64,000 bases of DNA from Streptomyces halobius (lineage in GTDB: Bacteria > Actinomycetota > Actinomycetes > Streptomycetales > Streptomycetaceae). A program made the translations under genes and the position numbers. Shown piece after piece: positions 1-64,000 of this stretch. Location of the stretch: the NCBI RefSeq assembly GCF_023277745.1, contig NZ_CP086322.1, positions 8,866,001 to 8,930,000 on the forward strand, given 5' to 3'. Position 1 is the first letter of the stretch. Every line of letters begins with the position of its first letter. The notes beneath the pieces are model-generated. The model ran no database searches and was not told the origin of the DNA. It saw only the letters and a list, made by a program, of their open reading frames with translations.

Positions 1-516
1 CGGCCGAGCAGCGCGCAAGGCGACCGATTGCCCGTCGAGGGCGTTTCGTGGTGGGACGCGGTCCGGTTCTGCAATGCCCTGTCCCGGAGCGAGGGATTGG
101 CGCCCGTCTATCGCCTCCATGCTGACGCCGAGGGTGTTGAATGGGAAGCTTCCGCTGATGGCTACCGGCTCCCGACCGAGGCCGAGTGGGAACACGCGTG
201 TCGTGCCGGTACGGCCGGGGCGCGGTACGGGCGGCTCGACGAGGTCGCTTGGTACCGCGGCAATTCGGGCGGGCGGATCCACGATGTGGGCGGCAAACCC
301 CCCAATGCCTGGGGCCTGTCCGACATGCTGGGCAACGTCTGGGAGTGGTGCTGGGACATCTACGATGCCGAGGTCTACGGCAGCTATCGGGTGCTGCGTG
401 GCGGCGGTTGGTTCGACGAGCACTGGAGCTGTCGGGCCTCGGTGCGACGCCGTAGCCACCCGACTTTCCAGATTGACGACGTGGGGTTCCGTGTCGCGCG
501 TTCCATCGTGCGGTGA
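1..516 (+). CDS. SUMF1/formylglycine-generating-enzyme-domain protein, 3' part only
   Basis: The reading frame is open from base 1, so the true start lies upstream. The TTG at 28 is unlikely to be the start because the codons before it fit the fold. Visible family motifs are VSWWDAVRFCNALS, RLPTEAEWEHACRAG, GLSDMLGNVWEWCWD and the C-terminal RGGGW...CRASVRRR...GFRVAR. These mark the C-type-lectin-like SUMF1 (FGE-sulfatase) fold. In true formylglycine-generating enzymes two cysteines bind copper in the last motif. Here only one (SCRAS) is seen, so a sulfatase-activating role is doubtful; a general or EgtB/PvdO-like role is as likely. The gene ends just before the small secreted-protein gene. 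Confidence 0.85.
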   Translation, partial: RPSSAQGDRLPVEGVSWWDAVRFCNALSRSEGLAPVYRLHADAEGVEWEASADGYRLPTEAEWEHACRAGTAGARYGRLDEVAWYRGNSGGRIHDVGGKPPNAWGLSDMLGNVWEWCWDIYDAEVYGSYRVLRGGGWFDEHWSCRASVRRRSHPTFQIDDVGFRVARSIVR

Positions 517-747
517 CGCACGCCCTTTGCCATGGCTGCGGCCTTCCGTCCCTGCGGAGCCAAAGGAGTGTTATGCCGACTCCTGGCCATTCTCAGCAGT
601 CTTATCTCGGCGTTCCACCTGGATTCCCATCGTGTGTGGCCGAAAGTTGCGCAGACGCCCCGTACGGCCCGCGTAATGCTGTCGCACACGTTCGGTGAAG
701 GACCAAGGCAAGGGCATGGGCAGACCGGCCCGGAGGGTGGGGGACTG

Positions 748-1170
748 ATGCGTGGCGGTACGAAGCAGAGACTGGGAACGGCCGCGGCAGTAGTCGGTTT
801 GGTCGCTGCCGTCGCTCCGGCGAGCAGTGCCAGTGCCGCGCAAGCGGCGAGGTGTCCCGTTACGGCGTGGGGTCACACCGGCTACTACAAGTGCGGCACC
901 GACCTCAAGGCCGGGTATGTCGACTGGAACCGCGACGGCCGCGTCGATGAGGTCTTCGTGATCGCGCCGGACCGGACCATCTGGCACACCTGGGCGGCGG
1001 CGGGAGGCTGGAAGGAGATGCCGGGCAACGGTCGCGCCGACAACATGCTGGGCGCTGCGGAGACGGGCGCTCCGACCCGCTGCGTCATCGTCTATGTCAA
1101 CAAGGGCTACCACTACTGGCAGAACTGTTTCTACGGTGGGCGCTGGCACACCTGGAAGACCACTGGGTGA
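748..1170 (+). CDS. small secreted protein of unknown function
   Basis: A 140-aa protein. The ATG at 748 has a GGAGGGTGGGG ribosome-binding site just upstream; earlier in-frame starts lack one. Residues 1 to about 35 form a classical signal peptide: basic start (RGGTKQR), hydrophobic alanine/valine core, and ASSASAAQA before the probable cleavage site. The mature part has paired cysteines and the segment DWNRDGRVDEVFVI, which resembles the Asp-rich loop of FG-GAP/VCBS repeats, followed by many Trp/Tyr residues. I do not recognise a named family. It is probably exported and disulfide-stabilised. Confidence 0.7.
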   Translation: MRGGTKQRLGTAAAVVGLVAAVAPASSASAAQAARCPVTAWGHTGYYKCGTDLKAGYVDWNRDGRVDEVFVIAPDRTIWHTWAAAGGWKEMPGNGRADNMLGAAETGAPTRCVIVYVNKGYHYWQNCFYGGRWHTWKTTG

Positions 1171-1334
1171 GCGGCCTTCGTCGGCACGCCCTGGCCGAGC
1201 ATACGGTCAGGGCCGTGGACCCGGACCCGGCCGCGTGCGGTAACACGACGGGCAGCGGCCACCGTGCCGAGCCCGCGCCCCCGGCCCGCGCCCGCGCCAG
1301 GCCAAATGCGCACCTGACGTATGCACACCTGACG

Positions 1335-1787
1335 CTACGTCACTCGACGCCAGGCAATGCCGCGTGAGGAGTGTGGATCAGCGCGCCGTCCACTTCGGCG
1401 TCCATGTCCCGGCGTCGCGACGCGTCCGGCTGTGTGGAGCCGAGATAATCGCGCGATGTGGCGAGCGCGGGAATGCGGATTGTCGCTGCGCCGGATCAGT
1501 GAGTGCGGGTGGACGGGCGTCGGGTCGTGCACGGTGATGCGGCGCAGGTCGTGGTCGGCGGGCCAGACCAGGCGCGTCGGTCCGCCGACGAAGGTGGCCA
1601 GCACCGAGGAGTCGGCGATCGTGTCGAGGAGCGGCTCGGTGCCGAAGTCGGGGCCGGTCACCTCGATGGTGAGCCCGAACGCGGCGGCGAGCTCGTCGTA
1701 GTACGCGGCCCACTCGGTACCGGGGACGGGATGCGCGCGGTGGAAACCGTGCAGCGGATCCGCCGGTGCGAGCCGTCGGCCGATCAC
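1335..1787 (-). pseudogene. LysR-type regulator remnant, effector domain only
   Basis: The minus-strand frame reads as the C-terminal half of the effector-binding domain of a LysR regulator (GTEWAAYYDELAAAFGL, ADSSVLATFVGGPTRLVW, LRRITVHDPTPVHPHSL). The helix-turn-helix and the first half of the ligand domain are absent. A one-base shift near 1470 breaks the end: after SDNPH the expected sequence continues in the next frame as IPALATSRDYLGSTQPD. At its 5' side it abuts, at about 1795, a fragment of a membrane transporter on the other strand. It is a dead gene left by a deletion. Confidence 0.7.
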
Positions 1788-1794
1788 GTCGACG

Positions 1795-2056
1795 CGCAGT
1801 GTGCGCCAGCTACCGGCTCGACCACACCGCAGGGGACCGGGTCGCCCGCACCCTGTCCGCGTGGTCGGTCACCAGCAAGGCCACCATCGCGGCCATGACC
1901 GCCCTGTGGGGTCTGCTGGCCGGCATCACCTGCCCCCGCACCGCCATCGCGATCGCCGGTCTCCTCGTCCTGGCAACGCCGTTCCCCGCTTCCCCGATAC
2001 GATCACGCGCCGCAGCACGAGCGGGAATTGGAGCGGAGCCCCTGAAGGCCGACTGA
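1795..2056 (+). pseudogene. membrane transporter (MFS-like) C-terminal remnant
   Basis: The plus-strand frame reads YRLDHTAGDRVARTLSAWSV followed by two hydrophobic stretches (TIAAMTALWGLLAGI and TAIAIAGLLVLATPF), like the last helices of a major-facilitator permease. No start codon, ribosome-binding site or N-terminal helices are present. Its truncated 5' side meets the truncated 5' side of the LysR remnant. This fits a divergent regulator/transporter pair whose shared promoter and both 5' ends were deleted. The MFS assignment is a judgement from pattern only. Confidence 0.45.
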
Positions 2057-2131
2057 GGCCGGGCCGCCGGTCTGCGTGTAGCGTCCTTTGGCCCACTTCG
2101 CCGCCGGGGCGGGGAGATTTCGGTTACTGCT

Positions 2132-2153
2132 TGACGTCACGTCAGTTGACGTG
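2132..2153. promoter_or_regulatory. TGACGTCA palindrome plus TGACGTG half-site
   Basis: TGACGTCA at 2132-2139 is a perfect 8-bp palindrome. It is followed by GTCAG and a further TGACGTG at 2147-2153. Three spaced ACGT cores suggest a dimeric regulator's binding site in the conservon leader. The regulator is unknown. Confidence 0.3.
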
Positions 2154-2291
2154 CAGCAACGCGACTTTGACCAAGCACTGCCCGCAATTCCAATGAGTGC
2201 CCAGGGCTAAACGATTCTCCTGAATTTCGCACATGAGTGCATTCATGTGTTATATGCATTCGGGCCGCAAAGCCACTGCGACCTCGCTATG

Positions 2292-2310
2292 CTCGCTGTC
2301 GCGCAGCGAG
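2292..2310. promoter_or_regulatory. perfect 7-bp inverted repeat upstream of cvnA
   Basis: CTCGCTG at 2292-2298 pairs with CAGCGAG at 2304-2310 across a 5-base loop (TCGCG). With no run of T after it, an operator or leader structure is more likely than a terminator. Function unproven. Confidence 0.3.
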
Positions 2311-2545
2311 TTGTGGCGATTACCACACGTCGCCGCTGGCTGTCGTGGTGCCGCCGATCGCACGGAGGTCCGGGCGTCCTGGGACCCGGCCCCATGCGCG
2401 GAACGCCGCCTTGGAATGTGCTGCGGCCAAGCAATGGTGAGCGCGACCCGACGGTCGTCGATCTTGTTCGCGCGGCCCTTCCCCGGTGCCCATATACGCC
2501 ATGTATGCCGCCCTGTCCCTATTCGTTCATGCTCTGAGGATGCCG

Positions 2546-4036
2546 ATGGTTCGTGCTGGTTCGTCACCCGGAGGGTCGGGGTCCGCCTCCACCCCAATGT
2601 GGCTGTTGCCACCCGTACTCCTGGCCGTGTGCGGGGCGGTGATCGTGTGGCTGACGCCCTCAATGGCCCGTTCCCAAGTCGCCTGGATCGGCGCCATCGC
2701 GACGGTGGCAGTGGCCGCCGCCGCCGGGGAGGCGGCGCGCCGGGCACGCGCGACCGACGAACTGCGCAGGCAGTACGCCGAGAGAGAGGCGACCCTGCAG
2801 CAGTATCTGGCCGAGCAAGAGGTCGAGACGGTGCGGATGGCCAAGGAGACACTGCCCGCGGCCATGGCCAAGCTGCAGCAAGGCGTCACGCCCGATGAGG
2901 TGCTGGAAAGCGTCGCCCAGAAGTCCGACGTCAGCCCCGAGTTCGAAGTCGCGCACAAGGCAGTGCTGCGCTACGTCCTCCAGGCCGTGGCGGCCGAGGA
3001 AGACCTGCGTGACTCCGCCCAGCGGGCCTTCGTCAACATCGCCCGCCGTGTCCAGGCCATCATCCACCAACAGGCCCAGGAACTACGGGAGATGGAGGAC
3101 CGCCACGGCCAGGATCCGGAAGTCTTCGGCGACTTGCTGCACCTCGACCACCGGACGGCACTCGTCGGCCGGCTCGCGGACAGCATCGCGGTACTCGGTG
3201 GGGCCCGGCCGGGTCGTCAATGGCAGCAGAACGTACCGCTGTTCAACGTGTTGCGCGGTGCGATGTCCCGCATCCTCGACTACCAGCGTGTCGATCTGCA
3301 CTCCGTGGCCGAGGTCGGCATTCTCGGACGCGCGGTCGAGCCGCTGATCCACGCCCTGTCCGAGCTGCTGGACAACTCCACGCGCTATTCACCGCCGCAG
3401 ACCCGTGTCCATCTGACCGCGACGGAGATCCAGACCGGTGTGGCCATCGAGATCGAGGACGCCGGGATCGGTCTGACCGACGAAGCCCGCGTCCGCGCCG
3501 AGCGTGCCCTGGCACAGCACTCCACCAGCGGGCTCGACCTCGACGACCTGGGTGAGGCGCCGCGGCTCGGCCTGGCCGTGGTCGGCCGGCTCTGCCACAC
3601 CCATGCCTTCAAGGTCTCCCTCCGTCCGTCCGCGTACGGCGGTGTACGCGTCGTCCTGATCGTCCCGCCGGACCTGATCACCGCGACCCCGGTGCCCGGT
3701 GGGATGGTGGCCAAGGCCGCCACCCTGCCGCCGCCCCGGCACAGCGTCGGGCCGAAGCGCTCGGTGACCGCCGAGGAGCCGACGCCCACCGCTTCGCCGC
3801 GCAGCGCCAACGGGCTCCCGCAGCGTCGGCGCCGTACGCGGGCCATGGCTCCCCGCATGCAGCCGAAGCCCGCGGCCTCCACCGCCACGGACTCCAAGCC
3901 CCCGGTGTCAGCAGATTCACCCCCACAGGCCGGAATGTGGCTGGCCGCCTTCCAGGAGGGCATCTCCGGCGAGTCCCGAGCTGAATCCCCGGCGGATCGG
4001 CCCGATGGTCTGAGCGAAAAAGAGTCCGAGCGATAA
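2546..4036 (+). CDS. cvnA: conservon histidine-kinase-like sensor CvnA
   Basis: A 496-aa protein from ATG 2546, chosen because TGAGGA lies 5 bases upstream; in-frame starts at 2486, 2501 and 2540 are possible but less well placed. Two hydrophobic N-terminal segments (MWLLPPVLLAVCGAVIVWL and a second at VAWIGAIATVAVAAA) anchor it in the membrane. An alanine/glutamate-rich likely coiled coil follows. An H-box-like LDHRTALVGRL lies near residue 199 and a HATPase_c domain has N-box SELLDNSTRYSP (about residue 270) and IEDAGIGLTD. The C-terminal 120 residues are Pro/Ser-rich and disordered. It is the first gene of the five-gene conservon typical of Streptomyces, which resembles a eukaryotic-style receptor/G-protein assembly. 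Confidence 0.9.
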   Translation: MVRAGSSPGGSGSASTPMWLLPPVLLAVCGAVIVWLTPSMARSQVAWIGAIATVAVAAAAGEAARRARATDELRRQYAEREATLQQYLAEQEVETVRMAKETLPAAMAKLQQGVTPDEVLESVAQKSDVSPEFEVAHKAVLRYVLQAVAAEEDLRDSAQRAFVNIARRVQAIIHQQAQELREMEDRHGQDPEVFGDLLHLDHRTALVGRLADSIAVLGGARPGRQWQQNVPLFNVLRGAMSRILDYQRVDLHSVAEVGILGRAVEPLIHALSELLDNSTRYSPPQTRVHLTATEIQTGVAIEIEDAGIGLTDEARVRAERALAQHSTSGLDLDDLGEAPRLGLAVVGRLCHTHAFKVSLRPSAYGGVRVVLIVPPDLITATPVPGGMVAKAATLPPPRHSVGPKRSVTAEEPTPTASPRSANGLPQRRRRTRAMAPRMQPKPAASTATDSKPPVSADSPPQAGMWLAAFQEGISGESRAESPADRPDGLSEKESER

Positions 4037-4066
4037 CTGAGTCGTTAAGTAAGGATGAGTAAGTAA

Positions 4067-4477
4067 GTGGTGACACAGCAGCGGCTCAATATGGACTGGA
4101 TGCTCGAAGACCTGGCATCCAGCGTTCCGCAGACCCGTGATGTCGTGGTGCTGTCCTCAGACGGCTTGTGTATGGCGCAGTTCGGTACGGACAAGGACAC
4201 CGCGGACCGCCTCGCCGCAGCCTGCGCCGGACTGCAGAGCCTGTCGGCGGCCATCGCCACGGAATTCCCGCACGGCAACGGGCAGATGAAGCTCGTCGTC
4301 ATCGAAGTCAACGGCGGCTTCTTCTATCTGATGGCGGCCGGCGCCGGAGCGTATCTGGCAGTGCTGGCCGACGACGATGTGGACGCCGGACTCATGGGAG
4401 AACGCATGCGGGACCTGGTCGCCCGGATCGGTCAACACCTCACCAGCCCGCCGCGGGCCGACCGGCAGGTCCCATGA
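4067..4477 (+). CDS. cvnB: roadblock/LC7-domain protein CvnB
   Basis: A 136-aa protein with GTG starts at 4067 or 4070 and AAGGATG upstream. The sequence LNMDWMLEDLASSVPQTRDVVVLSSDGL is the typical opening of conservon roadblock/LC7 proteins, which regulate the partner GTPase. Its TGA overlaps the ATG of cvnC (ATGA), so the two are translationally coupled. Confidence 0.92.
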   Translation: MVTQQRLNMDWMLEDLASSVPQTRDVVVLSSDGLCMAQFGTDKDTADRLAAACAGLQSLSAAIATEFPHGNGQMKLVVIEVNGGFFYLMAAGAGAYLAVLADDDVDAGLMGERMRDLVARIGQHLTSPPRADRQVP

Positions 4478-4845
4478 GCGACCCGAAAGAGGAACAGCCC
4501 AAGGGCTGGGAAGAGGGCGCTCCGGAACGGCTCTACGTCATTGCGTCCGGCGGGAACCAACCCGGCCAGAAAACCCCCCTGGACATGGTCACGCTGATCG
4601 TCACCAGGAACGGGCCCAGTTCGAGCATGCAGCCCGAACTCGCCGCCATCGTCCGCATATGCGACTACCCCTTGTCCGTCGCCGAGATCTCCGCATATCT
4701 CCATCTGCCGGTCAGCGTGATCACGGTATTGCTCGCGGATCTGCTGGAGAGCGGCCATGTCGAAGCCCGCGCACCGATCCCGGCCACGTCGTTGCCCGAT
4801 GTCGAACTTTTGGAGGCGGTGATGCATGGACTGCAAAATCTCTGA
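4474..4845 (+). CDS. cvnC: DUF742-family protein CvnC
   Basis: A 123-aa protein. The C-terminal half (CDYPLSVAEISAYLHLPVSVITVLLADLLESGHVEAR) is the winged-helix-like core of DUF742, always found between CvnB and CvnD. It overlaps cvnB by 4 bases and cvnD by 20 bases. In other conservons CvnC contacts the sensor and the GTPase; that is family knowledge, not seen here. Confidence 0.92.
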   Translation: MSDPKEEQPKGWEEGAPERLYVIASGGNQPGQKTPLDMVTLIVTRNGPSSSMQPELAAIVRICDYPLSVAEISAYLHLPVSVITVLLADLLESGHVEARAPIPATSLPDVELLEAVMHGLQNL

Positions 4846-5449
4846 ACCCGTCGTCGGTCCCCGCAGTGAAGACGTTCTGCCGGCCTCGGTCACCACAGCG
4901 GTCAAAGTGGTGATCGTCGGCGGCTTCGGGGTCGGGAAGACCACCCTCGTCGGATCGGTCAGTGAGATCCGTCCGCTGACGACCGAGGAGACCATGACGC
5001 AGGCCGGTGTCGGGGTGGACGACATCGCCGGAATCGAGCGCAAGACCGAAACCACCGTGGCGATGGACTTCGGCCGGATCAGCCTCAGTGACGAACTGGT
5101 GCTGTATCTGTTCGGCACTCCGGGCCAGCAGCGCTTCTGGTTTCTGTGGAACGGCCTTTTCGAAGGCGCGCTGGGGGCGGTGGTCCTGATCGACACCCGT
5201 CGGCTGGAAGTCAGCTTCGATGTGATCGGCCGACTTGAGGAACGCGGTGTGCCGTTCATCGTCGCCATCAACGCCTTTCCGGACGGCCCCACATACCCGA
5301 TGTCCGAGCTCCGCGTCGCCCTGGACATCCCCGACTCCGTACCCATGATCGATTGCGACGCCCGCGACCGTGTCTCCAGCCGCGATGCCCTGCTGACCCT
5401 CATGCGTTATCTGCACACCCTTACCACCACACCCCCGGAGCCCCGGTGA
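4826..5449 (+). CDS. cvnD: conservon small GTPase CvnD
   Basis: A 207-aa protein. The P-loop GGFGVGKTTL lies at about residues 32-41. The following segment (TTEETMTQAGVGVDD) and the switch-II-like LYLFGTPGQQRFWFLW are those of MglA/CvnD-type GTPases. VLIDTRRLE and the C-terminal fold fit the family. The start overlaps cvnC and the stop overlaps the GTG of the P450 gene, so it is one translationally coupled operon. It is expected to be the switch that receives the signal of CvnA through CvnB/CvnC. Confidence 0.93.
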   Translation: MDCKISEPVVGPRSEDVLPASVTTAVKVVIVGGFGVGKTTLVGSVSEIRPLTTEETMTQAGVGVDDIAGIERKTETTVAMDFGRISLSDELVLYLFGTPGQQRFWFLWNGLFEGALGAVVLIDTRRLEVSFDVIGRLEERGVPFIVAINAFPDGPTYPMSELRVALDIPDSVPMIDCDARDRVSSRDALLTLMRYLHTLTTTPPEPR

Positions 5450-6864
5450 CCTCCTCTTCCTCCAGTCAGCCCCGCACCACCTCCGCAACCGAGCCGCCTC
5501 CGGAGTGCCCGGCGCACGCGAAATTCGGAAACCCTGACGGACTGGCACGGCTTTTCGGGCCTGAAGCGGCCAAGGATCCCATGGGTCTGTACGAGAAGCT
5601 GCGCGCCGAACACGGACCTGTCGCGCCCATCCTGCTGGACGGAGACCTCCCGGCCTGGCTCGTCATCGGCTACCGCGAGATCCTTGAAGTCGCCGGTACG
5701 CCCTCCCGGTTCAGTCGTGATTCCCGCATCTGGCGCTGGTTCAAGGAAGGCAAAGTACCGCCGGAATCCCCACTGCTCCCGATGATCGCCTGGCAGCCGG
5801 TCTGCTTGTTCCTGGACGGCGACGAACGCCAGCGGTTGCGCGTGGCGGTCACTGATGGACTGGAACGCTTCAGCCGCCGTGGAATTCGACGCCATGTCAC
5901 GCGCTTCACCCACCAGTTGATCGATGGCTTCGCCTACCGAGGAGAAGCGGATCTGGCCGACGAGTTCGCGGAACATCTGCCCATGCTCGTCATGACGCAG
6001 CTGCTGGGAATGCCCGATGAATACGGTCCGCGGCTGGTCCAAGCCAGCAGAGACATGGTGGCGGGCACCGAGACGTCGGTGGACAGCAACGAGTTCATCG
6101 TGAAGACGCTCCAGCAACTCGTGGGGCGCAAGCGCGCCAGCCCTGGCGAGGACATCACGTCCTGGCTGATCGAGCACCCCTCTCAGCTCACCGACGAAGA
6201 GGTCTGGAATCACCTGCGGGTCATCCTCATCGCCGCGAACGAGACCACCGTCAATTTGCTCAAGAGCACCCTGCGGATGCTCCTCACCGACCCCCGTTGC
6301 CATGCGTCGCTGGCCGGCGGTCAGATGACCCTGCCCGACGTGCTGGAGCAGGTGCTGTGGGACGAACCGCCCCTGATGACCATCCCTGGGCGCTGGGCAT
6401 CCGTGGACACGGAGGTCGGTGGTCAGAAGGTCGAGGCGGGGGACATGCTGCTGCTCGGTCTCGGCGCCGGAAACCACGACCCGGCCGTGCGCCCCGACCC
6501 CGCGGTTTCCATGCACGGAAACCGTTCCCACCTCGCCTTCAGCAGCGGCCCGCAGGAGTGCCCCGGCCAGGACATCGGCCGCGCTATCGCCGACACCAGC
6601 ATCCCCGAGGAGGAGCTGCGCTGGAAATCGGGCTGGATGACGCGGCATCTGACAAGCCTGCCGGTGCAGTTCAGCGCGCGTCGGTCCGGTGCTTCCGCTG
6701 AATCCGCCGGTCCGGGGGGAGTTGACGCGGAGACTGAGCGGGCCGCCACGGGGAGCGGCTCAAGGTCCATGGACAAGCTCCTCGGTCCGTCCCCTTCGAC
6801 TCCGGTTCCGGGTGCACGCCTGTCCTGGTGGCGCTCGCTGAAGGCATGGCTGCGAAGGCGGTAG
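5446..6864 (+). CDS. cvnE: conservon cytochrome P450 CvnE, CYP157-like, without the ExxR motif
   Basis: A 472-aa protein starting at the GTG that overlaps the cvnD stop. The haem-ligand loop is FSSGPQECPGQDIGR with Cys372. The I-helix reads AANETTVN in place of the usual AGxxTT. At the K-helix, where nearly all P450s have E-x-x-R, the sequence is E301-Q-V-L304, so the arginine is replaced by leucine. Loss of ExxR is the known hallmark of the CYP157 family found in Streptomyces conservons. The last 70 residues are a Ser/Gly-rich tail ending in WWRSLKAWLRRR, a basic amphipathic end that could touch the membrane. Substrate unknown. Confidence 0.9.
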   Translation: MTSSSSSQPRTTSATEPPPECPAHAKFGNPDGLARLFGPEAAKDPMGLYEKLRAEHGPVAPILLDGDLPAWLVIGYREILEVAGTPSRFSRDSRIWRWFKEGKVPPESPLLPMIAWQPVCLFLDGDERQRLRVAVTDGLERFSRRGIRRHVTRFTHQLIDGFAYRGEADLADEFAEHLPMLVMTQLLGMPDEYGPRLVQASRDMVAGTETSVDSNEFIVKTLQQLVGRKRASPGEDITSWLIEHPSQLTDEEVWNHLRVILIAANETTVNLLKSTLRMLLTDPRCHASLAGGQMTLPDVLEQVLWDEPPLMTIPGRWASVDTEVGGQKVEAGDMLLLGLGAGNHDPAVRPDPAVSMHGNRSHLAFSSGPQECPGQDIGRAIADTSIPEEELRWKSGWMTRHLTSLPVQFSARRSGASAESAGPGGVDAETERAATGSGSRSMDKLLGPSPSTPVPGARLSWWRSLKAWLRRR

Positions 6865-6867
6865 CCC

Positions 6868-6892
6868 GGCGCTCCGTTGTGGAGGGAGCGCC
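6868..6892. terminator. bidirectional stem-loop between cvnE and the PLP-enzyme gene
   Basis: GGCGCTCC at 6868-6875 pairs perfectly with GGAGCGCC at 6885-6892 across a 9-base loop. It lies 4 bases after the cvnE stop codon and 48 bases from the end of the convergent gene, the right place to stop transcription from both sides. Confidence 0.65.
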
Positions 6893-6940
6893 CAGAAGCC
6901 TTTCCCGGTCAGGAATGTCAGCCGGGCATTGCTCCCTCCA

Positions 6941-8200
6941 TCAGGTGCCCGTCAGACGCCCGTGTGCGGAGGCAACCGCATTCTCGGCTCTGTGCACTGG
7001 AGCTTCGGAAAGGCGATCCAAGGCCCTTTCCATGCGGTTCAATGCCTCCGTCATAATCCCCCGGGAAGTGGCATAGCATATACGGATATTGCCTTCGGCA
7101 GCCGGACCGAACCACTCAGTGGTGCCGCCCACCACTGCGACCCGAGCCGCCTCCAGGAGGTACTCGGCCATCGTCTGGCTGTCCAGCCCGCTTGACGTCA
7201 CATCAGGGAACAGGACGAATGTTCCGTCGGGACGGCTGCACGATATTCCGGGGAACGCGTTCAGCCGTTCCACGCAGTAGTCCCGCATCTCCTGCAGATG
7301 CTCCAAGAAGGCATTTCTCCAGGGCCAGCCATGACGTAGCGCCGCCACAGCACCGACCTGGGCGAAGGGCGTCAGGTTGTACGCAGCGCCGAGACGCTGG
7401 AAGGTGAGCTGGAGATCGTGCGCCTCTCGTGCAGTGGGGGCGACCGCGAATCCCATTCTCAGACCGGGCAGTGCGAAGGTCTTGGAGAGCCCGGTCAACG
7501 TGAAGATTCTCTGACTGTTTGCGGTGTCCAGGCTTGCCGTGCTCGTGTGCACGGCAGGCGGGTACACGATCTCGTTCCAGACCTCGTCGGAGAGAATCGG
7601 TATACGTCGCGCACCTGCTGTCTCGGCTATCGCACGGAGCGTCTCCTCCGCGAAGACCGTACCGAGTGGGTTGTGCGGATTGCACAGGCAGATCAGTGCG
7701 GTGCGCGGCGTAATCAGAGAGGCCAGTCGGTCAGGGTCAAGACGTCCGGTTCTCTTGTCCATCGGGCAATAGACCCGCCGGGCCCCTACGGCATCGATGG
7801 CCTGCCCGAACAGCATGTCCACCGGATCCGGTAAAATGCACTCGTCGCCTTTCCGGCACAGCAGGTGCACCACACCCCAGATCGCCGCTGCCGTGCCGGC
7901 GGTCAGCACCACGCGATCGGGACTCGCGCCGATCCCGTAACGATCCTTCGCCACCGCGGAGCAGATTTCCCGGAGTTCGCTGAGCCCCTCAGGGGGCGCG
8001 TAGGGAAAGTAGCCGTCAGCGAGAGACGATATCATCGCATCCGTGACCACCGGAGGGCCGGCGAAATCGGGTTCCGCTGCGGTCAGCGGGATGACGTCGG
8101 GTGGATAAGCGCTCCACCTGATATTTGATCGATCCCTCAGCATTGCGGGCTGGATTTGCGAGTCATCGAACAGCGATCCGGTCGCAGCCGAAAGCGCCAT
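6941..8200 (-). CDS. PLP-dependent class I/II aminotransferase, MalY/PatB-like
   Basis: A 419-aa protein from ATG 8200, preceded by GAGAGGG; a GTG at 8209 would overlap the upstream stop and add three residues. The opening (LRDRSNIRWSAYPPDVIPLTAAEPDFAGPP) matches the N-terminal pattern of MalY/PatB cystathionine-beta-lyase-type enzymes. The fold-type-I motifs CNPHNPLGTVF and SDEVWNEIVY and the PLP lysine in TGLSKTFALPGLRMGF are all present. It is directly downstream of, and coupled to, an indole prenyltransferase gene. It may therefore act on the prenylated amino acid by transamination or beta-elimination; the sequence does not decide which. Confidence 0.8.
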   Translation of the reverse strand: MALSAATGSLFDDSQIQPAMLRDRSNIRWSAYPPDVIPLTAAEPDFAGPPVVTDAMISSLADGYFPYAPPEGLSELREICSAVAKDRYGIGASPDRVVLTAGTAAAIWGVVHLLCRKGDECILPDPVDMLFGQAIDAVGARRVYCPMDKRTGRLDPDRLASLITPRTALICLCNPHNPLGTVFAEETLRAIAETAGARRIPILSDEVWNEIVYPPAVHTSTASLDTANSQRIFTLTGLSKTFALPGLRMGFAVAPTAREAHDLQLTFQRLGAAYNLTPFAQVGAVAALRHGWPWRNAFLEHLQEMRDYCVERLNAFPGISCSRPDGTFVLFPDVTSSGLDSQTMAEYLLEAARVAVVGGTTEWFGPAAEGNIRICYATSRGIMTEALNRMERALDRLSEAPVHRAENAVASAHGRLTGT

Positions 8201-8205
8201 GTTGG

Positions 8206-9312
8206 TCACCCTCTCTGATAACGGGCAGGCGGGTATCGGTCGTACAGTTCCGAGGACCAGTAGGTGGTCATGCGGGGACGGCCGCGCTGCACCCGTACAG
8301 ATGCGTACGTGTGCATCCCGCGCCCGTCCGACAGTGGGCGCCGGGCCATATGGTTCAGCAGTGACCGGTAGTCAGTACTGGGGAGACCGATATCAGCCAT
8401 GACGGAACAGATTCGGTCCCGTAGCGTGCTGTCGCTGTCCGCGTATCTCCACAGCGGGACGTATGCCGTGGCGGATACGGGGGCATGCCCGCCGGCTTGC
8501 GTGAAGGTCAGATTGCTGACGACGGGTTGATCCGTCAGCTCACCGGCCCTGCCGGTCAACTGACGGCAGAATTCGCCCAGGAGGCCGGGCTCATGGTGGG
8601 TGGATATCTCCATGCAGGTGTCAAGGTCTGCTGGGACAACGTCATAGTGACGGAAATAGACCTTGACGCGCGACTCGGGACGGTCGCTCAGGTCGAGGCC
8701 GAGGTAGACGATCCTGTCGAGGTCGAATCCCCGGCGAGCGTATGCGGAAACCGACTCCCATGCCTGACCGAATCCCAAGCGATCCAGGGCCTCCTGCGTC
8801 CGCTCGGTGCGGGTCATGCCGTTATTGGCGTTCGGGTTCAGATAGACCTTGAACTCAGGCCTTCCGGTTGATGAGAAGTCAACGGCGTGCATCATGGCGA
8901 AACCCGTCGGATCTTCGCTCGGCAGGAACAAATCCGATACCGCCGCCAACCGGCCGCCGGCGGCGCCGAAGTCATCGATCAATGTCTGCGTCAGGCCGAG
9001 TGCCGATTTCTGCGCGGCCAGCGTGCTCAGCTCGTCCGGCACGGCCTCCACGAGCACCCGGATTTGCGTACCGTCATCCGAAAAGGAGGCGGAAAACTCG
9101 ATTGGCGAACCGTCAGCGCATACATCCGAGTGCCATTCAGGGCGCTGTTTGATCTGCCTTTCCCCCCACGACGAAAGCATGCTGCGCAGAACCGCTTCCC
9201 CCTGTTCGACGTCCATGCCCGCACTGTCAAGCAGACGTGTGCCGGTGGCGATCCCGTAGTCCAAGAAGGTCGCACCCGCAGATATCCGTGACTCCGACGG
9301 CAGACGCAACAT
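8206..9312 (-). CDS. DMATS-type (ABBA) indole/tryptophan prenyltransferase
   Basis: A 368-aa protein from ATG 9312 with AAAGGAA upstream; the frame continues to 9438 but that extension lacks a ribosome-binding site and family resemblance. Family features are FSASFSDDGTQIRVLVEA, FKVYLNPNANNGMTRTERTQEALDRLGF and SRVKVYFRHYDVVPADLD, matching the repeated alpha-beta-beta-alpha units and pyrophosphate-shielding lysine/tyrosine strands of bacterial enzymes such as IptA and PriB. These transfer dimethylallyl diphosphate to tryptophan without a metal requirement. Its length is normal. It is the first gene of a two-gene minus-strand operon. Confidence 0.85.
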   Translation of the reverse strand: MLRLPSESRISAGATFLDYGIATGTRLLDSAGMDVEQGEAVLRSMLSSWGERQIKQRPEWHSDVCADGSPIEFSASFSDDGTQIRVLVEAVPDELSTLAAQKSALGLTQTLIDDFGAAGGRLAAVSDLFLPSEDPTGFAMMHAVDFSSTGRPEFKVYLNPNANNGMTRTERTQEALDRLGFGQAWESVSAYARRGFDLDRIVYLGLDLSDRPESRVKVYFRHYDVVPADLDTCMEISTHHEPGLLGEFCRQLTGRAGELTDQPVVSNLTFTQAGGHAPVSATAYVPLWRYADSDSTLRDRICSVMADIGLPSTDYRSLLNHMARRPLSDGRGMHTYASVRVQRGRPRMTTYWSSELYDRYPPARYQRG

Positions 9313-10275
9313 GGCGTTCCTTTCCCTTGCTTCACCGGTTCTCGCCGTACGCGTGCGCTTGTTCGCCAGTCGATCGGCCAGTACCAACAGGTCGGATACT
9401 CCTGTCTGCCACTCCTTCAGGCGCGATAGCCTGATCACTTCACCCGGTCGCGCCGCAGCCCCTGCGCTCGCTGCGAGGATTACCCGGAGACTGACCTCTG
9501 TATTCCCCAGCAGATGCCGTGTTCGTGGTCATATGCGGGTTATCGGACTCATGGACGGAAAAGACCCTGATGGTACACCTGATGGGTTTGATCGTCTATC
9601 GCTTTCCCTGGATCCTGCGTTTTTGCATTATCAGTAACGGAGATCCCTCCGGGCCGATAGCCGCGCGCCGGGGGGCTGGTGAGGCATTCCCCGACAGTGA
9701 CATGCGCCCATGCCTGATGCATGTGCAGGCCGTCACCCAGAGAGACAGGGAAAGTCTCATCAGCTCCTGACATCGGGTCAATACCTGGCGGGGGATCGGT
9801 TAAGGGGACTCGGCATAGCGGCATAGCTGGCGGGCGGTACGGCGCATCGGACGGATAAATTAGCGTGCACGTTCGGAGTTGTTCGGAGCCGTTCGGGGGC
9901 TTTCGGAGTCCTTCTCTGCCGGTGCCGAGGGTGCCGGGGGCCGGGGCAGGGCTCAGGCCGGGGGCCGGGGCAGGAGGCCGGTTCACACGAACGCCGCCCA
10001 CCGGGCCAGGAGCAGTCCTTGCGGCGTCGCCCACTCTCCCAGACGCGACTGTCCTCGACGCTGCCCACTCTCCCGGCGCCCTGTCCAGCTGTTCGCAGCC
10101 CATACCCGGGCCCATCCACACCGGTCCACTTGTCCACAATTGGATTCGGCCCACGCAGCCCCGCTCTGTCTGACGTGGTCCCGGACCAGCCCCGTCGTCC
10201 CCATTTGCTGCACCGTCCCCGCTGGACGCACCGTCCTCACTGGCAGTACCGCCCCCAACCACCGTCCCAAGTCCG
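9313..10275. other. 963-bp region without a recognisable gene
   Basis: The prenyltransferase promoter (minus strand) should lie in the AT-richer part at about 9530-9640. The remainder is repetitive: a run of TTCGGAG-type decamers at 9870-9912 and an exact 18-bp repeat at 9933-9974. Open frames here have low-complexity, shadow-like translations and I do not call them. Confidence 0.4.
9869..9974. repeat. TTCGG decamer run and duplicated 18-bp G-rich unit
   Basis: GTTCGGAG-like units recur about every 10 bases between 9869 and 9912. An 18-bp unit with runs of five and four G occurs exactly twice, at 9933-9950 and 9957-9974. The plus strand has more than four G-runs within 45 bases, so a G-quadruplex is possible. 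Confidence 0.5.
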
Positions 10276-11530
10276 ATGATCGGAAGCATGATGCGCCCTC
10301 AACTCGGCGCATCTCTCTCCCAGTTGCACCATCTCCTCGACGCCACTCGTTTGCACGCCACAGCGCTCCTCGACGGCATTGACGAGCGGCCCGTCGTCGT
10401 GACCTCCGCCGCGCTGGCCGGTGACTGGCTGACCTCAACCATGGACCAGAACTCCCACTCATCGCTCGACCCAGCGGGTCAGCATCTTGAGCGCGAGACG
10501 ATCGCATGGCTGCGAACCCTGTTCGGCCTGTCGGACGAGCACGAGGGCACATTCGTCAGCGGCGCCACCATGTCCAACACGGTCGGTCTGGCGATCGCCC
10601 GGGAATGGCTCGGTGAGCGGCTCGGCATCTCGCCGGCCGAGGCCGGAGTGGCGGCTCTCGGCCCGGTGCGGGTGCTGTCGGGCAGCCCGCTTTCGAGCAT
10701 CGCCAAGGGCCTGTCGATGCTCGCCCTGGGCCGTGGCGCACTGGTCACAGTGCCGACGCTGCCGCATCGGGAGGCGGTCGACCCGGCAGCGCTGGCGAGT
10801 TCCCTACAGCAGGCGGACGGCCCCTGCGTCGTGGTGGCCAATGCCGGCACGGTCAACACTGTCGACTTCGACGATGTGCGTGCCATCGCCGCACTCCGTG
10901 ACCGCTACGACTTCTGGCTGCACGCGGACGCAGCCTTCGGTGCGTTCGCCGCCGCATCCCCGGAACACGCGCGCCTCGTGGCGGGTCTGAACCTGGCCGA
11001 CTCGGTCTGTGTGGACCTGCACAAGTGGTTGAACGCACCGCACGACAGCGCCGTCCAGTTCACACGTCGCCGCGACCTCCAGGCCCGCGCGTTCCAGAAC
11101 GCCGCGGCCTACCTCGGGCTGCTGGGCGACATCCCCGATCCGGTCCATCTCACCCCGGAGAACTCCCGCCGCTTGCGCGCGCTCGCGGCATGGTTCACCT
11201 TGCGCGCCTACGGGAGGGACGGTCACCGCGAGATCGTCGAAAGGTGCGTGATGGCCCGTCCGTACGCTGGGACGGGCCATCGACGCCATGGCGGGCCTGC
11301 GCCTGCTGGCACCCGTCGGCCTTGACGTCGTCTGCATCACGCCCACCGACGACCCGACGCCGGAACGGCTCGCCGCACTCGCCGACGAACTGTCCGAGGA
11401 GGTCTTCCTCACGCCGACCGTTTACGCCGAAGTCCCAGCACTCAGGGCCGCGTTCAGCAATTGGCGCACTGGCGAGGCCGACACCGCGCGGATCGTCCAG
11501 GCTCTGGAGAATGCGCTCCGAAAGCGGTGA
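10276..11530 (+). pseudogene. group II PLP-dependent amino-acid decarboxylase, internally deleted and frameshifted
   Basis: Residues 30-330 match aromatic-amino-acid/glutamate-type decarboxylases: DWLTSTMDQNSH, TFVSGATMSNTVGLAIARE, FWLHADAAFGAFAA and the PLP lysine in CVDLHKWLNAPHDSAVQF. Two lesions are visible. Near residue 40 the segment normally between the N-terminal helix and the DWLTSxxDQN motif is missing (roughly 50-60 residues by family comparison). One extra base between about 11251 and 11263 shifts the frame, and the true C-terminus continues in the next frame as TLGRAIDAMAGLRLLAPVGL up to the TGA at 11530. It is probably inactive. Original substrate unknown. Confidence 0.75.
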
Positions 11531-11589
11531 ATCGCGCTCTGCGAGGGATGAATAGCGCTTTGCGAGGGGAGCGCGCTTTGCGTGGGATA
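11529..11589. repeat. three imperfect 21-bp tandem repeats
   Basis: Units at 11529-11549, 11550-11570 and 11571-11589 share the core GCGCT(C/T)TGCG(A/T)GGG. They start inside the last codon of the decayed decarboxylase and run into the intergenic space. Confidence 0.6.
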
Positions 11590-11725
11590 ACGGAAACGCA
11601 CGCTGGTCGGTACACCAGGGTACCGATTCCGGCACCTGGCCAGCTTCCCCGCAAGCGCCCCGCACGGACGAGATTCCAGCACCTGCGACGCGCCGCAGGC
11701 GGCCCCATCCTCCTCGCTGCGGGCC

Positions 11726-12016
11726 CTACAGAGGGAAGAGCTCGCGAAGGCTCGGCCCGCCCTCTTCCCCGTCACGCATGGCCTCCACAACCGCCTGGTG
11801 AAAATTGCGGCTGGCTTCCTCCGTGTCACAGGGGACGGGGCTGCCGGCCATGGTGAACCAGTCCTCCGAGCCGGTGTACTGCACCGCTACGTGGGCCTCG
11901 CCCTCCGACCAGGTCGTATGGACGGTCAGGTCGCCTTCGATCGTTCCGGCCTCTTCCGTACGGACCCTACCGGGGCGTGCGTGGATCCCGACGGTCGTCC
12001 AGGATGCCCAGGTCAT
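11726..12016 (-). CDS. small hypothetical protein
   Basis: A 96-aa acidic protein. The ATG at 12016 has a well-placed AGGGGGAG site. The composition (IEGDLTVHTTWSEGEAHVAVQYTGSEDWFTMAGSP) suggests a compact beta-sheet domain. I see no signal peptide, membrane segment or known motif. Codon use fits its surroundings, so I accept it as a real gene of unknown function. Confidence 0.6.
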   Translation of the reverse strand: MTWASWTTVGIHARPGRVRTEEAGTIEGDLTVHTTWSEGEAHVAVQYTGSEDWFTMAGSPVPCDTEEASRNFHQAVVEAMRDGEEGGPSLRELFPL

Positions 12017-12578
12017 GATGCTCCCCCTAGAGGACGGGGGCCGCGGCCGGCGGCCGGGCGCGATGCCTTAAGTCTGACACTGGCAGCAAGCGGCCGCAGG
12101 GCATTGACAGGCGGATTTCTGCTTGTAGTCGATGCGTCACGCCGAGGGAACGGCCCGCGCCTGGCCGCCACGGCTTACGGCCGGATTCCGAAGGTGGCGG
12201 ACCATACAACAATGTCATCACTCCTATACGAAGGGTGATCGAGGCCGAAGCCCGAAACGCAGTGAAGAAATCCGATTCCCGATCCACCAGGGCCAGGAGC
12301 CGCAGACTCCTTAACATAGCCAGCATTTCCCCACATCTCTGCCGGTCTGCCGCTACTTCAACTACTTCAATAGTTAATCGTCAAATGAACCCAAGCTTTA
12401 AGCTTCAATCCTCAAGCTTCGAACCTCGAACCCAAACCTCGAACCCAAACCTCGAACTTCGAACCTCGAACTTCGACGGAGGGTAGCGTCGGCATCACCG
12501 TTCCGTTCAATGGCCACCGGATGCGTCAGCTACCTCAATCTCGGCTGACACCTCACGGCGGAAATCTCGGCTGACATC
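12017..12578. other. 562-bp low-GC intergenic region with tandem repeats
   Basis: No gene is supported. From about 12190 to 12480 the DNA is much poorer in GC than anything around it and contains short-period repeats. A second, unrelated 26-bp tandem repeat lies at 12537-12588. Together with the broken genes on both sides this looks like a decayed or recombined junction. Confidence 0.5.
12400..12476. repeat. AT-rich short tandem repeats (CTCGAAC family)
   Basis: CCTCGAACCCAAA occurs twice in tandem, followed by CCTCGAACTTCGAA-type units, preceded by CAAGCTT/AAGCTTC motifs. Units are 13-14 bp. The composition is foreign to this GC-rich genome. Confidence 0.6.
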
Positions 12579-12588
12579 TCACGACGGA
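12537..12588. repeat. two 26-bp tandem repeats
   Basis: AATCTCGGCTGACACCTCAC plus CGGCGG(A) at 12537-12562 is repeated at 12563-12588 with two differences. The repeat abuts the stop codon of the broken hydrolase gene. Confidence 0.65.
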
Positions 12589-13332
12589 GAGTGTTGCCGC
12601 CCCGAGTGGGCCGGCAGCGAATGCAGCCAGTCGACCAGGAGCCGGTTGACCTCGTCGCTGCATTCCTGCTGCACCCAGTGCCCACAACCTGCCAGGATGT
12701 GCGAGGAAGTCAGGCCCGGAAGGGTGGTGGGGTACGCCTTGATGGCGTCGGTCAACCACATCGTGGGCGCGTCGAACTCCCCGCCGATGAACAGCGACGG
12801 CTGGTTGATCGGCGCCCCGTCCCATGCGGCGAGATCTACCCAGTCCCGGTCGACATTGCGATAGCGGTTGAGTGCTCCGGAGAACCCTGTCCGCTCGAAT
12901 TCGTGCGCGTAAAAATCGAGGTCGGACTTCCGTCGGCCGGATTCCGTTCCGAGGTGCGTAGGGAACGCTGAGCAGCCCTACGGCGGTGAAGACTTCGGGC
13001 CTCAGCAGCGCCGAGTTGGCGGCGATGGGCGAGCCCCAGTCGTGGCCCACGATCACCGCCGTCTCTTCGCCGAGGGCGTGCACGACCGCGACGTTGTCGT
13101 CGACGTGAGCCAGCATCCGGTAGGCCGCCACGTCGAGAGGTTTCGATGAACGTCCGTAGCCGCGCACGTCGATAGCGACGGCACGAAAGCCCGCCGCCGC
13201 TATGACCGGGAGCTGGTGGCGCCACGAATACCACGACTCGGGAAAACCGTGAACCATCAGAACGAGGGGACCGCTGCCTTGTTCCACCACGTGGATACGT
13301 CCACAAGGGGCGTCCACGAGCCGGTGCTTCAT
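12579..13332 (-). pseudogene. alpha/beta hydrolase (epoxide-hydrolase type) with internal deletion and frameshift
   Basis: The start at 13332 (MKHRLVDAPCGRIHVVEQG) opens a clear epoxide-hydrolase-like fold: HGFPESWYSWRHQLP oxyanion motif and nucleophile Asp in VGHDWGSPIAA. After LLSVPYAPRNGIRPTEV the frame is lost. From about 12930 the fold resumes in the next frame with FYAHEFERTGFSGALNRYRN, INQPSLFIGGEFDAPT and the catalytic histidine in ILAGCGHWVQQE. The cap-domain part between them is missing. Deletion plus frameshift makes it a pseudogene. Confidence 0.75.
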
Positions 13333-13589
13333 TTCCGGAGCGGGCTCGGGCGGCGACGTCACTCGGCCTGCTGTTGCCGACGTGGACGGAGTGAGGGGGC
13401 GACGGGTGTTCCGTTCGGTCGGCCGGCTGACGGGCTGCAACATACACGTCCTCCTTGAGCGACAGCAATGTGCCCGGCGGTCACGTCGAGGGCAGGGCCC
13501 GCCCGTGAGGCCGCCCGCTGGCGGCGCGGCGACCTGCCGACACCATGCGACGGTAAGTCAACCGTCCATCAGCGACCAGCCTCGCCGGT

Positions 13590-14726
13590 TCACAAGCCAT
13601 TCACGTCGGCCCCGGGTGCCGTCGACAGGAGTCTGCAGGGCCGCGCTCCGGCCCGTGCACGGCGATTGCGTTCCGGGGAGCGACGATGCGCGTTCGCCAG
13701 CAATAGACGGCTCCGGAGCGCCATTTGGATTTCGAACCGGGTACGCGGGTCACGCAGCCGGGATCCGAACAACTTCTCGATCTGACGCATCCGATAACGC
13801 ACCGTCTGCGGATGGATACTGAGTGCCTTGGCGATTTCCGGCGCTCCGCCACCACCCAGCCATGCCAGCAACGTCGCCTCCAAACGCGCGCACCGATCCG
13901 GTGTGAGCCCTGCGAGTGGACGAAGCTGGCGGGCGACGAGGGCGCGGAGCAACGACTTGTCCTGGAGGAGAAGGAGAGACGACACATGGTCGTCGACGAA
14001 CACCACCCCGCCACCGGGCCCGACGCCAGGCCGCACCAGTTCCAACAGCCGGCAGGCCCAGCGTACGGAGGCGGCGGCGTCATGGAGCGGAACAGCGTGC
14101 CCCACCGCGGCAGAGCGGCAACGCAGCACTCCGTGGAGCCTGGCCTTCTCGTCGGCGAGCGGGCTGGCCGTCACAGGGACCAGCAGGCACGGTTCTTGCT
14201 CAGGTGCGCTGATGAGGCAGTCGCCCAGCGCGGACGCCACCAGGTGGATATCGGTGCGGGTCCTGAGCGCGATGGCCCGCACCCTCCCGGGCAGCGGCCA
14301 GTCGGCGCGACGGCTCAGTTGGCCGAGCATCCCAGTGGGGATCGCCCCCTCACCGGTCAGCGCGGAGAACAAGGCCCGGCGTGCCTGTTGGGATGATGCC
14401 GGCCGACGCAGGTCTACGCAGTTATCGCCATTCCCGCCGCCGTTGACGCCATCACCCAATTCGTCGGTCGTGCGGCCAGGCGCGTGTTCGGCGTCCGACG
14501 GCCGCGCCCCGGAGGCCACGGCGTTGCGGAGGGCCTCCTCCACCAGCCGTGCGACCTGTGCGTGTCCGGCCCGCTCGATGAAGCTCCTGAAACCCACCGT
14601 GTGGTCGGAGAGCGATCGCGTGATCAGTTCCGCGAGTACCGCGCGCTGGTCGCCGTCATCGCGCGTGCCGCCCCGCTCCGACAGGCAAACGCCGCCGCGT
14701 GCGTCACTCGTAGTTGCCTCACCCAT
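13590..14726 (-). CDS. PucR/CdaR-type transcriptional regulator
   Basis: A 378-aa protein from ATG 14726, which has GAGGTCACT directly upstream; an ATG at 14741 is an alternative. The C-terminus has the PucR-type helix-turn-helix (GGGGAPEIAKALSIHPQTVRYRMRQIEKLFG). The middle contains a GGDEF-like/CdaR degenerate sensor region (TRTDIHLVASALGDCLISAP, VGHAVPLHDAAASVRWACRLLEL). No signal peptide. Such regulators often control catabolic or secondary-metabolism genes. It stands alone, reading away from yjbQ; no target can be named. Confidence 0.85.
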   Translation of the reverse strand: MGEATTSDARGGVCLSERGGTRDDGDQRAVLAELITRSLSDHTVGFRSFIERAGHAQVARLVEEALRNAVASGARPSDAEHAPGRTTDELGDGVNGGGNGDNCVDLRRPASSQQARRALFSALTGEGAIPTGMLGQLSRRADWPLPGRVRAIALRTRTDIHLVASALGDCLISAPEQEPCLLVPVTASPLADEKARLHGVLRCRSAAVGHAVPLHDAAASVRWACRLLELVRPGVGPGGGVVFVDDHVSSLLLLQDKSLLRALVARQLRPLAGLTPDRCARLEATLLAWLGGGGAPEIAKALSIHPQTVRYRMRQIEKLFGSRLRDPRTRFEIQMALRSRLLLANAHRRSPERNRRARAGARPCRLLSTAPGADVNGL

Positions 14727-15273
14727 AGTGACCTCATTCATCTGGTAGCTGGGAAACCCAGGCCGCCCTGGGACCGGCTTGAGTTGCGACGCCCACATCG
14801 GCCGTCCCGCGTCCGCCGCCGCACTCCGTCGGCCGAGCCGCTGTCGGCGGCGAGAAGGTCTCCATCCCGTTGCTTGCGCAACGATGAGGCCCGACCGTAT
14901 CGAGCCGAGCAACCCGCCGCCCGGGGTCCGTTGATCGATTCGCTCCGCCATTTTGTTCTACCTCACGGGGCAAGTGCCTACAGCACCTGACAGAGATCCG
15001 TCATATTTGGGGGAGAGTTTGCCTGAATCGAAGCCTCACTAGAACGTTCCTGACGCCAGAATTCGTTTTGTGACGGCCCGAGGCGCTACCCGGCCAGCGT
15101 CGGGCCCCAAGCCACTCTCCCGCCACCTGAAGGCGTTCAGGGGTCAGGAGATCATACGCGGAAGCAAATTCCGAACCGGCTGATCGACTCCTCGGCCGCC
15201 CCGGGACCGGGCTGCGCAACGGGGGACGATCGCAAAACGACGCTGTGCCGGTGGTGTCTGGCACGATCAAGTC
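14727..15273. other. intergenic region between the regulator and yjbQ
   Basis: Divergent promoters for the regulator and yjbQ must lie here. A minus-strand open frame at 15001-15270 has no ribosome-binding site I trust and no recognisable motif, so I leave it uncalled. Confidence 0.4.
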
Positions 15274-15696
15274 ATGGCTGACACGTTCAAGACGCGAGTG
15301 ATCGACGTGACCACCGGCTCACAGGAGACGGTCTACGACCTGACCCGAGACTGTGAGCGCTTCCTCCAGGATTCGGCCCAGGGGCAGGACGGATTCCTGA
15401 ACGTTTTCGCACCCCACGCGACCATGGGCGTCGCACTGCTGGAAACCGGCGCGGGAAGCGACGACGACCTGCTGGCGGCCCTCCGGAAACTACTCCCGGC
15501 CGACTTCCCCTGGCGCCACAGGCACGGCAGCCCCGGACACGGGCGGGACCATGTGTTGCCTGCTCTGGTTCCGCCGCATGCCACGCTTCCCGTCATTGGG
15601 GGGAGGCTGGCGCTGGGCACTTGGCAGTCCGTCTGCTTGGTGGATACGAATGTCGATAATCCGAACCGGCAGGTGCGGTTGAGCTTCCTCGGTTAG
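15274..15696 (+). CDS. yjbQ: YjbQ/UPF0047 family protein
   Basis: A 140-aa protein of normal family length. Typical features are the small beta-barrel sequence with GFLNVFAPHATMGVALLETG, the histidine-rich RHRHGSPGHGRDHVLPALVPPHATLPV metal-binding region and the strictly conserved end LGTWQSVCLVDTNVDNPNRQVRLSFLG. Members carry weak thiamine-phosphate-synthase activity; the biological role is unsettled. A divergent copy of this gene's last 20 codons reappears at 36594-36670, which matters for the boundaries of the defence island between them. Confidence 0.93.
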   Translation: MADTFKTRVIDVTTGSQETVYDLTRDCERFLQDSAQGQDGFLNVFAPHATMGVALLETGAGSDDDLLAALRKLLPADFPWRHRHGSPGHGRDHVLPALVPPHATLPVIGGRLALGTWQSVCLVDTNVDNPNRQVRLSFLG

Positions 15697-16311
15697 GGCG
15701 CCCCTTCGGTGGGACTGCAGAGGCGATGTTCGGCCGTACCAAGTGATCAGCGGAGCGCCGTTGGGGGACTGTCTCGGATTCGTCGGCCGCCATCCGCCTG
15801 GGACGCGACCCGCGCGGCCTACGAGGACTCTCCGATGGTGGAGCGCAGCTACACCGCGGCGCTGTCGGCCGCCAATGAGAACCCTGGCGGGCCCTGGCGG
15901 ACACCGTTACGCGGCACCCCACCTGGCGTCCTGTGCCGGTAGGCCAGACGCCACCCCGGTGATCCACAGCTCACCATGCCATGCGGGTCGCCGGCCGCGG
16001 CTCGCGCAGTGGTAACGCTCGATCTCGACCAGCGCGTGCCGACGGCAGGGTGGCCCGGGGAGAGCCGGGAACTTGGATGTCGGCGATGAGGGCAAGGGCT
16101 GAGCGAAGGCCGCGGTGGTGTGAGCGGACGCGGCGGAACAGTGCCGGTGACCGGAACACGTCGTGGCCAGGCCAGGGTTGGTGGGAAGTTTCTCAGCTAC
16201 GGGTTGCGGGTGGGACCTGGCGGGCATGCAGGCCGACCTGGCGTTCTGAATGCGGCTCGGGAAAGAGGTGATTGTGTGTGCTGACATGGCCCGGGTCGTA
16301 TGCGGCACAGG
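15697..16311. other. intergenic region with fragmentary coding sequence
   Basis: No intact gene. The frame around 15790-15930 reads SAWDATRAAYEDSPMVERSY, which looks like a protein fragment but belongs to no family I recognise. This is one edge of the BREX island, so scraps of disrupted genes are expected. Confidence 0.35.
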
Positions 16312-18444
16312 TCACTGGCCCAGAATCGTGAACCTCGAAGGTTCTTTGAGCACGGCCACTGCTCCGTCCAGGTCGGCGAGGCGTGCGGCAAGAGTGGCCT
16401 CCGCGAGTCGGGGCGGAAGCGTGGCGCTGAACTTCAGCCCGTTCAGGGCACGCGCGTCGACCGCTGGCAGACCCAACTGATCGGCGGCGACCGCTGTGGC
16501 CTTCTTCCACTCCGCGGCCGTCAAGTCGTCGCGGAGCCTCACGCATGTGTCGGTGGGACGCTGAAGGGGGTCAGCGACCGTGGTGAGCGTGCTGGTGAGC
16601 GTGGCATTTGCCCGGTAGCCTGCCCAGGTCCACCAGCGCACATTGGTGTCGCGTCCGCCGCGTACGATCACGGTCCCGTCGGGGTGTACCAACTCTGCCC
16701 TGTCCCCGCGGACCTGGGTCAGTGCGGCGTCGGCGCGCCGAGTGAGGGATACCGGGGGAGTGGCGCCGAGCAGTATCTCGCGCGCCGCGCGTGTCAGTTC
16801 GTAGGAGGTACCACGAGCAGCACCTGCGCCGCCCCAGCGTGCCTTGCCGCCACCGTCTACCGGTTCGACGAAGCAGCGGCGTCGCGACCAGTCGATATAC
16901 GTCACCTGCCAGCTGCGCCCGGCAAGCAGCAGCCGTCTGGGACCCATCACTTCCTCGGTTAGTAGGGAGGGGTTGGTCGTGCCGATTTCGGTGCGGCCCG
17001 CGAGGACTGTGAATTCGGGAGCAGCGGTGAACACGGCCGTGAGGTCCATGAAGTGTCGGTAGCCGAAGCGCCGTTCTGCCTCAGGGCCGATGAACAGCAT
17101 CCCACCGTCTCGCTCCAGGTACCCTTCGTCGATCAGATGGTGCACGATCGGCTCGGCCGAGGTGCCGAAGGGACCGAGACCGCCCCACCACTCATGCCAG
17201 AGCCGGTCTCCTACCCTGTGCTCCTGAAGGCATAGCGCCAACACCTGCTGGGCGACGATGTGCCGGGGCTCGGGCGGCGCCGTCACCGGCTCCACCCAGC
17301 CACGCGACCACAGCAGGAGCAGAGCGGCAGCGGCGAGCAGCCCTTCCTCGTCGACCGCGAGAAAAAGGCAGTTGCGGATGGTGCCGGGCCGTCGGCCGGT
17401 GCGGCCGAGCCGTTGGAGGAACGAGGCCACGGTGCCGGGCGCATCGATCTGGATGACGCGGTCCAAGTCCCCCACGTCGATGCCGAGTTCCAGTGTGCTG
17501 GTGGAGACGATCACGCAGTCCCGCGCGTCGGCGAACGCCTCCTCCGCCCGCCGCCGTTCGTCCACCGACAAAGATGCGTGGGACAGGAAGGTGGTCACCC
17601 CCTTGGCTCGCAGGCTTTCGCCCAGTTTCTCAACCTGGCGGCGCGATTCACAGAACACCAGCCGCTTCTCGCCGCGGTGCAAGGCGGCGACAACCGTGGC
17701 CGCGTTCTCCATGGAGCCCACGTAGTCGAGCTGGATATCGCCGGGTGGCGGCAGCACCGGGGCTTCGTCGCGCAGATGCGGGGCGACGACGCGTGCCTGG
17801 CGCCGGCCGCCTCCCGAGCCTTGAAGCCAGGTGAGTAGCTGCTCCGGGTTGCCTACTGTCGCCGAGAGCCCCACTCGCTGCACCGGCCTCCCGACGACAC
17901 GCTCCAGTCGTTCGAGTACCGCCAGCAGATGCCAGCCCCGGTCGTCCCCGGCGAAAGCGTGCACCTCGTCGATCACGATCGCCTGTAGCCCGGAGAAGAA
18001 GGCACGGTGATCGACATTGGTACTGACCAGCATCGCCTCCAGGGACTCCGGCGTGGTGAGCAGAACATCCGGGCGCTCGCGCAGGATCTTCTTGCGGCGC
18101 GGCTGTGTTACGTCTCCGTGCCAAAGGGCCGCGGTCCGCCCCAGCCAGGCCGTGCACGTCTCCAGGCGTGGCAGAAGATTGTTCAGCAGCGCTTTCAGAG
18201 GACAGACGTACAGGACGGACGTGCCGGTCCAGTTCTCCGTCGCCATTTTCGACAGCAGGGGGAAGGACGCGGCCTCGGTCTTCCCGCCCGCGGTCGGGGC
18301 GAGGAGCACGGCGTCCGAGCTGTCGAGGAGCGGTTCGATCGCCTCTTCCTGGAGCGGCCGCAGACCTGACCAGCCCAGGGTGTTGACGATATGGTGCACG
18401 AGTCCGGGGTGGAGCCGGTCCAGTGGTTCGGGGGCACCCGTCAT
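16312..18444 (-). CDS. brxHI: BREX type 2 Lhr-like DEAD/DEAH-box helicase
   Basis: A 710-aa protein. Superfamily 2 motifs in order: Q-like GLRPLQEEAI, Walker A APTAGGKTEAA (about residues 49-59), CPLKAL, TTPESL, Walker B VIDEVHAF, motif III GLSATVGN and motif VI FLQRLGRTGRRPG. A winged-helix/Lhr-type C-terminal region follows. Its ATG overlaps the brxD stop by 4 bases and it is the last gene of the six-gene operon. Helicase BrxHI is part of the type 2 BREX gene set; how it helps exclude phage is not established. Confidence 0.92.
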   Translation of the reverse strand: MTGAPEPLDRLHPGLVHHIVNTLGWSGLRPLQEEAIEPLLDSSDAVLLAPTAGGKTEAASFPLLSKMATENWTGTSVLYVCPLKALLNNLLPRLETCTAWLGRTAALWHGDVTQPRRKKILRERPDVLLTTPESLEAMLVSTNVDHRAFFSGLQAIVIDEVHAFAGDDRGWHLLAVLERLERVVGRPVQRVGLSATVGNPEQLLTWLQGSGGGRRQARVVAPHLRDEAPVLPPPGDIQLDYVGSMENAATVVAALHRGEKRLVFCESRRQVEKLGESLRAKGVTTFLSHASLSVDERRRAEEAFADARDCVIVSTSTLELGIDVGDLDRVIQIDAPGTVASFLQRLGRTGRRPGTIRNCLFLAVDEEGLLAAAALLLLWSRGWVEPVTAPPEPRHIVAQQVLALCLQEHRVGDRLWHEWWGGLGPFGTSAEPIVHHLIDEGYLERDGGMLFIGPEAERRFGYRHFMDLTAVFTAAPEFTVLAGRTEIGTTNPSLLTEEVMGPRRLLLAGRSWQVTYIDWSRRRCFVEPVDGGGKARWGGAGAARGTSYELTRAAREILLGATPPVSLTRRADAALTQVRGDRAELVHPDGTVIVRGGRDTNVRWWTWAGYRANATLTSTLTTVADPLQRPTDTCVRLRDDLTAAEWKKATAVAADQLGLPAVDARALNGLKFSATLPPRLAEATLAARLADLDGAVAVLKEPSRFTILGQ

Positions 18445-19769
18445 GGCAGCTCCAGCTCGATCTCATCGGCGCTGTCCGCTGCCGCGTTGCGCTCGATCTC
18501 GTTCAGCTCGGCGGCGTTCACCGTCAGCGCGTAGTGCCGCCGCGGATCGAAGTCCTCGAACTCGTCGACCCGGTCCAGTACGTCCGCGACGAGCTTGCGC
18601 AGGAACAGCCGGGGCGCGATGCCGGCGCGGCCGCCGAGCCTGCCCGTCATGGCCGTGGCCAGCTCCGCCACGTACGCGTCGTCGACCAACTCCGCGATGG
18701 ATTCCGGACGTCGGGCCGCAATCGCGTACAAGTCCCGTACAGATCGGCCGAGTTCGCCGAGCCGTTGGAGATCGAATCCGGTCAGACGCAGCTGTACGGC
18801 CCTCGGTGAGTCGAAGCGTGGTTCGGTGGAGAAGTCGGTGGCCAGGCGTTGGGCGAGCGGGAGCAGCCGCTGCACGCCCTGCTGCCCGTCGTAGAAGGCG
18901 GGGGTGCCGGTGATCACCAGGAAGAGCCCGGGGAAGCGGCCCGCGTCGATCTCGTCGAGAAGCTGGCGCAGCGCGTTCAGCCCCTTCTCCCGAACGTCTC
19001 CGCGTACCCGCTGCACGGTCTCGATCTCGTCGAGGATCACCAGGAGACCAGGATGGCCGCAGTCTTTGAGCACGGTGAGCAGGCCCTGGAGGAAGCCGAG
19101 TGCCGCGAAGTGGTCGAGGTCGCCGCGCACGCCTGCGGCGCGCCGCGCGTGGGCGGCGACCGACTTCTGGCCGCCGAGCCAGGCAATGAGGGCTTCAGCG
19201 GTCGAGTTGTCCCCGGCCAGCGTGGCCTTGCGATAGCCCCGCAGGGCGGCGGAGAAGGCGGGCGTGGTCTGGGCGACGGCGCGCAACCTTTCCTCCATCA
19301 GTTTTTCGAACGCATCCTCCAAGGCTTCGTTTTCGTCAGCGAGTTCGGGGTGTGCCTCGTCCACCTCCCCCTCAAGGGTGTAGAACCAGCCGTCGATCAC
19401 TGAGCGCAGCGCGCTGGCCGATTCTGTCGCGGTGGTCAGCCGCTCGGTGAGCCGGCGGTAGACGGTTTCCAATTTGTGCAGCGGGGTCTCCGTCTCCGAG
19501 ATTTGGATCTCGGCGGTGGCGAGTCCTGCCCGCTTGGCCCGCTCGGCGAGCCAGCGGGCGAAGAACGTTTTGCCGGACCCGTACTCGCCGCGGATCGCGT
19601 GGAAGGCCGCGCCTCCTGTCGCGATCGCGGCGATCCGCTCGTCAAGGGCGGGCGCAAAACGATCCAGGCCGACGGCGAACAGGTCGAGCCCCGACTGGGG
19701 CACGGTCCCGCGTCGCAGTGCGTCGATGACCTCGCGGCGGCGAGCCGCGCTGACGGGCGCGGCGCTCAT
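18441..19769 (-). CDS. brxD: BREX ATP-binding protein BrxD
   Basis: A 442-aa AAA-type ATPase. Walker A is GEYGSGKTFFARWLAERA (about residues 61-78) and Walker B LLVILDEIETVQR (about residue 243). The opening ARRREVIDALRRGTVPQSGLDLFAVGLDRF is typical of BrxD, which feeds on the neighbouring genes of type 2 and type 3 BREX. Start and stop both overlap neighbours by 4 bases. Confidence 0.92.
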   Translation of the reverse strand: MSAAPVSAARRREVIDALRRGTVPQSGLDLFAVGLDRFAPALDERIAAIATGGAAFHAIRGEYGSGKTFFARWLAERAKRAGLATAEIQISETETPLHKLETVYRRLTERLTTATESASALRSVIDGWFYTLEGEVDEAHPELADENEALEDAFEKLMEERLRAVAQTTPAFSAALRGYRKATLAGDNSTAEALIAWLGGQKSVAAHARRAAGVRGDLDHFAALGFLQGLLTVLKDCGHPGLLVILDEIETVQRVRGDVREKGLNALRQLLDEIDAGRFPGLFLVITGTPAFYDGQQGVQRLLPLAQRLATDFSTEPRFDSPRAVQLRLTGFDLQRLGELGRSVRDLYAIAARRPESIAELVDDAYVAELATAMTGRLGGRAGIAPRLFLRKLVADVLDRVDEFEDFDPRRHYALTVNAAELNEIERNAAADSADEIELELP

Positions 19770-22555
19770 GTACTCCCCTCGTTTCCTCTGGGCAGTTCGA
19801 ACTGCTCACGCAGGGTTTCGCGATTGAGTCGGACTCTGGTCCGGGAGTCGATCAGGCTGACGATCTCGTAGCCCTCGACATTCAGCAGCCGGGTCAGTTG
19901 GGTCACCAGACCGTCCGCCTTGGTGTTCTTCCGGCCGCCTGCCGCGATGAAGGCGGCGAGGACGGCCGGCAGCGAGAGCGTGCCGCCCGCAGCATCAAGG
20001 TGGTCGATCACGGCGGCCACCGCCTTCCGCGGTGGGGCCATGCGGACGAACACGCCCTGACGCCCGTAGATCTTGGTGTCGACGACCTGACGACCGAGCG
20101 TGGGCAGGGTTGCCGACTGGACGGGATCGGCCCCCACGGCAGGCACCTCAACCGCCTCGTCGGTGGTGCGTTCGCCCTCCGGCGGCCGTGTGTTCGGCTT
20201 CGCGGTCGCCGTGTTCTTCGTGGGCTGCGTGACACCGGCATCAGGGGGCGGTGACTGCCCGTGGTCCGCCTCCCACCACGACGGCTGTATGGACTCACGA
20301 GGCAGCTCAGACCAACCTGCCGGTGCGGAGTCCGCCGACGGAGCCAGAACCAGCACCGGTACGGTCATCTCGGCCAGCGAGGCACCACCGTGGTACCCGG
20401 CTTTGCGAGGGGAGTAGCGGATCTCCTCCGACCAGGGCACGGTGACCCGGCCACGGTTCTCCAGGACCCGCGGCCCGGCCAGGACAACCTCGCCCTCTGC
20501 GGCCGCTGTCCCCGTACGCCACCGTGCCGCCTCAACCCCTTCCGCGGCCAGCAGCGGCGTCCCGGGCCCGGTCCGGTCAAGAACATGGCCATGGGCGGAT
20601 ACCAGCACCACAGGACGCCCCTGTCCACGCGCAGAGTTCAGGAGTTCAGGAAGGTACTTCACCTTGTTCACGGTCCAGTCGGCGAGCGCACTCTGCTGCC
20701 CGTGATCGAGGCTCTCAGCGAGGGCGTTCAGCACAACGCCGACCACCGCATCCGAGGCGATGGCGGCGACCAGCCGTGGATCGAGCGGGTGGCCGGCGGA
20801 ACCGGCGATGTCGCTCTTGTGGAAGAGGCACGCCGTACGCTGGTGCTGCCGCCAGAACGCGGCGAACCCTTCTTTCTCCACCTCCTCTCCGCCCATGGCC
20901 GGCTGTCCGCACAACAGGGTGGCTCGGCTGATCACCGGCACCGACGGCACCATCGCGACGAAGGCCGCCCGGCGCCCTCCGGCAGCCAGCTCGCTCCACC
21001 GTCCCGCACCGGTCAGCTCCTCGCCGAGCTGCGCCGCGACCGCGCTGTTCATGCCGTCGAGCACAAGAACCAGCGGCGGTCGCTTTCCCGGGGCCGCCAA
21101 CTTCACCGCGACCCTGCGCAGCACGTCCTCGACCAGCTGTGCTCTGCCGCTCTCCGCTGTTCCGGCGTGCTGCGTCCATGGCCCGAGCTCGGCTGCGAAG
21201 GCCTCGTCGAGGGCAGCCCGCCGCCTTCTCGCCGCCTCGTGCACGGTGCGGTATGCGCGGGCCAACTCCGGTTCGGCGTCGGCGCCGCCCACCCACAGAT
21301 GGGCCAGCGCGCGGTCTACCCACCCCCAGTCGGCAACATGTGCGTGCACGGCCTGGTCCACCGAGGACAGCACCGGCTGCGGTGTGTCCAGCCAGTGCCT
21401 CAGCCGTACGGCCATGCGTGCGAGCTCGACCCGCTGCGGCCAGAAGACGGCCGCCAGACGATGTTCCCGTACGTGTTCCCAGGCGGTCTGCGCCGCCTGT
21501 GGCCCTTCGGAGAGCACCTCGGCGAAGCGGTGAAGCCGTGCCTGGAACCCAGACGGCAGAAAGGGGTTGTCGGCGAGTTCGGCCGTCAGATGGGCGCTGT
21601 CCGCTAGCCGGTCGGCCTGCGCCAGTACGTCGAGGACCTGTTGCCGTGCTTGCTCGCTCTGTGGTCCGCGCCCTGCGGCCTCGCCGATCCACCGGGTCAG
21701 TGTGCCCTCCACCGCCCGTGCGTAGGCGCGGAGCTCGGAGGGACGAAACCCCACCATGCCGAAAAGTGTGCCAAGCGCAACGGCGGCGTCGGCCGACGCG
21801 GCATCCCCGGTCATGACGGAAGCCAGCACACCAAGGGCGGTTGCCTCCGCTCCCCGGCCGTTGAGCGCGAGCCTCAACAGCAGGGGGGCGGCTTCGCCCG
21901 CGCTCTGTGCCAGCCAGTCGGCGATGCCCTGCTGCTCGGCCTCCGGCAGTGCGGCGAAGCGCTCGGGGCCACCGGGTGTACGGGACCAGGCGAGCAGCGC
22001 GTCGACGTCCACCGACACGCCCTCATCGAAGACGCTCTCCAGGCCGAGCCTCACCCCGACCAGGGCGCGCATGGCCGCATCGAGAGTGAGTACGGCCCCG
22101 CGTTGCGGCCAGCCGTCCACCGGCTCGGCGGAGATCAGCGCGGTCGGCAGCCACAGCCAGGGGTCGCGCCGCATCCGCGGGTCGAGGTCGGCGGCACCGA
22201 AGAGCTGCCGGACGATGTCGGCCTCGTCCACGGCGATAACTTGCGACCGCACCATTTCACCCAGCAGATCGAGGCTGAGCTGTTCGCCGCGCACATCGGT
22301 GGTGACCACGAGCAAGTCCGTGCCGACGGCGTTGAGATGGGCCTGCCAGGCGTCGGTGAGGCCGAGCACCGAGGTGGTATGCGTCACCCGGACTTTGCGG
22401 CGCTCGCCGTCGGCCACGGGCACGGTGAACTCCTCAGGGCCGTCGGCGTATTTCCCGTGGACCAGCACAAGGCGCCTGCCCTTGGTCCGGGTCAGACGTG
22501 TGCTGAGCAGCCCGGTGAGGACACGCTGGTCGAGTTCGGGCACTGTGGTTCCCAT
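19766..22555 (-). CDS. pglZ: BREX type 2 alkaline-phosphatase-fold protein PglZ
   Basis: A 929-aa protein. The N-terminal 450 residues are helical BREX-2 PglZ sequence (RQLFGAADLDPRMRRDPWLWLPTAL). The phosphatase-superfamily domain begins at LVLVLDGMNSAVAAQLGEEL, where the Asp is the expected metal ligand, and continues with VVLVSAHGHVLDRTG, holding further metal-ligand histidines. The last 150 residues (about 780-929) form a low-complexity linker and a small C-terminal domain. In S. coelicolor PglZ counteracts the toxicity of PglX. The ATG overlaps the pglY stop as TGATG. Confidence 0.93.
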   Translation of the reverse strand: MGTTVPELDQRVLTGLLSTRLTRTKGRRLVLVHGKYADGPEEFTVPVADGERRKVRVTHTTSVLGLTDAWQAHLNAVGTDLLVVTTDVRGEQLSLDLLGEMVRSQVIAVDEADIVRQLFGAADLDPRMRRDPWLWLPTALISAEPVDGWPQRGAVLTLDAAMRALVGVRLGLESVFDEGVSVDVDALLAWSRTPGGPERFAALPEAEQQGIADWLAQSAGEAAPLLLRLALNGRGAEATALGVLASVMTGDAASADAAVALGTLFGMVGFRPSELRAYARAVEGTLTRWIGEAAGRGPQSEQARQQVLDVLAQADRLADSAHLTAELADNPFLPSGFQARLHRFAEVLSEGPQAAQTAWEHVREHRLAAVFWPQRVELARMAVRLRHWLDTPQPVLSSVDQAVHAHVADWGWVDRALAHLWVGGADAEPELARAYRTVHEAARRRRAALDEAFAAELGPWTQHAGTAESGRAQLVEDVLRRVAVKLAAPGKRPPLVLVLDGMNSAVAAQLGEELTGAGRWSELAAGGRRAAFVAMVPSVPVISRATLLCGQPAMGGEEVEKEGFAAFWRQHQRTACLFHKSDIAGSAGHPLDPRLVAAIASDAVVGVVLNALAESLDHGQQSALADWTVNKVKYLPELLNSARGQGRPVVLVSAHGHVLDRTGPGTPLLAAEGVEAARWRTGTAAAEGEVVLAGPRVLENRGRVTVPWSEEIRYSPRKAGYHGGASLAEMTVPVLVLAPSADSAPAGWSELPRESIQPSWWEADHGQSPPPDAGVTQPTKNTATAKPNTRPPEGERTTDEAVEVPAVGADPVQSATLPTLGRQVVDTKIYGRQGVFVRMAPPRKAVAAVIDHLDAAGGTLSLPAVLAAFIAAGGRKNTKADGLVTQLTRLLNVEGYEIVSLIDSRTRVRLNRETLREQFELPRGNEGST

Positions 22556-25500
22556 CAGCCCTCGCCGCCCGGCACGCTCGTGCTGTCGCCCTGGGCATCC
22601 AGCACATGCCAGTTGATCTCGATCTCGATGCCCGGGTGCGCCGCGACGAAGTCACGGATCTCGTCTTGGACGTCGGATAGCGCCCGGCTCAGAGCGCCCT
22701 CCAGGATGCTTTCGTTCTCCGTTGCCTTGATGCGCCGCGACCTGCGGGCGGCCGGCGACGGTGTCGATGCGGTCGTCGAGGACAGTTGCAGCTTGTCATG
22801 CACAGTGAGGTTCACGCCCCCGGCACCCGAGTGGACGACAGGGATGGCCGCTTTGCGTTCGGCAGGTGATGGTTCGGGCGCCACCGGCTCGACCGGGGCC
22901 ACCGGTACGACGGGTGCCACCGTGCTGAGGCGTGCCGCCTCGGTAATGAGGGCCACGGCCTGGCTGCGCCCTCCGGTGAGCACAGCGGCCAGTTCGGTGT
23001 CGAACTCATCGGCCGCCGCCGCGTTCGCGATCTCGGTGAGCAGCCGTGTGGACCGGTCGGCGAGACCGTCCCCCCGCTCCGTGTACTTCCGTACGCTGTC
23101 GATGAGATCCCAGTCAGTTCCCTCCAACGCGTCGAAGACCCGCTGCGCCGAGGACAGCGTCTTGGCGAGCACCACGTCGGTGGTCGGGTATGTCGACGCC
23201 GCCAGATCCCGTACGAGCGGGGTGGCTTCCTGGGTCTGCTTGATCCGCGCAAGCATGTCGGCTGCGTCGCGTACCGACTGCTCGCGCGCGGTCGGCGCAT
23301 CCTCGCTGATGCCGAGGGCGCCCCGGTACCTGTCCAGGGCACGTCGTAGCCCGTTCACGGCCGTCTCGCGTTCCATGGCTTTCGCGTAGGCGTCCGCCGC
23401 GAGCGCGTTGACGTTCCTGGTGAACAACACCTGCGGCACGCTTGTGCCGAACAGTGCCGCGGCCCGGGTGTGCGCCTCGGCGAACTCCTCCTCACTCGGT
23501 AGCTCCTGTGCGCGCAGTGCCCAACCGGCGCCGAACTGATCCAGGGCGGGGGCTGGTTCGGCCTGGCCGTGGTAGATCCAGGAGCGGTCCGAGAGTAGCG
23601 CGTATGTCGCGATGACCACGTTGGAGACCAGCCGGTCAAGGCCCGTCCAGCCGAGCTCGGCGATCCACGTGCGGATGTCCTCGACCGCGAAGTCGCCCTT
23701 CGCGCCGTGCCTGGCGGCCTGCTGGTCGATGAGGCGGCGCCAGTCCGTGGACACGTTCAGAGGCCCGTCGTGCACCTCGCCAAGCTCCAGCGGGTGCACG
23801 ATGCGCGCGACATCCGCGAGATCACGGCTGTCGACCACGACTCGCCGCGAGCCGTCGTCCATGGCCTTCACGATCCACTCATACGCCATTTTGAACTTCG
23901 CGGGGGCGACCGCTTTACGGTCCTCCTTGCGGTCGAAGTTCGGGTGCTTGGGGTACATCGCGTCGAGCAACCCGTCGGCGAGCTTCAGCAGGTTGTACTC
24001 GAAGGCACCGCCTCCCTGGAGCTGTGGGGGGTGCCCGGCGAAGAGCGAGTGGACATGCCTGCCCTCTGTGACCTGGGCGCCCAGGTCGGTATCGACGGCC
24101 TTGGCGAGCCCGTACACCTGATGGAGTACCTGGCTCAGCTGGGAGACGAGCGTCTCGCGCTGCGCCTCAAGCTGGTGCCTGACCCGCACCTGGTCGTCGG
24201 AGGACAGATGGGTCGCGAACTCCTTCAAGTGGTCGCGGTCGAGCAGGTAGTTGATCTTCAAGAGCCGGCCGAGTTGGGCGCCACGTCGAGAGGAGAAGAA
24301 GGACGGTAGCCACACGATGGTGGCGGCGTCGGGATTGCTGCGCTGCAGCTCGAAGACCCGGTTCTCGTCGGCGCTGGGCAGACCGTCCTCGTCGAAGGGA
24401 TAATCGATCAGGAACCGGATCCGGTCCGGCGCGGACGGTTCGAACCAGACATCCGGCAACAGCTGAGTATCGCGCACGTTCTCGCAGACGAACTCGGCCG
24501 TCCGTCGTGTGCCGTGCCAGATGATCTCGCGTTCGGCGACGATCGCGCCGTTGTCCTCGATGTTCAGCTCCTGCCACAGCCATTCCTGAACCCAGCGCTT
24601 GCGGGCGCCTATGGTGTCCTTCTCACCGACACTGTCCAGAATCGGTTCTACGTCCAGATCGGACAGATGCAGCGTGAACACCGGGTCCGAGTCGTTGCCG
24701 TCGCTGCGCAGCTCGCCGGGGAACTGCGCCTGCAGCTCCCGCATCCGATGGATGACGATGCGGTCTTCCTGCCCGGTGCGGGAAATGATCGACCCGTGGT
24801 TCAGCGCATTGAGCCGGGGCCCCGTGAGCCGTGCGAGGGCGGGGACTTCAGGAGCGAGGTAGGCGAGCAGCATTGTCTTGATGAACCGCTCGTCCGCCTT
24901 GAACTTCTTGTCGTCCTCAGAACCGTACTTCTCCAGCAGGTGCTCGCGCACCCTGCTGTGGAAGCGGGTCGCAGCCTCGGCCTCGCTGCGCAGCCGGTCG
25001 GTGAACGCCTCTCCCATGCCTTCAGCCAGCACGTCCCACAAATCACCCAGCGGAATCAGCTCGCCGACCACCATGTCGTCGCGCCGCTTGTAGAGCATCT
25101 GCTGGAGCAGCTTGAGGCCGGTGCGTTCGCGTTGGAGCGCCCCGGAGAGCGCGACCAGGACGTTGAGCAGAACGGGTGAGAGTGGATATAGGGACTTAAA
25201 GTCGGCCCAGTCGGCGTGAGTGGCGCCGTTTACGTCGAGAAGTACGTCGCGCACGGACTGGTTGGAGGTCTCGATCCGCGCGAAGGCCGCTTCGAGCGCG
25301 GCCTTCGCGGAGTCGTCCTTCGGTTTGAGGACCCGCTCCTTGATGATCTCCGGAAGGTTGCGGTCCTCCAGTTTGATCGGGTCGATTCGCCCTGCCAGAT
25401 AATTGACCTGCTGTTCCAGGTTCTTGGCGTCCGCGCCGACCGCGTCCGATCCGATCAGCTCGGACAGGTCGCGCTGACGAGAGATGAACGAAACGATCGG

Positions 25501-26484
25501 CAGCGCGCGACCGCCCGTCCCGGACTCGATCACCTTGACCAGCTTGTTCACCTCGTCATTGACGAAGGTCCGCTTGGTCAAGTGCGCTTGGAGCCACAGA
25601 ATCAGCTCGTCGAGGAAGAGAATCAGGCCGTCGTAACCAAGAGACTTGGCATGCCGGCTGATGATGTCCAGCCCGTTCTCAAGGGGTAGGAAGGCGTTCT
25701 TCGCGCCGAGCGCGCCACGGGAGTACGAGGAGTACGGCCCTGAGAGGAGAGCCGACGCCAGCCAGTCACGGACCGAATCACCTGGAGCGGCCGCGAAGGC
25801 CTGGTCGAGGAGGTTCGGCGTCCAGACCTTCGGGGCCTCCTTGGCGTCGAGGTTCTCCAGATCTCCTTCATCGTCCGCGGCGGGTGCTGAGCCGGTCTCG
25901 TTCTCGGGTTGCGGCAGCGCTGGGTTGCCGAGCCAGCGAACGAACTCCGCGTCGTCACTGAAGAACTCCCGCTGGCCGCGCGCGTCGTCGAACATGGCGT
26001 CCGCACGGTAGACCGGCGGCACCGGGGCGTCCGGGTGCAGCCGGGACACGGCCGTCACATAGCCGCCGAGGATCGCCGAATCCAGGTCCGTCGCCCCGAC
26101 CAGGTGGAACGGCACCATCAAGAACGTGCGATCCCGCAGCCACGCGTCATGGTCCGCGATGACCGGCTGGAGCTTCGGCTTGGTGCGTGCGGCCGGATCG
26201 TTGGACAGGATCGCGTGCAGCACGGTCATGAAGTGGCTCTTACCAGAACCGAACGAGCCATGCAGATACGCCGCGTTGGACGTCTCTGTCTGTACCGACG
26301 CCTGCACGATCTTCAGGGCTCTGCGCAGCGCCTGTTCCAGCTGTGGGGTGACCACGTACTCGCGTACGCGCTTCGCCGTCTCCTCGAACCCTCCGGAGAG
26401 CTCAACCTTGAACGACCCGGCCAGGACCTCCTGGGACAGATCGAGTACGTCCCGGAGGTAGAGGTCGCCGCCCCTGCTACTCAT
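22555..26484 (-). CDS. pglY: BREX type 2 large P-loop ATPase PglY
   Basis: A 1309-aa protein. Walker A is GSFGSGKSHFMTVLHAI at about residues 76-92 and Walker B GLILFLDELILWLQAHL near residue 289. This is the layout of the BrxC/PglY family, the large ATPase present in every BREX system. The C-terminal 400 residues are helical with a proline-rich linker before a final KLQLSSTTAS segment. It sits between pglX and pglZ with minimal overlaps. Confidence 0.94.
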   Translation of the reverse strand: MSSRGGDLYLRDVLDLSQEVLAGSFKVELSGGFEETAKRVREYVVTPQLEQALRRALKIVQASVQTETSNAAYLHGSFGSGKSHFMTVLHAILSNDPAARTKPKLQPVIADHDAWLRDRTFLMVPFHLVGATDLDSAILGGYVTAVSRLHPDAPVPPVYRADAMFDDARGQREFFSDDAEFVRWLGNPALPQPENETGSAPAADDEGDLENLDAKEAPKVWTPNLLDQAFAAAPGDSVRDWLASALLSGPYSSYSRGALGAKNAFLPLENGLDIISRHAKSLGYDGLILFLDELILWLQAHLTKRTFVNDEVNKLVKVIESGTGGRALPIVSFISRQRDLSELIGSDAVGADAKNLEQQVNYLAGRIDPIKLEDRNLPEIIKERVLKPKDDSAKAALEAAFARIETSNQSVRDVLLDVNGATHADWADFKSLYPLSPVLLNVLVALSGALQRERTGLKLLQQMLYKRRDDMVVGELIPLGDLWDVLAEGMGEAFTDRLRSEAEAATRFHSRVREHLLEKYGSEDDKKFKADERFIKTMLLAYLAPEVPALARLTGPRLNALNHGSIISRTGQEDRIVIHRMRELQAQFPGELRSDGNDSDPVFTLHLSDLDVEPILDSVGEKDTIGARKRWVQEWLWQELNIEDNGAIVAEREIIWHGTRRTAEFVCENVRDTQLLPDVWFEPSAPDRIRFLIDYPFDEDGLPSADENRVFELQRSNPDAATIVWLPSFFSSRRGAQLGRLLKINYLLDRDHLKEFATHLSSDDQVRVRHQLEAQRETLVSQLSQVLHQVYGLAKAVDTDLGAQVTEGRHVHSLFAGHPPQLQGGGAFEYNLLKLADGLLDAMYPKHPNFDRKEDRKAVAPAKFKMAYEWIVKAMDDGSRRVVVDSRDLADVARIVHPLELGEVHDGPLNVSTDWRRLIDQQAARHGAKGDFAVEDIRTWIAELGWTGLDRLVSNVVIATYALLSDRSWIYHGQAEPAPALDQFGAGWALRAQELPSEEEFAEAHTRAAALFGTSVPQVLFTRNVNALAADAYAKAMERETAVNGLRRALDRYRGALGISEDAPTAREQSVRDAADMLARIKQTQEATPLVRDLAASTYPTTDVVLAKTLSSAQRVFDALEGTDWDLIDSVRKYTERGDGLADRSTRLLTEIANAAAADEFDTELAAVLTGGRSQAVALITEAARLSTVAPVVPVAPVEPVAPEPSPAERKAAIPVVHSGAGGVNLTVHDKLQLSSTTASTPSPAARRSRRIKATENESILEGALSRALSDVQDEIRDFVAAHPGIEIEINWHVLDAQGDSTSVPGGEG

Positions 26485-29400
26485 GTGTCTGCTGCCGCCT
26501 TCTCTGTGGCCGTCTTCTTCTCGGTCGTCTTCGCACTCGTCTTCCGTGCCCGGCTCTTCTTCACCGGGCGCCAGTCGGCGAGAGTGGCGGGGGTGAGCTT
26601 CTCCCGCTCCAACTCCCCGTCGAGGAAGCTCTGGAACTCCTCAGCGGCAGACAACTCCCCCCACTCGTCGTCCACGTCGCCGAACCACTGCCGTAGCCAC
26701 GGCATCAGCTCCGCGATCCCGGCGAGCAGTGGTACGAGCCGCTCAACGGGCCAGTCCTGGTGCTTGCGCCGGTCGTTGACGAGGTTCAGCAGGGCGCTGG
26801 CCCGGTCGCGCTGGTCCCAGCCGGCCCAGCCGAGGAGCAGGGTCGGGTCGGAGCCCGGGCTGGCGTCCGGGTAGGACACGAACCGTTCCTTGGGGACGTC
26901 GAGCTTCCCGCGGTTCGACCAGTACCCCGAATTGGCGAAGTCCGCTGAGGTGTACTTCGGCGGTACGGCGATGTCGCGCCGCTCGCCCGTACGATCTTCC
27001 TCGCGCTGCTCTTTCCAGACCTTCTCCCATTGCGCACGCTTGCGCAGACCGGAGTCCTTGTAGCGGTACGCGGCGAGGAACGGCACGTGCTCGTTCTCGA
27101 TCACGTCCTGGAGGACCTGGGTGAGAGAGAGGTTCGGCTTCCCGAGATCGGTGGCGTACAGAGAGGCGGTGTTGAGGATCGCATCGGCGTCCGACCGCCG
27201 CTCCAGCTTGTCGGCGAGCTGACCTATGGTGAGGGTGCGGGGCTGCTCGAAGCCGTTGAGGACATGGAACCAGAGGCCCTTATCCTCACACCGGTCAAGC
27301 AGCCAGGTGCGGAGTGCCGCCTTCTCCCGCTTCTCCCAGGGGTCGGCCGCCCAGCGCCGCTTGCACTCGGGACGCTCGATGAGGGCGATGTCCCGGCGGG
27401 CGGCGATGGTGTCGATGCGGGCCTGCACGATGTCCCGGTACCAGTCCGGCCAGTGGGCCGTGACCTCGGTGACAGGGGTGGATCCGTGGCGGTCGAACCA
27501 GGCGGTCTCGATCTCCCCGGCAGCCTGCTTCCGCGCGAGCACGATCTCGAACGCCCGCTCCCCCAACTTCACGTGGGGAATGGTGGTGGGCGCGGGGGAG
27601 GGGGCGGTGAGCTGCGCCTTCTCAGCGTCAGTGAGCAGCCCGTAGGAGTGGTACACCTCCCAGTCGAGCTCCTCTTGGAGCGCGATCATACGCCGGCGGG
27701 TACGGGTCCAGGCTTCGCGGGCGGCGTCAAGCCGGGCCCGGGTGGGAGGCTCGGCGCCGGACCCGCATATGGCCGAGGGCTCGTGGGCGGCGAGCTCTTG
27801 GGCGAGGGCGTCTAGGGAGCGGCCGAGGGTGAGGGGGAGCTGGGCGGGGAGAGGGAAGTCTTGGAGTTTGGTGCCGGTGAACTCGTAGCGCTCTTCCCAG
27901 GCTTCGTCCTGCATCCCGCGCCCTGTACCACCGCCTGCCTTAGCTTGGCTGACTTGCTTGAGCCAGAAGCACGCCGTCGATGAGTTGAGCACTCCGAGCA
28001 GCGCCAGGTGCCCGTCCTCGCCGGTCCTCTCCGGCAGCTTGATCACCGGAGCGGACTGCTTGAAGACCTTCCCGCCTCGGTCCAGTACGAAGTGGTTATG
28101 TGTTGCCACGAACGCGAACGTGATCGATAAGGGCGTCTCGAGTTTGCTCGTCGTCAGCCGTCCGAATTCAGACCACTTGAGTCCACCTTGGACTTTCGTC
28201 TGGCGGCCGAAGAGGAAGTTGTTGGCCAGTGTGGTGCGGCACGGCCACATGTACCGTAGAAGAGGCTCTTCGTCCTCAACGTCGATGGGAGTGAAGTCCT
28301 CTGAGTAGGGGAAAGCACTGACGCCGAATCCCCTGCCGTCCCAATCGCGAAGAAGCTCGCCAGTTACCATCGAGCGGGTGAATGTCCGAGGGATCTCATG
28401 GCGATCTGCGCTTCTTTGCGGGAGCAAGTAAAGGTCATCTTCGAGTGTGAAGCACGTGATTCCGGCCGAGTCACTGGAATCCTTGAGGATGGCGGTTCTC
28501 TGCTGCTCGATCGCGGTGAACAGTGCGCTTGCCCCGCCGCCGCTTACACTCCACGGGTAGTCCGCGAATCTGGCACGTTTCACAGACTCGACGGACACCC
28601 ATTCCGACTCGCTTCCTGGGGTCCCGATCTGGTCGACGATCGCGTTCCAGACGTACCCCTCCTCTGCGGCCGCGGGCTGTGCCGGCTCTCCCCGCACCCC
28701 CAATACCGCGCGAACCGGTTCATTCTGTCGTGGCACATGGTTCCGCCCGACCAGAATCACCGTAGGCGTCCCATGCCCCGGAATATACGCCCCCGACGTA
28801 TCAATCACATGCGTCAGGTGTACCTTCAGCCGGAAGAACTCCTCGATCAGCTTCTTGCCGAACTCCCTCTTCATAAACGAGTTCGCCGTAATCTGCCCGA
28901 CGTATCCCGCGTCCCGATCCGACCCCGACGTACGCACCGCGAGCTGGAACAGTCGCTCAGCGAACGGCACCGACAGCGCGTACTTTCCCGAACAGGCCTC
29001 ATATACCCGGTAGTTGAGGTTCTCCTGTTTATCCTTCACCGTGATGTACGGCGGATTGCCGACGACCACATGGTACGAGTCTCGCGTGAGCAGGTCGCAG
29101 CGCTCCGCATAGTCCTCGATGTCCTCGGGCCGGTAGTGGAAGACCTCTTGGGAGGAGAAGAGATCCTCGTCGTCCCGTTTGGGTGCTCCGCGCCCATGCA
29201 ACAGCGAGTCCCCCACCGCCACATTGATCGGAAACTCCCCAAGTGTGTCAAGCTGCTGTTTCTCCGCAGCCTTTAACACGGCCACCAGAAGCCGAAACCG
29301 TGCAATAGCCACCGCGAACGGGTTCTTGTCACACCCGTGAACTGCCGTCAGTGCCCGCCGGATCAGTGCCCAGTCGTCCGCACCCTTATCCGCTTCGCGC

Positions 29401-30245
29401 CACTTCGCCAGCAACCGCTCGAATAACCCCAGCAAGAAGTGGCCCGAGCCGCACGCCGGGTCGATCGTCCGGAGTCCGGCGGGAAGTTCGCGTACGACAC
29501 CATGTCCGTCCACGATCTCGACGACCGGTTCTAGGCCGAACTCCGCCACCGCGGGCTCCAGTGCCAGATCGAGGATGAATTCCTCGACGAATACCGGCGT
29601 CTGCAGGAGTGCGTACGTCTTGCGTGCGTGCTCGCTCAGGTCCTGGTACAGGTCGCCCAGGAAGCGAGTGTCCAGGTCGGGGTCCACGAACGAGTGGACC
29701 GTCTCGCCGTCTGGCCCGACCCGCCGCCAGAACTTCAGCAGACCCGTCGCCGCCTCGTATGAAGGGGCTAACTCCCACAGCGGGTTGTGCGCACGGTCGA
29801 AGAGGCCCGCCACTGTGGGGTTCGTCCCGGCCAGGTGGTCGAATGCCGCGGTGATCCAGTCGCGGTCGTTCTTCTCGGGGTGCGCGGTGAAGAACGCCAC
29901 CGCGTGGTCCTCCGCGTCTTTGAGGCGGTCCCCGACGCCGGCCAGCCAGGCCCGCTCCACCAGGCCGTTGTCCTCGCAGAACCGAACGAAGACACATCCG
30001 AGCACCCACGCCGCCGCGACCTGTGTGACGCGCTCGTCACGCCACGTCTCGTACGTGGCTGCCGTACGCCCGGCCGCGTAGGCGTGCGTGTACTCGTCGG
30101 TGAGAGAGGTGCGGTAGGCCTCCACCGCGTCGGCGCGCGCTCGCAGATCGTCCTCCAGGACCGCGACCTGTTTGCGGAGGTCCTTGAGCAGATGTTCCTG
30201 ATGAGCCTGGCCGACTCCGCTACCAGCGCTACCGCGCACACTCAC
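26481..30245 (-). CDS. pglX: BREX type 2 adenine-specific DNA methyltransferase PglX
   Basis: A 1254-aa protein from GTG 30245, chosen because GAGGGGG lies 9 bases upstream; an in-frame start at 30278 is possible. SAM-binding motif I is TIDPACGSGHFLLGLF (about residues 259-274). The N6-adenine catalytic motif is VVVGNPPYITV (about 394-404). In the Pgl system PglX marks host DNA for self/non-self distinction. Bases about 28000-29300, covering the catalytic and target-recognition part, are visibly less GC-rich than either flank. In-frame TTA codons lie at 28128-28130 and 29274-29276. The gene overlaps pglW by 17 bases and pglY by 4. Confidence 0.95.
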   Translation of the reverse strand: MSVRGSAGSGVGQAHQEHLLKDLRKQVAVLEDDLRARADAVEAYRTSLTDEYTHAYAAGRTAATYETWRDERVTQVAAAWVLGCVFVRFCEDNGLVERAWLAGVGDRLKDAEDHAVAFFTAHPEKNDRDWITAAFDHLAGTNPTVAGLFDRAHNPLWELAPSYEAATGLLKFWRRVGPDGETVHSFVDPDLDTRFLGDLYQDLSEHARKTYALLQTPVFVEEFILDLALEPAVAEFGLEPVVEIVDGHGVVRELPAGLRTIDPACGSGHFLLGLFERLLAKWREADKGADDWALIRRALTAVHGCDKNPFAVAIARFRLLVAVLKAAEKQQLDTLGEFPINVAVGDSLLHGRGAPKRDDEDLFSSQEVFHYRPEDIEDYAERCDLLTRDSYHVVVGNPPYITVKDKQENLNYRVYEACSGKYALSVPFAERLFQLAVRTSGSDRDAGYVGQITANSFMKREFGKKLIEEFFRLKVHLTHVIDTSGAYIPGHGTPTVILVGRNHVPRQNEPVRAVLGVRGEPAQPAAAEEGYVWNAIVDQIGTPGSESEWVSVESVKRARFADYPWSVSGGGASALFTAIEQQRTAILKDSSDSAGITCFTLEDDLYLLPQRSADRHEIPRTFTRSMVTGELLRDWDGRGFGVSAFPYSEDFTPIDVEDEEPLLRYMWPCRTTLANNFLFGRQTKVQGGLKWSEFGRLTTSKLETPLSITFAFVATHNHFVLDRGGKVFKQSAPVIKLPERTGEDGHLALLGVLNSSTACFWLKQVSQAKAGGGTGRGMQDEAWEERYEFTGTKLQDFPLPAQLPLTLGRSLDALAQELAAHEPSAICGSGAEPPTRARLDAAREAWTRTRRRMIALQEELDWEVYHSYGLLTDAEKAQLTAPSPAPTTIPHVKLGERAFEIVLARKQAAGEIETAWFDRHGSTPVTEVTAHWPDWYRDIVQARIDTIAARRDIALIERPECKRRWAADPWEKREKAALRTWLLDRCEDKGLWFHVLNGFEQPRTLTIGQLADKLERRSDADAILNTASLYATDLGKPNLSLTQVLQDVIENEHVPFLAAYRYKDSGLRKRAQWEKVWKEQREEDRTGERRDIAVPPKYTSADFANSGYWSNRGKLDVPKERFVSYPDASPGSDPTLLLGWAGWDQRDRASALLNLVNDRRKHQDWPVERLVPLLAGIAELMPWLRQWFGDVDDEWGELSAAEEFQSFLDGELEREKLTPATLADWRPVKKSRARKTSAKTTEKKTATEKAAADT

Positions 30246-33200
30246 TGTGGTAATCCCCCTCGTTCTCATGCTCGCCAAGCTGTTCGGCCGACGCCGCGGC
30301 CAAGTCCTTCAGGAAGTCCCCGGTCAGCACCACGCGTTCCGCGTCGCCACCGGTCACCTCCACCGTGCGCCCGTCCAACTCCGGTACTCCCTGCGGGTTG
30401 TGCGAGGGGGTCAGCAGCCAAAGACCGTGTGGCCTGCCGCCCGGCTTTCGTGCCTCGCGCTGCAAGCCCACGAGGACCTCGTGTCCGCCCGCCTCGTAGT
30501 AGTGGGCGAGCAGCCCGGCCGTGTGGAGGAAGAGGACGGTTCCGGTGTCCCGGCCGGCCACCTCCTCAAGGCGGCGGGCTACCCGAGGCCAGACGCGCAC
30601 GACGAACGACCGGAGCCCCCTGGGCAGTTCGCCGCTCCTGGTGTATCGGGTATCCGCGCCGAGTACCTTGGACCAGTCCGTAGCGTGCCCACTCGCAAGT
30701 GCCCGGAACTCGGCGAGGAAGACCCTCGCCAGGTTCACCGGGACCACAGGGAACGCGCCCGCCAGAGCGTCCGCGACCGAGCCCGCCTCGCTGCGCAGCC
30801 GTTTGACGTCCGTGTTCAGTGCGAGGAACCCCCCTTCCCGCGCGGCGGAGTTGAGCTTCGCGGCGAGTAGTGCGGACACGTCGCGCCCGGCCGCAGCCAA
30901 CGCACCTGCGGCACCGCTCGCGGTCACCGTGCCCGTCGTAGACGAGTGCAGCCAGCTGCTACCGCCCGCTGCCGAGACCGGCACCGACGGCTTGAAGCGC
31001 GCCTCCGCCATGTCGTAGAGGAGAGGGAACCCGGCCCTCTTCAGTGCGTCCTCGACCTCGACGCAGGTCGGCTTGCCAAGCTCCATTTCTGGGAAGCGGG
31101 AACGGAGCCTGGCCAGCAGCCCCTCCAGGCTGATGCCGACCTCGCGCCGTACCCCGGCCGCTGCCTGCGAGATCTGAAGGGCCCGCGAGAGCTCAAGAGC
31201 CCGGGGGTACAGTTCGAGCCGCGGCGACGCGGCCGCGCCTGTCGACGTGGCGGCGGCCAAGGTGACCAGGCGGGCATCCGGCAGCGGATCCATGCCCTCC
31301 GGGGCGGGGACAGCCCGCAGCTCACGCAGCGCCACGGCGCGGTCCGGCAGCGGATCGGCTGCGACAACCGTCTCGGCGGTGTTGCCCAATTCAACGGCAT
31401 AAGCGGCGAGTTCATCGGGTGTCGGATCGTCGTCGGAGCCGTACAGGGACTGTAGGGCGATAAGCACCCGTCCCCCGCGCCGCAGCTGTGCGAGCCGGGG
31501 TTCGTGGTCCTCGTCGCGTCCGGTGAGCAGCGTCTCGGCGGCGACTGCGGCCCGTACGACCGCGAGGGCGGCGGCTTCTGTGTCCTTGGTGGTCTCACTC
31601 TGCGAGCCATGGCCCGCGGCCAGCACCCGGGCGAGCTCGCGGGTGGTCATCACGCGGCCGGCATCCCGGACGGAGTCCACCAGCTCGTCGCGCAGAAGGG
31701 TCATCCAGCCGGCGGCGACCCACTCGCCGATCGCCGTACCGAGGTGCTTGGAGACGGTGTACTCGGAGACTTTGACCGTCCCGGCGACCTGCCGGTTGGT
31801 CGGCCAGGTGCCCGGCTCGCAGGTGCCGTCGAGTCCGAGCCAGGCCGCGACGACCTGCGGCCGCTTGTTGTCCCTGCGGCCGGGCGGCACGGGGTTGAGG
31901 AGGGCGGCGAGCCGTTCCACGTTCTGCCGGGCGTCGTGCTCGGCGCCGAGCCGGCCGTCTGCCGGGCCGCACGCGACGACGGGCGTCGCGGCAGGGGCCG
32001 TGTGTGAGGCCTTGGGCCTCTTCGGCCTCAGCGCGGCCGTCCACTGCCGGTGGCGCCGGTTGAGCTCCTTCTTGACGACCGCGCCGATCCCGCGCTTTTC
32101 CCTGAAGCGGGGCAGCGGTACGTCGAGGAGTTCCTCGACCGTCACCGCGCCGAGCTCCTCGGCTACCGCGGCCGCTCGTTCGGTCAGACCGGCGTCCTTG
32201 AGCGTGGTACCGAGCTTCGCGTTGTCCGCGTACAGGTCCCGGATGTCCTGCTCGGACAGACCTTCCGGCAGTCCGTCCGCGCCGAGGTGCGAGACGGTGT
32301 CCGTGGTGGGCGGCGGCTGCGTGCGGTCGGCCTCGGTAAAGATCGCCCGCCAGGCGTCCCGCATCTGCCGAAGTGATTCGAACCGGCGGTTGACGTCCCG
32401 GTGCAGGGCCCGCTCGAAGAATGTCTTGAGCCCGGGACCCAGTACCGCCACGAAGGCGTCGGTGTCGATCAACGGAAGTTCGTCGTCGAGCGCAGTGAGC
32501 GGGTCATCTTGGCCGTTGCCCCACACAGGGCGCGAGGCGGCGGCCATCTCATGCAGGACGATGGCGGCGGCGTACCGCTCGGCATAGTCGTCGTAGACGG
32601 GGCGGCGGGCGTCGCCGAGGAACGGATCGAGATAGCCGCGGGTGCCCGCCTTGATGTCCCGGTCGGAGACATTCGCCAGCGAGAAGTCGAAAAGCATCAG
32701 CTGCTGGCCGCCGTCTTCCCGGAGCTTGATGCCGAGATTGTCGGGCTTGAGATCGCGGTGTCGGACTCCCCTGGCCGCGAGGTCATCCAGCGCGGTGAAC
32801 AGGTCGTCGCCGAAGGAGGCCAACTCCTCGTAGCCCAGCTGTCCATGACTGGCGAGGCGCTGGGCGAGGGTGTCGGGGCCGGCGTACTCCAGGGCGAGTG
32901 CGGTCCGCCCGGCGACTGTGCGCGGGCCCTCGTAGAGCTTGACTATGCGTCCGCTGCTGATCTGTTGCAGCGCCGCCGCCTCGGAGGCAAGGCGTTCGTT
33001 CTTCTCAGCGTCCAGGGCGACCTTGAGGACCCGCTCCTCCTCCACCTGCCGGCCGTGTTCGTCCTCGCTGACACGCGTCACATACAGCGCACGGGCCGTG
33101 GCGCCCGAGCCGAGAACTCGCTCCACGGTCCAGTCGCCGTCCACAGCCTGGCCGGGGGTGGCGGAGAGCGGGTCGGCCTCCACGGCGACGGCGTGTGCGG

Positions 33201-34725
33201 CGATGGCCTGCTCGGCCTCGTCGAGATGCCTGAGGAAGGCATCGGCGGAGTCCAGCCGGTCGTCGACGGAGGCCCGAGTGGCGGTATACACCAACTCGTC
33301 GAGCCCGGAGTCCACGGCGTCACTGACCGCATACATGTGCAGGCCGCCGTCGGCCGCGAGCCGCTCCTTGAGGGCGGTACGGGTCTCGGCGGGTGGCATC
33401 CCGGTGAGGATGTGGTGGGCGATCGCGCCGAGACCGAAGACGTCCAGGTCCACCGGGTCGGGGTGGTCGGCGTCGGTCTCGGGCGCGAGATAGCACTGGG
33501 CGGCGTCCTCGATGTGCTCTCCGGTGAAGGAGCTCGCGCCCAGCGTACGCAGCGTGGTGGTGTCGAAATCGCGGGCCGACGCCTGCCAGTCGATGATCCG
33601 CAGGACCGGGTCGCCGCCGCTTTCCCTGGCGGTGACGTACACCGAGCGTGCGGCGAGGGCACGGTGGTAGAGCGAGCGGCGGTGTGCATAGCGGACAGCT
33701 TCGGCGAGCTGGCGGACCATGTCGCGACGTACTGCGTCCGGCAGCTTCGCGCCGTACACGGCAAGGTAGTTGTCCAGCCGCAGATCGCTCTCGCGGTGCC
33801 GGAAGAGGATCGCGGGGCCGCCCTGGTGCTGGCGCAGCGTGACGGCCTGGGAGATACCGCGATGGTTGATGCCCTGGAGCACCTGGTACTCACGCTCGGC
33901 GGCGCGGGTGGCGGAACGCCGTTTCTCCTCGCTTGCCTGCTGCTCGACGAGATAGACACGGACCCGGCCCTCTTCATGGATCAGGTCCTTGCGCTTGGCG
34001 AGCCGGTCCTCCCAGGTAGGTCCCGCGTCCAGGGGACGGGAGGAGAGCTTCCAACCGTCACCGAAATCCAGGTGGGCGGTGGAGGCCCGTACTCCGATCT
34101 TCTTCATCAGCTCGGGCAGGTGGCGGGTGAAGTCCTCGCTCACTCGCCAGTTTTCGCGCTCCGGCGGCAGGGAGAGGAAATCGTCCCAGATTCCCGGGAG
34201 GCCGCTCTGAGACCCGTCACGTCCGTACACATGAGCGCGCTGCACCGTGTCCAGATCGCTCTGCAGCAGCGGATCTGACAGGAAGACCGCTGCGTCGATG
34301 CGCGGGACGCGCGGGGTCCGATGGGGATAGAGCTCCCTGGCGGCTTCTTGGAGACGGTACTTGAGCTCCTTGGACTTGAGATCGGTGAGGTGCAGCGGGT
34401 TGCGGACCGTGCGGATCCGGCCGTCCGGCGCGTGGAAGCTCCAGGTGTCACCATGGTTGACGACTCGCCCGGGGTGCCCTTTGAGCTCGACCAGAAACAG
34501 GCCGCGGGGCACGGCGATGAGCAGGTCGCACTCGTTGATACGGCCACTCATGGCGGTGAATGCGAAGGTCGCCCAGGCGTAGTGCGGGGCCGTGACCGGC
34601 ATCCGCTGCTTGATGTGATCCAGAGCTGTTTGCTCCCAAGGGAAGGGAGAGGGCCGCGTCTGGCACCAGCGCTTCGGCTGGTGCTGGCCGGGCCTGGCGC
34701 CTGTCGGGCCGCCTGCTGCCGCCAC
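30229..34725 (-). CDS. pglW: BREX type 2 serine/threonine kinase PglW with NERD domain
   Basis: A 1498-aa protein from GTG 34725; the ribosome-binding site is weak. A NERD nuclease-related domain spans about residues 40-130, with ECDLLIAVPRGLFLVELKG (63-82) carrying the Asp and Glu-x-Lys residues. A first kinase-like domain (about 270-500) has HRALAARSV instead of HRDLKPxN and IIDWQAS instead of DFG, so it looks catalytically dead. A second domain (about 540-800) has GSGATARALYV, HRDLKPDNLGI (about 655) and DFSLAN, and should be active. The C-terminal half includes a helix-hairpin-like GIGAVVKKEL and a helix-turn-helix-like NRQVAGTVKVSEYTVSKHL. As first gene it heads the BREX operon. Confidence 0.94.
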   Translation of the reverse strand: MAAAGGPTGARPGQHQPKRWCQTRPSPFPWEQTALDHIKQRMPVTAPHYAWATFAFTAMSGRINECDLLIAVPRGLFLVELKGHPGRVVNHGDTWSFHAPDGRIRTVRNPLHLTDLKSKELKYRLQEAARELYPHRTPRVPRIDAAVFLSDPLLQSDLDTVQRAHVYGRDGSQSGLPGIWDDFLSLPPERENWRVSEDFTRHLPELMKKIGVRASTAHLDFGDGWKLSSRPLDAGPTWEDRLAKRKDLIHEEGRVRVYLVEQQASEEKRRSATRAAEREYQVLQGINHRGISQAVTLRQHQGGPAILFRHRESDLRLDNYLAVYGAKLPDAVRRDMVRQLAEAVRYAHRRSLYHRALAARSVYVTARESGGDPVLRIIDWQASARDFDTTTLRTLGASSFTGEHIEDAAQCYLAPETDADHPDPVDLDVFGLGAIAHHILTGMPPAETRTALKERLAADGGLHMYAVSDAVDSGLDELVYTATRASVDDRLDSADAFLRHLDEAEQAIAAHAVAVEADPLSATPGQAVDGDWTVERVLGSGATARALYVTRVSEDEHGRQVEEERVLKVALDAEKNERLASEAAALQQISSGRIVKLYEGPRTVAGRTALALEYAGPDTLAQRLASHGQLGYEELASFGDDLFTALDDLAARGVRHRDLKPDNLGIKLREDGGQQLMLFDFSLANVSDRDIKAGTRGYLDPFLGDARRPVYDDYAERYAAAIVLHEMAAASRPVWGNGQDDPLTALDDELPLIDTDAFVAVLGPGLKTFFERALHRDVNRRFESLRQMRDAWRAIFTEADRTQPPPTTDTVSHLGADGLPEGLSEQDIRDLYADNAKLGTTLKDAGLTERAAAVAEELGAVTVEELLDVPLPRFREKRGIGAVVKKELNRRHRQWTAALRPKRPKASHTAPAATPVVACGPADGRLGAEHDARQNVERLAALLNPVPPGRRDNKRPQVVAAWLGLDGTCEPGTWPTNRQVAGTVKVSEYTVSKHLGTAIGEWVAAGWMTLLRDELVDSVRDAGRVMTTRELARVLAAGHGSQSETTKDTEAAALAVVRAAVAAETLLTGRDEDHEPRLAQLRRGGRVLIALQSLYGSDDDPTPDELAAYAVELGNTAETVVAADPLPDRAVALRELRAVPAPEGMDPLPDARLVTLAAATSTGAAASPRLELYPRALELSRALQISQAAAGVRREVGISLEGLLARLRSRFPEMELGKPTCVEVEDALKRAGFPLLYDMAEARFKPSVPVSAAGGSSWLHSSTTGTVTASGAAGALAAAGRDVSALLAAKLNSAAREGGFLALNTDVKRLRSEAGSVADALAGAFPVVPVNLARVFLAEFRALASGHATDWSKVLGADTRYTRSGELPRGLRSFVVRVWPRVARRLEEVAGRDTGTVLFLHTAGLLAHYYEAGGHEVLVGLQREARKPGGRPHGLWLLTPSHNPQGVPELDGRTVEVTGGDAERVVLTGDFLKDLAAASAEQLGEHENEGDYHSECAR

Positions 34726-35067
34726 CGCCGTTCACCGCACCTTTCCTCTGCCGGATCCGCACGGCTCGCCAGCATGACCCAGTCGGCGGTGATGCTATGC
34801 GGTGAATCGCAGCATTTTAAATATCGTCAGTCTATGAACTGAACATCCTGCCAGGTCGGAGGTGGTTTCGCAGAGCTCCCGCAGAAGAGCTGGGACGGGT
34901 GTGAGGTAACGGAACAAGGGACAGAATTTTGGCCATCGGTATCAAGCCAATTTTGATCCGGGCGTTCAGACGCGCGGGGGAGTCCTGTCTACGATCACGC
35001 AGGAGTCACTCGGCAGGGACGTGGACTGCCGGGACAGCAACAGCCATGAGGGACAGGGGGAGCGGAC
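34726..35067. other. divergent promoter region between BREX and the unknown pair
   Basis: No gene. The segment around 34800-34850 (ATTTTAAATATCGTCAG) is the most AT-rich part and is a candidate promoter for pglW or for the gene at 35068. No repeat or operator stands out. Confidence 0.45.
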
Positions 35068-36039
35068 ATGGCCCGGGCGGTGCGCAAGCGCACGGTGTTC
35101 TTCTTCGAGATCGTCGAGGCCAAGGATGGCCAGCCGCGTATGGACCCCCAGCCCTGGCGGAGCTTCCTCGACCGGATCGCTGCACTGGAGCCGCACAAGC
35201 GGACCATAACCAGCGGAGATGACCAACTGGTTGGGGTCGTGGACCCGGCGATGCCCGAGGACCATCTGCTTCTCGCCAAGATCACCGGTGAGGTTCCCCA
35301 TCAACTCGACCACGGTAACGGCACCATCGAAGCGCTGAGGCTTGCCGCCGGGACCGATGTCGCCCATGTGACGACGATCTGCTTCCTGCCCTACGGCAAC
35401 ATCATCGGCGCCCTGCACGGGGGCTTCTCCGCCCCGCGCGTCAGCGCCATCGCCAAGTGGCTGAACCAAGTCGGTCTCCCCTGCGGGGAAATCTCGCTGA
35501 AGCCGGTCATCCACGCGCGGGCTCGCGAGAAGCTCAACCGCATCGAAGCGGTGTCGGAACTGACAGTGAGCCTGGAGGGTGCGCCGGCAGACAGTGTCAG
35601 CGCCCTGAACGCGAACTCAGAACTGGGTGCCTCATTGCGCAGCTTCGGTCAGCGGCACCCGGACACGGCGATCACGTTGAGCCTGAAGGTGCCTCAGCGC
35701 GGCAGGGGGCTGAACCTGTTCCGTAGAAACCGGGCCGCTACCCAACTGCGCAGCGATGTCCTGCAGTTCATCCCCGACCTCGATGAGTGGATGGACGAGT
35801 CAGGCGTGGTGCGCTCCGTCAGCGGGCGCGTCGCGGTGCGTGACCCGCACCGCCAGTCACTGGAGTACGAACCGCTCGACTTCCTGGCCCACCGCATCAC
35901 GGCCCAATGTGACGTACCGGTCCAGTTCACCGACGGACGCTCGGTGGACCTGACGTTCGCCGTAAACGCCGTCTTCGAGGCAGCTCGCACACACGAAGAG
36001 GCGCTTCAAGAGGCGTGTCAGCGCCGGCCGCTAGCCTGA
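35068..36039 (+). CDS. uncharacterised soluble protein of a two-gene cassette beside BREX
   Basis: A 323-aa protein with GGGGGAG 4 bases before its ATG. The opening RKRTVFFFEIVEAKDGQP and the middle VTTICFLPYGNIIGALHGGF and SAIAKWLNQVG are well-structured mixed alpha/beta sequence with no signal or membrane segment. I do not recognise the family. It is followed after about 35 bases by a four-helix membrane protein. A soluble plus 4-TM pair next to a phage-defence operon resembles the gene layout of the two-gene Kiwa system (KwaA 4-TM, KwaB soluble), but I cannot show sequence homology. Confidence 0.75.
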   Translation: MARAVRKRTVFFFEIVEAKDGQPRMDPQPWRSFLDRIAALEPHKRTITSGDDQLVGVVDPAMPEDHLLLAKITGEVPHQLDHGNGTIEALRLAAGTDVAHVTTICFLPYGNIIGALHGGFSAPRVSAIAKWLNQVGLPCGEISLKPVIHARAREKLNRIEAVSELTVSLEGAPADSVSALNANSELGASLRSFGQRHPDTAITLSLKVPQRGRGLNLFRRNRAATQLRSDVLQFIPDLDEWMDESGVVRSVSGRVAVRDPHRQSLEYEPLDFLAHRITAQCDVPVQFTDGRSVDLTFAVNAVFEAARTHEEALQEACQRRPLA

Positions 36040-36074
36040 GCAGTGCTGTTTCAAGGGCCTGGGCCTGGGGGTGC

Positions 36075-36575
36075 GTGGTGGAGTGGCTGTTGGAGCGGTG
36101 GGCGGGACGGCCGCGCCTGGACTGGCTGATCACCCTCGTGGTCACGGGGGCGCATCTGTCCGTTGTGCGAGTCACCGGCAGTGGCGACATCTTGGCCTGG
36201 CCGCACCATGAGCAGCGAATCGACATCTATACGACCACGGCCACCGTCGCGGCGCTTGTGGGCAGCTTCATCACCGCGGCCGTCGCGCAGTACGCGGCCT
36301 CCAACGGGCCCAGGATGCGTGCACTGCGTACTCACGAGGTGCAGGGTGTGCAGTTCCGTCGCAACTGGGTGGGCATTCTCAGCGCGACGCTCGTGATCTC
36401 GGGCCTGTGCCTGATGGCCACCATCCTTGACACCACGGAGTCGGACCCGGGGGGCGTGCACTGGCTGGTGGAGGTTGCGATGTGCCTCGGCGGGGTGCGA
36501 GCCGTGCGGCTCCTGTGGCTGTTCGGGAAGGTGATCGTCGCGGCTGACAGGGACCTCGGCGACGAGAGGACGTGA
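36075..36575 (+). CDS. four-helix membrane protein of the same cassette
   Basis: A 166-aa protein. GTG at 36075 or 36078 follows GGGGG; upstream in-frame starts reach back to 36015. Four hydrophobic stretches are visible: LITLVVTGAHLSVV, ATVAALVGSFITAAVAQYAA, GILSATLVISGLCLMATIL and VAMCLGGVRAVRLLWLFGKVIVA. A short charged loop (RMRALRTHEVQGVQFRRNW) lies between helices 2 and 3. No family recognised. It is likely co-transcribed with the preceding gene. Confidence 0.7.
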   Translation: MVEWLLERWAGRPRLDWLITLVVTGAHLSVVRVTGSGDILAWPHHEQRIDIYTTTATVAALVGSFITAAVAQYAASNGPRMRALRTHEVQGVQFRRNWVGILSATLVISGLCLMATILDTTESDPGGVHWLVEVAMCLGGVRAVRLLWLFGKVIVAADRDLGDERT

Positions 36576-36593
36576 GGGGCCGCGTTAGGCTGG

Positions 36594-36670
36594 GGTTGCC
36601 TTGACGGAGGTTGGCGGACACCGATATCGACGTTCCCAACCGTCAGGTGCGACTGAGCTTTCTGGGTTGA
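36594..36670 (+). pseudogene. yjbQ 3'-end remnant
   Basis: From 36611 the frame reads LADTDIDVPNRQVRLSFLG followed by TGA, which is the invariant C-terminus of YjbQ. AGGCTGGGGTTG just before it matches the RLALG segment, so about 15 codons between are damaged. A hand count gives 44 identical bases of 60 against the intact gene's end, so it is a related but not identical copy. No start or metal-binding region remains. Confidence 0.75.
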
Positions 36671-37519
36671 TGAAGGTCGTCCTGGGGGTGGCCGCGAAAT
36701 CTCCGTACTCTGCGTGTACGGGACGGAGAAGTCTTGCGCGGTACGGACCTGGACGTGATCGAACGCCCCTGTGACGGATGCGAACAGTACTTGCTTGGCG
36801 TCCGTCGGCTGTCCCGAATGAAGGCGGCCACGGGCACCCCATCTCCGGAACGTCAAAGGCAGGACGTTTTCGCGATGCCGCGACCGTCGGCGCCCACATC
36901 ATTGGCTGGGCTGACGACTGGGAGGTCCCGGGCGCTACGGACCCGATGACCCGGCCGAGGCTGGGCCCGTGGCTTGGTGACGAGCGGGGACTGTACGACG
37001 GTCTGGTGGACGGCGATGGAGCGATAGCCGAGACGGTCTACGGTCCTGGGAACGGTGTGCCCGAGCGCATCGCTGAGTTGCAGGCGCATCGAGAGCGGCG
37101 AGGGCGACTCCGGGCCGACCGCCAGGCCGGCTGTACGACGCTCCTGACGACGCGGTGTGACCTGCTGACCGAGATACGCGTCACAGGGCAGTGAGATGAT
37201 CTCGAAGCTCTGAGATGAGGGCGGCCGGAATGCGCAGGGAACAGGCCATCGCAGGCCAGGAAGCGACTTCACGGCCACCGTGTGCCCACCAACTGCGGAA
37301 CTCGGGTTGTCGCTTCGGCAAGGACGAGCTCCCTGCGCCACCGGACCGGACTACGGCCGTGGTGGTGCAGCGGGGGCGCAGCACGAGCGGTGCTTGAGGT
37401 GCCTGCGAGGCGCCACGGCAACACTGCATTCCCGGAGTTTTCCGGGAAACAGGAGCCCTTTCCCGGGCGAAGGAAGCCGGGGAGCGTTCAGGGCAGTTCC
37501 GTTCTGGGGGTGAGTCCTC
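36671..37519. other. 850-bp region without a supported gene, left edge of the anthracycline cluster
   Basis: Open frames in several directions have poor codon pattern and no recognisable motif, so none is called. It contains the stem-loop at 37429-37448. The boundary between the defence island and the biosynthetic cluster lies here. Confidence 0.4.
37429..37448. promoter_or_regulatory. perfect 8-bp inverted repeat upstream of rmlA
   Basis: TTCCCGGA at 37429-37436 pairs with TCCGGGAA at 37441-37448 over a 4-base loop (GTTT), 72 bases before the rmlA start. It could be an operator, a leader structure, or a terminator insulating the cluster from the left side. Confidence 0.35.
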
Positions 37520-38404
37520 GTGAAGGGCATCGTTCTGGCCGGTGGATCCGGAGCCAGGCTGTATCCGATTACCCGCGCGGTATCCAAGCAACTGCTTCCC
37601 GTCGGCGGAAAGCCGATGATCTACTATCCGCTGTCGATTCTCATGCTCGCGGGCATCAGGGACGTCCTCGTCATCGCGACGCCCCACGACCTGCCGCGTT
37701 TTCGCACTCTGCTCGGCGACGGGTCCCAGCTCGGGACAAACATCAGCTATGCGGAGCAGTTCCAGCCGGCCGGCATCGCCGAGGCCCTGCTCATCGGCGC
37801 CGATCACATCGGCACGGACCCGGTCGCGCTGATCCTGGGCGACAACATCTTCCACGGCCCCCGCTTCTCCGACGTGCTGGCCCAGGAGTCTCAGGACGTA
37901 CAGGGCTGTGTGCTGTTCGGCTACCCGGTGCACGACCCGCAGCGGTACGGGGTCGGCGAGGTCGACGCCGACGGCAGGCTTGTCTCCATCGAGGAGAAGC
38001 CCGCACGGCCGCGGTCCGACCGCGCCATCACGGGCCTCTATTTCTACGACAACCGAGCGGTCAACATCGCCAAGAACATCACGCCGTCAGCCCGGGGAGA
38101 ACTGGAGATCACCGATGTGAACCGGTTCTACGTCGAGCAGGGCGAGGCCAGGCTCGTCGACCTGGGCCGCGGTTTCGCCTGGCTCGACACGGGCACACCG
38201 GAATCCCTGCTCCAGGCCAGTCAGTACGTGGGGACGCTGGAGGAACGCCAGGGATGCCGTATCGCGTGCATCGAGGAGGTCGCGCTGCGGATGGGTTTCA
38301 TCGACGCCGCAGCGTGCCACCGGCTGGGCGAGGAGATCGGCGGGTCGAGTTACGGGCAGTACGTCATGTCCATCGCCGAGGAGGTGAAGGAGGTGAAGGC
38401 CTGA
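37520..38404 (+). CDS. rmlA: glucose-1-phosphate thymidylyltransferase
   Basis: A 294-aa protein, normal length, from a GTG with GGGGGTGAG upstream. The nucleotidyl-transfer motif GIVLAGGSGARLYPITRAVSKQLLPVGGKPMIYYPL is complete. LILGDNIFHG (metal site), EEKPARPRSDRAITGLYFYD and the terminal-domain LDTGTPESLLQASQYV are canonical. It makes dTDP-glucose, the first step for all deoxysugars of the cluster. The next enzymes (4,6-dehydratase, 2,3-dehydratase, epimerase) are not in the window. Confidence 0.95.
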   Translation: MKGIVLAGGSGARLYPITRAVSKQLLPVGGKPMIYYPLSILMLAGIRDVLVIATPHDLPRFRTLLGDGSQLGTNISYAEQFQPAGIAEALLIGADHIGTDPVALILGDNIFHGPRFSDVLAQESQDVQGCVLFGYPVHDPQRYGVGEVDADGRLVSIEEKPARPRSDRAITGLYFYDNRAVNIAKNITPSARGELEITDVNRFYVEQGEARLVDLGRGFAWLDTGTPESLLQASQYVGTLEERQGCRIACIEEVALRMGFIDAAACHRLGEEIGGSSYGQYVMSIAEEVKEVKA

Positions 38405-38420
38405 GGGGTCGAGGGGCTGA

Positions 38421-39434
38421 TCAGACCGTGACGATTCTGGCGACCTTCCGGACGTCCTCGACCAGCCGTGCCTGGAGCAGCGATTCGGCTTCGCAGACGG
38501 GACCGCCCCCGCCGGTGAGGACGGTGGCGGTGAACGCGGCCAGCGCATTGCGCACCTGATGGTCCGCGGGCATCGCCAGCTCGGTAAGCCGGTCCTGCTT
38601 CTGGAGCCGTACCACCGGCTTCAGCTGCTCCGGCGGGGTGTACGCGCGCTCCACCGAGATCCTCCCCTCGCCGCCCCACAGCGCGTAGCGCGACCGGTAC
38701 GAGTGCCGGAAGCCGAACTCAAGCTGCGCCGCGACGCCGTCGGGGGCGCACAGCAGGGCCGTACCCGACACGTCCACCCCGGTCGCGTCGTCCACCCGGA
38801 GGGTGGCCGCCAGCACCTCCGGCTCGCCGCACAGATACATCTGCGCCGTCCGCAGCGGATAGACGCCGACATCCAGCAGTGCGCCGCCGCCGAGCGAGGA
38901 GGCGTACCGGAATCCCGTGGGATCCAGAGGCGGTACGCCGAACGAACCGGACAGCACCTCCAGCTCGCCGATGGCACCCGCGTCGACGAGCGAGCGGACC
39001 TCGGCGTGCTGGGAATGGTGCAGGAACATGAAGTTCTCAGCGAGGATCCGGCGGTGCCGTCGCGCCAGCTCCATCAGCTCGGCAGCCTCCGCGTGGGTCG
39101 TGCACAGCGGCTTCTCGCACAGCACGTGCTTGCCCGCCCGCAGGGCCTCGGCCACCTGCTCGAAGTGGAGCGCAGGCGGGAGGGGGACGTACACCGCGTC
39201 GACGTCGTCCCGCTCCAGCAGCGTCCGGTAGCCCTTGACGCCGGCACATCCGAACCGGGCCGCCACCCGCTCTGCCTTCGCGGCGTCCCGGCTGGCCACC
39301 GCGACGAGCTCGGCCGCATCGGCCGCCGCGATGGCCGGGAGCATCCGGCGCAGCGCGATGTCCGCGCAGCCGAGCACGCCCATGCGAACCCGGCCTTCCG
39401 CGGCGCCGTCCCGCCCGATGGGGACAGAACTCAC
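38421..39434 (-). CDS. Gfo/Idh/MocA oxidoreductase, probable NDP-hexose 3-ketoreductase
   Basis: A 337-aa protein from the GTG that overlaps the aminotransferase stop (GTGA). The Rossmann motif is [20 protein letters not shown] and the family EKP motif is in [19 protein letters not shown]. This subfamily reduces the 3-keto group after C-2 deoxygenation of NDP-sugars. It suits a 2-deoxysugar branch that keeps the 3-hydroxyl, parallel to the 3-amino branch made by its operon neighbour. It is the last gene of a minus-strand operon and converges on rmlA with only 16 bases between the stops. Confidence 0.85.
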
Positions 39435-40540
39435 AGCGTCGCCAGGACGTCGTGGAGTGCGCCGATGACCTTGTCCTGCACCGCCGGGTCCAGCGAGGGG
39501 TACATGGGCAGCGAGAAGATCTCGTCGGCCGCCGTCTCGGTGACCGGCAGGGACCCCTTGGCGTATCCGAGGTGGGAGAAGCCCGTCATGGTGTGGACCG
39601 GCCACGGGTAGCTGATGTTCAGCGAGATGTCGTAGCTCTTCAGTGCCTCGATGACGGCGTCGCGCCGCGGATGGCGTACCACGTAGACGTAGTAGACGTG
39701 GTCGTTGCCCGGCGCTATCGACGGCAGCACCAGATCGGTGTCGGCGAGCCCCTCGGCGTAGCGCCGCGCCACCGCACGCCGGCCCTCGACGTACGCGTCG
39801 AGCCTGCGCAGCTTGCGGCGCAGGATCTCCGCGTGCAGCTCGTCCAGGCGGCTGTTGTGCCCCGGCGTCTGGACGACGTAGTAGCGCTCCGCCATGCCGT
39901 AGTACCGCAGCCGCCGAAGACCGGCGTCCACCTTGGGGTCCGAGGTGATGACGGCGCCGCCGTCGCCGTAAGCCCCGAGCACCTTGGTTGGGTAGAAGGA
40001 GAACCCGGCCGCGGCCCCCCACGTGCCGGCGAGCTGTCCGTCGCGGCGGGCGCCGTGGGCCTGTGCGCAGTCCTCGAAGACCAGCAGACCGTGCGCGTCC
40101 GCGACGGCCTGCAACGCCGTCATGTCGACGCACTGGCCGTACAGATGCACCGGGAGCAGACACTTGGTGCGCGGAGTGACGGCGGCGGCCACCTGCTCGA
40201 TGTCCATCAGGTATGTGTCGGGGTGGACATCGACGAAGACGGGCGTTGCCCCCATGGAGTCGATGGCCACCACGGTCGGTGCCGCGGTGTTCGAGACGGT
40301 GATCACCTCGTCGCCCGGACCCACGCTGATCGCCTGGAGCCCCAGCTTGATCGCGTTGGTGCCGTTGTCGACCCCCACCGCGTGCCCCACCCCGTGGTAG
40401 GCGGCGAACTCCTCCTCGAAGCCGCGTCCGCTGGCACCGAGCACGAGCTGTCCGGACCGCAGCACGGTCTCGATCGCGTCGTGGATGTCGTCCCGCTCGG
40501 TCTCGTACTCGCGCAGGTAGTCCCATACGTACGTGGTCAT
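39431..40540 (-). CDS. DegT/DnrJ/EryC1-family sugar 3-aminotransferase
   Basis: A 369-aa protein. The start at ATG 40540 ([19 protein letters not shown]) is chosen from homology to DnrJ-like proteins; ATG 40573 would add 11 residues, and neither has a strong ribosome-binding site. Motifs: [44 protein letters not shown] with the PLP lysine. DnrJ installs the 3-amino group of daunosamine. It supplies the amino sugar that the N-methyltransferases or the nitrososynthase then modify. Confidence 0.92.
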
Positions 40541-40588
40541 GGGTGAGTCACTGTCTCCGCTCGTCTCGGGCATGTGTCTGGCCGCGTC

Positions 40589-41299
40589 TCACTGCCGTAC
40601 GCCGACGAACAGACCGCGGCCGGTCGGGTCTCCGGGGAGGAACTCGACGGTGCACCCCGCGTCGGTGAACGCCGCGAGGTACTCGTTTTTGGTGAAGAGG
40701 GTGAGCACGTCGATCTCGGTGAACTCCCTGATGCCGTGGCGGTCGCCGACCAGGAACCGCACCTCCATCCTGGTCGCGCGGCCCTGGCGGGTCGAGTGCG
40801 AGATCCGGGCCACGGTACGGCCGTTCTCCCGGCCGAGGTCACCCGCGACATAACCCTCGACATGGTCCTCGGGGAACCACCACGGCTCGATGACGAGCAC
40901 ACCACCGGGGCGCAGGTGCCGGGTCATCGACCGCACCGCGTCCCGCATGTCGGACACCGTGGCCAGATAGCCGATGGCGCAGAACATGCACACGACCGTG
41001 TCGAAGGCGTGGCCGAGGTCGAAGGCGCGCATGTCGCCGGGGTGCACGGTCACTTCCGGCAGCCGCTGATGTGCCAGCTCCCGCATGGGCTCTGCGATCT
41101 CCAGGCCCTCGGTGTGCTTGCACAGCGCCCCGAAGGTCTCCAGGTGCGCCCCGGTGCCGCAGGCCACGTCGAGCAGGGAATCCGCCTCCGGACACCGCGA
41201 CCGCACCACTTCCATGACGTAGGCGGCCTCCGCCGGCCAGTCCTTGCCCCGGCTGCGGTAGAAGATCTCGTAGACCTCCGCCAGTTCCGGTCCGTACAT
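40589..41299 (-). CDS. DesVI/TylM1-type NDP-aminosugar N-methyltransferase (copy 1)
   Basis: A 236-aa protein, ATG preceded by AGGAG. The opening MYGPELAEVYEIFYRSRGKD, the SAM motif LLDVACGTGAHLE, VVCMFCAIGYL and EPWWFPEDHVEGYVAGD match the aminosugar N,N-dimethyltransferases. It lies between the aminotransferase and cyclase genes. A clear paralogue is at 44089-44808. The two may act on different amino sugars or perform successive methylations. Confidence 0.92.
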   Translation of the reverse strand: MYGPELAEVYEIFYRSRGKDWPAEAAYVMEVVRSRCPEADSLLDVACGTGAHLETFGALCKHTEGLEIAEPMRELAHQRLPEVTVHPGDMRAFDLGHAFDTVVCMFCAIGYLATVSDMRDAVRSMTRHLRPGGVLVIEPWWFPEDHVEGYVAGDLGRENGRTVARISHSTRQGRATRMEVRFLVGDRHGIREFTEIDVLTLFTKNEYLAAFTDAGCTVEFLPGDPTGRGLFVGVRQ

Positions 41300-41335
41300 C
41301 TGCTCTCCTGTCGGTGTCGGTCGAAGGGCGCCGGG

Positions 41336-42115
41336 TCACTCGTCGACCATGGCGACTGCCCTGGTCCAGCCCGCGCCCGCACCCGCGATCTTCACGGGGA
41401 AGCACATGACGGTGAACCCGTACGGCGCGGGCAGGGCGTCGAGGTTCGCCAAGCGCTCGATCTGGCAGTACTCCCGGTCGCGGCCGGCGAAGTGGGCCGG
41501 CCACAGCACCGAACGGTCACCCGTGCGCCCGTACCGCTCGATGACGTGGGTGAACGGGGCGTCCAGGCTGAACGCGTCCGTCCCGATCACCCGCACCCCA
41601 AGGTCCAGCAGCAGATGCACGGCCGGCCCGTCCAGTCCGGCGAACTCGGTGAAGTACTCCGGGGTGCCCGCACGCGCCGAGGCACCGGTGTGCAACAGGA
41701 CGATGTCCAGCGGCGCCGGGGTGCGGCCGATCCGCTGGAACTCCTTCTCCAGCCGCTCCGCGCCGACGACACCGGTCGGTGCGTCGGTGAGGTCGAGCAC
41801 CATCCCCGGCTTGCAGAACCACTCCAGTGGCATCCGGTCGATGTGCTTCGGTACGCCGTCGCCGTATCCGGCCCGAGAGCCGTAGTGTGACGGCGCGTCG
41901 ACGTGCGTGCCGGTGTGCGAGGTCAGGGTGATCCGGTCGAGCGACAGGAACTCCCCGTCGGGCAGCTCGTCCGGGTCGAAATCGAGCCCGAAGTGCGTCC
42001 GCATCTCCGCGCTCATGTGCTCCGCCCCCTGACGCGGGGTTAGCACCTCGTGCACCACGGGATCCGGTTCATGAGCCGTGGCGTCCACCGCCGATGACAG
42101 GTCGATCAACCGCAC
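41336..42115 (-). CDS. polyketide cyclase of the DpsY/SnoaM/MtmX (kynurenine-formamidase-like) family
   Basis: A 259-aa protein. GTG 42115 is preceded by GGAGGTCCAT; a GTG at 42127 is an alternative. The metal-binding signature SHTGTHVDAPSHYG is intact, as is DIVLLHTGASARAG. In anthracycline clusters this family closes the second and third rings. It is the first gene of the four-gene minus-strand operon that also holds the N-methyltransferase, aminotransferase and 3-ketoreductase. Confidence 0.88.
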   Translation of the reverse strand: MRLIDLSSAVDATAHEPDPVVHEVLTPRQGAEHMSAEMRTHFGLDFDPDELPDGEFLSLDRITLTSHTGTHVDAPSHYGSRAGYGDGVPKHIDRMPLEWFCKPGMVLDLTDAPTGVVGAERLEKEFQRIGRTPAPLDIVLLHTGASARAGTPEYFTEFAGLDGPAVHLLLDLGVRVIGTDAFSLDAPFTHVIERYGRTGDRSVLWPAHFAGRDREYCQIERLANLDALPAPYGFTVMCFPVKIAGAGAGWTRAVAMVDE

Positions 42116-42220
42116 ATGGACCTCCACGTACTGTTCCGTACCGCTTTCGCCGACGCGTCAGATCGTGCTCCGTGCGAACGGAGAAGCGCTCAAACCTCAC
42201 TCGGCTCCCGCGGGTCGCGT

Positions 42221-42238
42221 TCGAGCCGATGTCGATGG
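42221..42238 (+). promoter_or_regulatory. SARP-like heptamer pair (TCGAGCC-N4-TCGATGG)
   Basis: Heptamers start at 42221 and 42232, 11 bases apart, on the strand of the gene that begins 67 bases downstream (42305). TCGAGC(G/C) direct repeats at 11-bp spacing are the known DNA target of SARP activators such as DnrI. Confidence 0.5.
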
Positions 42239-42304
42239 GCGTCGGGAATCGTTCGCAGGTGCCGCCCGTTCGGACCCGGACGGGACTAGCGTGAGGAGGA
42301 CGCG

Positions 42305-42748
42305 GTGGCAATGCCGATGGGAACCTCGTCGTCGGTCGAGTCCCTCTATGCCGAAGTGCAACAGTTCTATGCCCGACACATGCATCTGCTGGACGCCGGG
42401 GACGGCGAGGGCTGGGCGCTGACCTTCACCGAGGACGGCTCGTTCGCGCCGCCCTCGCTGCCGGAACCCATCGTCGGCCGGGACGCCCTGGCCACGGGGG
42501 TCAACAAGGCCGCCGCGGCGCTCGCCGAGGCCGGCGAGGTGCACAGGCATCTGCTCAGCATGGTGTGGGTCCAGCCGCGCGAGGACGGCGAGCTGAGCGT
42601 CCGTTCGTACGCGCAGATCGTCGCCACGCCCCGGGGCGGCAGCCCCAGACTCCATCTGATGTGCGTATGCGACGACGTACTTGTGCGCGTGGATGGTGAA
42701 CTGAGGGTGCGTGAACGCCGGGTCACGCGTGACGACCGGCATCCGTGA
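42305..42748 (+). CDS. SnoaL-like/NTF2-fold protein, possible dehydratase or cyclase
   Basis: A 147-aa protein; GTG 42305 follows GAGGAGGA closely, with ATGs at 42311 and 42317 as alternatives. The sequence YAEVQQFYARHMHLLDAGDGEGWALTFTEDGSF is the opening of the SnoaL_4 family, which includes ActVI-ORFA-type proteins. It is distinct from the true fourth-ring cyclase at 56751. First gene of a plus-strand unit with a 4-ketoreductase and the ACP. The reaction is not determined. Confidence 0.8.
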   Translation: MAMPMGTSSSVESLYAEVQQFYARHMHLLDAGDGEGWALTFTEDGSFAPPSLPEPIVGRDALATGVNKAAAALAEAGEVHRHLLSMVWVQPREDGELSVRSYAQIVATPRGGSPRLHLMCVCDDVLVRVDGELRVRERRVTRDDRHP

Positions 42749-42802
42749 CTCCGGCGCCGGGAACAGCCAGAACAGTCGAGGGCAGCGAGGAAGGGGGACG
42801 GT

Positions 42803-43738
42803 GTGGTGACCTCGCGTGACGCGAGCCGGCCCGGCACGGTCGCCGTGCTGGGCGCGACCGGCGGCATCGGACGACAGGTGAGCGCGGTGTTCTCGCGCGC
42901 GGGACACGAGGTGCTCGGTGTGGCCCGGCGTCCCGCGCCGCACGCCGCCGGCCGGGCCTTCGTCCCGCTGGACGTGGCATCGGCGGAGCCACCGGAGATC
43001 GCCGAACTCCTCGCCTCGCGGAACGTGGGGGTCGTGGTCAACGCCACGGGCGGCTGGGCGGTGACGGAGGGGGCGATGCACCACGCCCATGTGCGGCTGG
43101 TGGACCATGTGCTCGCCGGAGTCGCCGCGCTGCCCACGCGCCCGCGCGTCATCCACGTCGGCAGCATCCACGAGTACGGCTTCGTACCGCCCGGCACCGG
43201 CATCGACGAGTCGGTGGCGCCGGATCCGAGCACTCCGTACGCCCGTACGAAACTGGCCGGCTCGCAGGCCGTGCTGGCGGCGGCCCGCGCCGGGGACGTC
43301 GACGGGGTCGTGCTGCGCGCGGTCAATGTGTGCGGGCCCCATCCGTCGGCGGCGAGCTTCCTGGGCGCCGTGCTGCACCGGCTCCGCGGGGTGACGCCGG
43401 GGGAGCGGCTGGAACTGATGATCGCGGACGCCGCCCGCGACTACATCGACGTACGCGACGTCGCCTCGGCGGTCCTGCGGGCCGCGGACGCGGCGGCCCC
43501 CGGCGCGGTGTTCAACATCGGGCGCGGTGCGGCGCCGACGATGCGCGAGCTGGTGGCGACCCTGGTCGAGGTAGCCGGATTCCCGCCCGAGACGATCAAG
43601 GAGACCGGCGGGCCGGTGGAGAGCAAGGGCGGTGGTTGGACCAAGGCCGACATCCGTCACGCGGAACGGGCGCTGGGCTGGCGCCCGGTCATCGGTCTGC
43701 GCGACTCCCTGCGCGACATGTGGGAGGCGGCGGGCTGA
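42803..43738 (+). CDS. NAD-dependent epimerase/dehydratase family, probable NDP-hexose 4-ketoreductase
   Basis: A 311-aa extended short-chain dehydrogenase. The nucleotide motif is VAVLGATGGIGRQV; VIHVGSIHEYG and the Tyr-x3-Lys pair in PYARTKLAGSQAVL form the active site. GTG starts at 42803 and 42806 follow AAGGGGG. This type reduces the 4-keto group in the last step of deoxysugar formation. A second such protein is encoded at 52045. Confidence 0.85.
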   Translation: MVTSRDASRPGTVAVLGATGGIGRQVSAVFSRAGHEVLGVARRPAPHAAGRAFVPLDVASAEPPEIAELLASRNVGVVVNATGGWAVTEGAMHHAHVRLVDHVLAGVAALPTRPRVIHVGSIHEYGFVPPGTGIDESVAPDPSTPYARTKLAGSQAVLAAARAGDVDGVVLRAVNVCGPHPSAASFLGAVLHRLRGVTPGERLELMIADAARDYIDVRDVASAVLRAADAAAPGAVFNIGRGAAPTMRELVATLVEVAGFPPETIKETGGPVESKGGGWTKADIRHAERALGWRPVIGLRDSLRDMWEAAG

Positions 43739-43804
43739 GCCCCACCCTCCCCGATTGCTCGGCGGCGAGCGCTCTCTTTCCCACAAGCAGAGAGGATACG
43801 TGTG

Positions 43805-44062
43805 ATGAGTGAACTCACCCTGCCGGTCCTGGTCGAGATCATCCGGGAGTGCGCCGGTGAGGCGGACGGAGTCGATCTAAACGGCGAGGGCGTCGGTGAC
43901 GTCGAGCTGAATGTCCTCGGGTACGACTCGCTCGCCCTGTTGGAGGCGATCAGCCAGGTCGAACGGAGGTACTCGATCGGCATGCCGGATGCGGAGACCC
44001 GGATCCGGACGCTGAACCAGTTCCTCGATCAGGCCAACGAGCAACTGGCCCGGCGGCCCTGA
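43805..44062 (+). CDS. type II PKS acyl carrier protein
   Basis: An 85-aa protein with a GTG alternative at 43802; AGAGG lies upstream. The phosphopantetheine site is LGYDSLALLE with Ser42, the standard position. The acidic helix composition is typical. Usually the ACP follows KS-beta directly, but here it is about 15 kb from the ketosynthase genes, between sugar genes. Confidence 0.93.
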   Translation: MSELTLPVLVEIIRECAGEADGVDLNGEGVGDVELNVLGYDSLALLEAISQVERRYSIGMPDAETRIRTLNQFLDQANEQLARRP

Positions 44063-44073
44063 ACCCGGCGCCC

Positions 44074-44106
44074 GTCCGGTCCGCCGGGTCAGCCGGCGGA
44101 CCGGAC
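44074..44106. terminator. perfect 14-bp bidirectional stem-loop
   Basis: GTCCGGTCCGCCGG (44074-44087) pairs base for base with 44093-44106 over a 5-base loop. It sits between the convergent ACP and N-methyltransferase genes and includes the latter's stop codon (44089-44091) in its loop. It should end transcription in both directions. Confidence 0.75.
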
Positions 44107-44808
44107 GCCGACGAAGAGGCCACGGCCGGCGGGCTCGACGGGGAGGTAGTCGACGCCGAAACCGGCGGCCGTGAACGCCGCCTCGTACTGCTTCTGGGAG
44201 AACAGGCCGATCAGGTGCGTCTCATGGAAGTGACGTACCCCCGACGCACCGTCGGCGACCAGATAGTGCACATGCATCCGGGACGCCGCCCCCTCCCGTA
44301 CGGAGTGGGAGACCCGGGACACGGTCCGTTCCCCGACGGTCACCGTGCTGCCGGCGACATGGCCGTGCCGGTACGTCTCGGGGAACCACCACGGGTCGAC
44401 GGCCAGCACCCCGCCGGGCGTCAGATGCCGTGCGCACCGGCGCAGCGCGTCCACCAGCGCCGACTCCGTCAGCAGATAGCCGATCGACCCGAACATGCAG
44501 GTGATGACGTCGTATGTGCGGCCGAGGTCGAAGTCCCGCATGTCGCCGACGTGTACGGGGACACGTGGCAGCGCCGCGTGCGCGAACCGGGCCATCGGCT
44601 CGGACAGCTCCAGCCCGGCCACCTCGTCGAACAGCTCGTCGAAGCACCGCAGATGCGCCCCGGTGCCGCAGGCCACGTCGAGCAGGGTGGCGGCATCCGG
44701 CCTGCGCTTCCGCACCTGCCGCTCCACCGCGGCCGCCTCTTGGAGATAGTCCTTGCCGCGGCCGCGGTGGATCAGCTCGTAGATCTCGGCGAGTTCGGCT
44801 CCGTACAC
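44089..44808 (-). CDS. DesVI/TylM1-type NDP-aminosugar N-methyltransferase (copy 2)
   Basis: A 239-aa protein. GTG 44808 gives the family start MYGAELAEIYELIHRGRGKDY and has GAGGTC upstream. SAM motif LLDVACGTGAHLRCF, ITCMFGSIGYLL, DPWWFPETYRHGHVAGS. It is clearly paralogous to the gene at 40589, keeping the end GRGLFVGVR, but with its own promoter and orientation. It probably N-methylates a second aminosugar or completes dimethylation. Confidence 0.92.
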   Translation of the reverse strand: MYGAELAEIYELIHRGRGKDYLQEAAAVERQVRKRRPDAATLLDVACGTGAHLRCFDELFDEVAGLELSEPMARFAHAALPRVPVHVGDMRDFDLGRTYDVITCMFGSIGYLLTESALVDALRRCARHLTPGGVLAVDPWWFPETYRHGHVAGSTVTVGERTVSRVSHSVREGAASRMHVHYLVADGASGVRHFHETHLIGLFSQKQYEAAFTAAGFGVDYLPVEPAGRGLFVGVRSAG

Positions 44809-44944
44809 GGCGACCTCATTCGTTACGTGCCCGACAGGGACGGGGGTCCGGAAGCACCGATCGTCGGGCGGGATGCTAGAAGAACGCCGGAGACCTGCTG
44901 GACGCGTGGGGCACCGGGGGCCCTCGTGGCGACCGGCCGCGCTG

Positions 44945-44962
44945 TCGAGCGGGGTTCGAATC
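44945..44962 (+). promoter_or_regulatory. SARP-like heptamer pair (TCGAGCG-N4-TCGAATC)
   Basis: Heptamers start at 44945 and 44956, 11 bases apart, about 55 bases before the Rieske oxygenase start and on the same strand. Same architecture as the sites at 42221, 51977 and 57251. Confidence 0.5.
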
Positions 44963-45016
44963 CGCCCTGCCAGGGTCGGGAGGACCACGTACCCGCGGCA
45001 CAGGTTGGAGCCCACC

Positions 45017-46276
45017 GTGAGCACAGGCGTGAGTACAGGCCGGATCGTCGGCGAGAAACACCCGGGCACGGCGCGCGACGATCACGATGGTGCGATCGAC
45101 GGCAGTGGCAGCGGCGAGGGCGCCTGGTCACCGTCCGGCGAGGTCGCCGCACTGCTGGACGAACTGCGCCGTTACCTGGAACTGGAAACTCAACTCAGCC
45201 TGCCGCCTCGCGCGTTCACCTCTCCCGGCCTGTACGAGCTGGAACGCACCCGCATCTTCGGGCGCTCCTGGGTGCTCATCGCCCACCGCGACGATCTCGC
45301 CGAGCCGAACAGCTACGTTTCGGTCGACATCGCGGGGGAGCACGTGGTGGTCACCCGCGACGCGGACGGCGTGCTGCACGGCATGTCACCGATCTGCCGG
45401 CACCGGATGATGCCGCTTGTCGCACGCGGTGCCGCCGGTCGCGCCGACTCCTTCACCTGCCCGTACCACCTGTGGAAGTACGGACTCGACGGCCGGCTCA
45501 TCGGCGCGACCCATATGCGCAAGAACCCGGACTTCGACCCCAAGGACTGTCGGCTGCCCGCCTTCGCGGTGGAGGAGTGGCACGGCTTCGTGTACGTGAA
45601 CCTCGACGCGGCCGCCGCCCCGCTTGCCCCCGAACTGAGCCGGATCTCCGAAGACCTGACCAACTATCAGCTCGACGGCATGGCGCAGCTCGGGTCCTGG
45701 AGCGAGGAGTGGGCCTGCAACTGGAAGGTCGCCGTCGAGAACGCCCACGAGAACTACCATGTGATGGGCTTTCACCCGGAGACCCTCCAGCAGTCGACGC
45801 CCGGCGGGTCCGACACGGACGTACGGGTCGACTCTCCATGGGCGCTGCGCCTGCTCATCCCGTTCACCCAGCCGCAGGAGACCTACGCCCTGCCGCTGAC
45901 CGACGAGGAGAAGGCCCATTTGTACGGCTTCTTCGTCTTCCCCGCGGCGAGCCTGGCCGCGGCCGGCGAGATGGTCATCTGGCTCAGCCTCATCCCGCTG
46001 ACCATCGACCGGACGCTGGTCCGCGGCGGCATCCTCGTGCCGCGCGCAGCGTTGGAGGGCGCCGACCTCGACGAGATGCGTCGGCAGGCGGAGTCGTACG
46101 CGGGCATGATCAACAGCGAGGACCGGCGGGGACTGGAGGCCGTCCAGCGCGCCGTGGGGTCACGCTTCGCCGCACGCGGCCATCTGAGCCCCAAGGAACC
46201 CGGTGTCGTGGCCTTCTACCAGAATCTGGCCCGAGCCCTGTTGCGCGGCGACGGCGACTGGCCGGGAGAGCTGTGA
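45017..46276 (+). CDS. Rieske non-haem iron oxygenase
   Basis: A 419-aa protein; GTG 45017 follows GGAG at a good distance, although the frame is open upstream. Rieske [2Fe-2S] ligands are C127-x-H129 and C148-x2-H151 (CRHRMM...CPYHLWKYG). The catalytic domain has ENAHENYHVMGFHPETLQ, with the two iron-binding histidines. It should need a separate reductase/ferredoxin. A role in oxidising the aglycone or a sugar is plausible; the nogalamycin and aclacinomycin gene sets known to me have no direct counterpart. First gene of a plus-strand operon. Confidence 0.88.
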   Translation: MSTGVSTGRIVGEKHPGTARDDHDGAIDGSGSGEGAWSPSGEVAALLDELRRYLELETQLSLPPRAFTSPGLYELERTRIFGRSWVLIAHRDDLAEPNSYVSVDIAGEHVVVTRDADGVLHGMSPICRHRMMPLVARGAAGRADSFTCPYHLWKYGLDGRLIGATHMRKNPDFDPKDCRLPAFAVEEWHGFVYVNLDAAAAPLAPELSRISEDLTNYQLDGMAQLGSWSEEWACNWKVAVENAHENYHVMGFHPETLQQSTPGGSDTDVRVDSPWALRLLIPFTQPQETYALPLTDEEKAHLYGFFVFPAASLAAAGEMVIWLSLIPLTIDRTLVRGGILVPRAALEGADLDEMRRQAESYAGMINSEDRRGLEAVQRAVGSRFAARGHLSPKEPGVVAFYQNLARALLRGDGDWPGEL

Positions 46277-46354
46277 ACCCGTCGGCCGGGCGGTTCCGCC
46301 ATCGCACGTCATGACCATCGCTACTCCGTTACTCAAGGAAGAGGGCTTTCCCCC

Positions 46355-47572
46355 ATGCTCAGTTGTCGGATCTGCGGCGGTCGGCTGCACGAGTTCATGG
46401 ACTTCGGACGGCAGCCGCTCTCCAGCGGGCTCCTTGAGCCCGAGTACCTCGGCGACGAGTTCTTCTTCCGGCTGGCCGTCGGCGTCTGCGGTGAGTGCAC
46501 CATGGTCCAGCTCACTGAGGAAGTGCCGCGCCATCTGATGTTCAACAGCCACTATCCGTACCTGTCGTCCGGGTCCTCCGTCATGCGCAAGCACTTCGAG
46601 GGGACCGCGCAGCGCTTCCTGGAGACCGATCTCACCGGGAAGGACGCCTTCCTGGTCGAACTGGGCTGCAACGACGGCGTCATGCTCCGCGTCCTGGCCG
46701 AGGCCGGGGTCCGGCACCTGGGCGTCGAACCCTCGCAGAGCGTGGCCGACATCGCGCGTCGCCAGGGTATCCGGGTCACCACCGAATTCTTCCAGGAGTC
46801 GACGGCGGCCGACATCCGCAAGACCGAGGGGCACGCGCAGGTTATTTTCGCGGCCAACACGATTTGCCACATCCCCTACCTGGACTCGATCTTCCGGGGA
46901 GTGGACGCGCTGCTCGCGCCGGACGGGGTGTTCGTCTTCGAGGACCCGTACCTCGCCGACATCGTCGACCTCGCCTCCTTCGACCAGATCTACGACGAGC
47001 ACTACTTCTTTTTCTCCGTCTCGTCCGTGAGCGCCATGGCCGAGCGGTTCGGCTTCGAACTGGTCGACGTGGAGCGGCTGCCCGTGCACGGCGGCGAGGT
47101 CCGCTACACCATCGCCCGCGCCGGGCGGCGCGCCCCCGCGCCCGCGGTCGCCGAGCTGCTGGAGCGGGAGCGGCGGCGCGGGCTATCGGACCTCAAGACC
47201 CTCAAAGGCTTCGTCGGCCGTGTGGAACGGGCCCGGGACGAGCTGGTCTCCCTGCTCCGCAGGCTGCGGGACGAGGGCCGTACGGTCGTCGGGTACGGGG
47301 CCACGGCCAAGAGCGCCACCGTGGCCAACTACTGCGGCATCGGGCCCGACCTCATCTCGTTCATCTCCGACACCACCCCGAACAAGCAGGGACGGCTGAC
47401 ACCGGGCTCGCACATCCCGGTGCGGTCGCGAGAGGAGTTCGAGAGCCCGTACCCCGACTACGCCGTGCTGTTCGCCTGGAACCACGCCGAGGAGATCATC
47501 GCCAAGGAGCAGCAGTTCCGGGCCTCGGGCGGCAAGTGGATCCTCTACGTCCCGGACGTCCGTGTGGTGTGA
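46355..47572 (+). CDS. NDP-hexose 3-C-methyltransferase (TylC3/EryBIII type)
   Basis: A 405-aa protein with AGGAAGAGGG upstream. The N-terminal zinc-binding cysteines CRICGG...CGEC, SAM motif FLVELGCNDGVMLRVLAEAGV, the catalytic-region YDEHYFFFSVSSV and the C-terminal VVGYGATAKSATVANYCGI are complete. The family adds a methyl branch at C-3 of 3-keto-deoxysugars. Combined with a 3-aminotransferase it predicts a 3-amino-3-C-methyl sugar, the precursor of nitro sugars such as decilonitrose or evernitrose. Confidence 0.94.
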   Translation: MLSCRICGGRLHEFMDFGRQPLSSGLLEPEYLGDEFFFRLAVGVCGECTMVQLTEEVPRHLMFNSHYPYLSSGSSVMRKHFEGTAQRFLETDLTGKDAFLVELGCNDGVMLRVLAEAGVRHLGVEPSQSVADIARRQGIRVTTEFFQESTAADIRKTEGHAQVIFAANTICHIPYLDSIFRGVDALLAPDGVFVFEDPYLADIVDLASFDQIYDEHYFFFSVSSVSAMAERFGFELVDVERLPVHGGEVRYTIARAGRRAPAPAVAELLERERRRGLSDLKTLKGFVGRVERARDELVSLLRRLRDEGRTVVGYGATAKSATVANYCGIGPDLISFISDTTPNKQGRLTPGSHIPVRSREEFESPYPDYAVLFAWNHAEEIIAKEQQFRASGGKWILYVPDVRVV

Positions 47573-47621
47573 GCGCCTCGCGCTCCCGCTTTGACCACGC
47601 CAGCCGAGGAAGGGTGCCCCG

Positions 47622-49028
47622 ATGCGGGTCCTGTTCACCACACACACCGCGAAATCCCATCTGTTCGCGCAGGTCACGCTGGCGTGGGCGCTGCGGGCCG
47701 CCGGCCACGAGGTCCATGTGGCCGGCCAGCCCGATCTCGCCGACGACATCACCGGCACCGGCCTGACCGCCGTAACGGCCGGTGCCGCGCTCGACCTGGC
47801 GGCACAGCTGGAGTCGTACGAACAGTACGACGGGCCAGGCGGGTCCGGTGCGGCCGGTGAGTCCGGAGGGTCCGGCGCATACGCAGCTCAGGCCCCGGAA
47901 GCCTGGGACGAAGCCGGGGGCGCGGACGACTACCGTGCGATGGCCGAGCGGTTCGAGTATTGGACGGACATGACCGAGATCCGTCCGGAGAAACTGTCGT
48001 ACGAGTACATGCACGGCGTCTTCACCGCCATGACCACGCACGTCTTCCAGCAGTACTCCGCGCCGGCGATGGTCGACGACCTGGTGTGCCACGCCCGGTG
48101 GTGGCGGCCCGACCTGGTCGTCTGGGACCCGCTCACCTTCGCGGGGCCGATCGCCGCGCGGGCCAGCGGCGCGGTCCACGTCCGACTCCTGTTCGGCCTG
48201 GACCTCATCGGCCGGATGCGCGAGTCCTACCTCGACGCGGTGCGACGGCTGCCCCCGGGGCAGCGGGAGGACCCGATGGAGGAATGGCTGGGCTGGACCA
48301 TGCGGCGGTACGGCGGGGAGTTCGGCGAGGACCTCGTCGTCGGGCAGCGCACCATCGACCCGCTGCCGGGCTCCCTGCGCTTCCCGGTCGGACTGGACCG
48401 CGTGCCGATGCGGTTCGTGACCCACAACGGCAGCTCCGTCTTCCCGGACTGGCTGCGCGAGCCGCCGAAGCGCAGGCGGATCTGCCTGACGCTCGGCGTC
48501 TCGCACCGTGACCTGCTCGGCGCCGACCGGGTGCCGCTCCGGGAGGTGCTCGCGGCCGTGGCCGGAGCGGACGTCGAAGTGGTGGCCACCTTGAACAAGG
48601 CCCAGCTCGCGTCCGTCACCGAGGTGCCGGACAACATCCGCGTCATGGACTTCGTCCCGCTGGAGGCCCTGCTGCCGAGCTGCTCCGTGGTGATTCACCA
48701 CGGTGGTGCGGGCACCTTCAACACCGCGCTGAGCTGCGGGGTGCCCCAGCTGATCCTGCCCGACGGGGTGTGGGACACCGACCACAAGGCACGCCTGCTG
48801 GAGGAGCGTGGCGCCGGGCTCCGGGTCGCGGAACCGGAGCGGGCCGATGCCGGGATGCTGCGCGTCATGCTCACGCGACTGCTGGAGGAACGCTCCTTTG
48901 CCGATGCCGCCGCCCGGCTGCGCCAGGAGTCGAGGGACATGCCTGCGCCCAGCGCTGTCGTGCCGGTCCTCGAAGAGCTCGCAGAGGCCAACCGGCGCGG
49001 CGCCGGGGCGGAGCCCGTGCAGATCTGA
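47622..49028 (+). CDS. GT1-family glycosyltransferase A, with Gly-rich insertion
   Basis: A 468-aa protein with GAGGAAGGG upstream. The opening MRVLFTTHTAKSHLFAQVTLAWALRAAGHEVHVA and C-terminal HHGGAGTFNTALSCGVPQLIL nucleotide-sugar site mark macrolide/anthracycline-type transferases, the group that often requires a P450-like auxiliary protein. Between about residues 68 and 100 there is a Gly/Ser/Ala-rich insertion (GPGGSGAAGESGGSGAY) lacking in its paralogue at 62041. The donor sugar cannot be read from the sequence. Confidence 0.93.
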   Translation: MRVLFTTHTAKSHLFAQVTLAWALRAAGHEVHVAGQPDLADDITGTGLTAVTAGAALDLAAQLESYEQYDGPGGSGAAGESGGSGAYAAQAPEAWDEAGGADDYRAMAERFEYWTDMTEIRPEKLSYEYMHGVFTAMTTHVFQQYSAPAMVDDLVCHARWWRPDLVVWDPLTFAGPIAARASGAVHVRLLFGLDLIGRMRESYLDAVRRLPPGQREDPMEEWLGWTMRRYGGEFGEDLVVGQRTIDPLPGSLRFPVGLDRVPMRFVTHNGSSVFPDWLREPPKRRRICLTLGVSHRDLLGADRVPLREVLAAVAGADVEVVATLNKAQLASVTEVPDNIRVMDFVPLEALLPSCSVVIHHGGAGTFNTALSCGVPQLILPDGVWDTDHKARLLEERGAGLRVAEPERADAGMLRVMLTRLLEERSFADAAARLRQESRDMPAPSAVVPVLEELAEANRRGAGAEPVQI

Positions 49029-49074
49029 CGACCCGAAACAGACCGAGTGACCCACAACGAAACGGGGAGTGGCA

Positions 49075-50694
49075 GTGAAGGATTTCTCGCGCCGCGGATT
49101 TCTCGCGGGCGGCGTCGCGGCCGGCAGCGCCGTGGCACTGGCCGGGCCCGGTACGGGGGTGGCGGCGGCGGACACCGGGGCCGGTGGCTGCTTCCCGCCG
49201 CCTCCGGCCAAGGCCATGGGCCCCGGCGATCCGCGTTACGCGGAGCTGGTCGCCAGAGGCTACAACGGGCGCTTCTCCGGCCGGCCGGAGTCCGTATCCC
49301 TCGTCCACCGCGCCGACCACGTGGTCGCCGCGGTGGACGACGCCCTGCGGACAGACAGACGGATCGTCGTCCGCAGCGGCGGACACTGCTTCGAGAACTT
49401 CGTCGACGACCCGGCCGTCCAGGTCGTCGTCGACGTCTCCGAGATGAAGTCCGTCTATTACGACTCCACGCACCGCGCCTTCGCCATCGAATCCGGCGCG
49501 ACGCTGGGCGAGGTGTACCGCACCCTCTACTTGGGCTGGGGCGTGACCATACCGGCGGGCGCGTGCCCCTCCGTCGGCGCCGGCGGCCACATCGCGGGCG
49601 GCGGATACGGCGGACTGTCGCGCCACCACGGCTTCGTCGCCGACCACCTCTACGGCGTCGAGGTGGTCGTCGCCGACTGCCGCGACCGCGCCCGCCTGGT
49701 GCTGGCCACCCGTGACCCCGCCGACCCCCACCACGACCTGTGGTGGGCCCACACCGGAGGAGGCGGTGGGAACTTCGGCATCGTCACCCGCTATCTGATG
49801 CGCTCGCCCGGCGCGCGCCGCAACGACCCCACGACCCTGCTGCCCAGACCCCCGGCGACGATACGTTCCGTCACCCTCGGCTGGTCGTGGGCGGACATGA
49901 CCGAGTCCGCGTTCGTACGGATCCTGCGCAACCACGGCACCTGGCACGAGAAGGAGTCCGGCACCGGCTCCCGCTACGCACCGCTCAGCAGCTGGCTCAT
50001 CCTCAACCACCGGGCGACCGGACGGTTCACCCTCGTGGCTAACGTGGACGGCTCTCTGCCGCACGGCAAGACGCTGCTCGACGAGTACGTCGCGGCGATC
50101 ACCGCGAACACCGGAGTGCGTCACGAGACCGAGGAGTCGACCGCGCTGTGGATGAAGTCCACGCTGACCGCCGACCCGTACGCCGGCGGCAGATACCCTT
50201 TCAAGTCCAAGGCCGCGCTCCTGCGCAAGTCCTGGACGGAGGCACAGATCCGGACCCTCCACCGCTATCTGACCCAGGGCGGGGAGGAGCATCAGGCGTC
50301 CACCGTGTACCTCTCCACCCTCGGCGCCAGGATCAACACGGTCCCGGCGTCCGCGACGGCGATCCCGCACCGCAACTCCCTCTTCAGCGCGACGTACGAG
50401 ACCTCGTGGTGGCCCGGCGTCCCCGGCGATGCGCAACTGGCCTGGGTGCGTGATCTGTACCGGGACGTGTACGCGGACACCGGCGGCGTCCCCGTACCCG
50501 ACGCCGCCAATGGCGGGGCCTACATCAACTACCCGGACGCCGACCTGACCGACCCCCGCTGGAATACCTCCGGGGTGCCCTGGCACACCTTCTACTACCG
50601 GGACAACTACCCCAGGCTCCAGCAGGTCAAGGCACGGTGGGACCCCGCGAACGTCTTCCGCCATGCGATGTCCGTCCGGCTGCCGGGCCGCTGA
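49075..50694 (+). CDS. Tat-exported FAD oxidoreductase of the AknOx/berberine-bridge family
   Basis: A 539-aa protein; GTG 49075 follows GGGGAG by 5 bases. Residues 1-40 contain a twin-arginine signal (SRRGFLAGGVAAGSAVALAG). The FAD domain has His104 in VRSGGHCFENF and Cys164 in PAGACPSVGAGGHIAGGGYG. These lie 60 residues apart, like His70/Cys130 of aclacinomycin oxidoreductase, so bicovalent FAD is expected. AknOx oxidises the terminal sugar of an anthracycline outside the cell. It probably oxidises a terminal deoxysugar here as well. Confidence 0.92.
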   Translation: MKDFSRRGFLAGGVAAGSAVALAGPGTGVAAADTGAGGCFPPPPAKAMGPGDPRYAELVARGYNGRFSGRPESVSLVHRADHVVAAVDDALRTDRRIVVRSGGHCFENFVDDPAVQVVVDVSEMKSVYYDSTHRAFAIESGATLGEVYRTLYLGWGVTIPAGACPSVGAGGHIAGGGYGGLSRHHGFVADHLYGVEVVVADCRDRARLVLATRDPADPHHDLWWAHTGGGGGNFGIVTRYLMRSPGARRNDPTTLLPRPPATIRSVTLGWSWADMTESAFVRILRNHGTWHEKESGTGSRYAPLSSWLILNHRATGRFTLVANVDGSLPHGKTLLDEYVAAITANTGVRHETEESTALWMKSTLTADPYAGGRYPFKSKAALLRKSWTEAQIRTLHRYLTQGGEEHQASTVYLSTLGARINTVPASATAIPHRNSLFSATYETSWWPGVPGDAQLAWVRDLYRDVYADTGGVPVPDAANGGAYINYPDADLTDPRWNTSGVPWHTFYYRDNYPRLQQVKARWDPANVFRHAMSVRLPGR

Positions 50695-50732
50695 CGCGCC
50701 ACCGGCGCTCGCGGCCACCCGGCCACAGTCCC

Positions 50733-51851
50733 TCACACCAGGGACGCCAGCCGCCCGACGAGTGCGGCGGGAGACGGCATCGCCGCTGTCTCGTCGCGCA
50801 CCTCGGCCGCGGCCGTCCGCAGTCCCTCATCATCCAGCAGGGCCCGGAACTCCGCCGTCCCGACCGTCTCGGCCGCCCCCCCGATCGCGATGCCCCGCTC
50901 GATGACCGCGCGCTCGTTGTCCTTCTGGTCCGGGCTGAGCGGCATCACGCACTGGGGAACGCCCACGGCCATCGCGACCGCAGAGGTGCCCGACCCGCCG
51001 TGGTGGATCAGCCCGCGGCAGGTTCTCAGCAGCGGCCCGAGGGGGAGCCAGTCCACCGTCCATACGTTGGGGGGCAGTTCACCCAGGAGCGACGGGTCGC
51101 CGCCGCCGAGGGTGACGACGAACTCCGCGTCCGTGTCCGCCGCCGCGGTGACGAGCGGCGCCAGCACGGCCAGGCCGCCCCACAGACCGGCGATCGACCC
51201 GAGCGTGACGGCGATCCTTGGCCGCCGCGGCGGCTCCAGCAGCCAGCCGGGCAGCTCGCCGTTGCCGTTGAAGGGCACATAGCGGACCGGTACGTCGTCG
51301 TCCGCGCGCACCCGCTCCGGAAGCAGCTTCAGCAGGCTCGGCGGCATCGAGTTGAGCCGGAAGCCGGTCGCGGGCGCCGGCGTGACGCCGTGCCGCAGAT
51401 AGTGCTCCTTCATGTGGTCGCGCAGCAGACCGTCGATGCGCGGTGCGCTGTCGGCCGGCCCGGTCACCACCGACACGGCGGGCACGCCGAGCGCTCCCGC
51501 CGCCAGCGGGCCGGCACCCTGGAGCGGTGAGTGGACGATCAGATCCGTGGACCAGCCGCGGGCGACCTCCACCACCCGGTCGACGGTGACACCGGAGACC
51601 CTGGCGAAAAGCGCGGCGACGAACTCGTCCCCGCCGTCGACGCTGAAGTCGATCTCCTCGGGCCGGAACACCGTCGCGTAGTCGAGCCCGGGGGTCACAT
51701 CGACGACGTTGACGCCCGCGGCGGCCACCGCGTCGACGTCACCGCCCTGGGCGTACAGCACATCGTGACCGGCTGCGGTCAGCGCGTGCGCCAGGGGCAC
51801 GGAGGGAAAGATGTGCCCCAGCCCTGGGGAGTTGACGAACAGTACGCGCAT
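50733..51851 (-). CDS. GT1-family glycosyltransferase B
   Basis: A 372-aa protein; ATG 51851 has GAGGAG upstream. The opening MRVLFVNSPGLGHIFPSVPLAHALTAAGHDVLYA and the site IHHGGSGTSAVAMAVGVPQCVMP are typical. It is shorter and clearly different from transferases A and C, resembling enzymes that add later sugars. It reads opposite to its neighbours and shares a divergent promoter region with the ketoreductase at 52045. Confidence 0.9.
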   Translation of the reverse strand: MRVLFVNSPGLGHIFPSVPLAHALTAAGHDVLYAQGGDVDAVAAAGVNVVDVTPGLDYATVFRPEEIDFSVDGGDEFVAALFARVSGVTVDRVVEVARGWSTDLIVHSPLQGAGPLAAGALGVPAVSVVTGPADSAPRIDGLLRDHMKEHYLRHGVTPAPATGFRLNSMPPSLLKLLPERVRADDDVPVRYVPFNGNGELPGWLLEPPRRPRIAVTLGSIAGLWGGLAVLAPLVTAAADTDAEFVVTLGGGDPSLLGELPPNVWTVDWLPLGPLLRTCRGLIHHGGSGTSAVAMAVGVPQCVMPLSPDQKDNERAVIERGIAIGGAAETVGTAEFRALLDDEGLRTAAAEVRDETAAMPSPAALVGRLASLV

Positions 51852-51976
51852 GGGAACTCCTCGCCTCACGAGAGGGATGGGGTGATGGGCTCACCTTCCA
51901 CCGGTGTCCTTGAAGGCGCACGGAGCCTTGATGAACGGACTTCCCGACCGGGCCTCGGCCCGCAGTCCGAGACCCT

Positions 51977-51994
51977 TCGAGCGTCCTTCGACAC
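51977..51994 (+). promoter_or_regulatory. SARP-like heptamer pair (TCGAGCG-N4-TCGACAC)
   Basis: Heptamers start at 51977 and 51988, 11 bases apart, ending 50 bases before the ketoreductase/nitrososynthase operon (52045) and on its strand. Confidence 0.5.
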
Positions 51995-52044
51995 CCGGCT
52001 GCGAAGGTCGGTGCCCCCAGCGAGCCGAAGGGCTGCCTTGTCAG

Positions 52045-52815
52045 ATGGAGATCATCGGGAACGGGTTTCTCGCACGACATCTCGCACCGCTCTCGACCGA
52101 GCACCCCAGGGCGACGGTGCTGGCCGCGGGCGTGCCCACGCACCCGCTGCCCGACGCGGAACACCAGCGTGAGACCAGGCTCGTCGACGAGACGGTCCAG
52201 CACTGTCTGCGGCGCGACCGGATGCTCGTGTTCTTCTCCACCGTCAGCATGTACGGCGGACCCGGCGGTTCGGGCGACGAGGACGGCCCGCAGGTCGCCT
52301 CCACCCGCTACGGCCAGCACAAGCTGGACCTCGAACGGCTGATCAAAGCCTCCGGGGTACGCCACCTCATCCTTCGGCTCGGCTATGTGCTGGGCCCGGA
52401 CGAACCCGGCTTCCGCCTGCTCGCCGCGCTCATCACCCAGGTGCTGGCCGGCCGGGTGCGCGTCCAGCGCGGGGCGCGCCGGGACATGGTCCACGTGGCG
52501 GACTTCACCACCGTCGTGGACGCCCTGCTCCGTACCGGGGTGTGCGACGAGACCGTGAACGTCGCCTCCGGAGACTGCGTGGAGGTCGCCACCATCGTGC
52601 GGCATCTCGAATACCGGCTCGGCGTCACGGCCCAGTGGCAGGTCACCGACGACAGCGTCAGGCACTGCCCCTCGCTACGGAAACTGCGGCGGCTGGTGCC
52701 CGAGGTCGACGGGCTGGGATTCGGGCCGGGCTATCACCGGACCGCCATCGACCGATATCTGGAGGCGACGCGCCCGGCGGCTGCCATCCGGACGGAAAGG
52801 ACGGAAAGGCCATGA
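52045..52815 (+). CDS. NAD-dependent epimerase/dehydratase-like NDP-sugar 4-ketoreductase
   Basis: A 256-aa protein, short for the family; the ribosome-binding site (AAGGG) is weak and far. The opening EIIGNGFLARHLAPL is a slightly degenerate Rossmann motif. FFSTVSMYGGPGG and TRYGQHKLDLERLI contain the catalytic Ser and Tyr-x3-Lys. ILRLGYVLGPDEPG and RDMVHVADFTTVVDALL follow. Such proteins accompany nitrososynthases in nitro-sugar clusters. Its stop overlaps the nitrososynthase start (ATGA). Confidence 0.8.
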   Translation: MEIIGNGFLARHLAPLSTEHPRATVLAAGVPTHPLPDAEHQRETRLVDETVQHCLRRDRMLVFFSTVSMYGGPGGSGDEDGPQVASTRYGQHKLDLERLIKASGVRHLILRLGYVLGPDEPGFRLLAALITQVLAGRVRVQRGARRDMVHVADFTTVVDALLRTGVCDETVNVASGDCVEVATIVRHLEYRLGVTAQWQVTDDSVRHCPSLRKLRRLVPEVDGLGFGPGYHRTAIDRYLEATRPAAAIRTERTERP

Positions 52816-54043
52816 CGGATCAGGCAGGCAGCACGGTCCAGGCGAAGGCGGGGGACCTCACCGGACCGCTCACCCCCGAGGGCCACGCCCTGCTGGACAT
52901 ACTGAGCAGGCATCTGCCGGGCATGGCGTCCGGCGCGGCCGAGCACGACCGCAAGGCCACGTTCCCGCTGGACGCCGTCCAGCGCCTTGGCGCCGACGGC
53001 GTACTCGGCGCGACCGTGCCGCGTGAGTTAGGTGGACTGGGCGTGAGCAGCGTCCATGACGTGTGCCTCGCCGTGAAGCGGATCGCCGAGGCCGACGCGT
53101 CCGTCGCGCTGTCGCTGCACATGCAGTTCAGCCGCGGGATCACGATGTCGTACGAGCGGGAGCACGGCACCGACACCGGACGCGCCCTGGCCGAGCGGCT
53201 GTTGCGGCTGATGGGCACGGAAGGGGCACTGATCAGCGGCGCCCTCAAGGACGCCGGCGTCACCACCGAGCTGGTGCCCGCGGACGACGGCGGCTGGCGG
53301 CTGACCGGCCGGAAGATCCTGGTCAGCATGGCCCCGTTCGCCACGCACTGTGTCGTCGCGGCACAGACCCGTCCCGCCTCCGGGCCCCCGCTGATCGCCT
53401 CCGCCTTCCTTCCCGCTGACGCCCCCGGCCTGAAGGCGCCGGACAACTGGAACGGCATGGGAATGCGGGCGTCCGCCAGCACCGAGGTCGTCTTCCAGGA
53501 CTGTCCCGTTCCCGCGGCCGATGTCTTCCTGCGCGGACCGGTCGGCGTCCGCAACGACGCCGCGATGGCGGGCCAGACCGTCAGCTCGATCGGACTGCTC
53601 GGGGTTTACGCGGGGATCGCGCAGGCAGCACGCGACCTCGCCGTCGCGGGCATCGCCCGGCGCGGCGGACAGCCGCCGGCCGCGGTCCGCACCCTGGTGG
53701 CCGAGCTCGATGTGAAGCTGTACACGTTGCGCACGGCGCTCGCGGCGGCACTGACCAACGCCGACCACCACGCGCACCGGACGACGGACGACCCCGACGA
53801 GCGCGGCCGGCTGATGATGGCTCCCTTCCAGTACGCGAAGCTCGTCGTCAACCGCACCGCGGCGAGCATCGTCGAGGACTGCATGACCCTGGTGGGCGGG
53901 GCGTCGTTCACCGCGAACCACCCCCTGTCCCGCCACTACCGCGACGTCCGCGCGGGCTGGTTCATGCAGCCCTTCACCTACGCCGAAGCCGTCGACCACC
54001 TGAGCGCGTACGCGCTCGGCACCGACCGGGAAGGCAGCGCATC

Positions 54044-54047
<4 letters not shown>
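52812..54047 (+). CDS. flavin-dependent aminosugar N-oxygenase (nitrososynthase)
   Basis: A 411-aa protein with the acyl-CoA-dehydrogenase fold: LGADGVLGATVPRELGGLGV, SVALSLHMQFSRG, WRLTGRKILVSMAPFATHCV and VEDCMTLVGGASFTANHPLSRHYRDVRAG. The catalytic glutamate of true acyl-CoA dehydrogenases is not evident, and the setting is a sugar cluster. Both fit the DnmZ/KijD3/ORF36/RubN8 group, which oxidises dTDP-3-amino sugars to nitroso sugars. Codon 73 is TTA (53028-53030), the rare leucine codon read by the bldA tRNA. It is coupled to both neighbours. Confidence 0.88.
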
Positions 54048-56081
<2,034 letters not shown>

Positions 56082-56102
56082 TTGACGCTCGGGCGTGCCG
56101 TG

Positions 56103-56723
56103 TCAGCCTGCCATGTCGAACCGGGGCTCCTCGGTCCGGGTGCGCTTGACCTCGTAGAAGCCCGGAACAGTGGCCATCAGCAGAAAACCGTCCCACAACT
56201 GTCCGGCCATCTCCCCGGTAGGAGCGGGGGAGACGGCCGGACCGAAGAAGCCGACCCGTTCGCCACCGGGCCCGACGACCGATATCACGGGCGTGCCGAT
56301 GTCCCCGCCGGCCAGGGCGACGGCCTGCGCGTGCGAGGACCGGATCGCCTCGTCGTACGCGGTGGACTCGGCGACCTCTGCGATCTCTTCCGGCAGCCCG
56401 GCATCCGCCAGGGCCGCCGTGAGGTTCCCCCAGTCGCCCCGGAGGTGGAAGCGGGTGCCCATCGCCGTGAAGAGGTCACCCAGCGCCTGCCGGCCGAACC
56501 GCTCCTCCACCGCGGCACACACCCGCACCGGCGCCCACATGTAATCCTCCCATTCACCCTCGGGGTTGTCGTCCCGGTGCTCGTTGAGCACCGACAGACT
56601 CATCACCCGCCAGCGCACGGACACCGGCCGCACCTTGGTGACCTCCACCATCCACCGCGAGGTGATCCACGTGTACGGGCAGACGGGGTCGAACCAGAAG
56701 TCGACGGTCCGTTTTTCGGTCAT
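56103..56723 (-). CDS. DsbA-fold mycothiol-dependent reductase (Rv2466c type) with CPYT site
   Basis: A 206-aa protein; ATG 56723 has GAGGAG 8 bases upstream. VDFWFDPVCPYTWITSRWMVEV, VMSLSVLNEHRDD, SSHAQAVALAGGDIGTPVI and VGFFGPAVSPAPTGEMAGQLWDG follow the Rv2466c family, where the motif is CPWC. Here only Cys15 remains, with Thr18 at the second position, so a monothiol mechanism with mycothiol is likely. Rv2466c reduces nitro compounds. In a nitro-sugar cluster it may act on or protect against the product; that is inference. Confidence 0.85.
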   Translation of the reverse strand: MTEKRTVDFWFDPVCPYTWITSRWMVEVTKVRPVSVRWRVMSLSVLNEHRDDNPEGEWEDYMWAPVRVCAAVEERFGRQALGDLFTAMGTRFHLRGDWGNLTAALADAGLPEEIAEVAESTAYDEAIRSSHAQAVALAGGDIGTPVISVVGPGGERVGFFGPAVSPAPTGEMAGQLWDGFLLMATVPGFYEVKRTRTEEPRFDMAG

Positions 56724-56750
56724 CTGATCGGCTCCTCGCACGGTCTCGTT

Positions 56751-57185
56751 CTAGCGGCGCCAGCCGTCCGGCTCGGGCCATGGCTCACCGAGCTGGCGGT
56801 ACGTGCTCTGGTACTCCGGCCAGTCCCGATGGTCCCTGATCTTGCCGTCGACGACGCGCAGCAAATGGATCTGCTCCCCGGAGAAGCGGCGGCCGGTCGG
56901 TGCGAAGCCCACCATCGGACCGACGTGCCGCCCGTAGAGCACCAGGTACGCACGCACCCAGTCCCCCCGCTCCTCGATCTTGACCTCCTCCAGGTGCGCG
57001 TCCTCGGAGAAGGTCATCCGCACCCAGGCTACCGCCATCGCGAACGCCTCGGGCCCCTCACCGATCCCGTGCTCCATCGTGGCCGGATTCAGATACTCGG
57101 GGTGGATGAACTCGTGGACGTCGTCGGTCCTGCCCGTGTTGTACGCCTTGATCATCCGCCGTACGGCTTCGACGTTCTGACTCAC
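56751..57185 (-). CDS. SnoaL/AknH-type fourth-ring polyketide cyclase
   Basis: A 144-aa protein, the exact length of SnoaL, from GTG 57185 with GGAGG upstream. MIKAYNTGRTDDVHEFIHPEYLNPATMEHGI and DGKIRDHRDWPEYQ match, and counting places the catalytic aspartate at residue 121 as in SnoaL. It catalyses the intramolecular aldol that closes the last ring of nogalamycin/aklavinone-type aglycones. This shows the product is an anthracycline. Confidence 0.94.
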   Translation of the reverse strand: MSQNVEAVRRMIKAYNTGRTDDVHEFIHPEYLNPATMEHGIGEGPEAFAMAVAWVRMTFSEDAHLEEVKIEERGDWVRAYLVLYGRHVGPMVGFAPTGRRFSGEQIHLLRVVDGKIRDHRDWPEYQSTYRQLGEPWPEPDGWRR

Positions 57186-57250
57186 CGTGTGCCTCCGGTT
57201 CTCGGTGTGCTCGTCGCCGACGAGCATCCCAACACCACGATCGGCAGCGG

Positions 57251-57291
57251 ATCGACATTCGCTCGACCCGCCGCTCCACGGCCGCTCGACC
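57251..57291 (-). promoter_or_regulatory. array of four SARP-like heptamers upstream of the SnoaL-type gene
   Basis: On the minus strand the heptamers read TCGAGCG (57291-57285), TGGAGCG (57280-57274), TCGAGCG (57268-57262) and TCGATCC (57257-57251), with start-to-start spacings of 11, 12 and 11. This is the strongest SARP-type site of the window. It points to the cyclase gene starting at 57185. Confidence 0.6.
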
Positions 57292-57329
57292 CCCCACCCG
57301 GCCATGGACGGCACCGGGTCCAGACGCTG

Positions 57330-57347
57330 TTGAGCGGGCTGCGAGAG
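57330..57347 (+). promoter_or_regulatory. weaker SARP-like pair before the PKS operon
   Basis: TTGAGCG at 57330 and GCGAGAG at 57341, 11 bases apart, 68 bases before the monooxygenase start on the plus strand. Each differs from the consensus, so this is tentative. Confidence 0.3.
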
Positions 57348-57414
57348 CCGACGCCCACGTTGGACGACGCCACATCGTCAAAGCCCGACCTCGGATGTGA
57401 AAAGAGGCGCTGAG

Positions 57415-57765
57415 ATGCAGCCGAACGACCTTGATCCCACCGGGAGCGGGGTGGTCACCTTCCTCAACAGGTTCACCGTGCACGCCTCGCCGGAGGAGTT
57501 CGAGAAGGCATTCGCCGAGACCGGACGGTACCTGGCGGACCGGGACGGATTCCTGCGGTACACCCTGCACCAGCACGCCGAGGACCCGACCCGCTGGTTC
57601 AACATCGCGCACTGGCGAGACGCGCACGCCTTCCGCGCGGCGGTGGGCCAACCCTCCTTCCCACAGCACGCCGCGGCGGTACGTGAACTGAGTACCAGTG
57701 AGCCCGGCCTGTACGTCCCCCGGCAGCACGTGTCGGCGGAGCGGGCGGCTACGGAGGACCGCTGA
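57415..57765 (+). CDS. AknX/SnoaB-type anthrone monooxygenase
   Basis: A 116-aa protein. ATG 57415 has AGAGG upstream; GTG 57397 is an alternative. The ABM-domain fold ([54 protein letters not shown]) matches cofactor-free internal monooxygenases that oxidise C-12 of the anthracycline anthrone to the quinone. Its stop overlaps the KS-alpha start (TGATG). First gene of the PKS operon. Confidence 0.92.
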
Positions 57766-59045
57766 TGGCCACGCCCACCGGCCGCCGTGCCGTCATCACC
57801 GGCATCGGTGTCGTCGCTCCCAACGCCGTGGGGCGCAAGCCCTTCTGGGACGCGCTGACCGCCGGGCGCACGGCCACCAGGAGCATCAGCTTCTTCGACC
57901 CCGCCCCCTACCGCTCGCAGATCGCCGCCGAGGTCGACTTCGACCCGCTGCGCGAGGGGCTGACCCCGCAACAGGCCCGGCGGATGGACAGGGCCGCGCA
58001 GTTCGCCGTGGTGAGCGCCCGGGAGGGTCTCGCCGACAGCGGGCTGGACCACGCGGAACTGGACCCCGCGCGGACCGGTGTCACCATCGGCAGCGCCGTG
58101 GGCTGCACCATGAGCCTTGAGGACGAGTACTCCGTCGTCAGCGACGGCGGGCGCCACTGGCACGTGGACGACTCCTACGCCGGGCGGCACCTCTTCGACT
58201 ACTTCGTCCCGAGCTCGATCGCCGCCGAGGTAGCCCGCGATGTCGGCGCCGAGGGCCCCGTGTCGCTGATCTCGACCGGCTGCACCTCCGGACTGGATTC
58301 GGTCGGGCACGCGGTGGAGCTGATTCGGGAGGGATCGGCGGACGTGATGGTGGCCGGCGCCACCGACGCCCCGATCTCGCCGATCACCGTGGCCTGTTTC
58401 GACGCGATCAAGGCGACCACGCCGCGGAATGACGAGCCCGGGCGGGCGTCGCGGCCCTTCGACCGCACCAGGAACGGGTTCGTCCTCGGCGAGGGCGCCG
58501 CGGTCTTCGTCCTGGAGGAGCTCGGGCACGCCCGCCGGCGCGGCGCGCAGGTGTACGCGGAGATCAGCGGGTTCGCCTCGCGCTCCAACGCCTTCCACAT
58601 GACCGGGCTGCGCCCGGACGGCCGAGAGATGGCCGAGGCCATCCGCGTCGCGATGCAGCGGGCCATGGTCGCCCCGCAGGACATCGACTATGTCAACGCG
58701 CACGGATCGGGCACCGTACAGAACGACCGGCACGAGACGGCGGCCTTCAAGAGGGCCCTCGGCGAGGACGCCTACCGGGTGCCCGTCAGCGGCATCAAAT
58801 CGATGATCGGGCACTCTCTGGGGGCGATCGGCTCGCTGGAGATCGCGGCCTGCGCGCTCGCCATCGAACACAACACCATCCCGCCCACCGCCAATCTGCA
58901 CGAGCCCGACCCCGAATGCGACCTGGACTATGTGCCGCTGACGGCACGTGAGCAGCGCGCAGACACCGTGCTCACGGTGGGCAGCGGCTTCGGGGGCTTC
59001 CAGAGCGCGATGGTGCTGCGGAGCCCGGAGAGGGCGACGTCATGA
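57765..59045 (+). CDS. type II PKS ketosynthase alpha (KS-alpha)
   Basis: A 426-aa protein. Catalytic Cys173 in [17 protein letters not shown], histidines in [14 protein letters not shown] and [11 protein letters not shown]. The N-terminal [20 protein letters not shown] is standard. With KS-beta it extends the poly-beta-ketone chain on the ACP. It overlaps KS-beta by 4 bases. Confidence 0.97.
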
Positions 59046-60262
59046 CATCCACCGCTGTGATCACCGGTATGGGCGTGCTCGCGCCGACCGGCCTGGGCAC
59101 CGCCTCCCACTGGCGCAGCACCCTGGCCGGGCGGGCCGCGATCGGCCCGATCAGCCGCTTCGACTCGGAGCGCTACCCCAGCCGGCTGGCCGGTGAGATC
59201 GAGGGTTTCGCTCCGCAGGAGCACGGCATCCCGAACCGGCTGCTCCCGCAGACCGACCACATGACCCGGCTGGCGCTGGTGGCCGCCGAATGGGCCATCA
59301 AGGACGCCGGGGTGGAGCCCGGCGCACTGCCGGACTACGGCATCGGCGTCGTCACGGCCAGCTCGGCCGGCGGATTCGCGTTCGGCCACCGGGAACTGCA
59401 CAACCTCTGGAGCAAGGGCCCGGAGCACGTCAGCGCCTACCAGTCCTTCGCATGGTTCTACGCGGTCAACACCGGACAGATTTCCATCCGGCATGGACTG
59501 CGCGGCCCGGGCGGCGTGGTCGTCACCGAGCAGGCCGGCGGGCTGGACGCCCTGGCGAAGGCCCGGCGGCAGCTGCGCGACGACGTGCAGATGGTGATCG
59601 CGGGCGGCGTCGACGGCTCGCCGTCGCCCTGGGGCTGGGTCGCGCAGCTGGCGGGCGGCCGGATCAGCACCGTGGACGATCCCGAGCGGGCCTACCTGCC
59701 CTTCGACGCGGACGCCTCCGGCTACGTACCGGGTGAGGGCGGCGCGTTGTTCGTCCTTGAGTCCCCGGAGTCGGCACACGCCCGTGGCGTGCGGTCCTGG
59801 TACGGGGAGATCGCCGGATACGCGTCCACCTTCGACCCGCCGCCCGGGACGGGCCGGCCCGCCAACCTGCGGCGTGCCGCCGAAATCGCCCTCGAAGACG
59901 CGGGATTGGAACCCGGCGACATCGACGTGGTGTTCGCCGACGGCGCGGGCATCCCCGAACTCGACCGCGCCGAGGCGGACGCCATCCGCGAGGTCTTCGG
60001 CCCGCACGGCGTACCGGTGACCGCGCCCAAGACGATGACCGGGCGGCTCGGCGCCGGCGGCGCGGCACTCGACCTGGCGACGGCCGTGCTGTCCATCCGC
60101 GACAGCGTGATCCCGCCGACGGTGAACGTGCGGCGGCCGGTGCCCCAGTACGGGATCGACCTCGTCCGCCGCTCCCGCAACGTACCGGTGTCCGCCGCGC
60201 TCGTGCTGGCCAGGGGACACCAAGGTTTCAACGCGGCCGCGGTCGTGACCCGACAACGATGA
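59042..60262 (+). CDS. type II PKS chain-length factor (KS-beta)
   Basis: A 406-aa protein. The cysteine of KS-alpha is replaced by Gln164 in [12 protein letters not shown], the signature of chain-length factors, which decarboxylate malonyl-ACP to start synthesis and set chain length. [23 protein letters not shown] is typical. Chain length (decaketide expected for an anthracycline) is inferred from the company of SnoaL and AknX types. Confidence 0.96.
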
Positions 60263-60270
60263 GGAGAGAC

Positions 60271-61056
60271 ATGTCCACTCAAGACGACCGGCACGCCGTG
60301 GTCACCGGTGCCACCAGCGGCATCGGGCTCGCCGTCACGACGCTGCTGTGCCAGCTCGGGCAGCGCGTGTTCCTCTGCTCCCGTGACCCCGAGAACGTCG
60401 AAGTCACCGTCGCACGGCTCCGCGACAAGGGGTACGACGTCGCGGGACAGGCATGCGACGTCCGTTCCACCGAACAGGTCGGCGCCTTCGTCCGGGCCGC
60501 CGTCGACCGGTACGGCCCGGTGGACGTGCTGGTGAACAACGCGGGCCGCAGCGGGGGAGGCCACACCGCGCAGATCACCGACGAGCTGTGGCTCGACGTC
60601 ATCGACACCAACCTCAACAGCGTCCTGAGGCTCACCCGTGAGGCGCTCACCACGGGCAGCATGCTTGAGCGGGGCACCGGCCGGATCATCAACATCGCGT
60701 CGACCGGCGGCAAGCAGGGCGTGGTGCTGGGCGCCCCCTACTCCGCGTCCAAGCACGGCGTGGTCGGCTTCACCAAGGCGGTGGGCCTGGAGCTGGCCAA
60801 GACCGGCGTGACCGTGAACGCGGTCTGCCCCGGCTACGTGGAGACGCCGATGGCGCAGCGGGTGCGGAAGGGCTACGCCGCGGTCTGGGACACCACGGAA
60901 GAAGCTGTGCTGGAACGGTTCGAGGCGAAGATCCCGCTCGGCAGGTACACCACCCCGGAGGAGGTCGCCGGGCTCGTCGGCTACCTCGTCACCGACCAGG
61001 CCGCCCCCATCACGGCGCAGGCGATCAACGTCTGCGGCGGACTGGGCAATTACTGA
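60271..61056 (+). CDS. polyketide 9-ketoreductase (ActIII/AknA type)
   Basis: A 261-aa SDR; ATG 60271 has GAGGAGA upstream. AVVTGATSGIGLAVTTLL, LVNNAGRSGGG, NIASTGGKQGVVLGAPYSASKHGVVGFTKAVGLEL and NAVCPGYVETPMAQRVR are diagnostic of the C-9 reductases of type II PKS. It acts on the nascent chain together with the aromatase downstream. Confidence 0.95.
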   Translation: MSTQDDRHAVVTGATSGIGLAVTTLLCQLGQRVFLCSRDPENVEVTVARLRDKGYDVAGQACDVRSTEQVGAFVRAAVDRYGPVDVLVNNAGRSGGGHTAQITDELWLDVIDTNLNSVLRLTREALTTGSMLERGTGRIINIASTGGKQGVVLGAPYSASKHGVVGFTKAVGLELAKTGVTVNAVCPGYVETPMAQRVRKGYAAVWDTTEEAVLERFEAKIPLGRYTTPEEVAGLVGYLVTDQAAPITAQAINVCGGLGNY

Positions 61057-61087
61057 CGGCCCGCGCGAGGACCAGGAGACCCGTAGC

Positions 61088-62041
61088 ATGACGAACAATC
61101 ACCGAGCCGAGCACCGGATCACTGTGCAGGCACCTGCGCGCACCGTCTTCGGCCTGATCGCGAACATCGAAGCGTGGCCGCGGGTCTTTCCCCCGACCGT
61201 GCATGTGGACGTCCTCAAACGGACCGCAGGCGAGGAGCGCATCCGGATCTGGGCGACCGCCAACGACTCCGTCAAGACGTGGACCTCGCGCCGCGTCCTC
61301 GACTCCGAGGGCCTGCGGGTGAGCTTCCGTCAGGAGGTGTCCCAGCCGCCGGTCGCCGCCATGGGCGGCGAATGGATCATCGAGCCGTTGTCGGATTCCC
61401 GGACCCTGGTCCGCCTCACCCACGACTTCCGGGCCGTCGACGACGACCCGGAGGGTGTGGCGTGGATCAACCGGGCCGTCGACCGCAACAGCGACGCAGA
61501 ACTGGGCGCGCTCAAGCGGGCCGCGGAACCGGCTCCCGGGGCCGGAGCCGGCGATCTGTCGTTGCAGTTCGACGACGTGGTGGAGGTGGCCGGGGACCCC
61601 GCCGAGGTCTACGACTTCCTCTACGACGCACGGCAGTGGGAGAGGCGGCTGCCGCACGTGAACCGCGTGGAGCTTGCGGAGAGCACCCCGAACCTGCAAC
61701 TGCTGGAGATGGACACGCTCACCCCGAACGGCGCGGTCCACACGACGAAGTCGGTGCGGATCTGCTTCCCTGCCGGCACCATCGTCTACAAGCAGCTGAA
61801 GACACCCGCGCTGATGGCCGTCCACAACGGCCGCTGGCGCATCGAGAAGAGCCCGTCCGGGTGCACCGTCACCTCGACGCACACTGTTGTACTGAACCGC
61901 GACGCGGTCGTCCCGGTCCTCGGCGGGGGCGCCACGGTCCAGGACGCACGCACCTTCGTCCGCGACGCGCTCGGCCGCAACAGCACCGCGACGATGCTGC
62001 TTGCCAAGGAGTACGCCGAGCGAGCGGTACGGGAGCGCTGA
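61088..62041 (+). CDS. didomain aromatase/cyclase (AknE1/SnoaE/ActVII type)
   Basis: A 317-aa protein with two START/Bet v1-like halves. The first (RITVQAPARTVFGLIANIEAWPRVFPPTVH) and the second (DVVEVAGDPAEVYDFLYDARQWERRLPHVN) begin with the same pattern. Didomain enzymes close and aromatise the first ring of C-9-reduced chains, in agreement with the ketoreductase upstream. Its stop overlaps the start of the next gene (TGATG). Confidence 0.95.
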   Translation: MTNNHRAEHRITVQAPARTVFGLIANIEAWPRVFPPTVHVDVLKRTAGEERIRIWATANDSVKTWTSRRVLDSEGLRVSFRQEVSQPPVAAMGGEWIIEPLSDSRTLVRLTHDFRAVDDDPEGVAWINRAVDRNSDAELGALKRAAEPAPGAGAGDLSLQFDDVVEVAGDPAEVYDFLYDARQWERRLPHVNRVELAESTPNLQLLEMDTLTPNGAVHTTKSVRICFPAGTIVYKQLKTPALMAVHNGRWRIEKSPSGCTVTSTHTVVLNRDAVVPVLGGGATVQDARTFVRDALGRNSTATMLLAKEYAERAVRER

Positions 62042-63378
62042 TGCGCGTCCTGTTCGCCACCTTCGGCGCCCGCAATCACGTCCACGCCCAGGTGGCGCTG
62101 GCCTGGGCGCTGCGGGTCGCCGGGCACGAGGTCTGCATGGCCAGCCACCCTGACCTCGGGGACGTGATCGCCCGCACCGGCCTGACCGCGGTCCCGGTCG
62201 GCCGGGAGCTCAACGAGGACCAGGTGATGGAGGAACTGCGGGAACGCGAGGACGCCGCCCGTGACACGTACGACGAGGAGGCCCCGGACGCCCAGCTGCT
62301 GCTGACGATGGACGAACTGCGCCCGGAGAAGCTGACGTACGACCACATGCACGGCGTGTTCACCGCGATGACCTCGGCGGTCTTCCAGAACTACTCGTCG
62401 ACCGAGATGATCGACGACCTGGTGGACTTCGCCCGTGGCTGGCGGCCCGACCTGGTGGTCTGGGACCCGCTGACCTTCGCCGGGGCCGTCGCCGCCCGGG
62501 TCACCGGCGCGGCACACGCCCGGCTGATGTTCGGCCTGGACCTGGTCGGCCGCATGCGCGAGAGCTATCTCGCGGAGGTGCGGGGGCGGCCCGCCGCGCT
62601 GCGCGAGGACCCCATGCGGGAGTGGCTCGGCTGGGTGATGGAGCGTTACGGCGGCGCGTTCACCGAGGACCTGGTGACCGGCCAGTGGACCATCGACCCG
62701 GTGCCGACCTCCCTGCGGCTCCCGGTAGGTCTGCCGTATGTCCCCGTCCGCTGCGTGGCCTACAACGGCAGGGGGAGCATCCCGCCCTGGCTGCGTGAGG
62801 TGCCAGAACGCCCCCGGGTGTGCCTGACGCTCGGGGTGTCGCACCGCGAGGTGATGGGCGGTGACCAGGCGTCGATAGGCGAGCTGATCGACGCGGTCGC
62901 CGGACTGGACGTCGAGGTGGTCGCCACCCTGAACGCCCGCCAGCTGCGGGCGGTCACCAGTCTTCCCGGCAACGTCCGCACCGTCGACTTCGTCCCGATG
63001 GACGCGCTGCTGCCCAGCTGCTCGGCCGTCATCAGCCACGGCGGGTCCGGCACGGTCCACACGGCGTTCCTGTACGGCGTCCCGCAGATCCTGGTGCCCG
63101 GCACCATGTGGGACAACGGCATCCGCGCCGACCTCGTGGAACGGTCGGGCACCGGCCTGCGCCTGGACGCGGAGACCCTGACCGCCGCCGCCCTGCGCGA
63201 CGCGCTCGCCCGTGTACTGACGGAGCCGTCGTTCGTGGCCGGAGCCGACCGGCTGCGCCGGGAGACGCTGGCCACCCCGTCTCCCCGGGACATCGTCCCG
63301 GTACTGGAGTCGCTCACCGCCGAACACCGGCGCCCCGGTGCCACAAGACACAACGCCCCTGCGAGGAACGATGTCTGA
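62041..63378 (+). CDS. GT1-family glycosyltransferase C
   Basis: A 445-aa protein, close paralogue of transferase A at 47622: both share [21 protein letters not shown] sequence, [20 protein letters not shown] and [15 protein letters not shown]. The Gly-rich insertion of A is absent. The sugar-nucleotide site is [22 protein letters not shown]. Its place directly after the aromatase in the PKS operon suggests it adds the first sugar to the aglycone. That is inference. Confidence 0.93.
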
Positions 63379-64000
63379 CACGGCCTCCCCGCCCCCCGCC
63401 CCGCGGTCGGTCGTGGTGACCGGAGGCGGCTCCGGCATCGGCAGGGCCACCGCACGCGCCTTCGTCGACGAGGGCGCGGCCGTACTCGTCGTCGGCCGGA
63501 CGGCTGGTGACCTCGCCGACACGGCGCGGGGATACGACACCATCAGGACGCTCGCCGTCGACCTCACCGAGGCCGACGCGCCCCAGAAGGTCGTGGACAC
63601 CGCGCTGCGCGAGCTGGGCGGGATCGATGTCCTGGTGAACAACGCGGCGGCCCTGGGGCACCGCGCCCTCGCCGACATCGACCCAGAGCAGGTGACCGTC
63701 CAGCTCGGCACGAACCTCGCGGTGCCCGTGCTGCTCACCCGGTGCGCGCTCGACGCCCTCGCCGCCGACGGCGGCGGCACCGTGGTGAACGTCAGCTCGT
63801 CCGGTGCGCGCGGGTCCCGGGCCTGGCCGGGCAACGGTGTGTACGGCGCCGCCAAGGCCGCGCTCGACTTCCTCACCCGTACCTGGGCGGTCGAACTCGC
63901 ACCGCTCGGCATCCGGACCGTCGGCGTCGCACCCGGGCTGGTCGACTCCGGGTTCGCGGAGCGGGCGGGCATGTCGCCCGAGCAGTACGACGGCATGCTC
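63371..64000 (+). CDS. short-chain dehydrogenase/reductase, 3' end cut by the window
   Basis: 210 codons are visible. The ATG overlaps the previous stop by 8 bases and GAGGAACG precedes it. [52 protein letters not shown] (Ser, Tyr-x3-Lys) and [16 protein letters not shown] are classical SDR motifs. In anthracycline operons a reductase of this kind reduces the C-7 ketone (AknU/SnoaF), which is a likely but unproven role. Confidence 0.85.

Follow-up and report, generated by a model that had tools for sequence, protein, structure and literature searches.

A type II polyketide cluster of Streptomyces halobius predicted to direct a nogalamycin-family anthracycline with a nitroso or nitro sugar

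Keyicin, arugomycin, viriplanin and decilorubicin are nitro-sugar anthracyclines; tsukubarubicin is also an anthracycline, and its cluster in Streptomyces tsukubensis is said to have been described by Wu et al. in 2021, a study cited in PMC8383387. In the daunorubicin/baumycin pathway, to which DnmZ belongs, oxidation is followed by opening of the nitroso sugar. The nogalamycin amino sugar is hydroxylated by the Rieske-type enzyme SnoT, and the nogalamycin cluster has, to our knowledge, no nitrososynthase, no 10-decarboxylase with esterase and no RdmE-type hydroxylase. Tsukubarubicin is reported as an antitumour antibiotic of S. tsukubaensis that is switched on by SARP overexpression (PMC10972967, PMC11264864, PMC12095151); S. 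tsukubaensis is a synonym of S. tsukubensis. The keyicin protein Kyc34 is a SnoaL-like cyclase and the Snoa system uses an acetyl starter (both PMC9764417).

A type II polyketide (anthracycline) cluster of about 50 kb (37520-87480) lies intact in the single-contig genome of Streptomyces halobius (NZ_CP086322.1); about 26 kb of it, the left half, fall in the window, that is, the whole 64-kb stretch of DNA that was analysed. The original prediction placed the cluster at 37520..64000; its location and content stood, and its end moved, since the synteny with a second genome continues past 64000 to 87480. In that genome, of another Streptomyces (G229), 44 of 44 genes except a transposase are colinear at 78-98% identity; this colinear conservation together with the match scores of the genes given below excludes chance. 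The left edge is an RmlA-type glucose-1-phosphate thymidylyltransferase gene (g037, 37520..38404, + strand; TIGR01207, 358 bits; 91% to G229), whose start at 37520 is likely because the TIGR01207 match from the shorter start at 37616 begins at profile position 32; the right end is a SARP regulator gene (g081, 85543-87480, beyond the window). Three tailoring modules lie in this one intact locus: a SnoK/SnogD/Rieske set for a bicycle, a nitrososynthase sugar set and TamK/RdmE-type aglycone changes. We read the whole, with a probability of roughly 75%, as a complete cluster that would direct a nogalamycin-family anthracycline with a nogalamine-type bicycle and a nitroso or nitro sugar, most likely as the orthologue of the tsukubarubicin cluster.

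Gene neighbourhoods were compared over 13 related loci, 10 with and 3 without SnoK, read over unequal spans of 21 to 80 kb; missing genes mean little where the span was short, as for S. swartbergensis (Sswart, 21 kb), G239 (25 kb), G613 and G407 (both 40 kb), and the weaker SnoK matches at 36-42% in G275, G340 and G119 were left out.

The polyketide core comprises a ketosynthase, a chain length factor, an acyl carrier protein, a ketoreductase, an aromatase and a SnoaL/AknH-type cyclase, all co-present. Profile matches identify the ketosynthase alpha (g058, 57765..59045, +) and the polyketide ketoreductase (g060, 60271..61056, +; 93% to G229), and the chain length factor (g059, 59042..60262, +) is assigned from ketosynthase-type models and its position after g058. 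The aromatase/cyclase (g061, 61088..62041, +) has two stretches each of PF10604 and PF03364, and the acyl carrier protein (g044, 43805..44062, +; 91% to G229) has an LGYDSL stretch and weak matches to carrier protein models, below their cut-off. Ring closure can be assigned to a fourth-ring methyl ester cyclase (g056, 56751..57227, -; NF033407, 271 bits, cut-off 200), which scores 251 bits against SnoaL (1sjw) and 231 bits against AknH (2f98); because the SnoaL score is just slightly above that of AknH, it does not fix the C-9 configuration. Cyclases of the DpsY/SnoaM type close the second and third rings, and the PF04199 protein g041 (41336..42115, -) is a probable cyclase of this kind. An AknX-like anthraquinol monooxygenase with an ABM domain (g057, 57415..57765, +; PF03992) and an SDR, probably the 7-ketoreductase (g063, 63371..64144, +), which crosses the window end at 64000, complete this group. 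No ketosynthase III or acyltransferase was recognised in the 45 called genes g037-g081 (in g078 over the first 120 of 767 residues), in keeping with an acetyl starter like that of the Snoa system. An acetyl-started C20 polyketide would thus be reduced, cyclised, oxidised and methyl-esterified, and then closed by the SnoaL/AknH-type cyclase. The anthracycline class that had been predicted is therefore borne out by homology, and the gene types then named (SnoaL, AknX, RdmB/RdmC, AknOx, aminotransferase, 3-C-methyltransferase, nitrososynthase, N-methyltransferases and Rieske) are all present as intact open frames.

The aglycone would be modified in the manner of systems with TamK/EamK 10-decarboxylases and RdmE/DnrF hydroxylases, from which the locus differs in combining these steps with a nogalamine module. 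The gene first described as RdmB-like (g053, 54068..55120, +) does encode an RdmB-type protein, but one of the kind of the 10-decarboxylase TamK (7pg7), with which it shares 307 of 349 residues (88%) and a TamK-type region R1 with the signature Tyr and Ala-Pro pair of 10-decarboxylases; as it lacks the RdmB-type R1, a role as the 10-hydroxylase RdmB was rejected. It is followed by an alpha/beta hydrolase, a putative RdmC-type 15-methylesterase (g054, 55188..56081, +) for which macrolide esterase models score highest, though under their cut-offs. Among the 13 loci, each of the five with one of these two genes has the other as well. Beyond the window, g070 (70217-71821) exceeds the model cut-offs for both RdmE (NF046069, 806 bits, cut-off 700) and DnrF. 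The esterase would cut the ester, the TamK-type protein would decarboxylate C-10 with no hydroxylation and the RdmE-type enzyme would add the 11-hydroxyl.

For the amino sugar, the cluster has a sugar aminotransferase (g039, 39431..40540, -; sugar aminotransferase models below cut-off) with counterparts at 70-94% in 11 of the 13 loci and two N-methyltransferase-like proteins, g040 (40589..41299, -) and g045 (44089..44808, -), which are 55% identical to each other and are matched by methyltransferase models below cut-off only, so that the N-specificity and the substrate are putative. A g040- or g045-like gene is found in all ten SnoK loci and in none of the three SnoK-less ones. The expectation of an N,N-dimethylated amino sugar agrees with the presence of both genes, whose products would dimethylate a dTDP-3-amino sugar.

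The further fate of this sugar is suggested by three proteins. SnoK (g071, 71902-72696, beyond the window) scores 396 bits over 259 residues against 5epa SnoK versus 188 for SnoN, and the SnogD-like glycosyltransferase (g050, 50733..51851, -) scores 384 bits against 4amb SNOGD, the next best being 205. The Rieske oxygenase (g046, 45017..46276, +; Rieske motif present) is a probable counterpart of SnoT, with 86% identity to S. tsukubensis P0123 and 69% to S. nogalater P0129, which we take to be SnoT. From the SnoK and SnogD homologues and the 69% match to S. nogalater it follows that the amino sugar is probably a nogalamycin-type bicycle: the SnogD-like transferase would attach the dimethylamino sugar, the Rieske enzyme would hydroxylate it and SnoK would bridge it to the ring. 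Relatives of g046 are present in 8 of the 10 SnoK-bearing loci and in none of the three without SnoK; the two exceptions are the S. swartbergensis locus, read over 21 kb only, and G093, which has SnoK and a nitrososynthase and no Rieske gene over 60 kb, a point against our overall reading. The C-1 hydroxylation genes that the bicycle needs (SnoaW/SnoaL2) were not clearly identified in the cluster. The SnoaL-fold protein g042 (42311..42748, +; PF13577) was compared as a candidate SnoaL2, and this assignment is unsupported, as Aln2 is its closest solved relative and its matches do not include SnoaL2. The locus resembles the nogalamycin cluster of S. nogalater in its SnoK, SnogD, Rieske and SnoaL homologues and its acetyl-starter type minimal PKS, and differs from what is known of it in the added nitrososynthase, 10-decarboxylase with esterase and RdmE-type hydroxylase.

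A nitro-sugar gene set is also present, with exact substrates that are putative: nitrososynthase, 2,3-dehydratase (82960-84417, -, beyond the window; two PF03559 domains), 3-aminotransferase, 3-C-methyltransferase, epimerase (82250-82864, beyond the window) and 4-ketoreductase, for which there are two probable candidates, the NAD-epimerase/dehydratase-type SDR g043 (42803..43738, +; PF01370) and the short SDR g051 (52045..52815, +; PF01370). The 3-C-methyltransferase (g047, 46355..47572, +; PF08421/PF08484) is of the TcaB9 type (5t64, 638 bits; 3ndi TcaB9, 631 bits). The amino-sugar nitrososynthase (g052, 52812..54047, +) is 89% identical to S. tsukubensis P0006 and has 82-91% homologues in ten protein clusters, that of S. 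tsukubensis among them; a scan of genome contigs gave two loci, one in S. swartbergensis (73%) and one for a distant Dehalococcoidia protein (31%), and no match was found in 72,556 plasmid records. The predicted genes for an N-oxidised 3-C-methyl-3-amino sugar are thus present by homology (g039, g047, g052), and the nitrosugar in the product is expected from them. A second amino sugar would be 3-C-methylated, and its oxidation by the nitrososynthase would give a nitroso sugar, which may end as nitro. It would join a chain built by four further transferases and two P450-like helpers: the activator-dependent glycosyltransferases g048 (47622..49028, +; TIGR04516, 539 bits, cut-off 440) and g062 (62041..63378, +; TIGR04516, 612 bits) and, beyond the window, two glycosyltransferases (68718-70049, -, and 73900-75183) and two P450-like activators (64211-65497 and 72712-73872).

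If g052 acted like DnmZ, the nitroso sugar would be opened after oxidation and the product would have neither a nitro nor a nitroso sugar. DnmZ (4zxv) is among the solved relatives of g052 at 426 bits, and the RdmE/DnrF-type and UvrA-like genes also recall the daunorubicin cluster; we nevertheless hold this to be quite unlikely, as the closest solved relative is the nitrososynthase 3mxl (462 bits), with 3m9v/4kcf at 444 bits.

The AknOx-like FAD oxidase (g049, 49075..50694, +) scores 607 bits against AknOx (2ipi), has an N-terminal RRGFL, a Tat-like motif, and carries SGGHC and GAC stretches, which presumably hold the two FAD-linking residues. The exported oxidase probably acts late, on a terminal sugar. 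That it turns the nitroso into the nitro group, rather than oxidising a sugar hydroxyl, would agree with AknOx-like genes in 11 of the 13 related nitrososynthase loci, among them G407, whose 40-kb span shows no anthracycline-like ketosynthase. In a control on 392 genomes, 26 had SnoaL above the family cut-off, six of them with a nitrososynthase. AknOx-like genes were sought at E<=1e-110, with scores for the three best candidates per genome; all six genomes with a nitrososynthase had one no more than 40 kb from SnoaL, but so did 15 of the 20 without a nitrososynthase (in the remaining five it was about 68 kb away in G128, matched in G329 with no position given, and absent from the matches for G250, G206 and G315). 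Five nitrososynthase genomes without SnoaL (G193, G360, G309, G011, G142) fell outside this control. The gene being usual without a nitrososynthase too, it is linked to anthracyclines in general; with AknOx itself as the closest solved relative of g049 and no AknOx-like gene in G011 over 60 kb, a nitroso-to-nitro oxidase seems highly improbable.

The remaining genes include one for a Gfo/Idh/MocA oxidoreductase that is a probable sugar 3-ketoreductase (g038, 38421..39383, -; PF01408) and, beyond the window, those for an ABC transporter (65607-67438), RmlB (77394-78404, -), a methyltransferase (78514-79374, -) and a UvrA-like protein (79640-81943). An Rv2466c-like protein of the mycothiol-dependent nitroreductase family (g055, 56103..56723, -; PF22234, 215 bits; 5xur, 214 bits) lies between the esterase and cyclase genes. 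A far-reaching conclusion would be an undescribed hybrid unlike tsukubarubicin, built on a nogalamycinone core that is decarboxylated at C-10 and hydroxylated at C-11 and bearing both a nitro(so)-sugar chain and a dimethylamino sugar with a hydroxyl and a C-C bridge, in whose making the private g055 acts on the nitroso/nitro sugar; we judge it very unlikely. If g055 did so, mycothiol chemistry would be linked to nitro-sugar handling.

Whether the cluster is a distinct member of its group bears on its orthology to the tsukubarubicin cluster. S. tsukubensis makes tsukubarubicin and holds the 89% and 86% relatives of the nitrososynthase and the Rieske protein, so that, on the basis of these two sequences, orthology between its tsukubarubicin cluster and this one is the most likely relation. 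SARP activation there has its likeness in the SARP gene that ends the cluster here; a difference is that the two proteins compared reach 86-89% identity and do not approach 100%. A further point against orthology is that the best 120 of 7587 matches to g058 include none named as a ketosynthase of S. tsukubensis, although the protein cluster of g058 itself (P0239) has 6 member sequences without names. Keyicin, arugomycin, viriplanin and decilorubicin would, judging by their structures, share with the locus a nitro-sugar gene set and an anthracycline aglycone, and homology upholds their use as the comparison group. A distinct, undescribed member of that group, with a new structure due to the Rieske oxygenase and the exported oxidase, would fit the nitrososynthase, the TcaB9-type methyltransferase and the two N-methyltransferase-like genes, as well as the joint presence of SnoK, Rieske, TamK-type and RdmE-type genes, which recurs in only 1 of the 13 related loci, that of the orthologous G229 (four loci having been read over 21-40 kb). 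We regard it as unlikely, since S. nogalater shares the Rieske protein, AknOx-like genes stand beside most sampled anthracycline clusters, the nitrososynthase has the close homologues given above and, among the best 120 matches, seven further protein clusters, each with a Streptomyces name, contain homologues of the ketosynthase at 91-92%. The Rieske and Tat-exported oxidase pair, put forward in the original prediction as the mark of a distinct member, was thus rejected as a sign of a new chemotype, and the claim of distinctness probably fails as well, given the closeness to a characterised cluster at about 86-89% identity over two proteins. Among the papers listed in a search by title and abstract start, with subscription literature mostly outside it, none dealt with a cluster composed in this way. 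The orthologue reading is preferred, and the cluster looks like a good representative of a kind already known.

Among 392 genomes of the genus, S. halobius included, a nitrososynthase occurs in 11 (E<=1e-90), 9 of which have a SnoK homologue of more than 50% identity. It would seem that, in Streptomyces, genes for nitro sugars often travel along with those for the nogalamycin bridge. The cluster, which has close relatives in several members of the genus, offers an enzyme set for combinatorial anthracycline work and gives a testable prediction of what such clusters make.

The window is taken from a single contig of 9.24 Mb (bases 8866001-8930000) and, for this analysis, it was extended by flanks of 20 kb on the left and 56 kb on the right (coordinates past 64000 continue its numbering), in which genes were called with a codon-usage script. 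By tblastn, the 45 genes from g037 to g081, spanning 37520 (or 37616) to 87480, were found in the same order in genome G229, with matches of 78-98% identity for all 44 genes besides the transposase g068, and g035, g036 and g082 gave no match there. Because of this colinearity and the unmatched flanking genes, we place the cluster at about 50 kb, of which the left 26 kb lie inside the window. The IS481-type transposase/integrase protein g068 (67902-68624, minus strand) lies between the regulator g067 and the glycosyltransferase g069, and is missing in the otherwise colinear G229 cluster. Directly to the left, a Pgl/BREX-type phage-defence operon occupies 16312-34602 on the minus strand, comprising PglW (30229-34602), PglX (26481-30245), BrxC/PglY (22555-26484), PglZ (19766-22555), BrxD (18441-19769) and BrxHI (16312-18444). 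By its gene content, the operon appears to be a full type 2 system.

The aglycone set comprises a ketosynthase, chain length factor, ACP (matched only weakly), ketoreductase, aromatase, PF04199 cyclase, ABM monooxygenase and SnoaL/AknH-type cyclase. Among the 45 cluster genes, neither a ketosynthase III nor an acyltransferase was recognised (g078 being scanned over the first 120 of its 767 residues), as would be expected with an acetyl starter: according to PMC9764417, Snoa123 takes acetyl-CoA, and AknBCDE2F and DpsABCDG take propionyl-CoA. The same paper ties the 9(S) series to SnoaL/Kyc34, and the scores of the cyclase g056 (251 bits to SnoaL, 231 to AknH) would lean weakly to that series. 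The RdmE-like hydroxylase gene g070 exceeded both model cut-offs, RdmE (806 vs. 700 bits) and DnrF (692 vs. 650 bits). Among 13 related loci used for neighbourhood comparison (the window's own excluded; 10 with SnoK, 3 without), g077-type genes were found only alongside g056-type genes, except in S. swartbergensis, read over 21 kb; G613 showed a partial 36% match to g077. From this co-occurrence, g077 is probably a carboxyl methyltransferase of SnoaC type.

The gene originally predicted as RdmB-like, g053, is present, but its activity has to be read differently. It shares 307 of 349 residues with TamK (7pg7) and has the region R1 Tyr and the Ala-Pro pair, which PMC9976750 describes as marks of 10-decarboxylases, so that loss of the C-10 carboxyl is predicted rather than RdmB-type 10-hydroxylation. 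The Tyr is residue 318 in the 7pg7 chain and 309 in the 7phd chain, and the paper numbers it Y308 in TamK and Y299 in DnrK TDDD; the constant +10 offset is taken for a tag.

Regarding the bicyclic amino sugar, g071, 7.9 kb past the window, scored as SnoK (396 bits vs. 188 for SnoN), the glycosyltransferase g050 as SnogD (384 bits, next best 205), and the Rieske protein g046 shares 69% identity with P0129 of S. nogalater, presumably the amino-sugar hydroxylase SnoT. The g040/g045-type methyltransferase occurred in 10/10 SnoK loci, the Rieske gene in 8/10 and the g050-type transferase (≥54%) in 8/10, each against 0/3 SnoK-less loci. Some misses among SnoK loci are due to the short stretches covered (S. 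swartbergensis, 21 kb; G239, 25 kb); in G093 no Rieske gene was found within the 60 kb read.

As for the nitro sugar, the nitrososynthase g052 ranked 3mxl first (462 bits), followed by 3m9v/4kcf (444), which we take to be KijD3, and DnmZ (426). The 3-C-methyltransferase g047 is of the type of TcaB9, part of the tetronitrose pathway of tetrocarcin; g080 is a 2,3-dehydratase with two PF03559 domains, and the epimerase g079 (151 bits) falls slightly below the RmlC cut-off of 155.75. The predicted final sugar may carry a nitroso or a nitro group. There are five glycosyltransferases, g048, g062, g069 and g073 over the TIGR04516 cut-off and the SnogD-like g050 below it, and two P450-derived activators, g064 and g072, neither of which showed the heme-Cys motif that was searched for. 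Within the cluster, g055 (56103-56723, minus strand) belongs to the Rv2466c-type, mycothiol-dependent nitroreductase family; a second full-length copy (271 bits) lies elsewhere in the genome, and similar genes occur in 6/13 related loci. Any action of g055 on the N-oxidised sugar is speculative.

The oxidase g049, whose nearest solved structure is AknOx (607 bits), had been considered, as a Tat-exported enzyme and in combination with the Rieske oxygenase, a sign of a distinct member. In a control of 392 genus genomes, however, an AknOx-like gene lay ≤40 kb from SnoaL in 6/6 SnoaL-bearing genomes with nitrososynthase and also in 15/20 without it, so it marks neither a nitro-sugar cluster nor a distinct member. 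In G407, a nitrososynthase locus of a different family read over 40 kb, an AknOx-like gene (46% identity) was found, and no ketosynthase of anthracycline type.

Nitrososynthase (E≤1e-90) occurred in 11 of the 392 genus genomes, the window's own counted, and in 4 of 394 class-drawn genomes, two of which (the window's own and G360) are also in the genus set. SnoK at >50% identity was present in nine of those 11; conversely, nitrososynthase is carried by each of the nine genomes in which SnoK reached this level. Five genomes (G193, G360, G309, G011, G142) have a related minimal PKS together with genes for nitrososynthase, SnoK and the Rieske protein; SnoaL, g077-type and TamK/RdmC-type genes were not found in the 58-80 kb read, and for this reason their aglycone is probably closed another way.

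The relatives of g052 form ten other protein clusters at 82-91% identity (next at 73%), whose names include S. erythrochromogenes, S. tsukubensis, Streptomyces sp. WMMC940 and several NPDC strains. S. tsukubensis P0006 shares 89% identity with g052 and its P0123 86% with g046, which ties the cluster to the species (synonym S. tsukubaensis) that makes tsukubarubicin, according to PMC10972967, PMC11264864 and PMC12095151. SnoK, Rieske, nitrososynthase, TamK and RdmE together were found in one of the 13 compared loci, the orthologous G229, and this set therefore marks the cluster family. The anthracycline class and sugar modules of the original prediction are well supported by homology, with the product itself predicted. 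The two S. tsukubensis proteins suggest that this species may have the same gene set, which is why we class the cluster with a known kind; if so, the product of that set would already be known.
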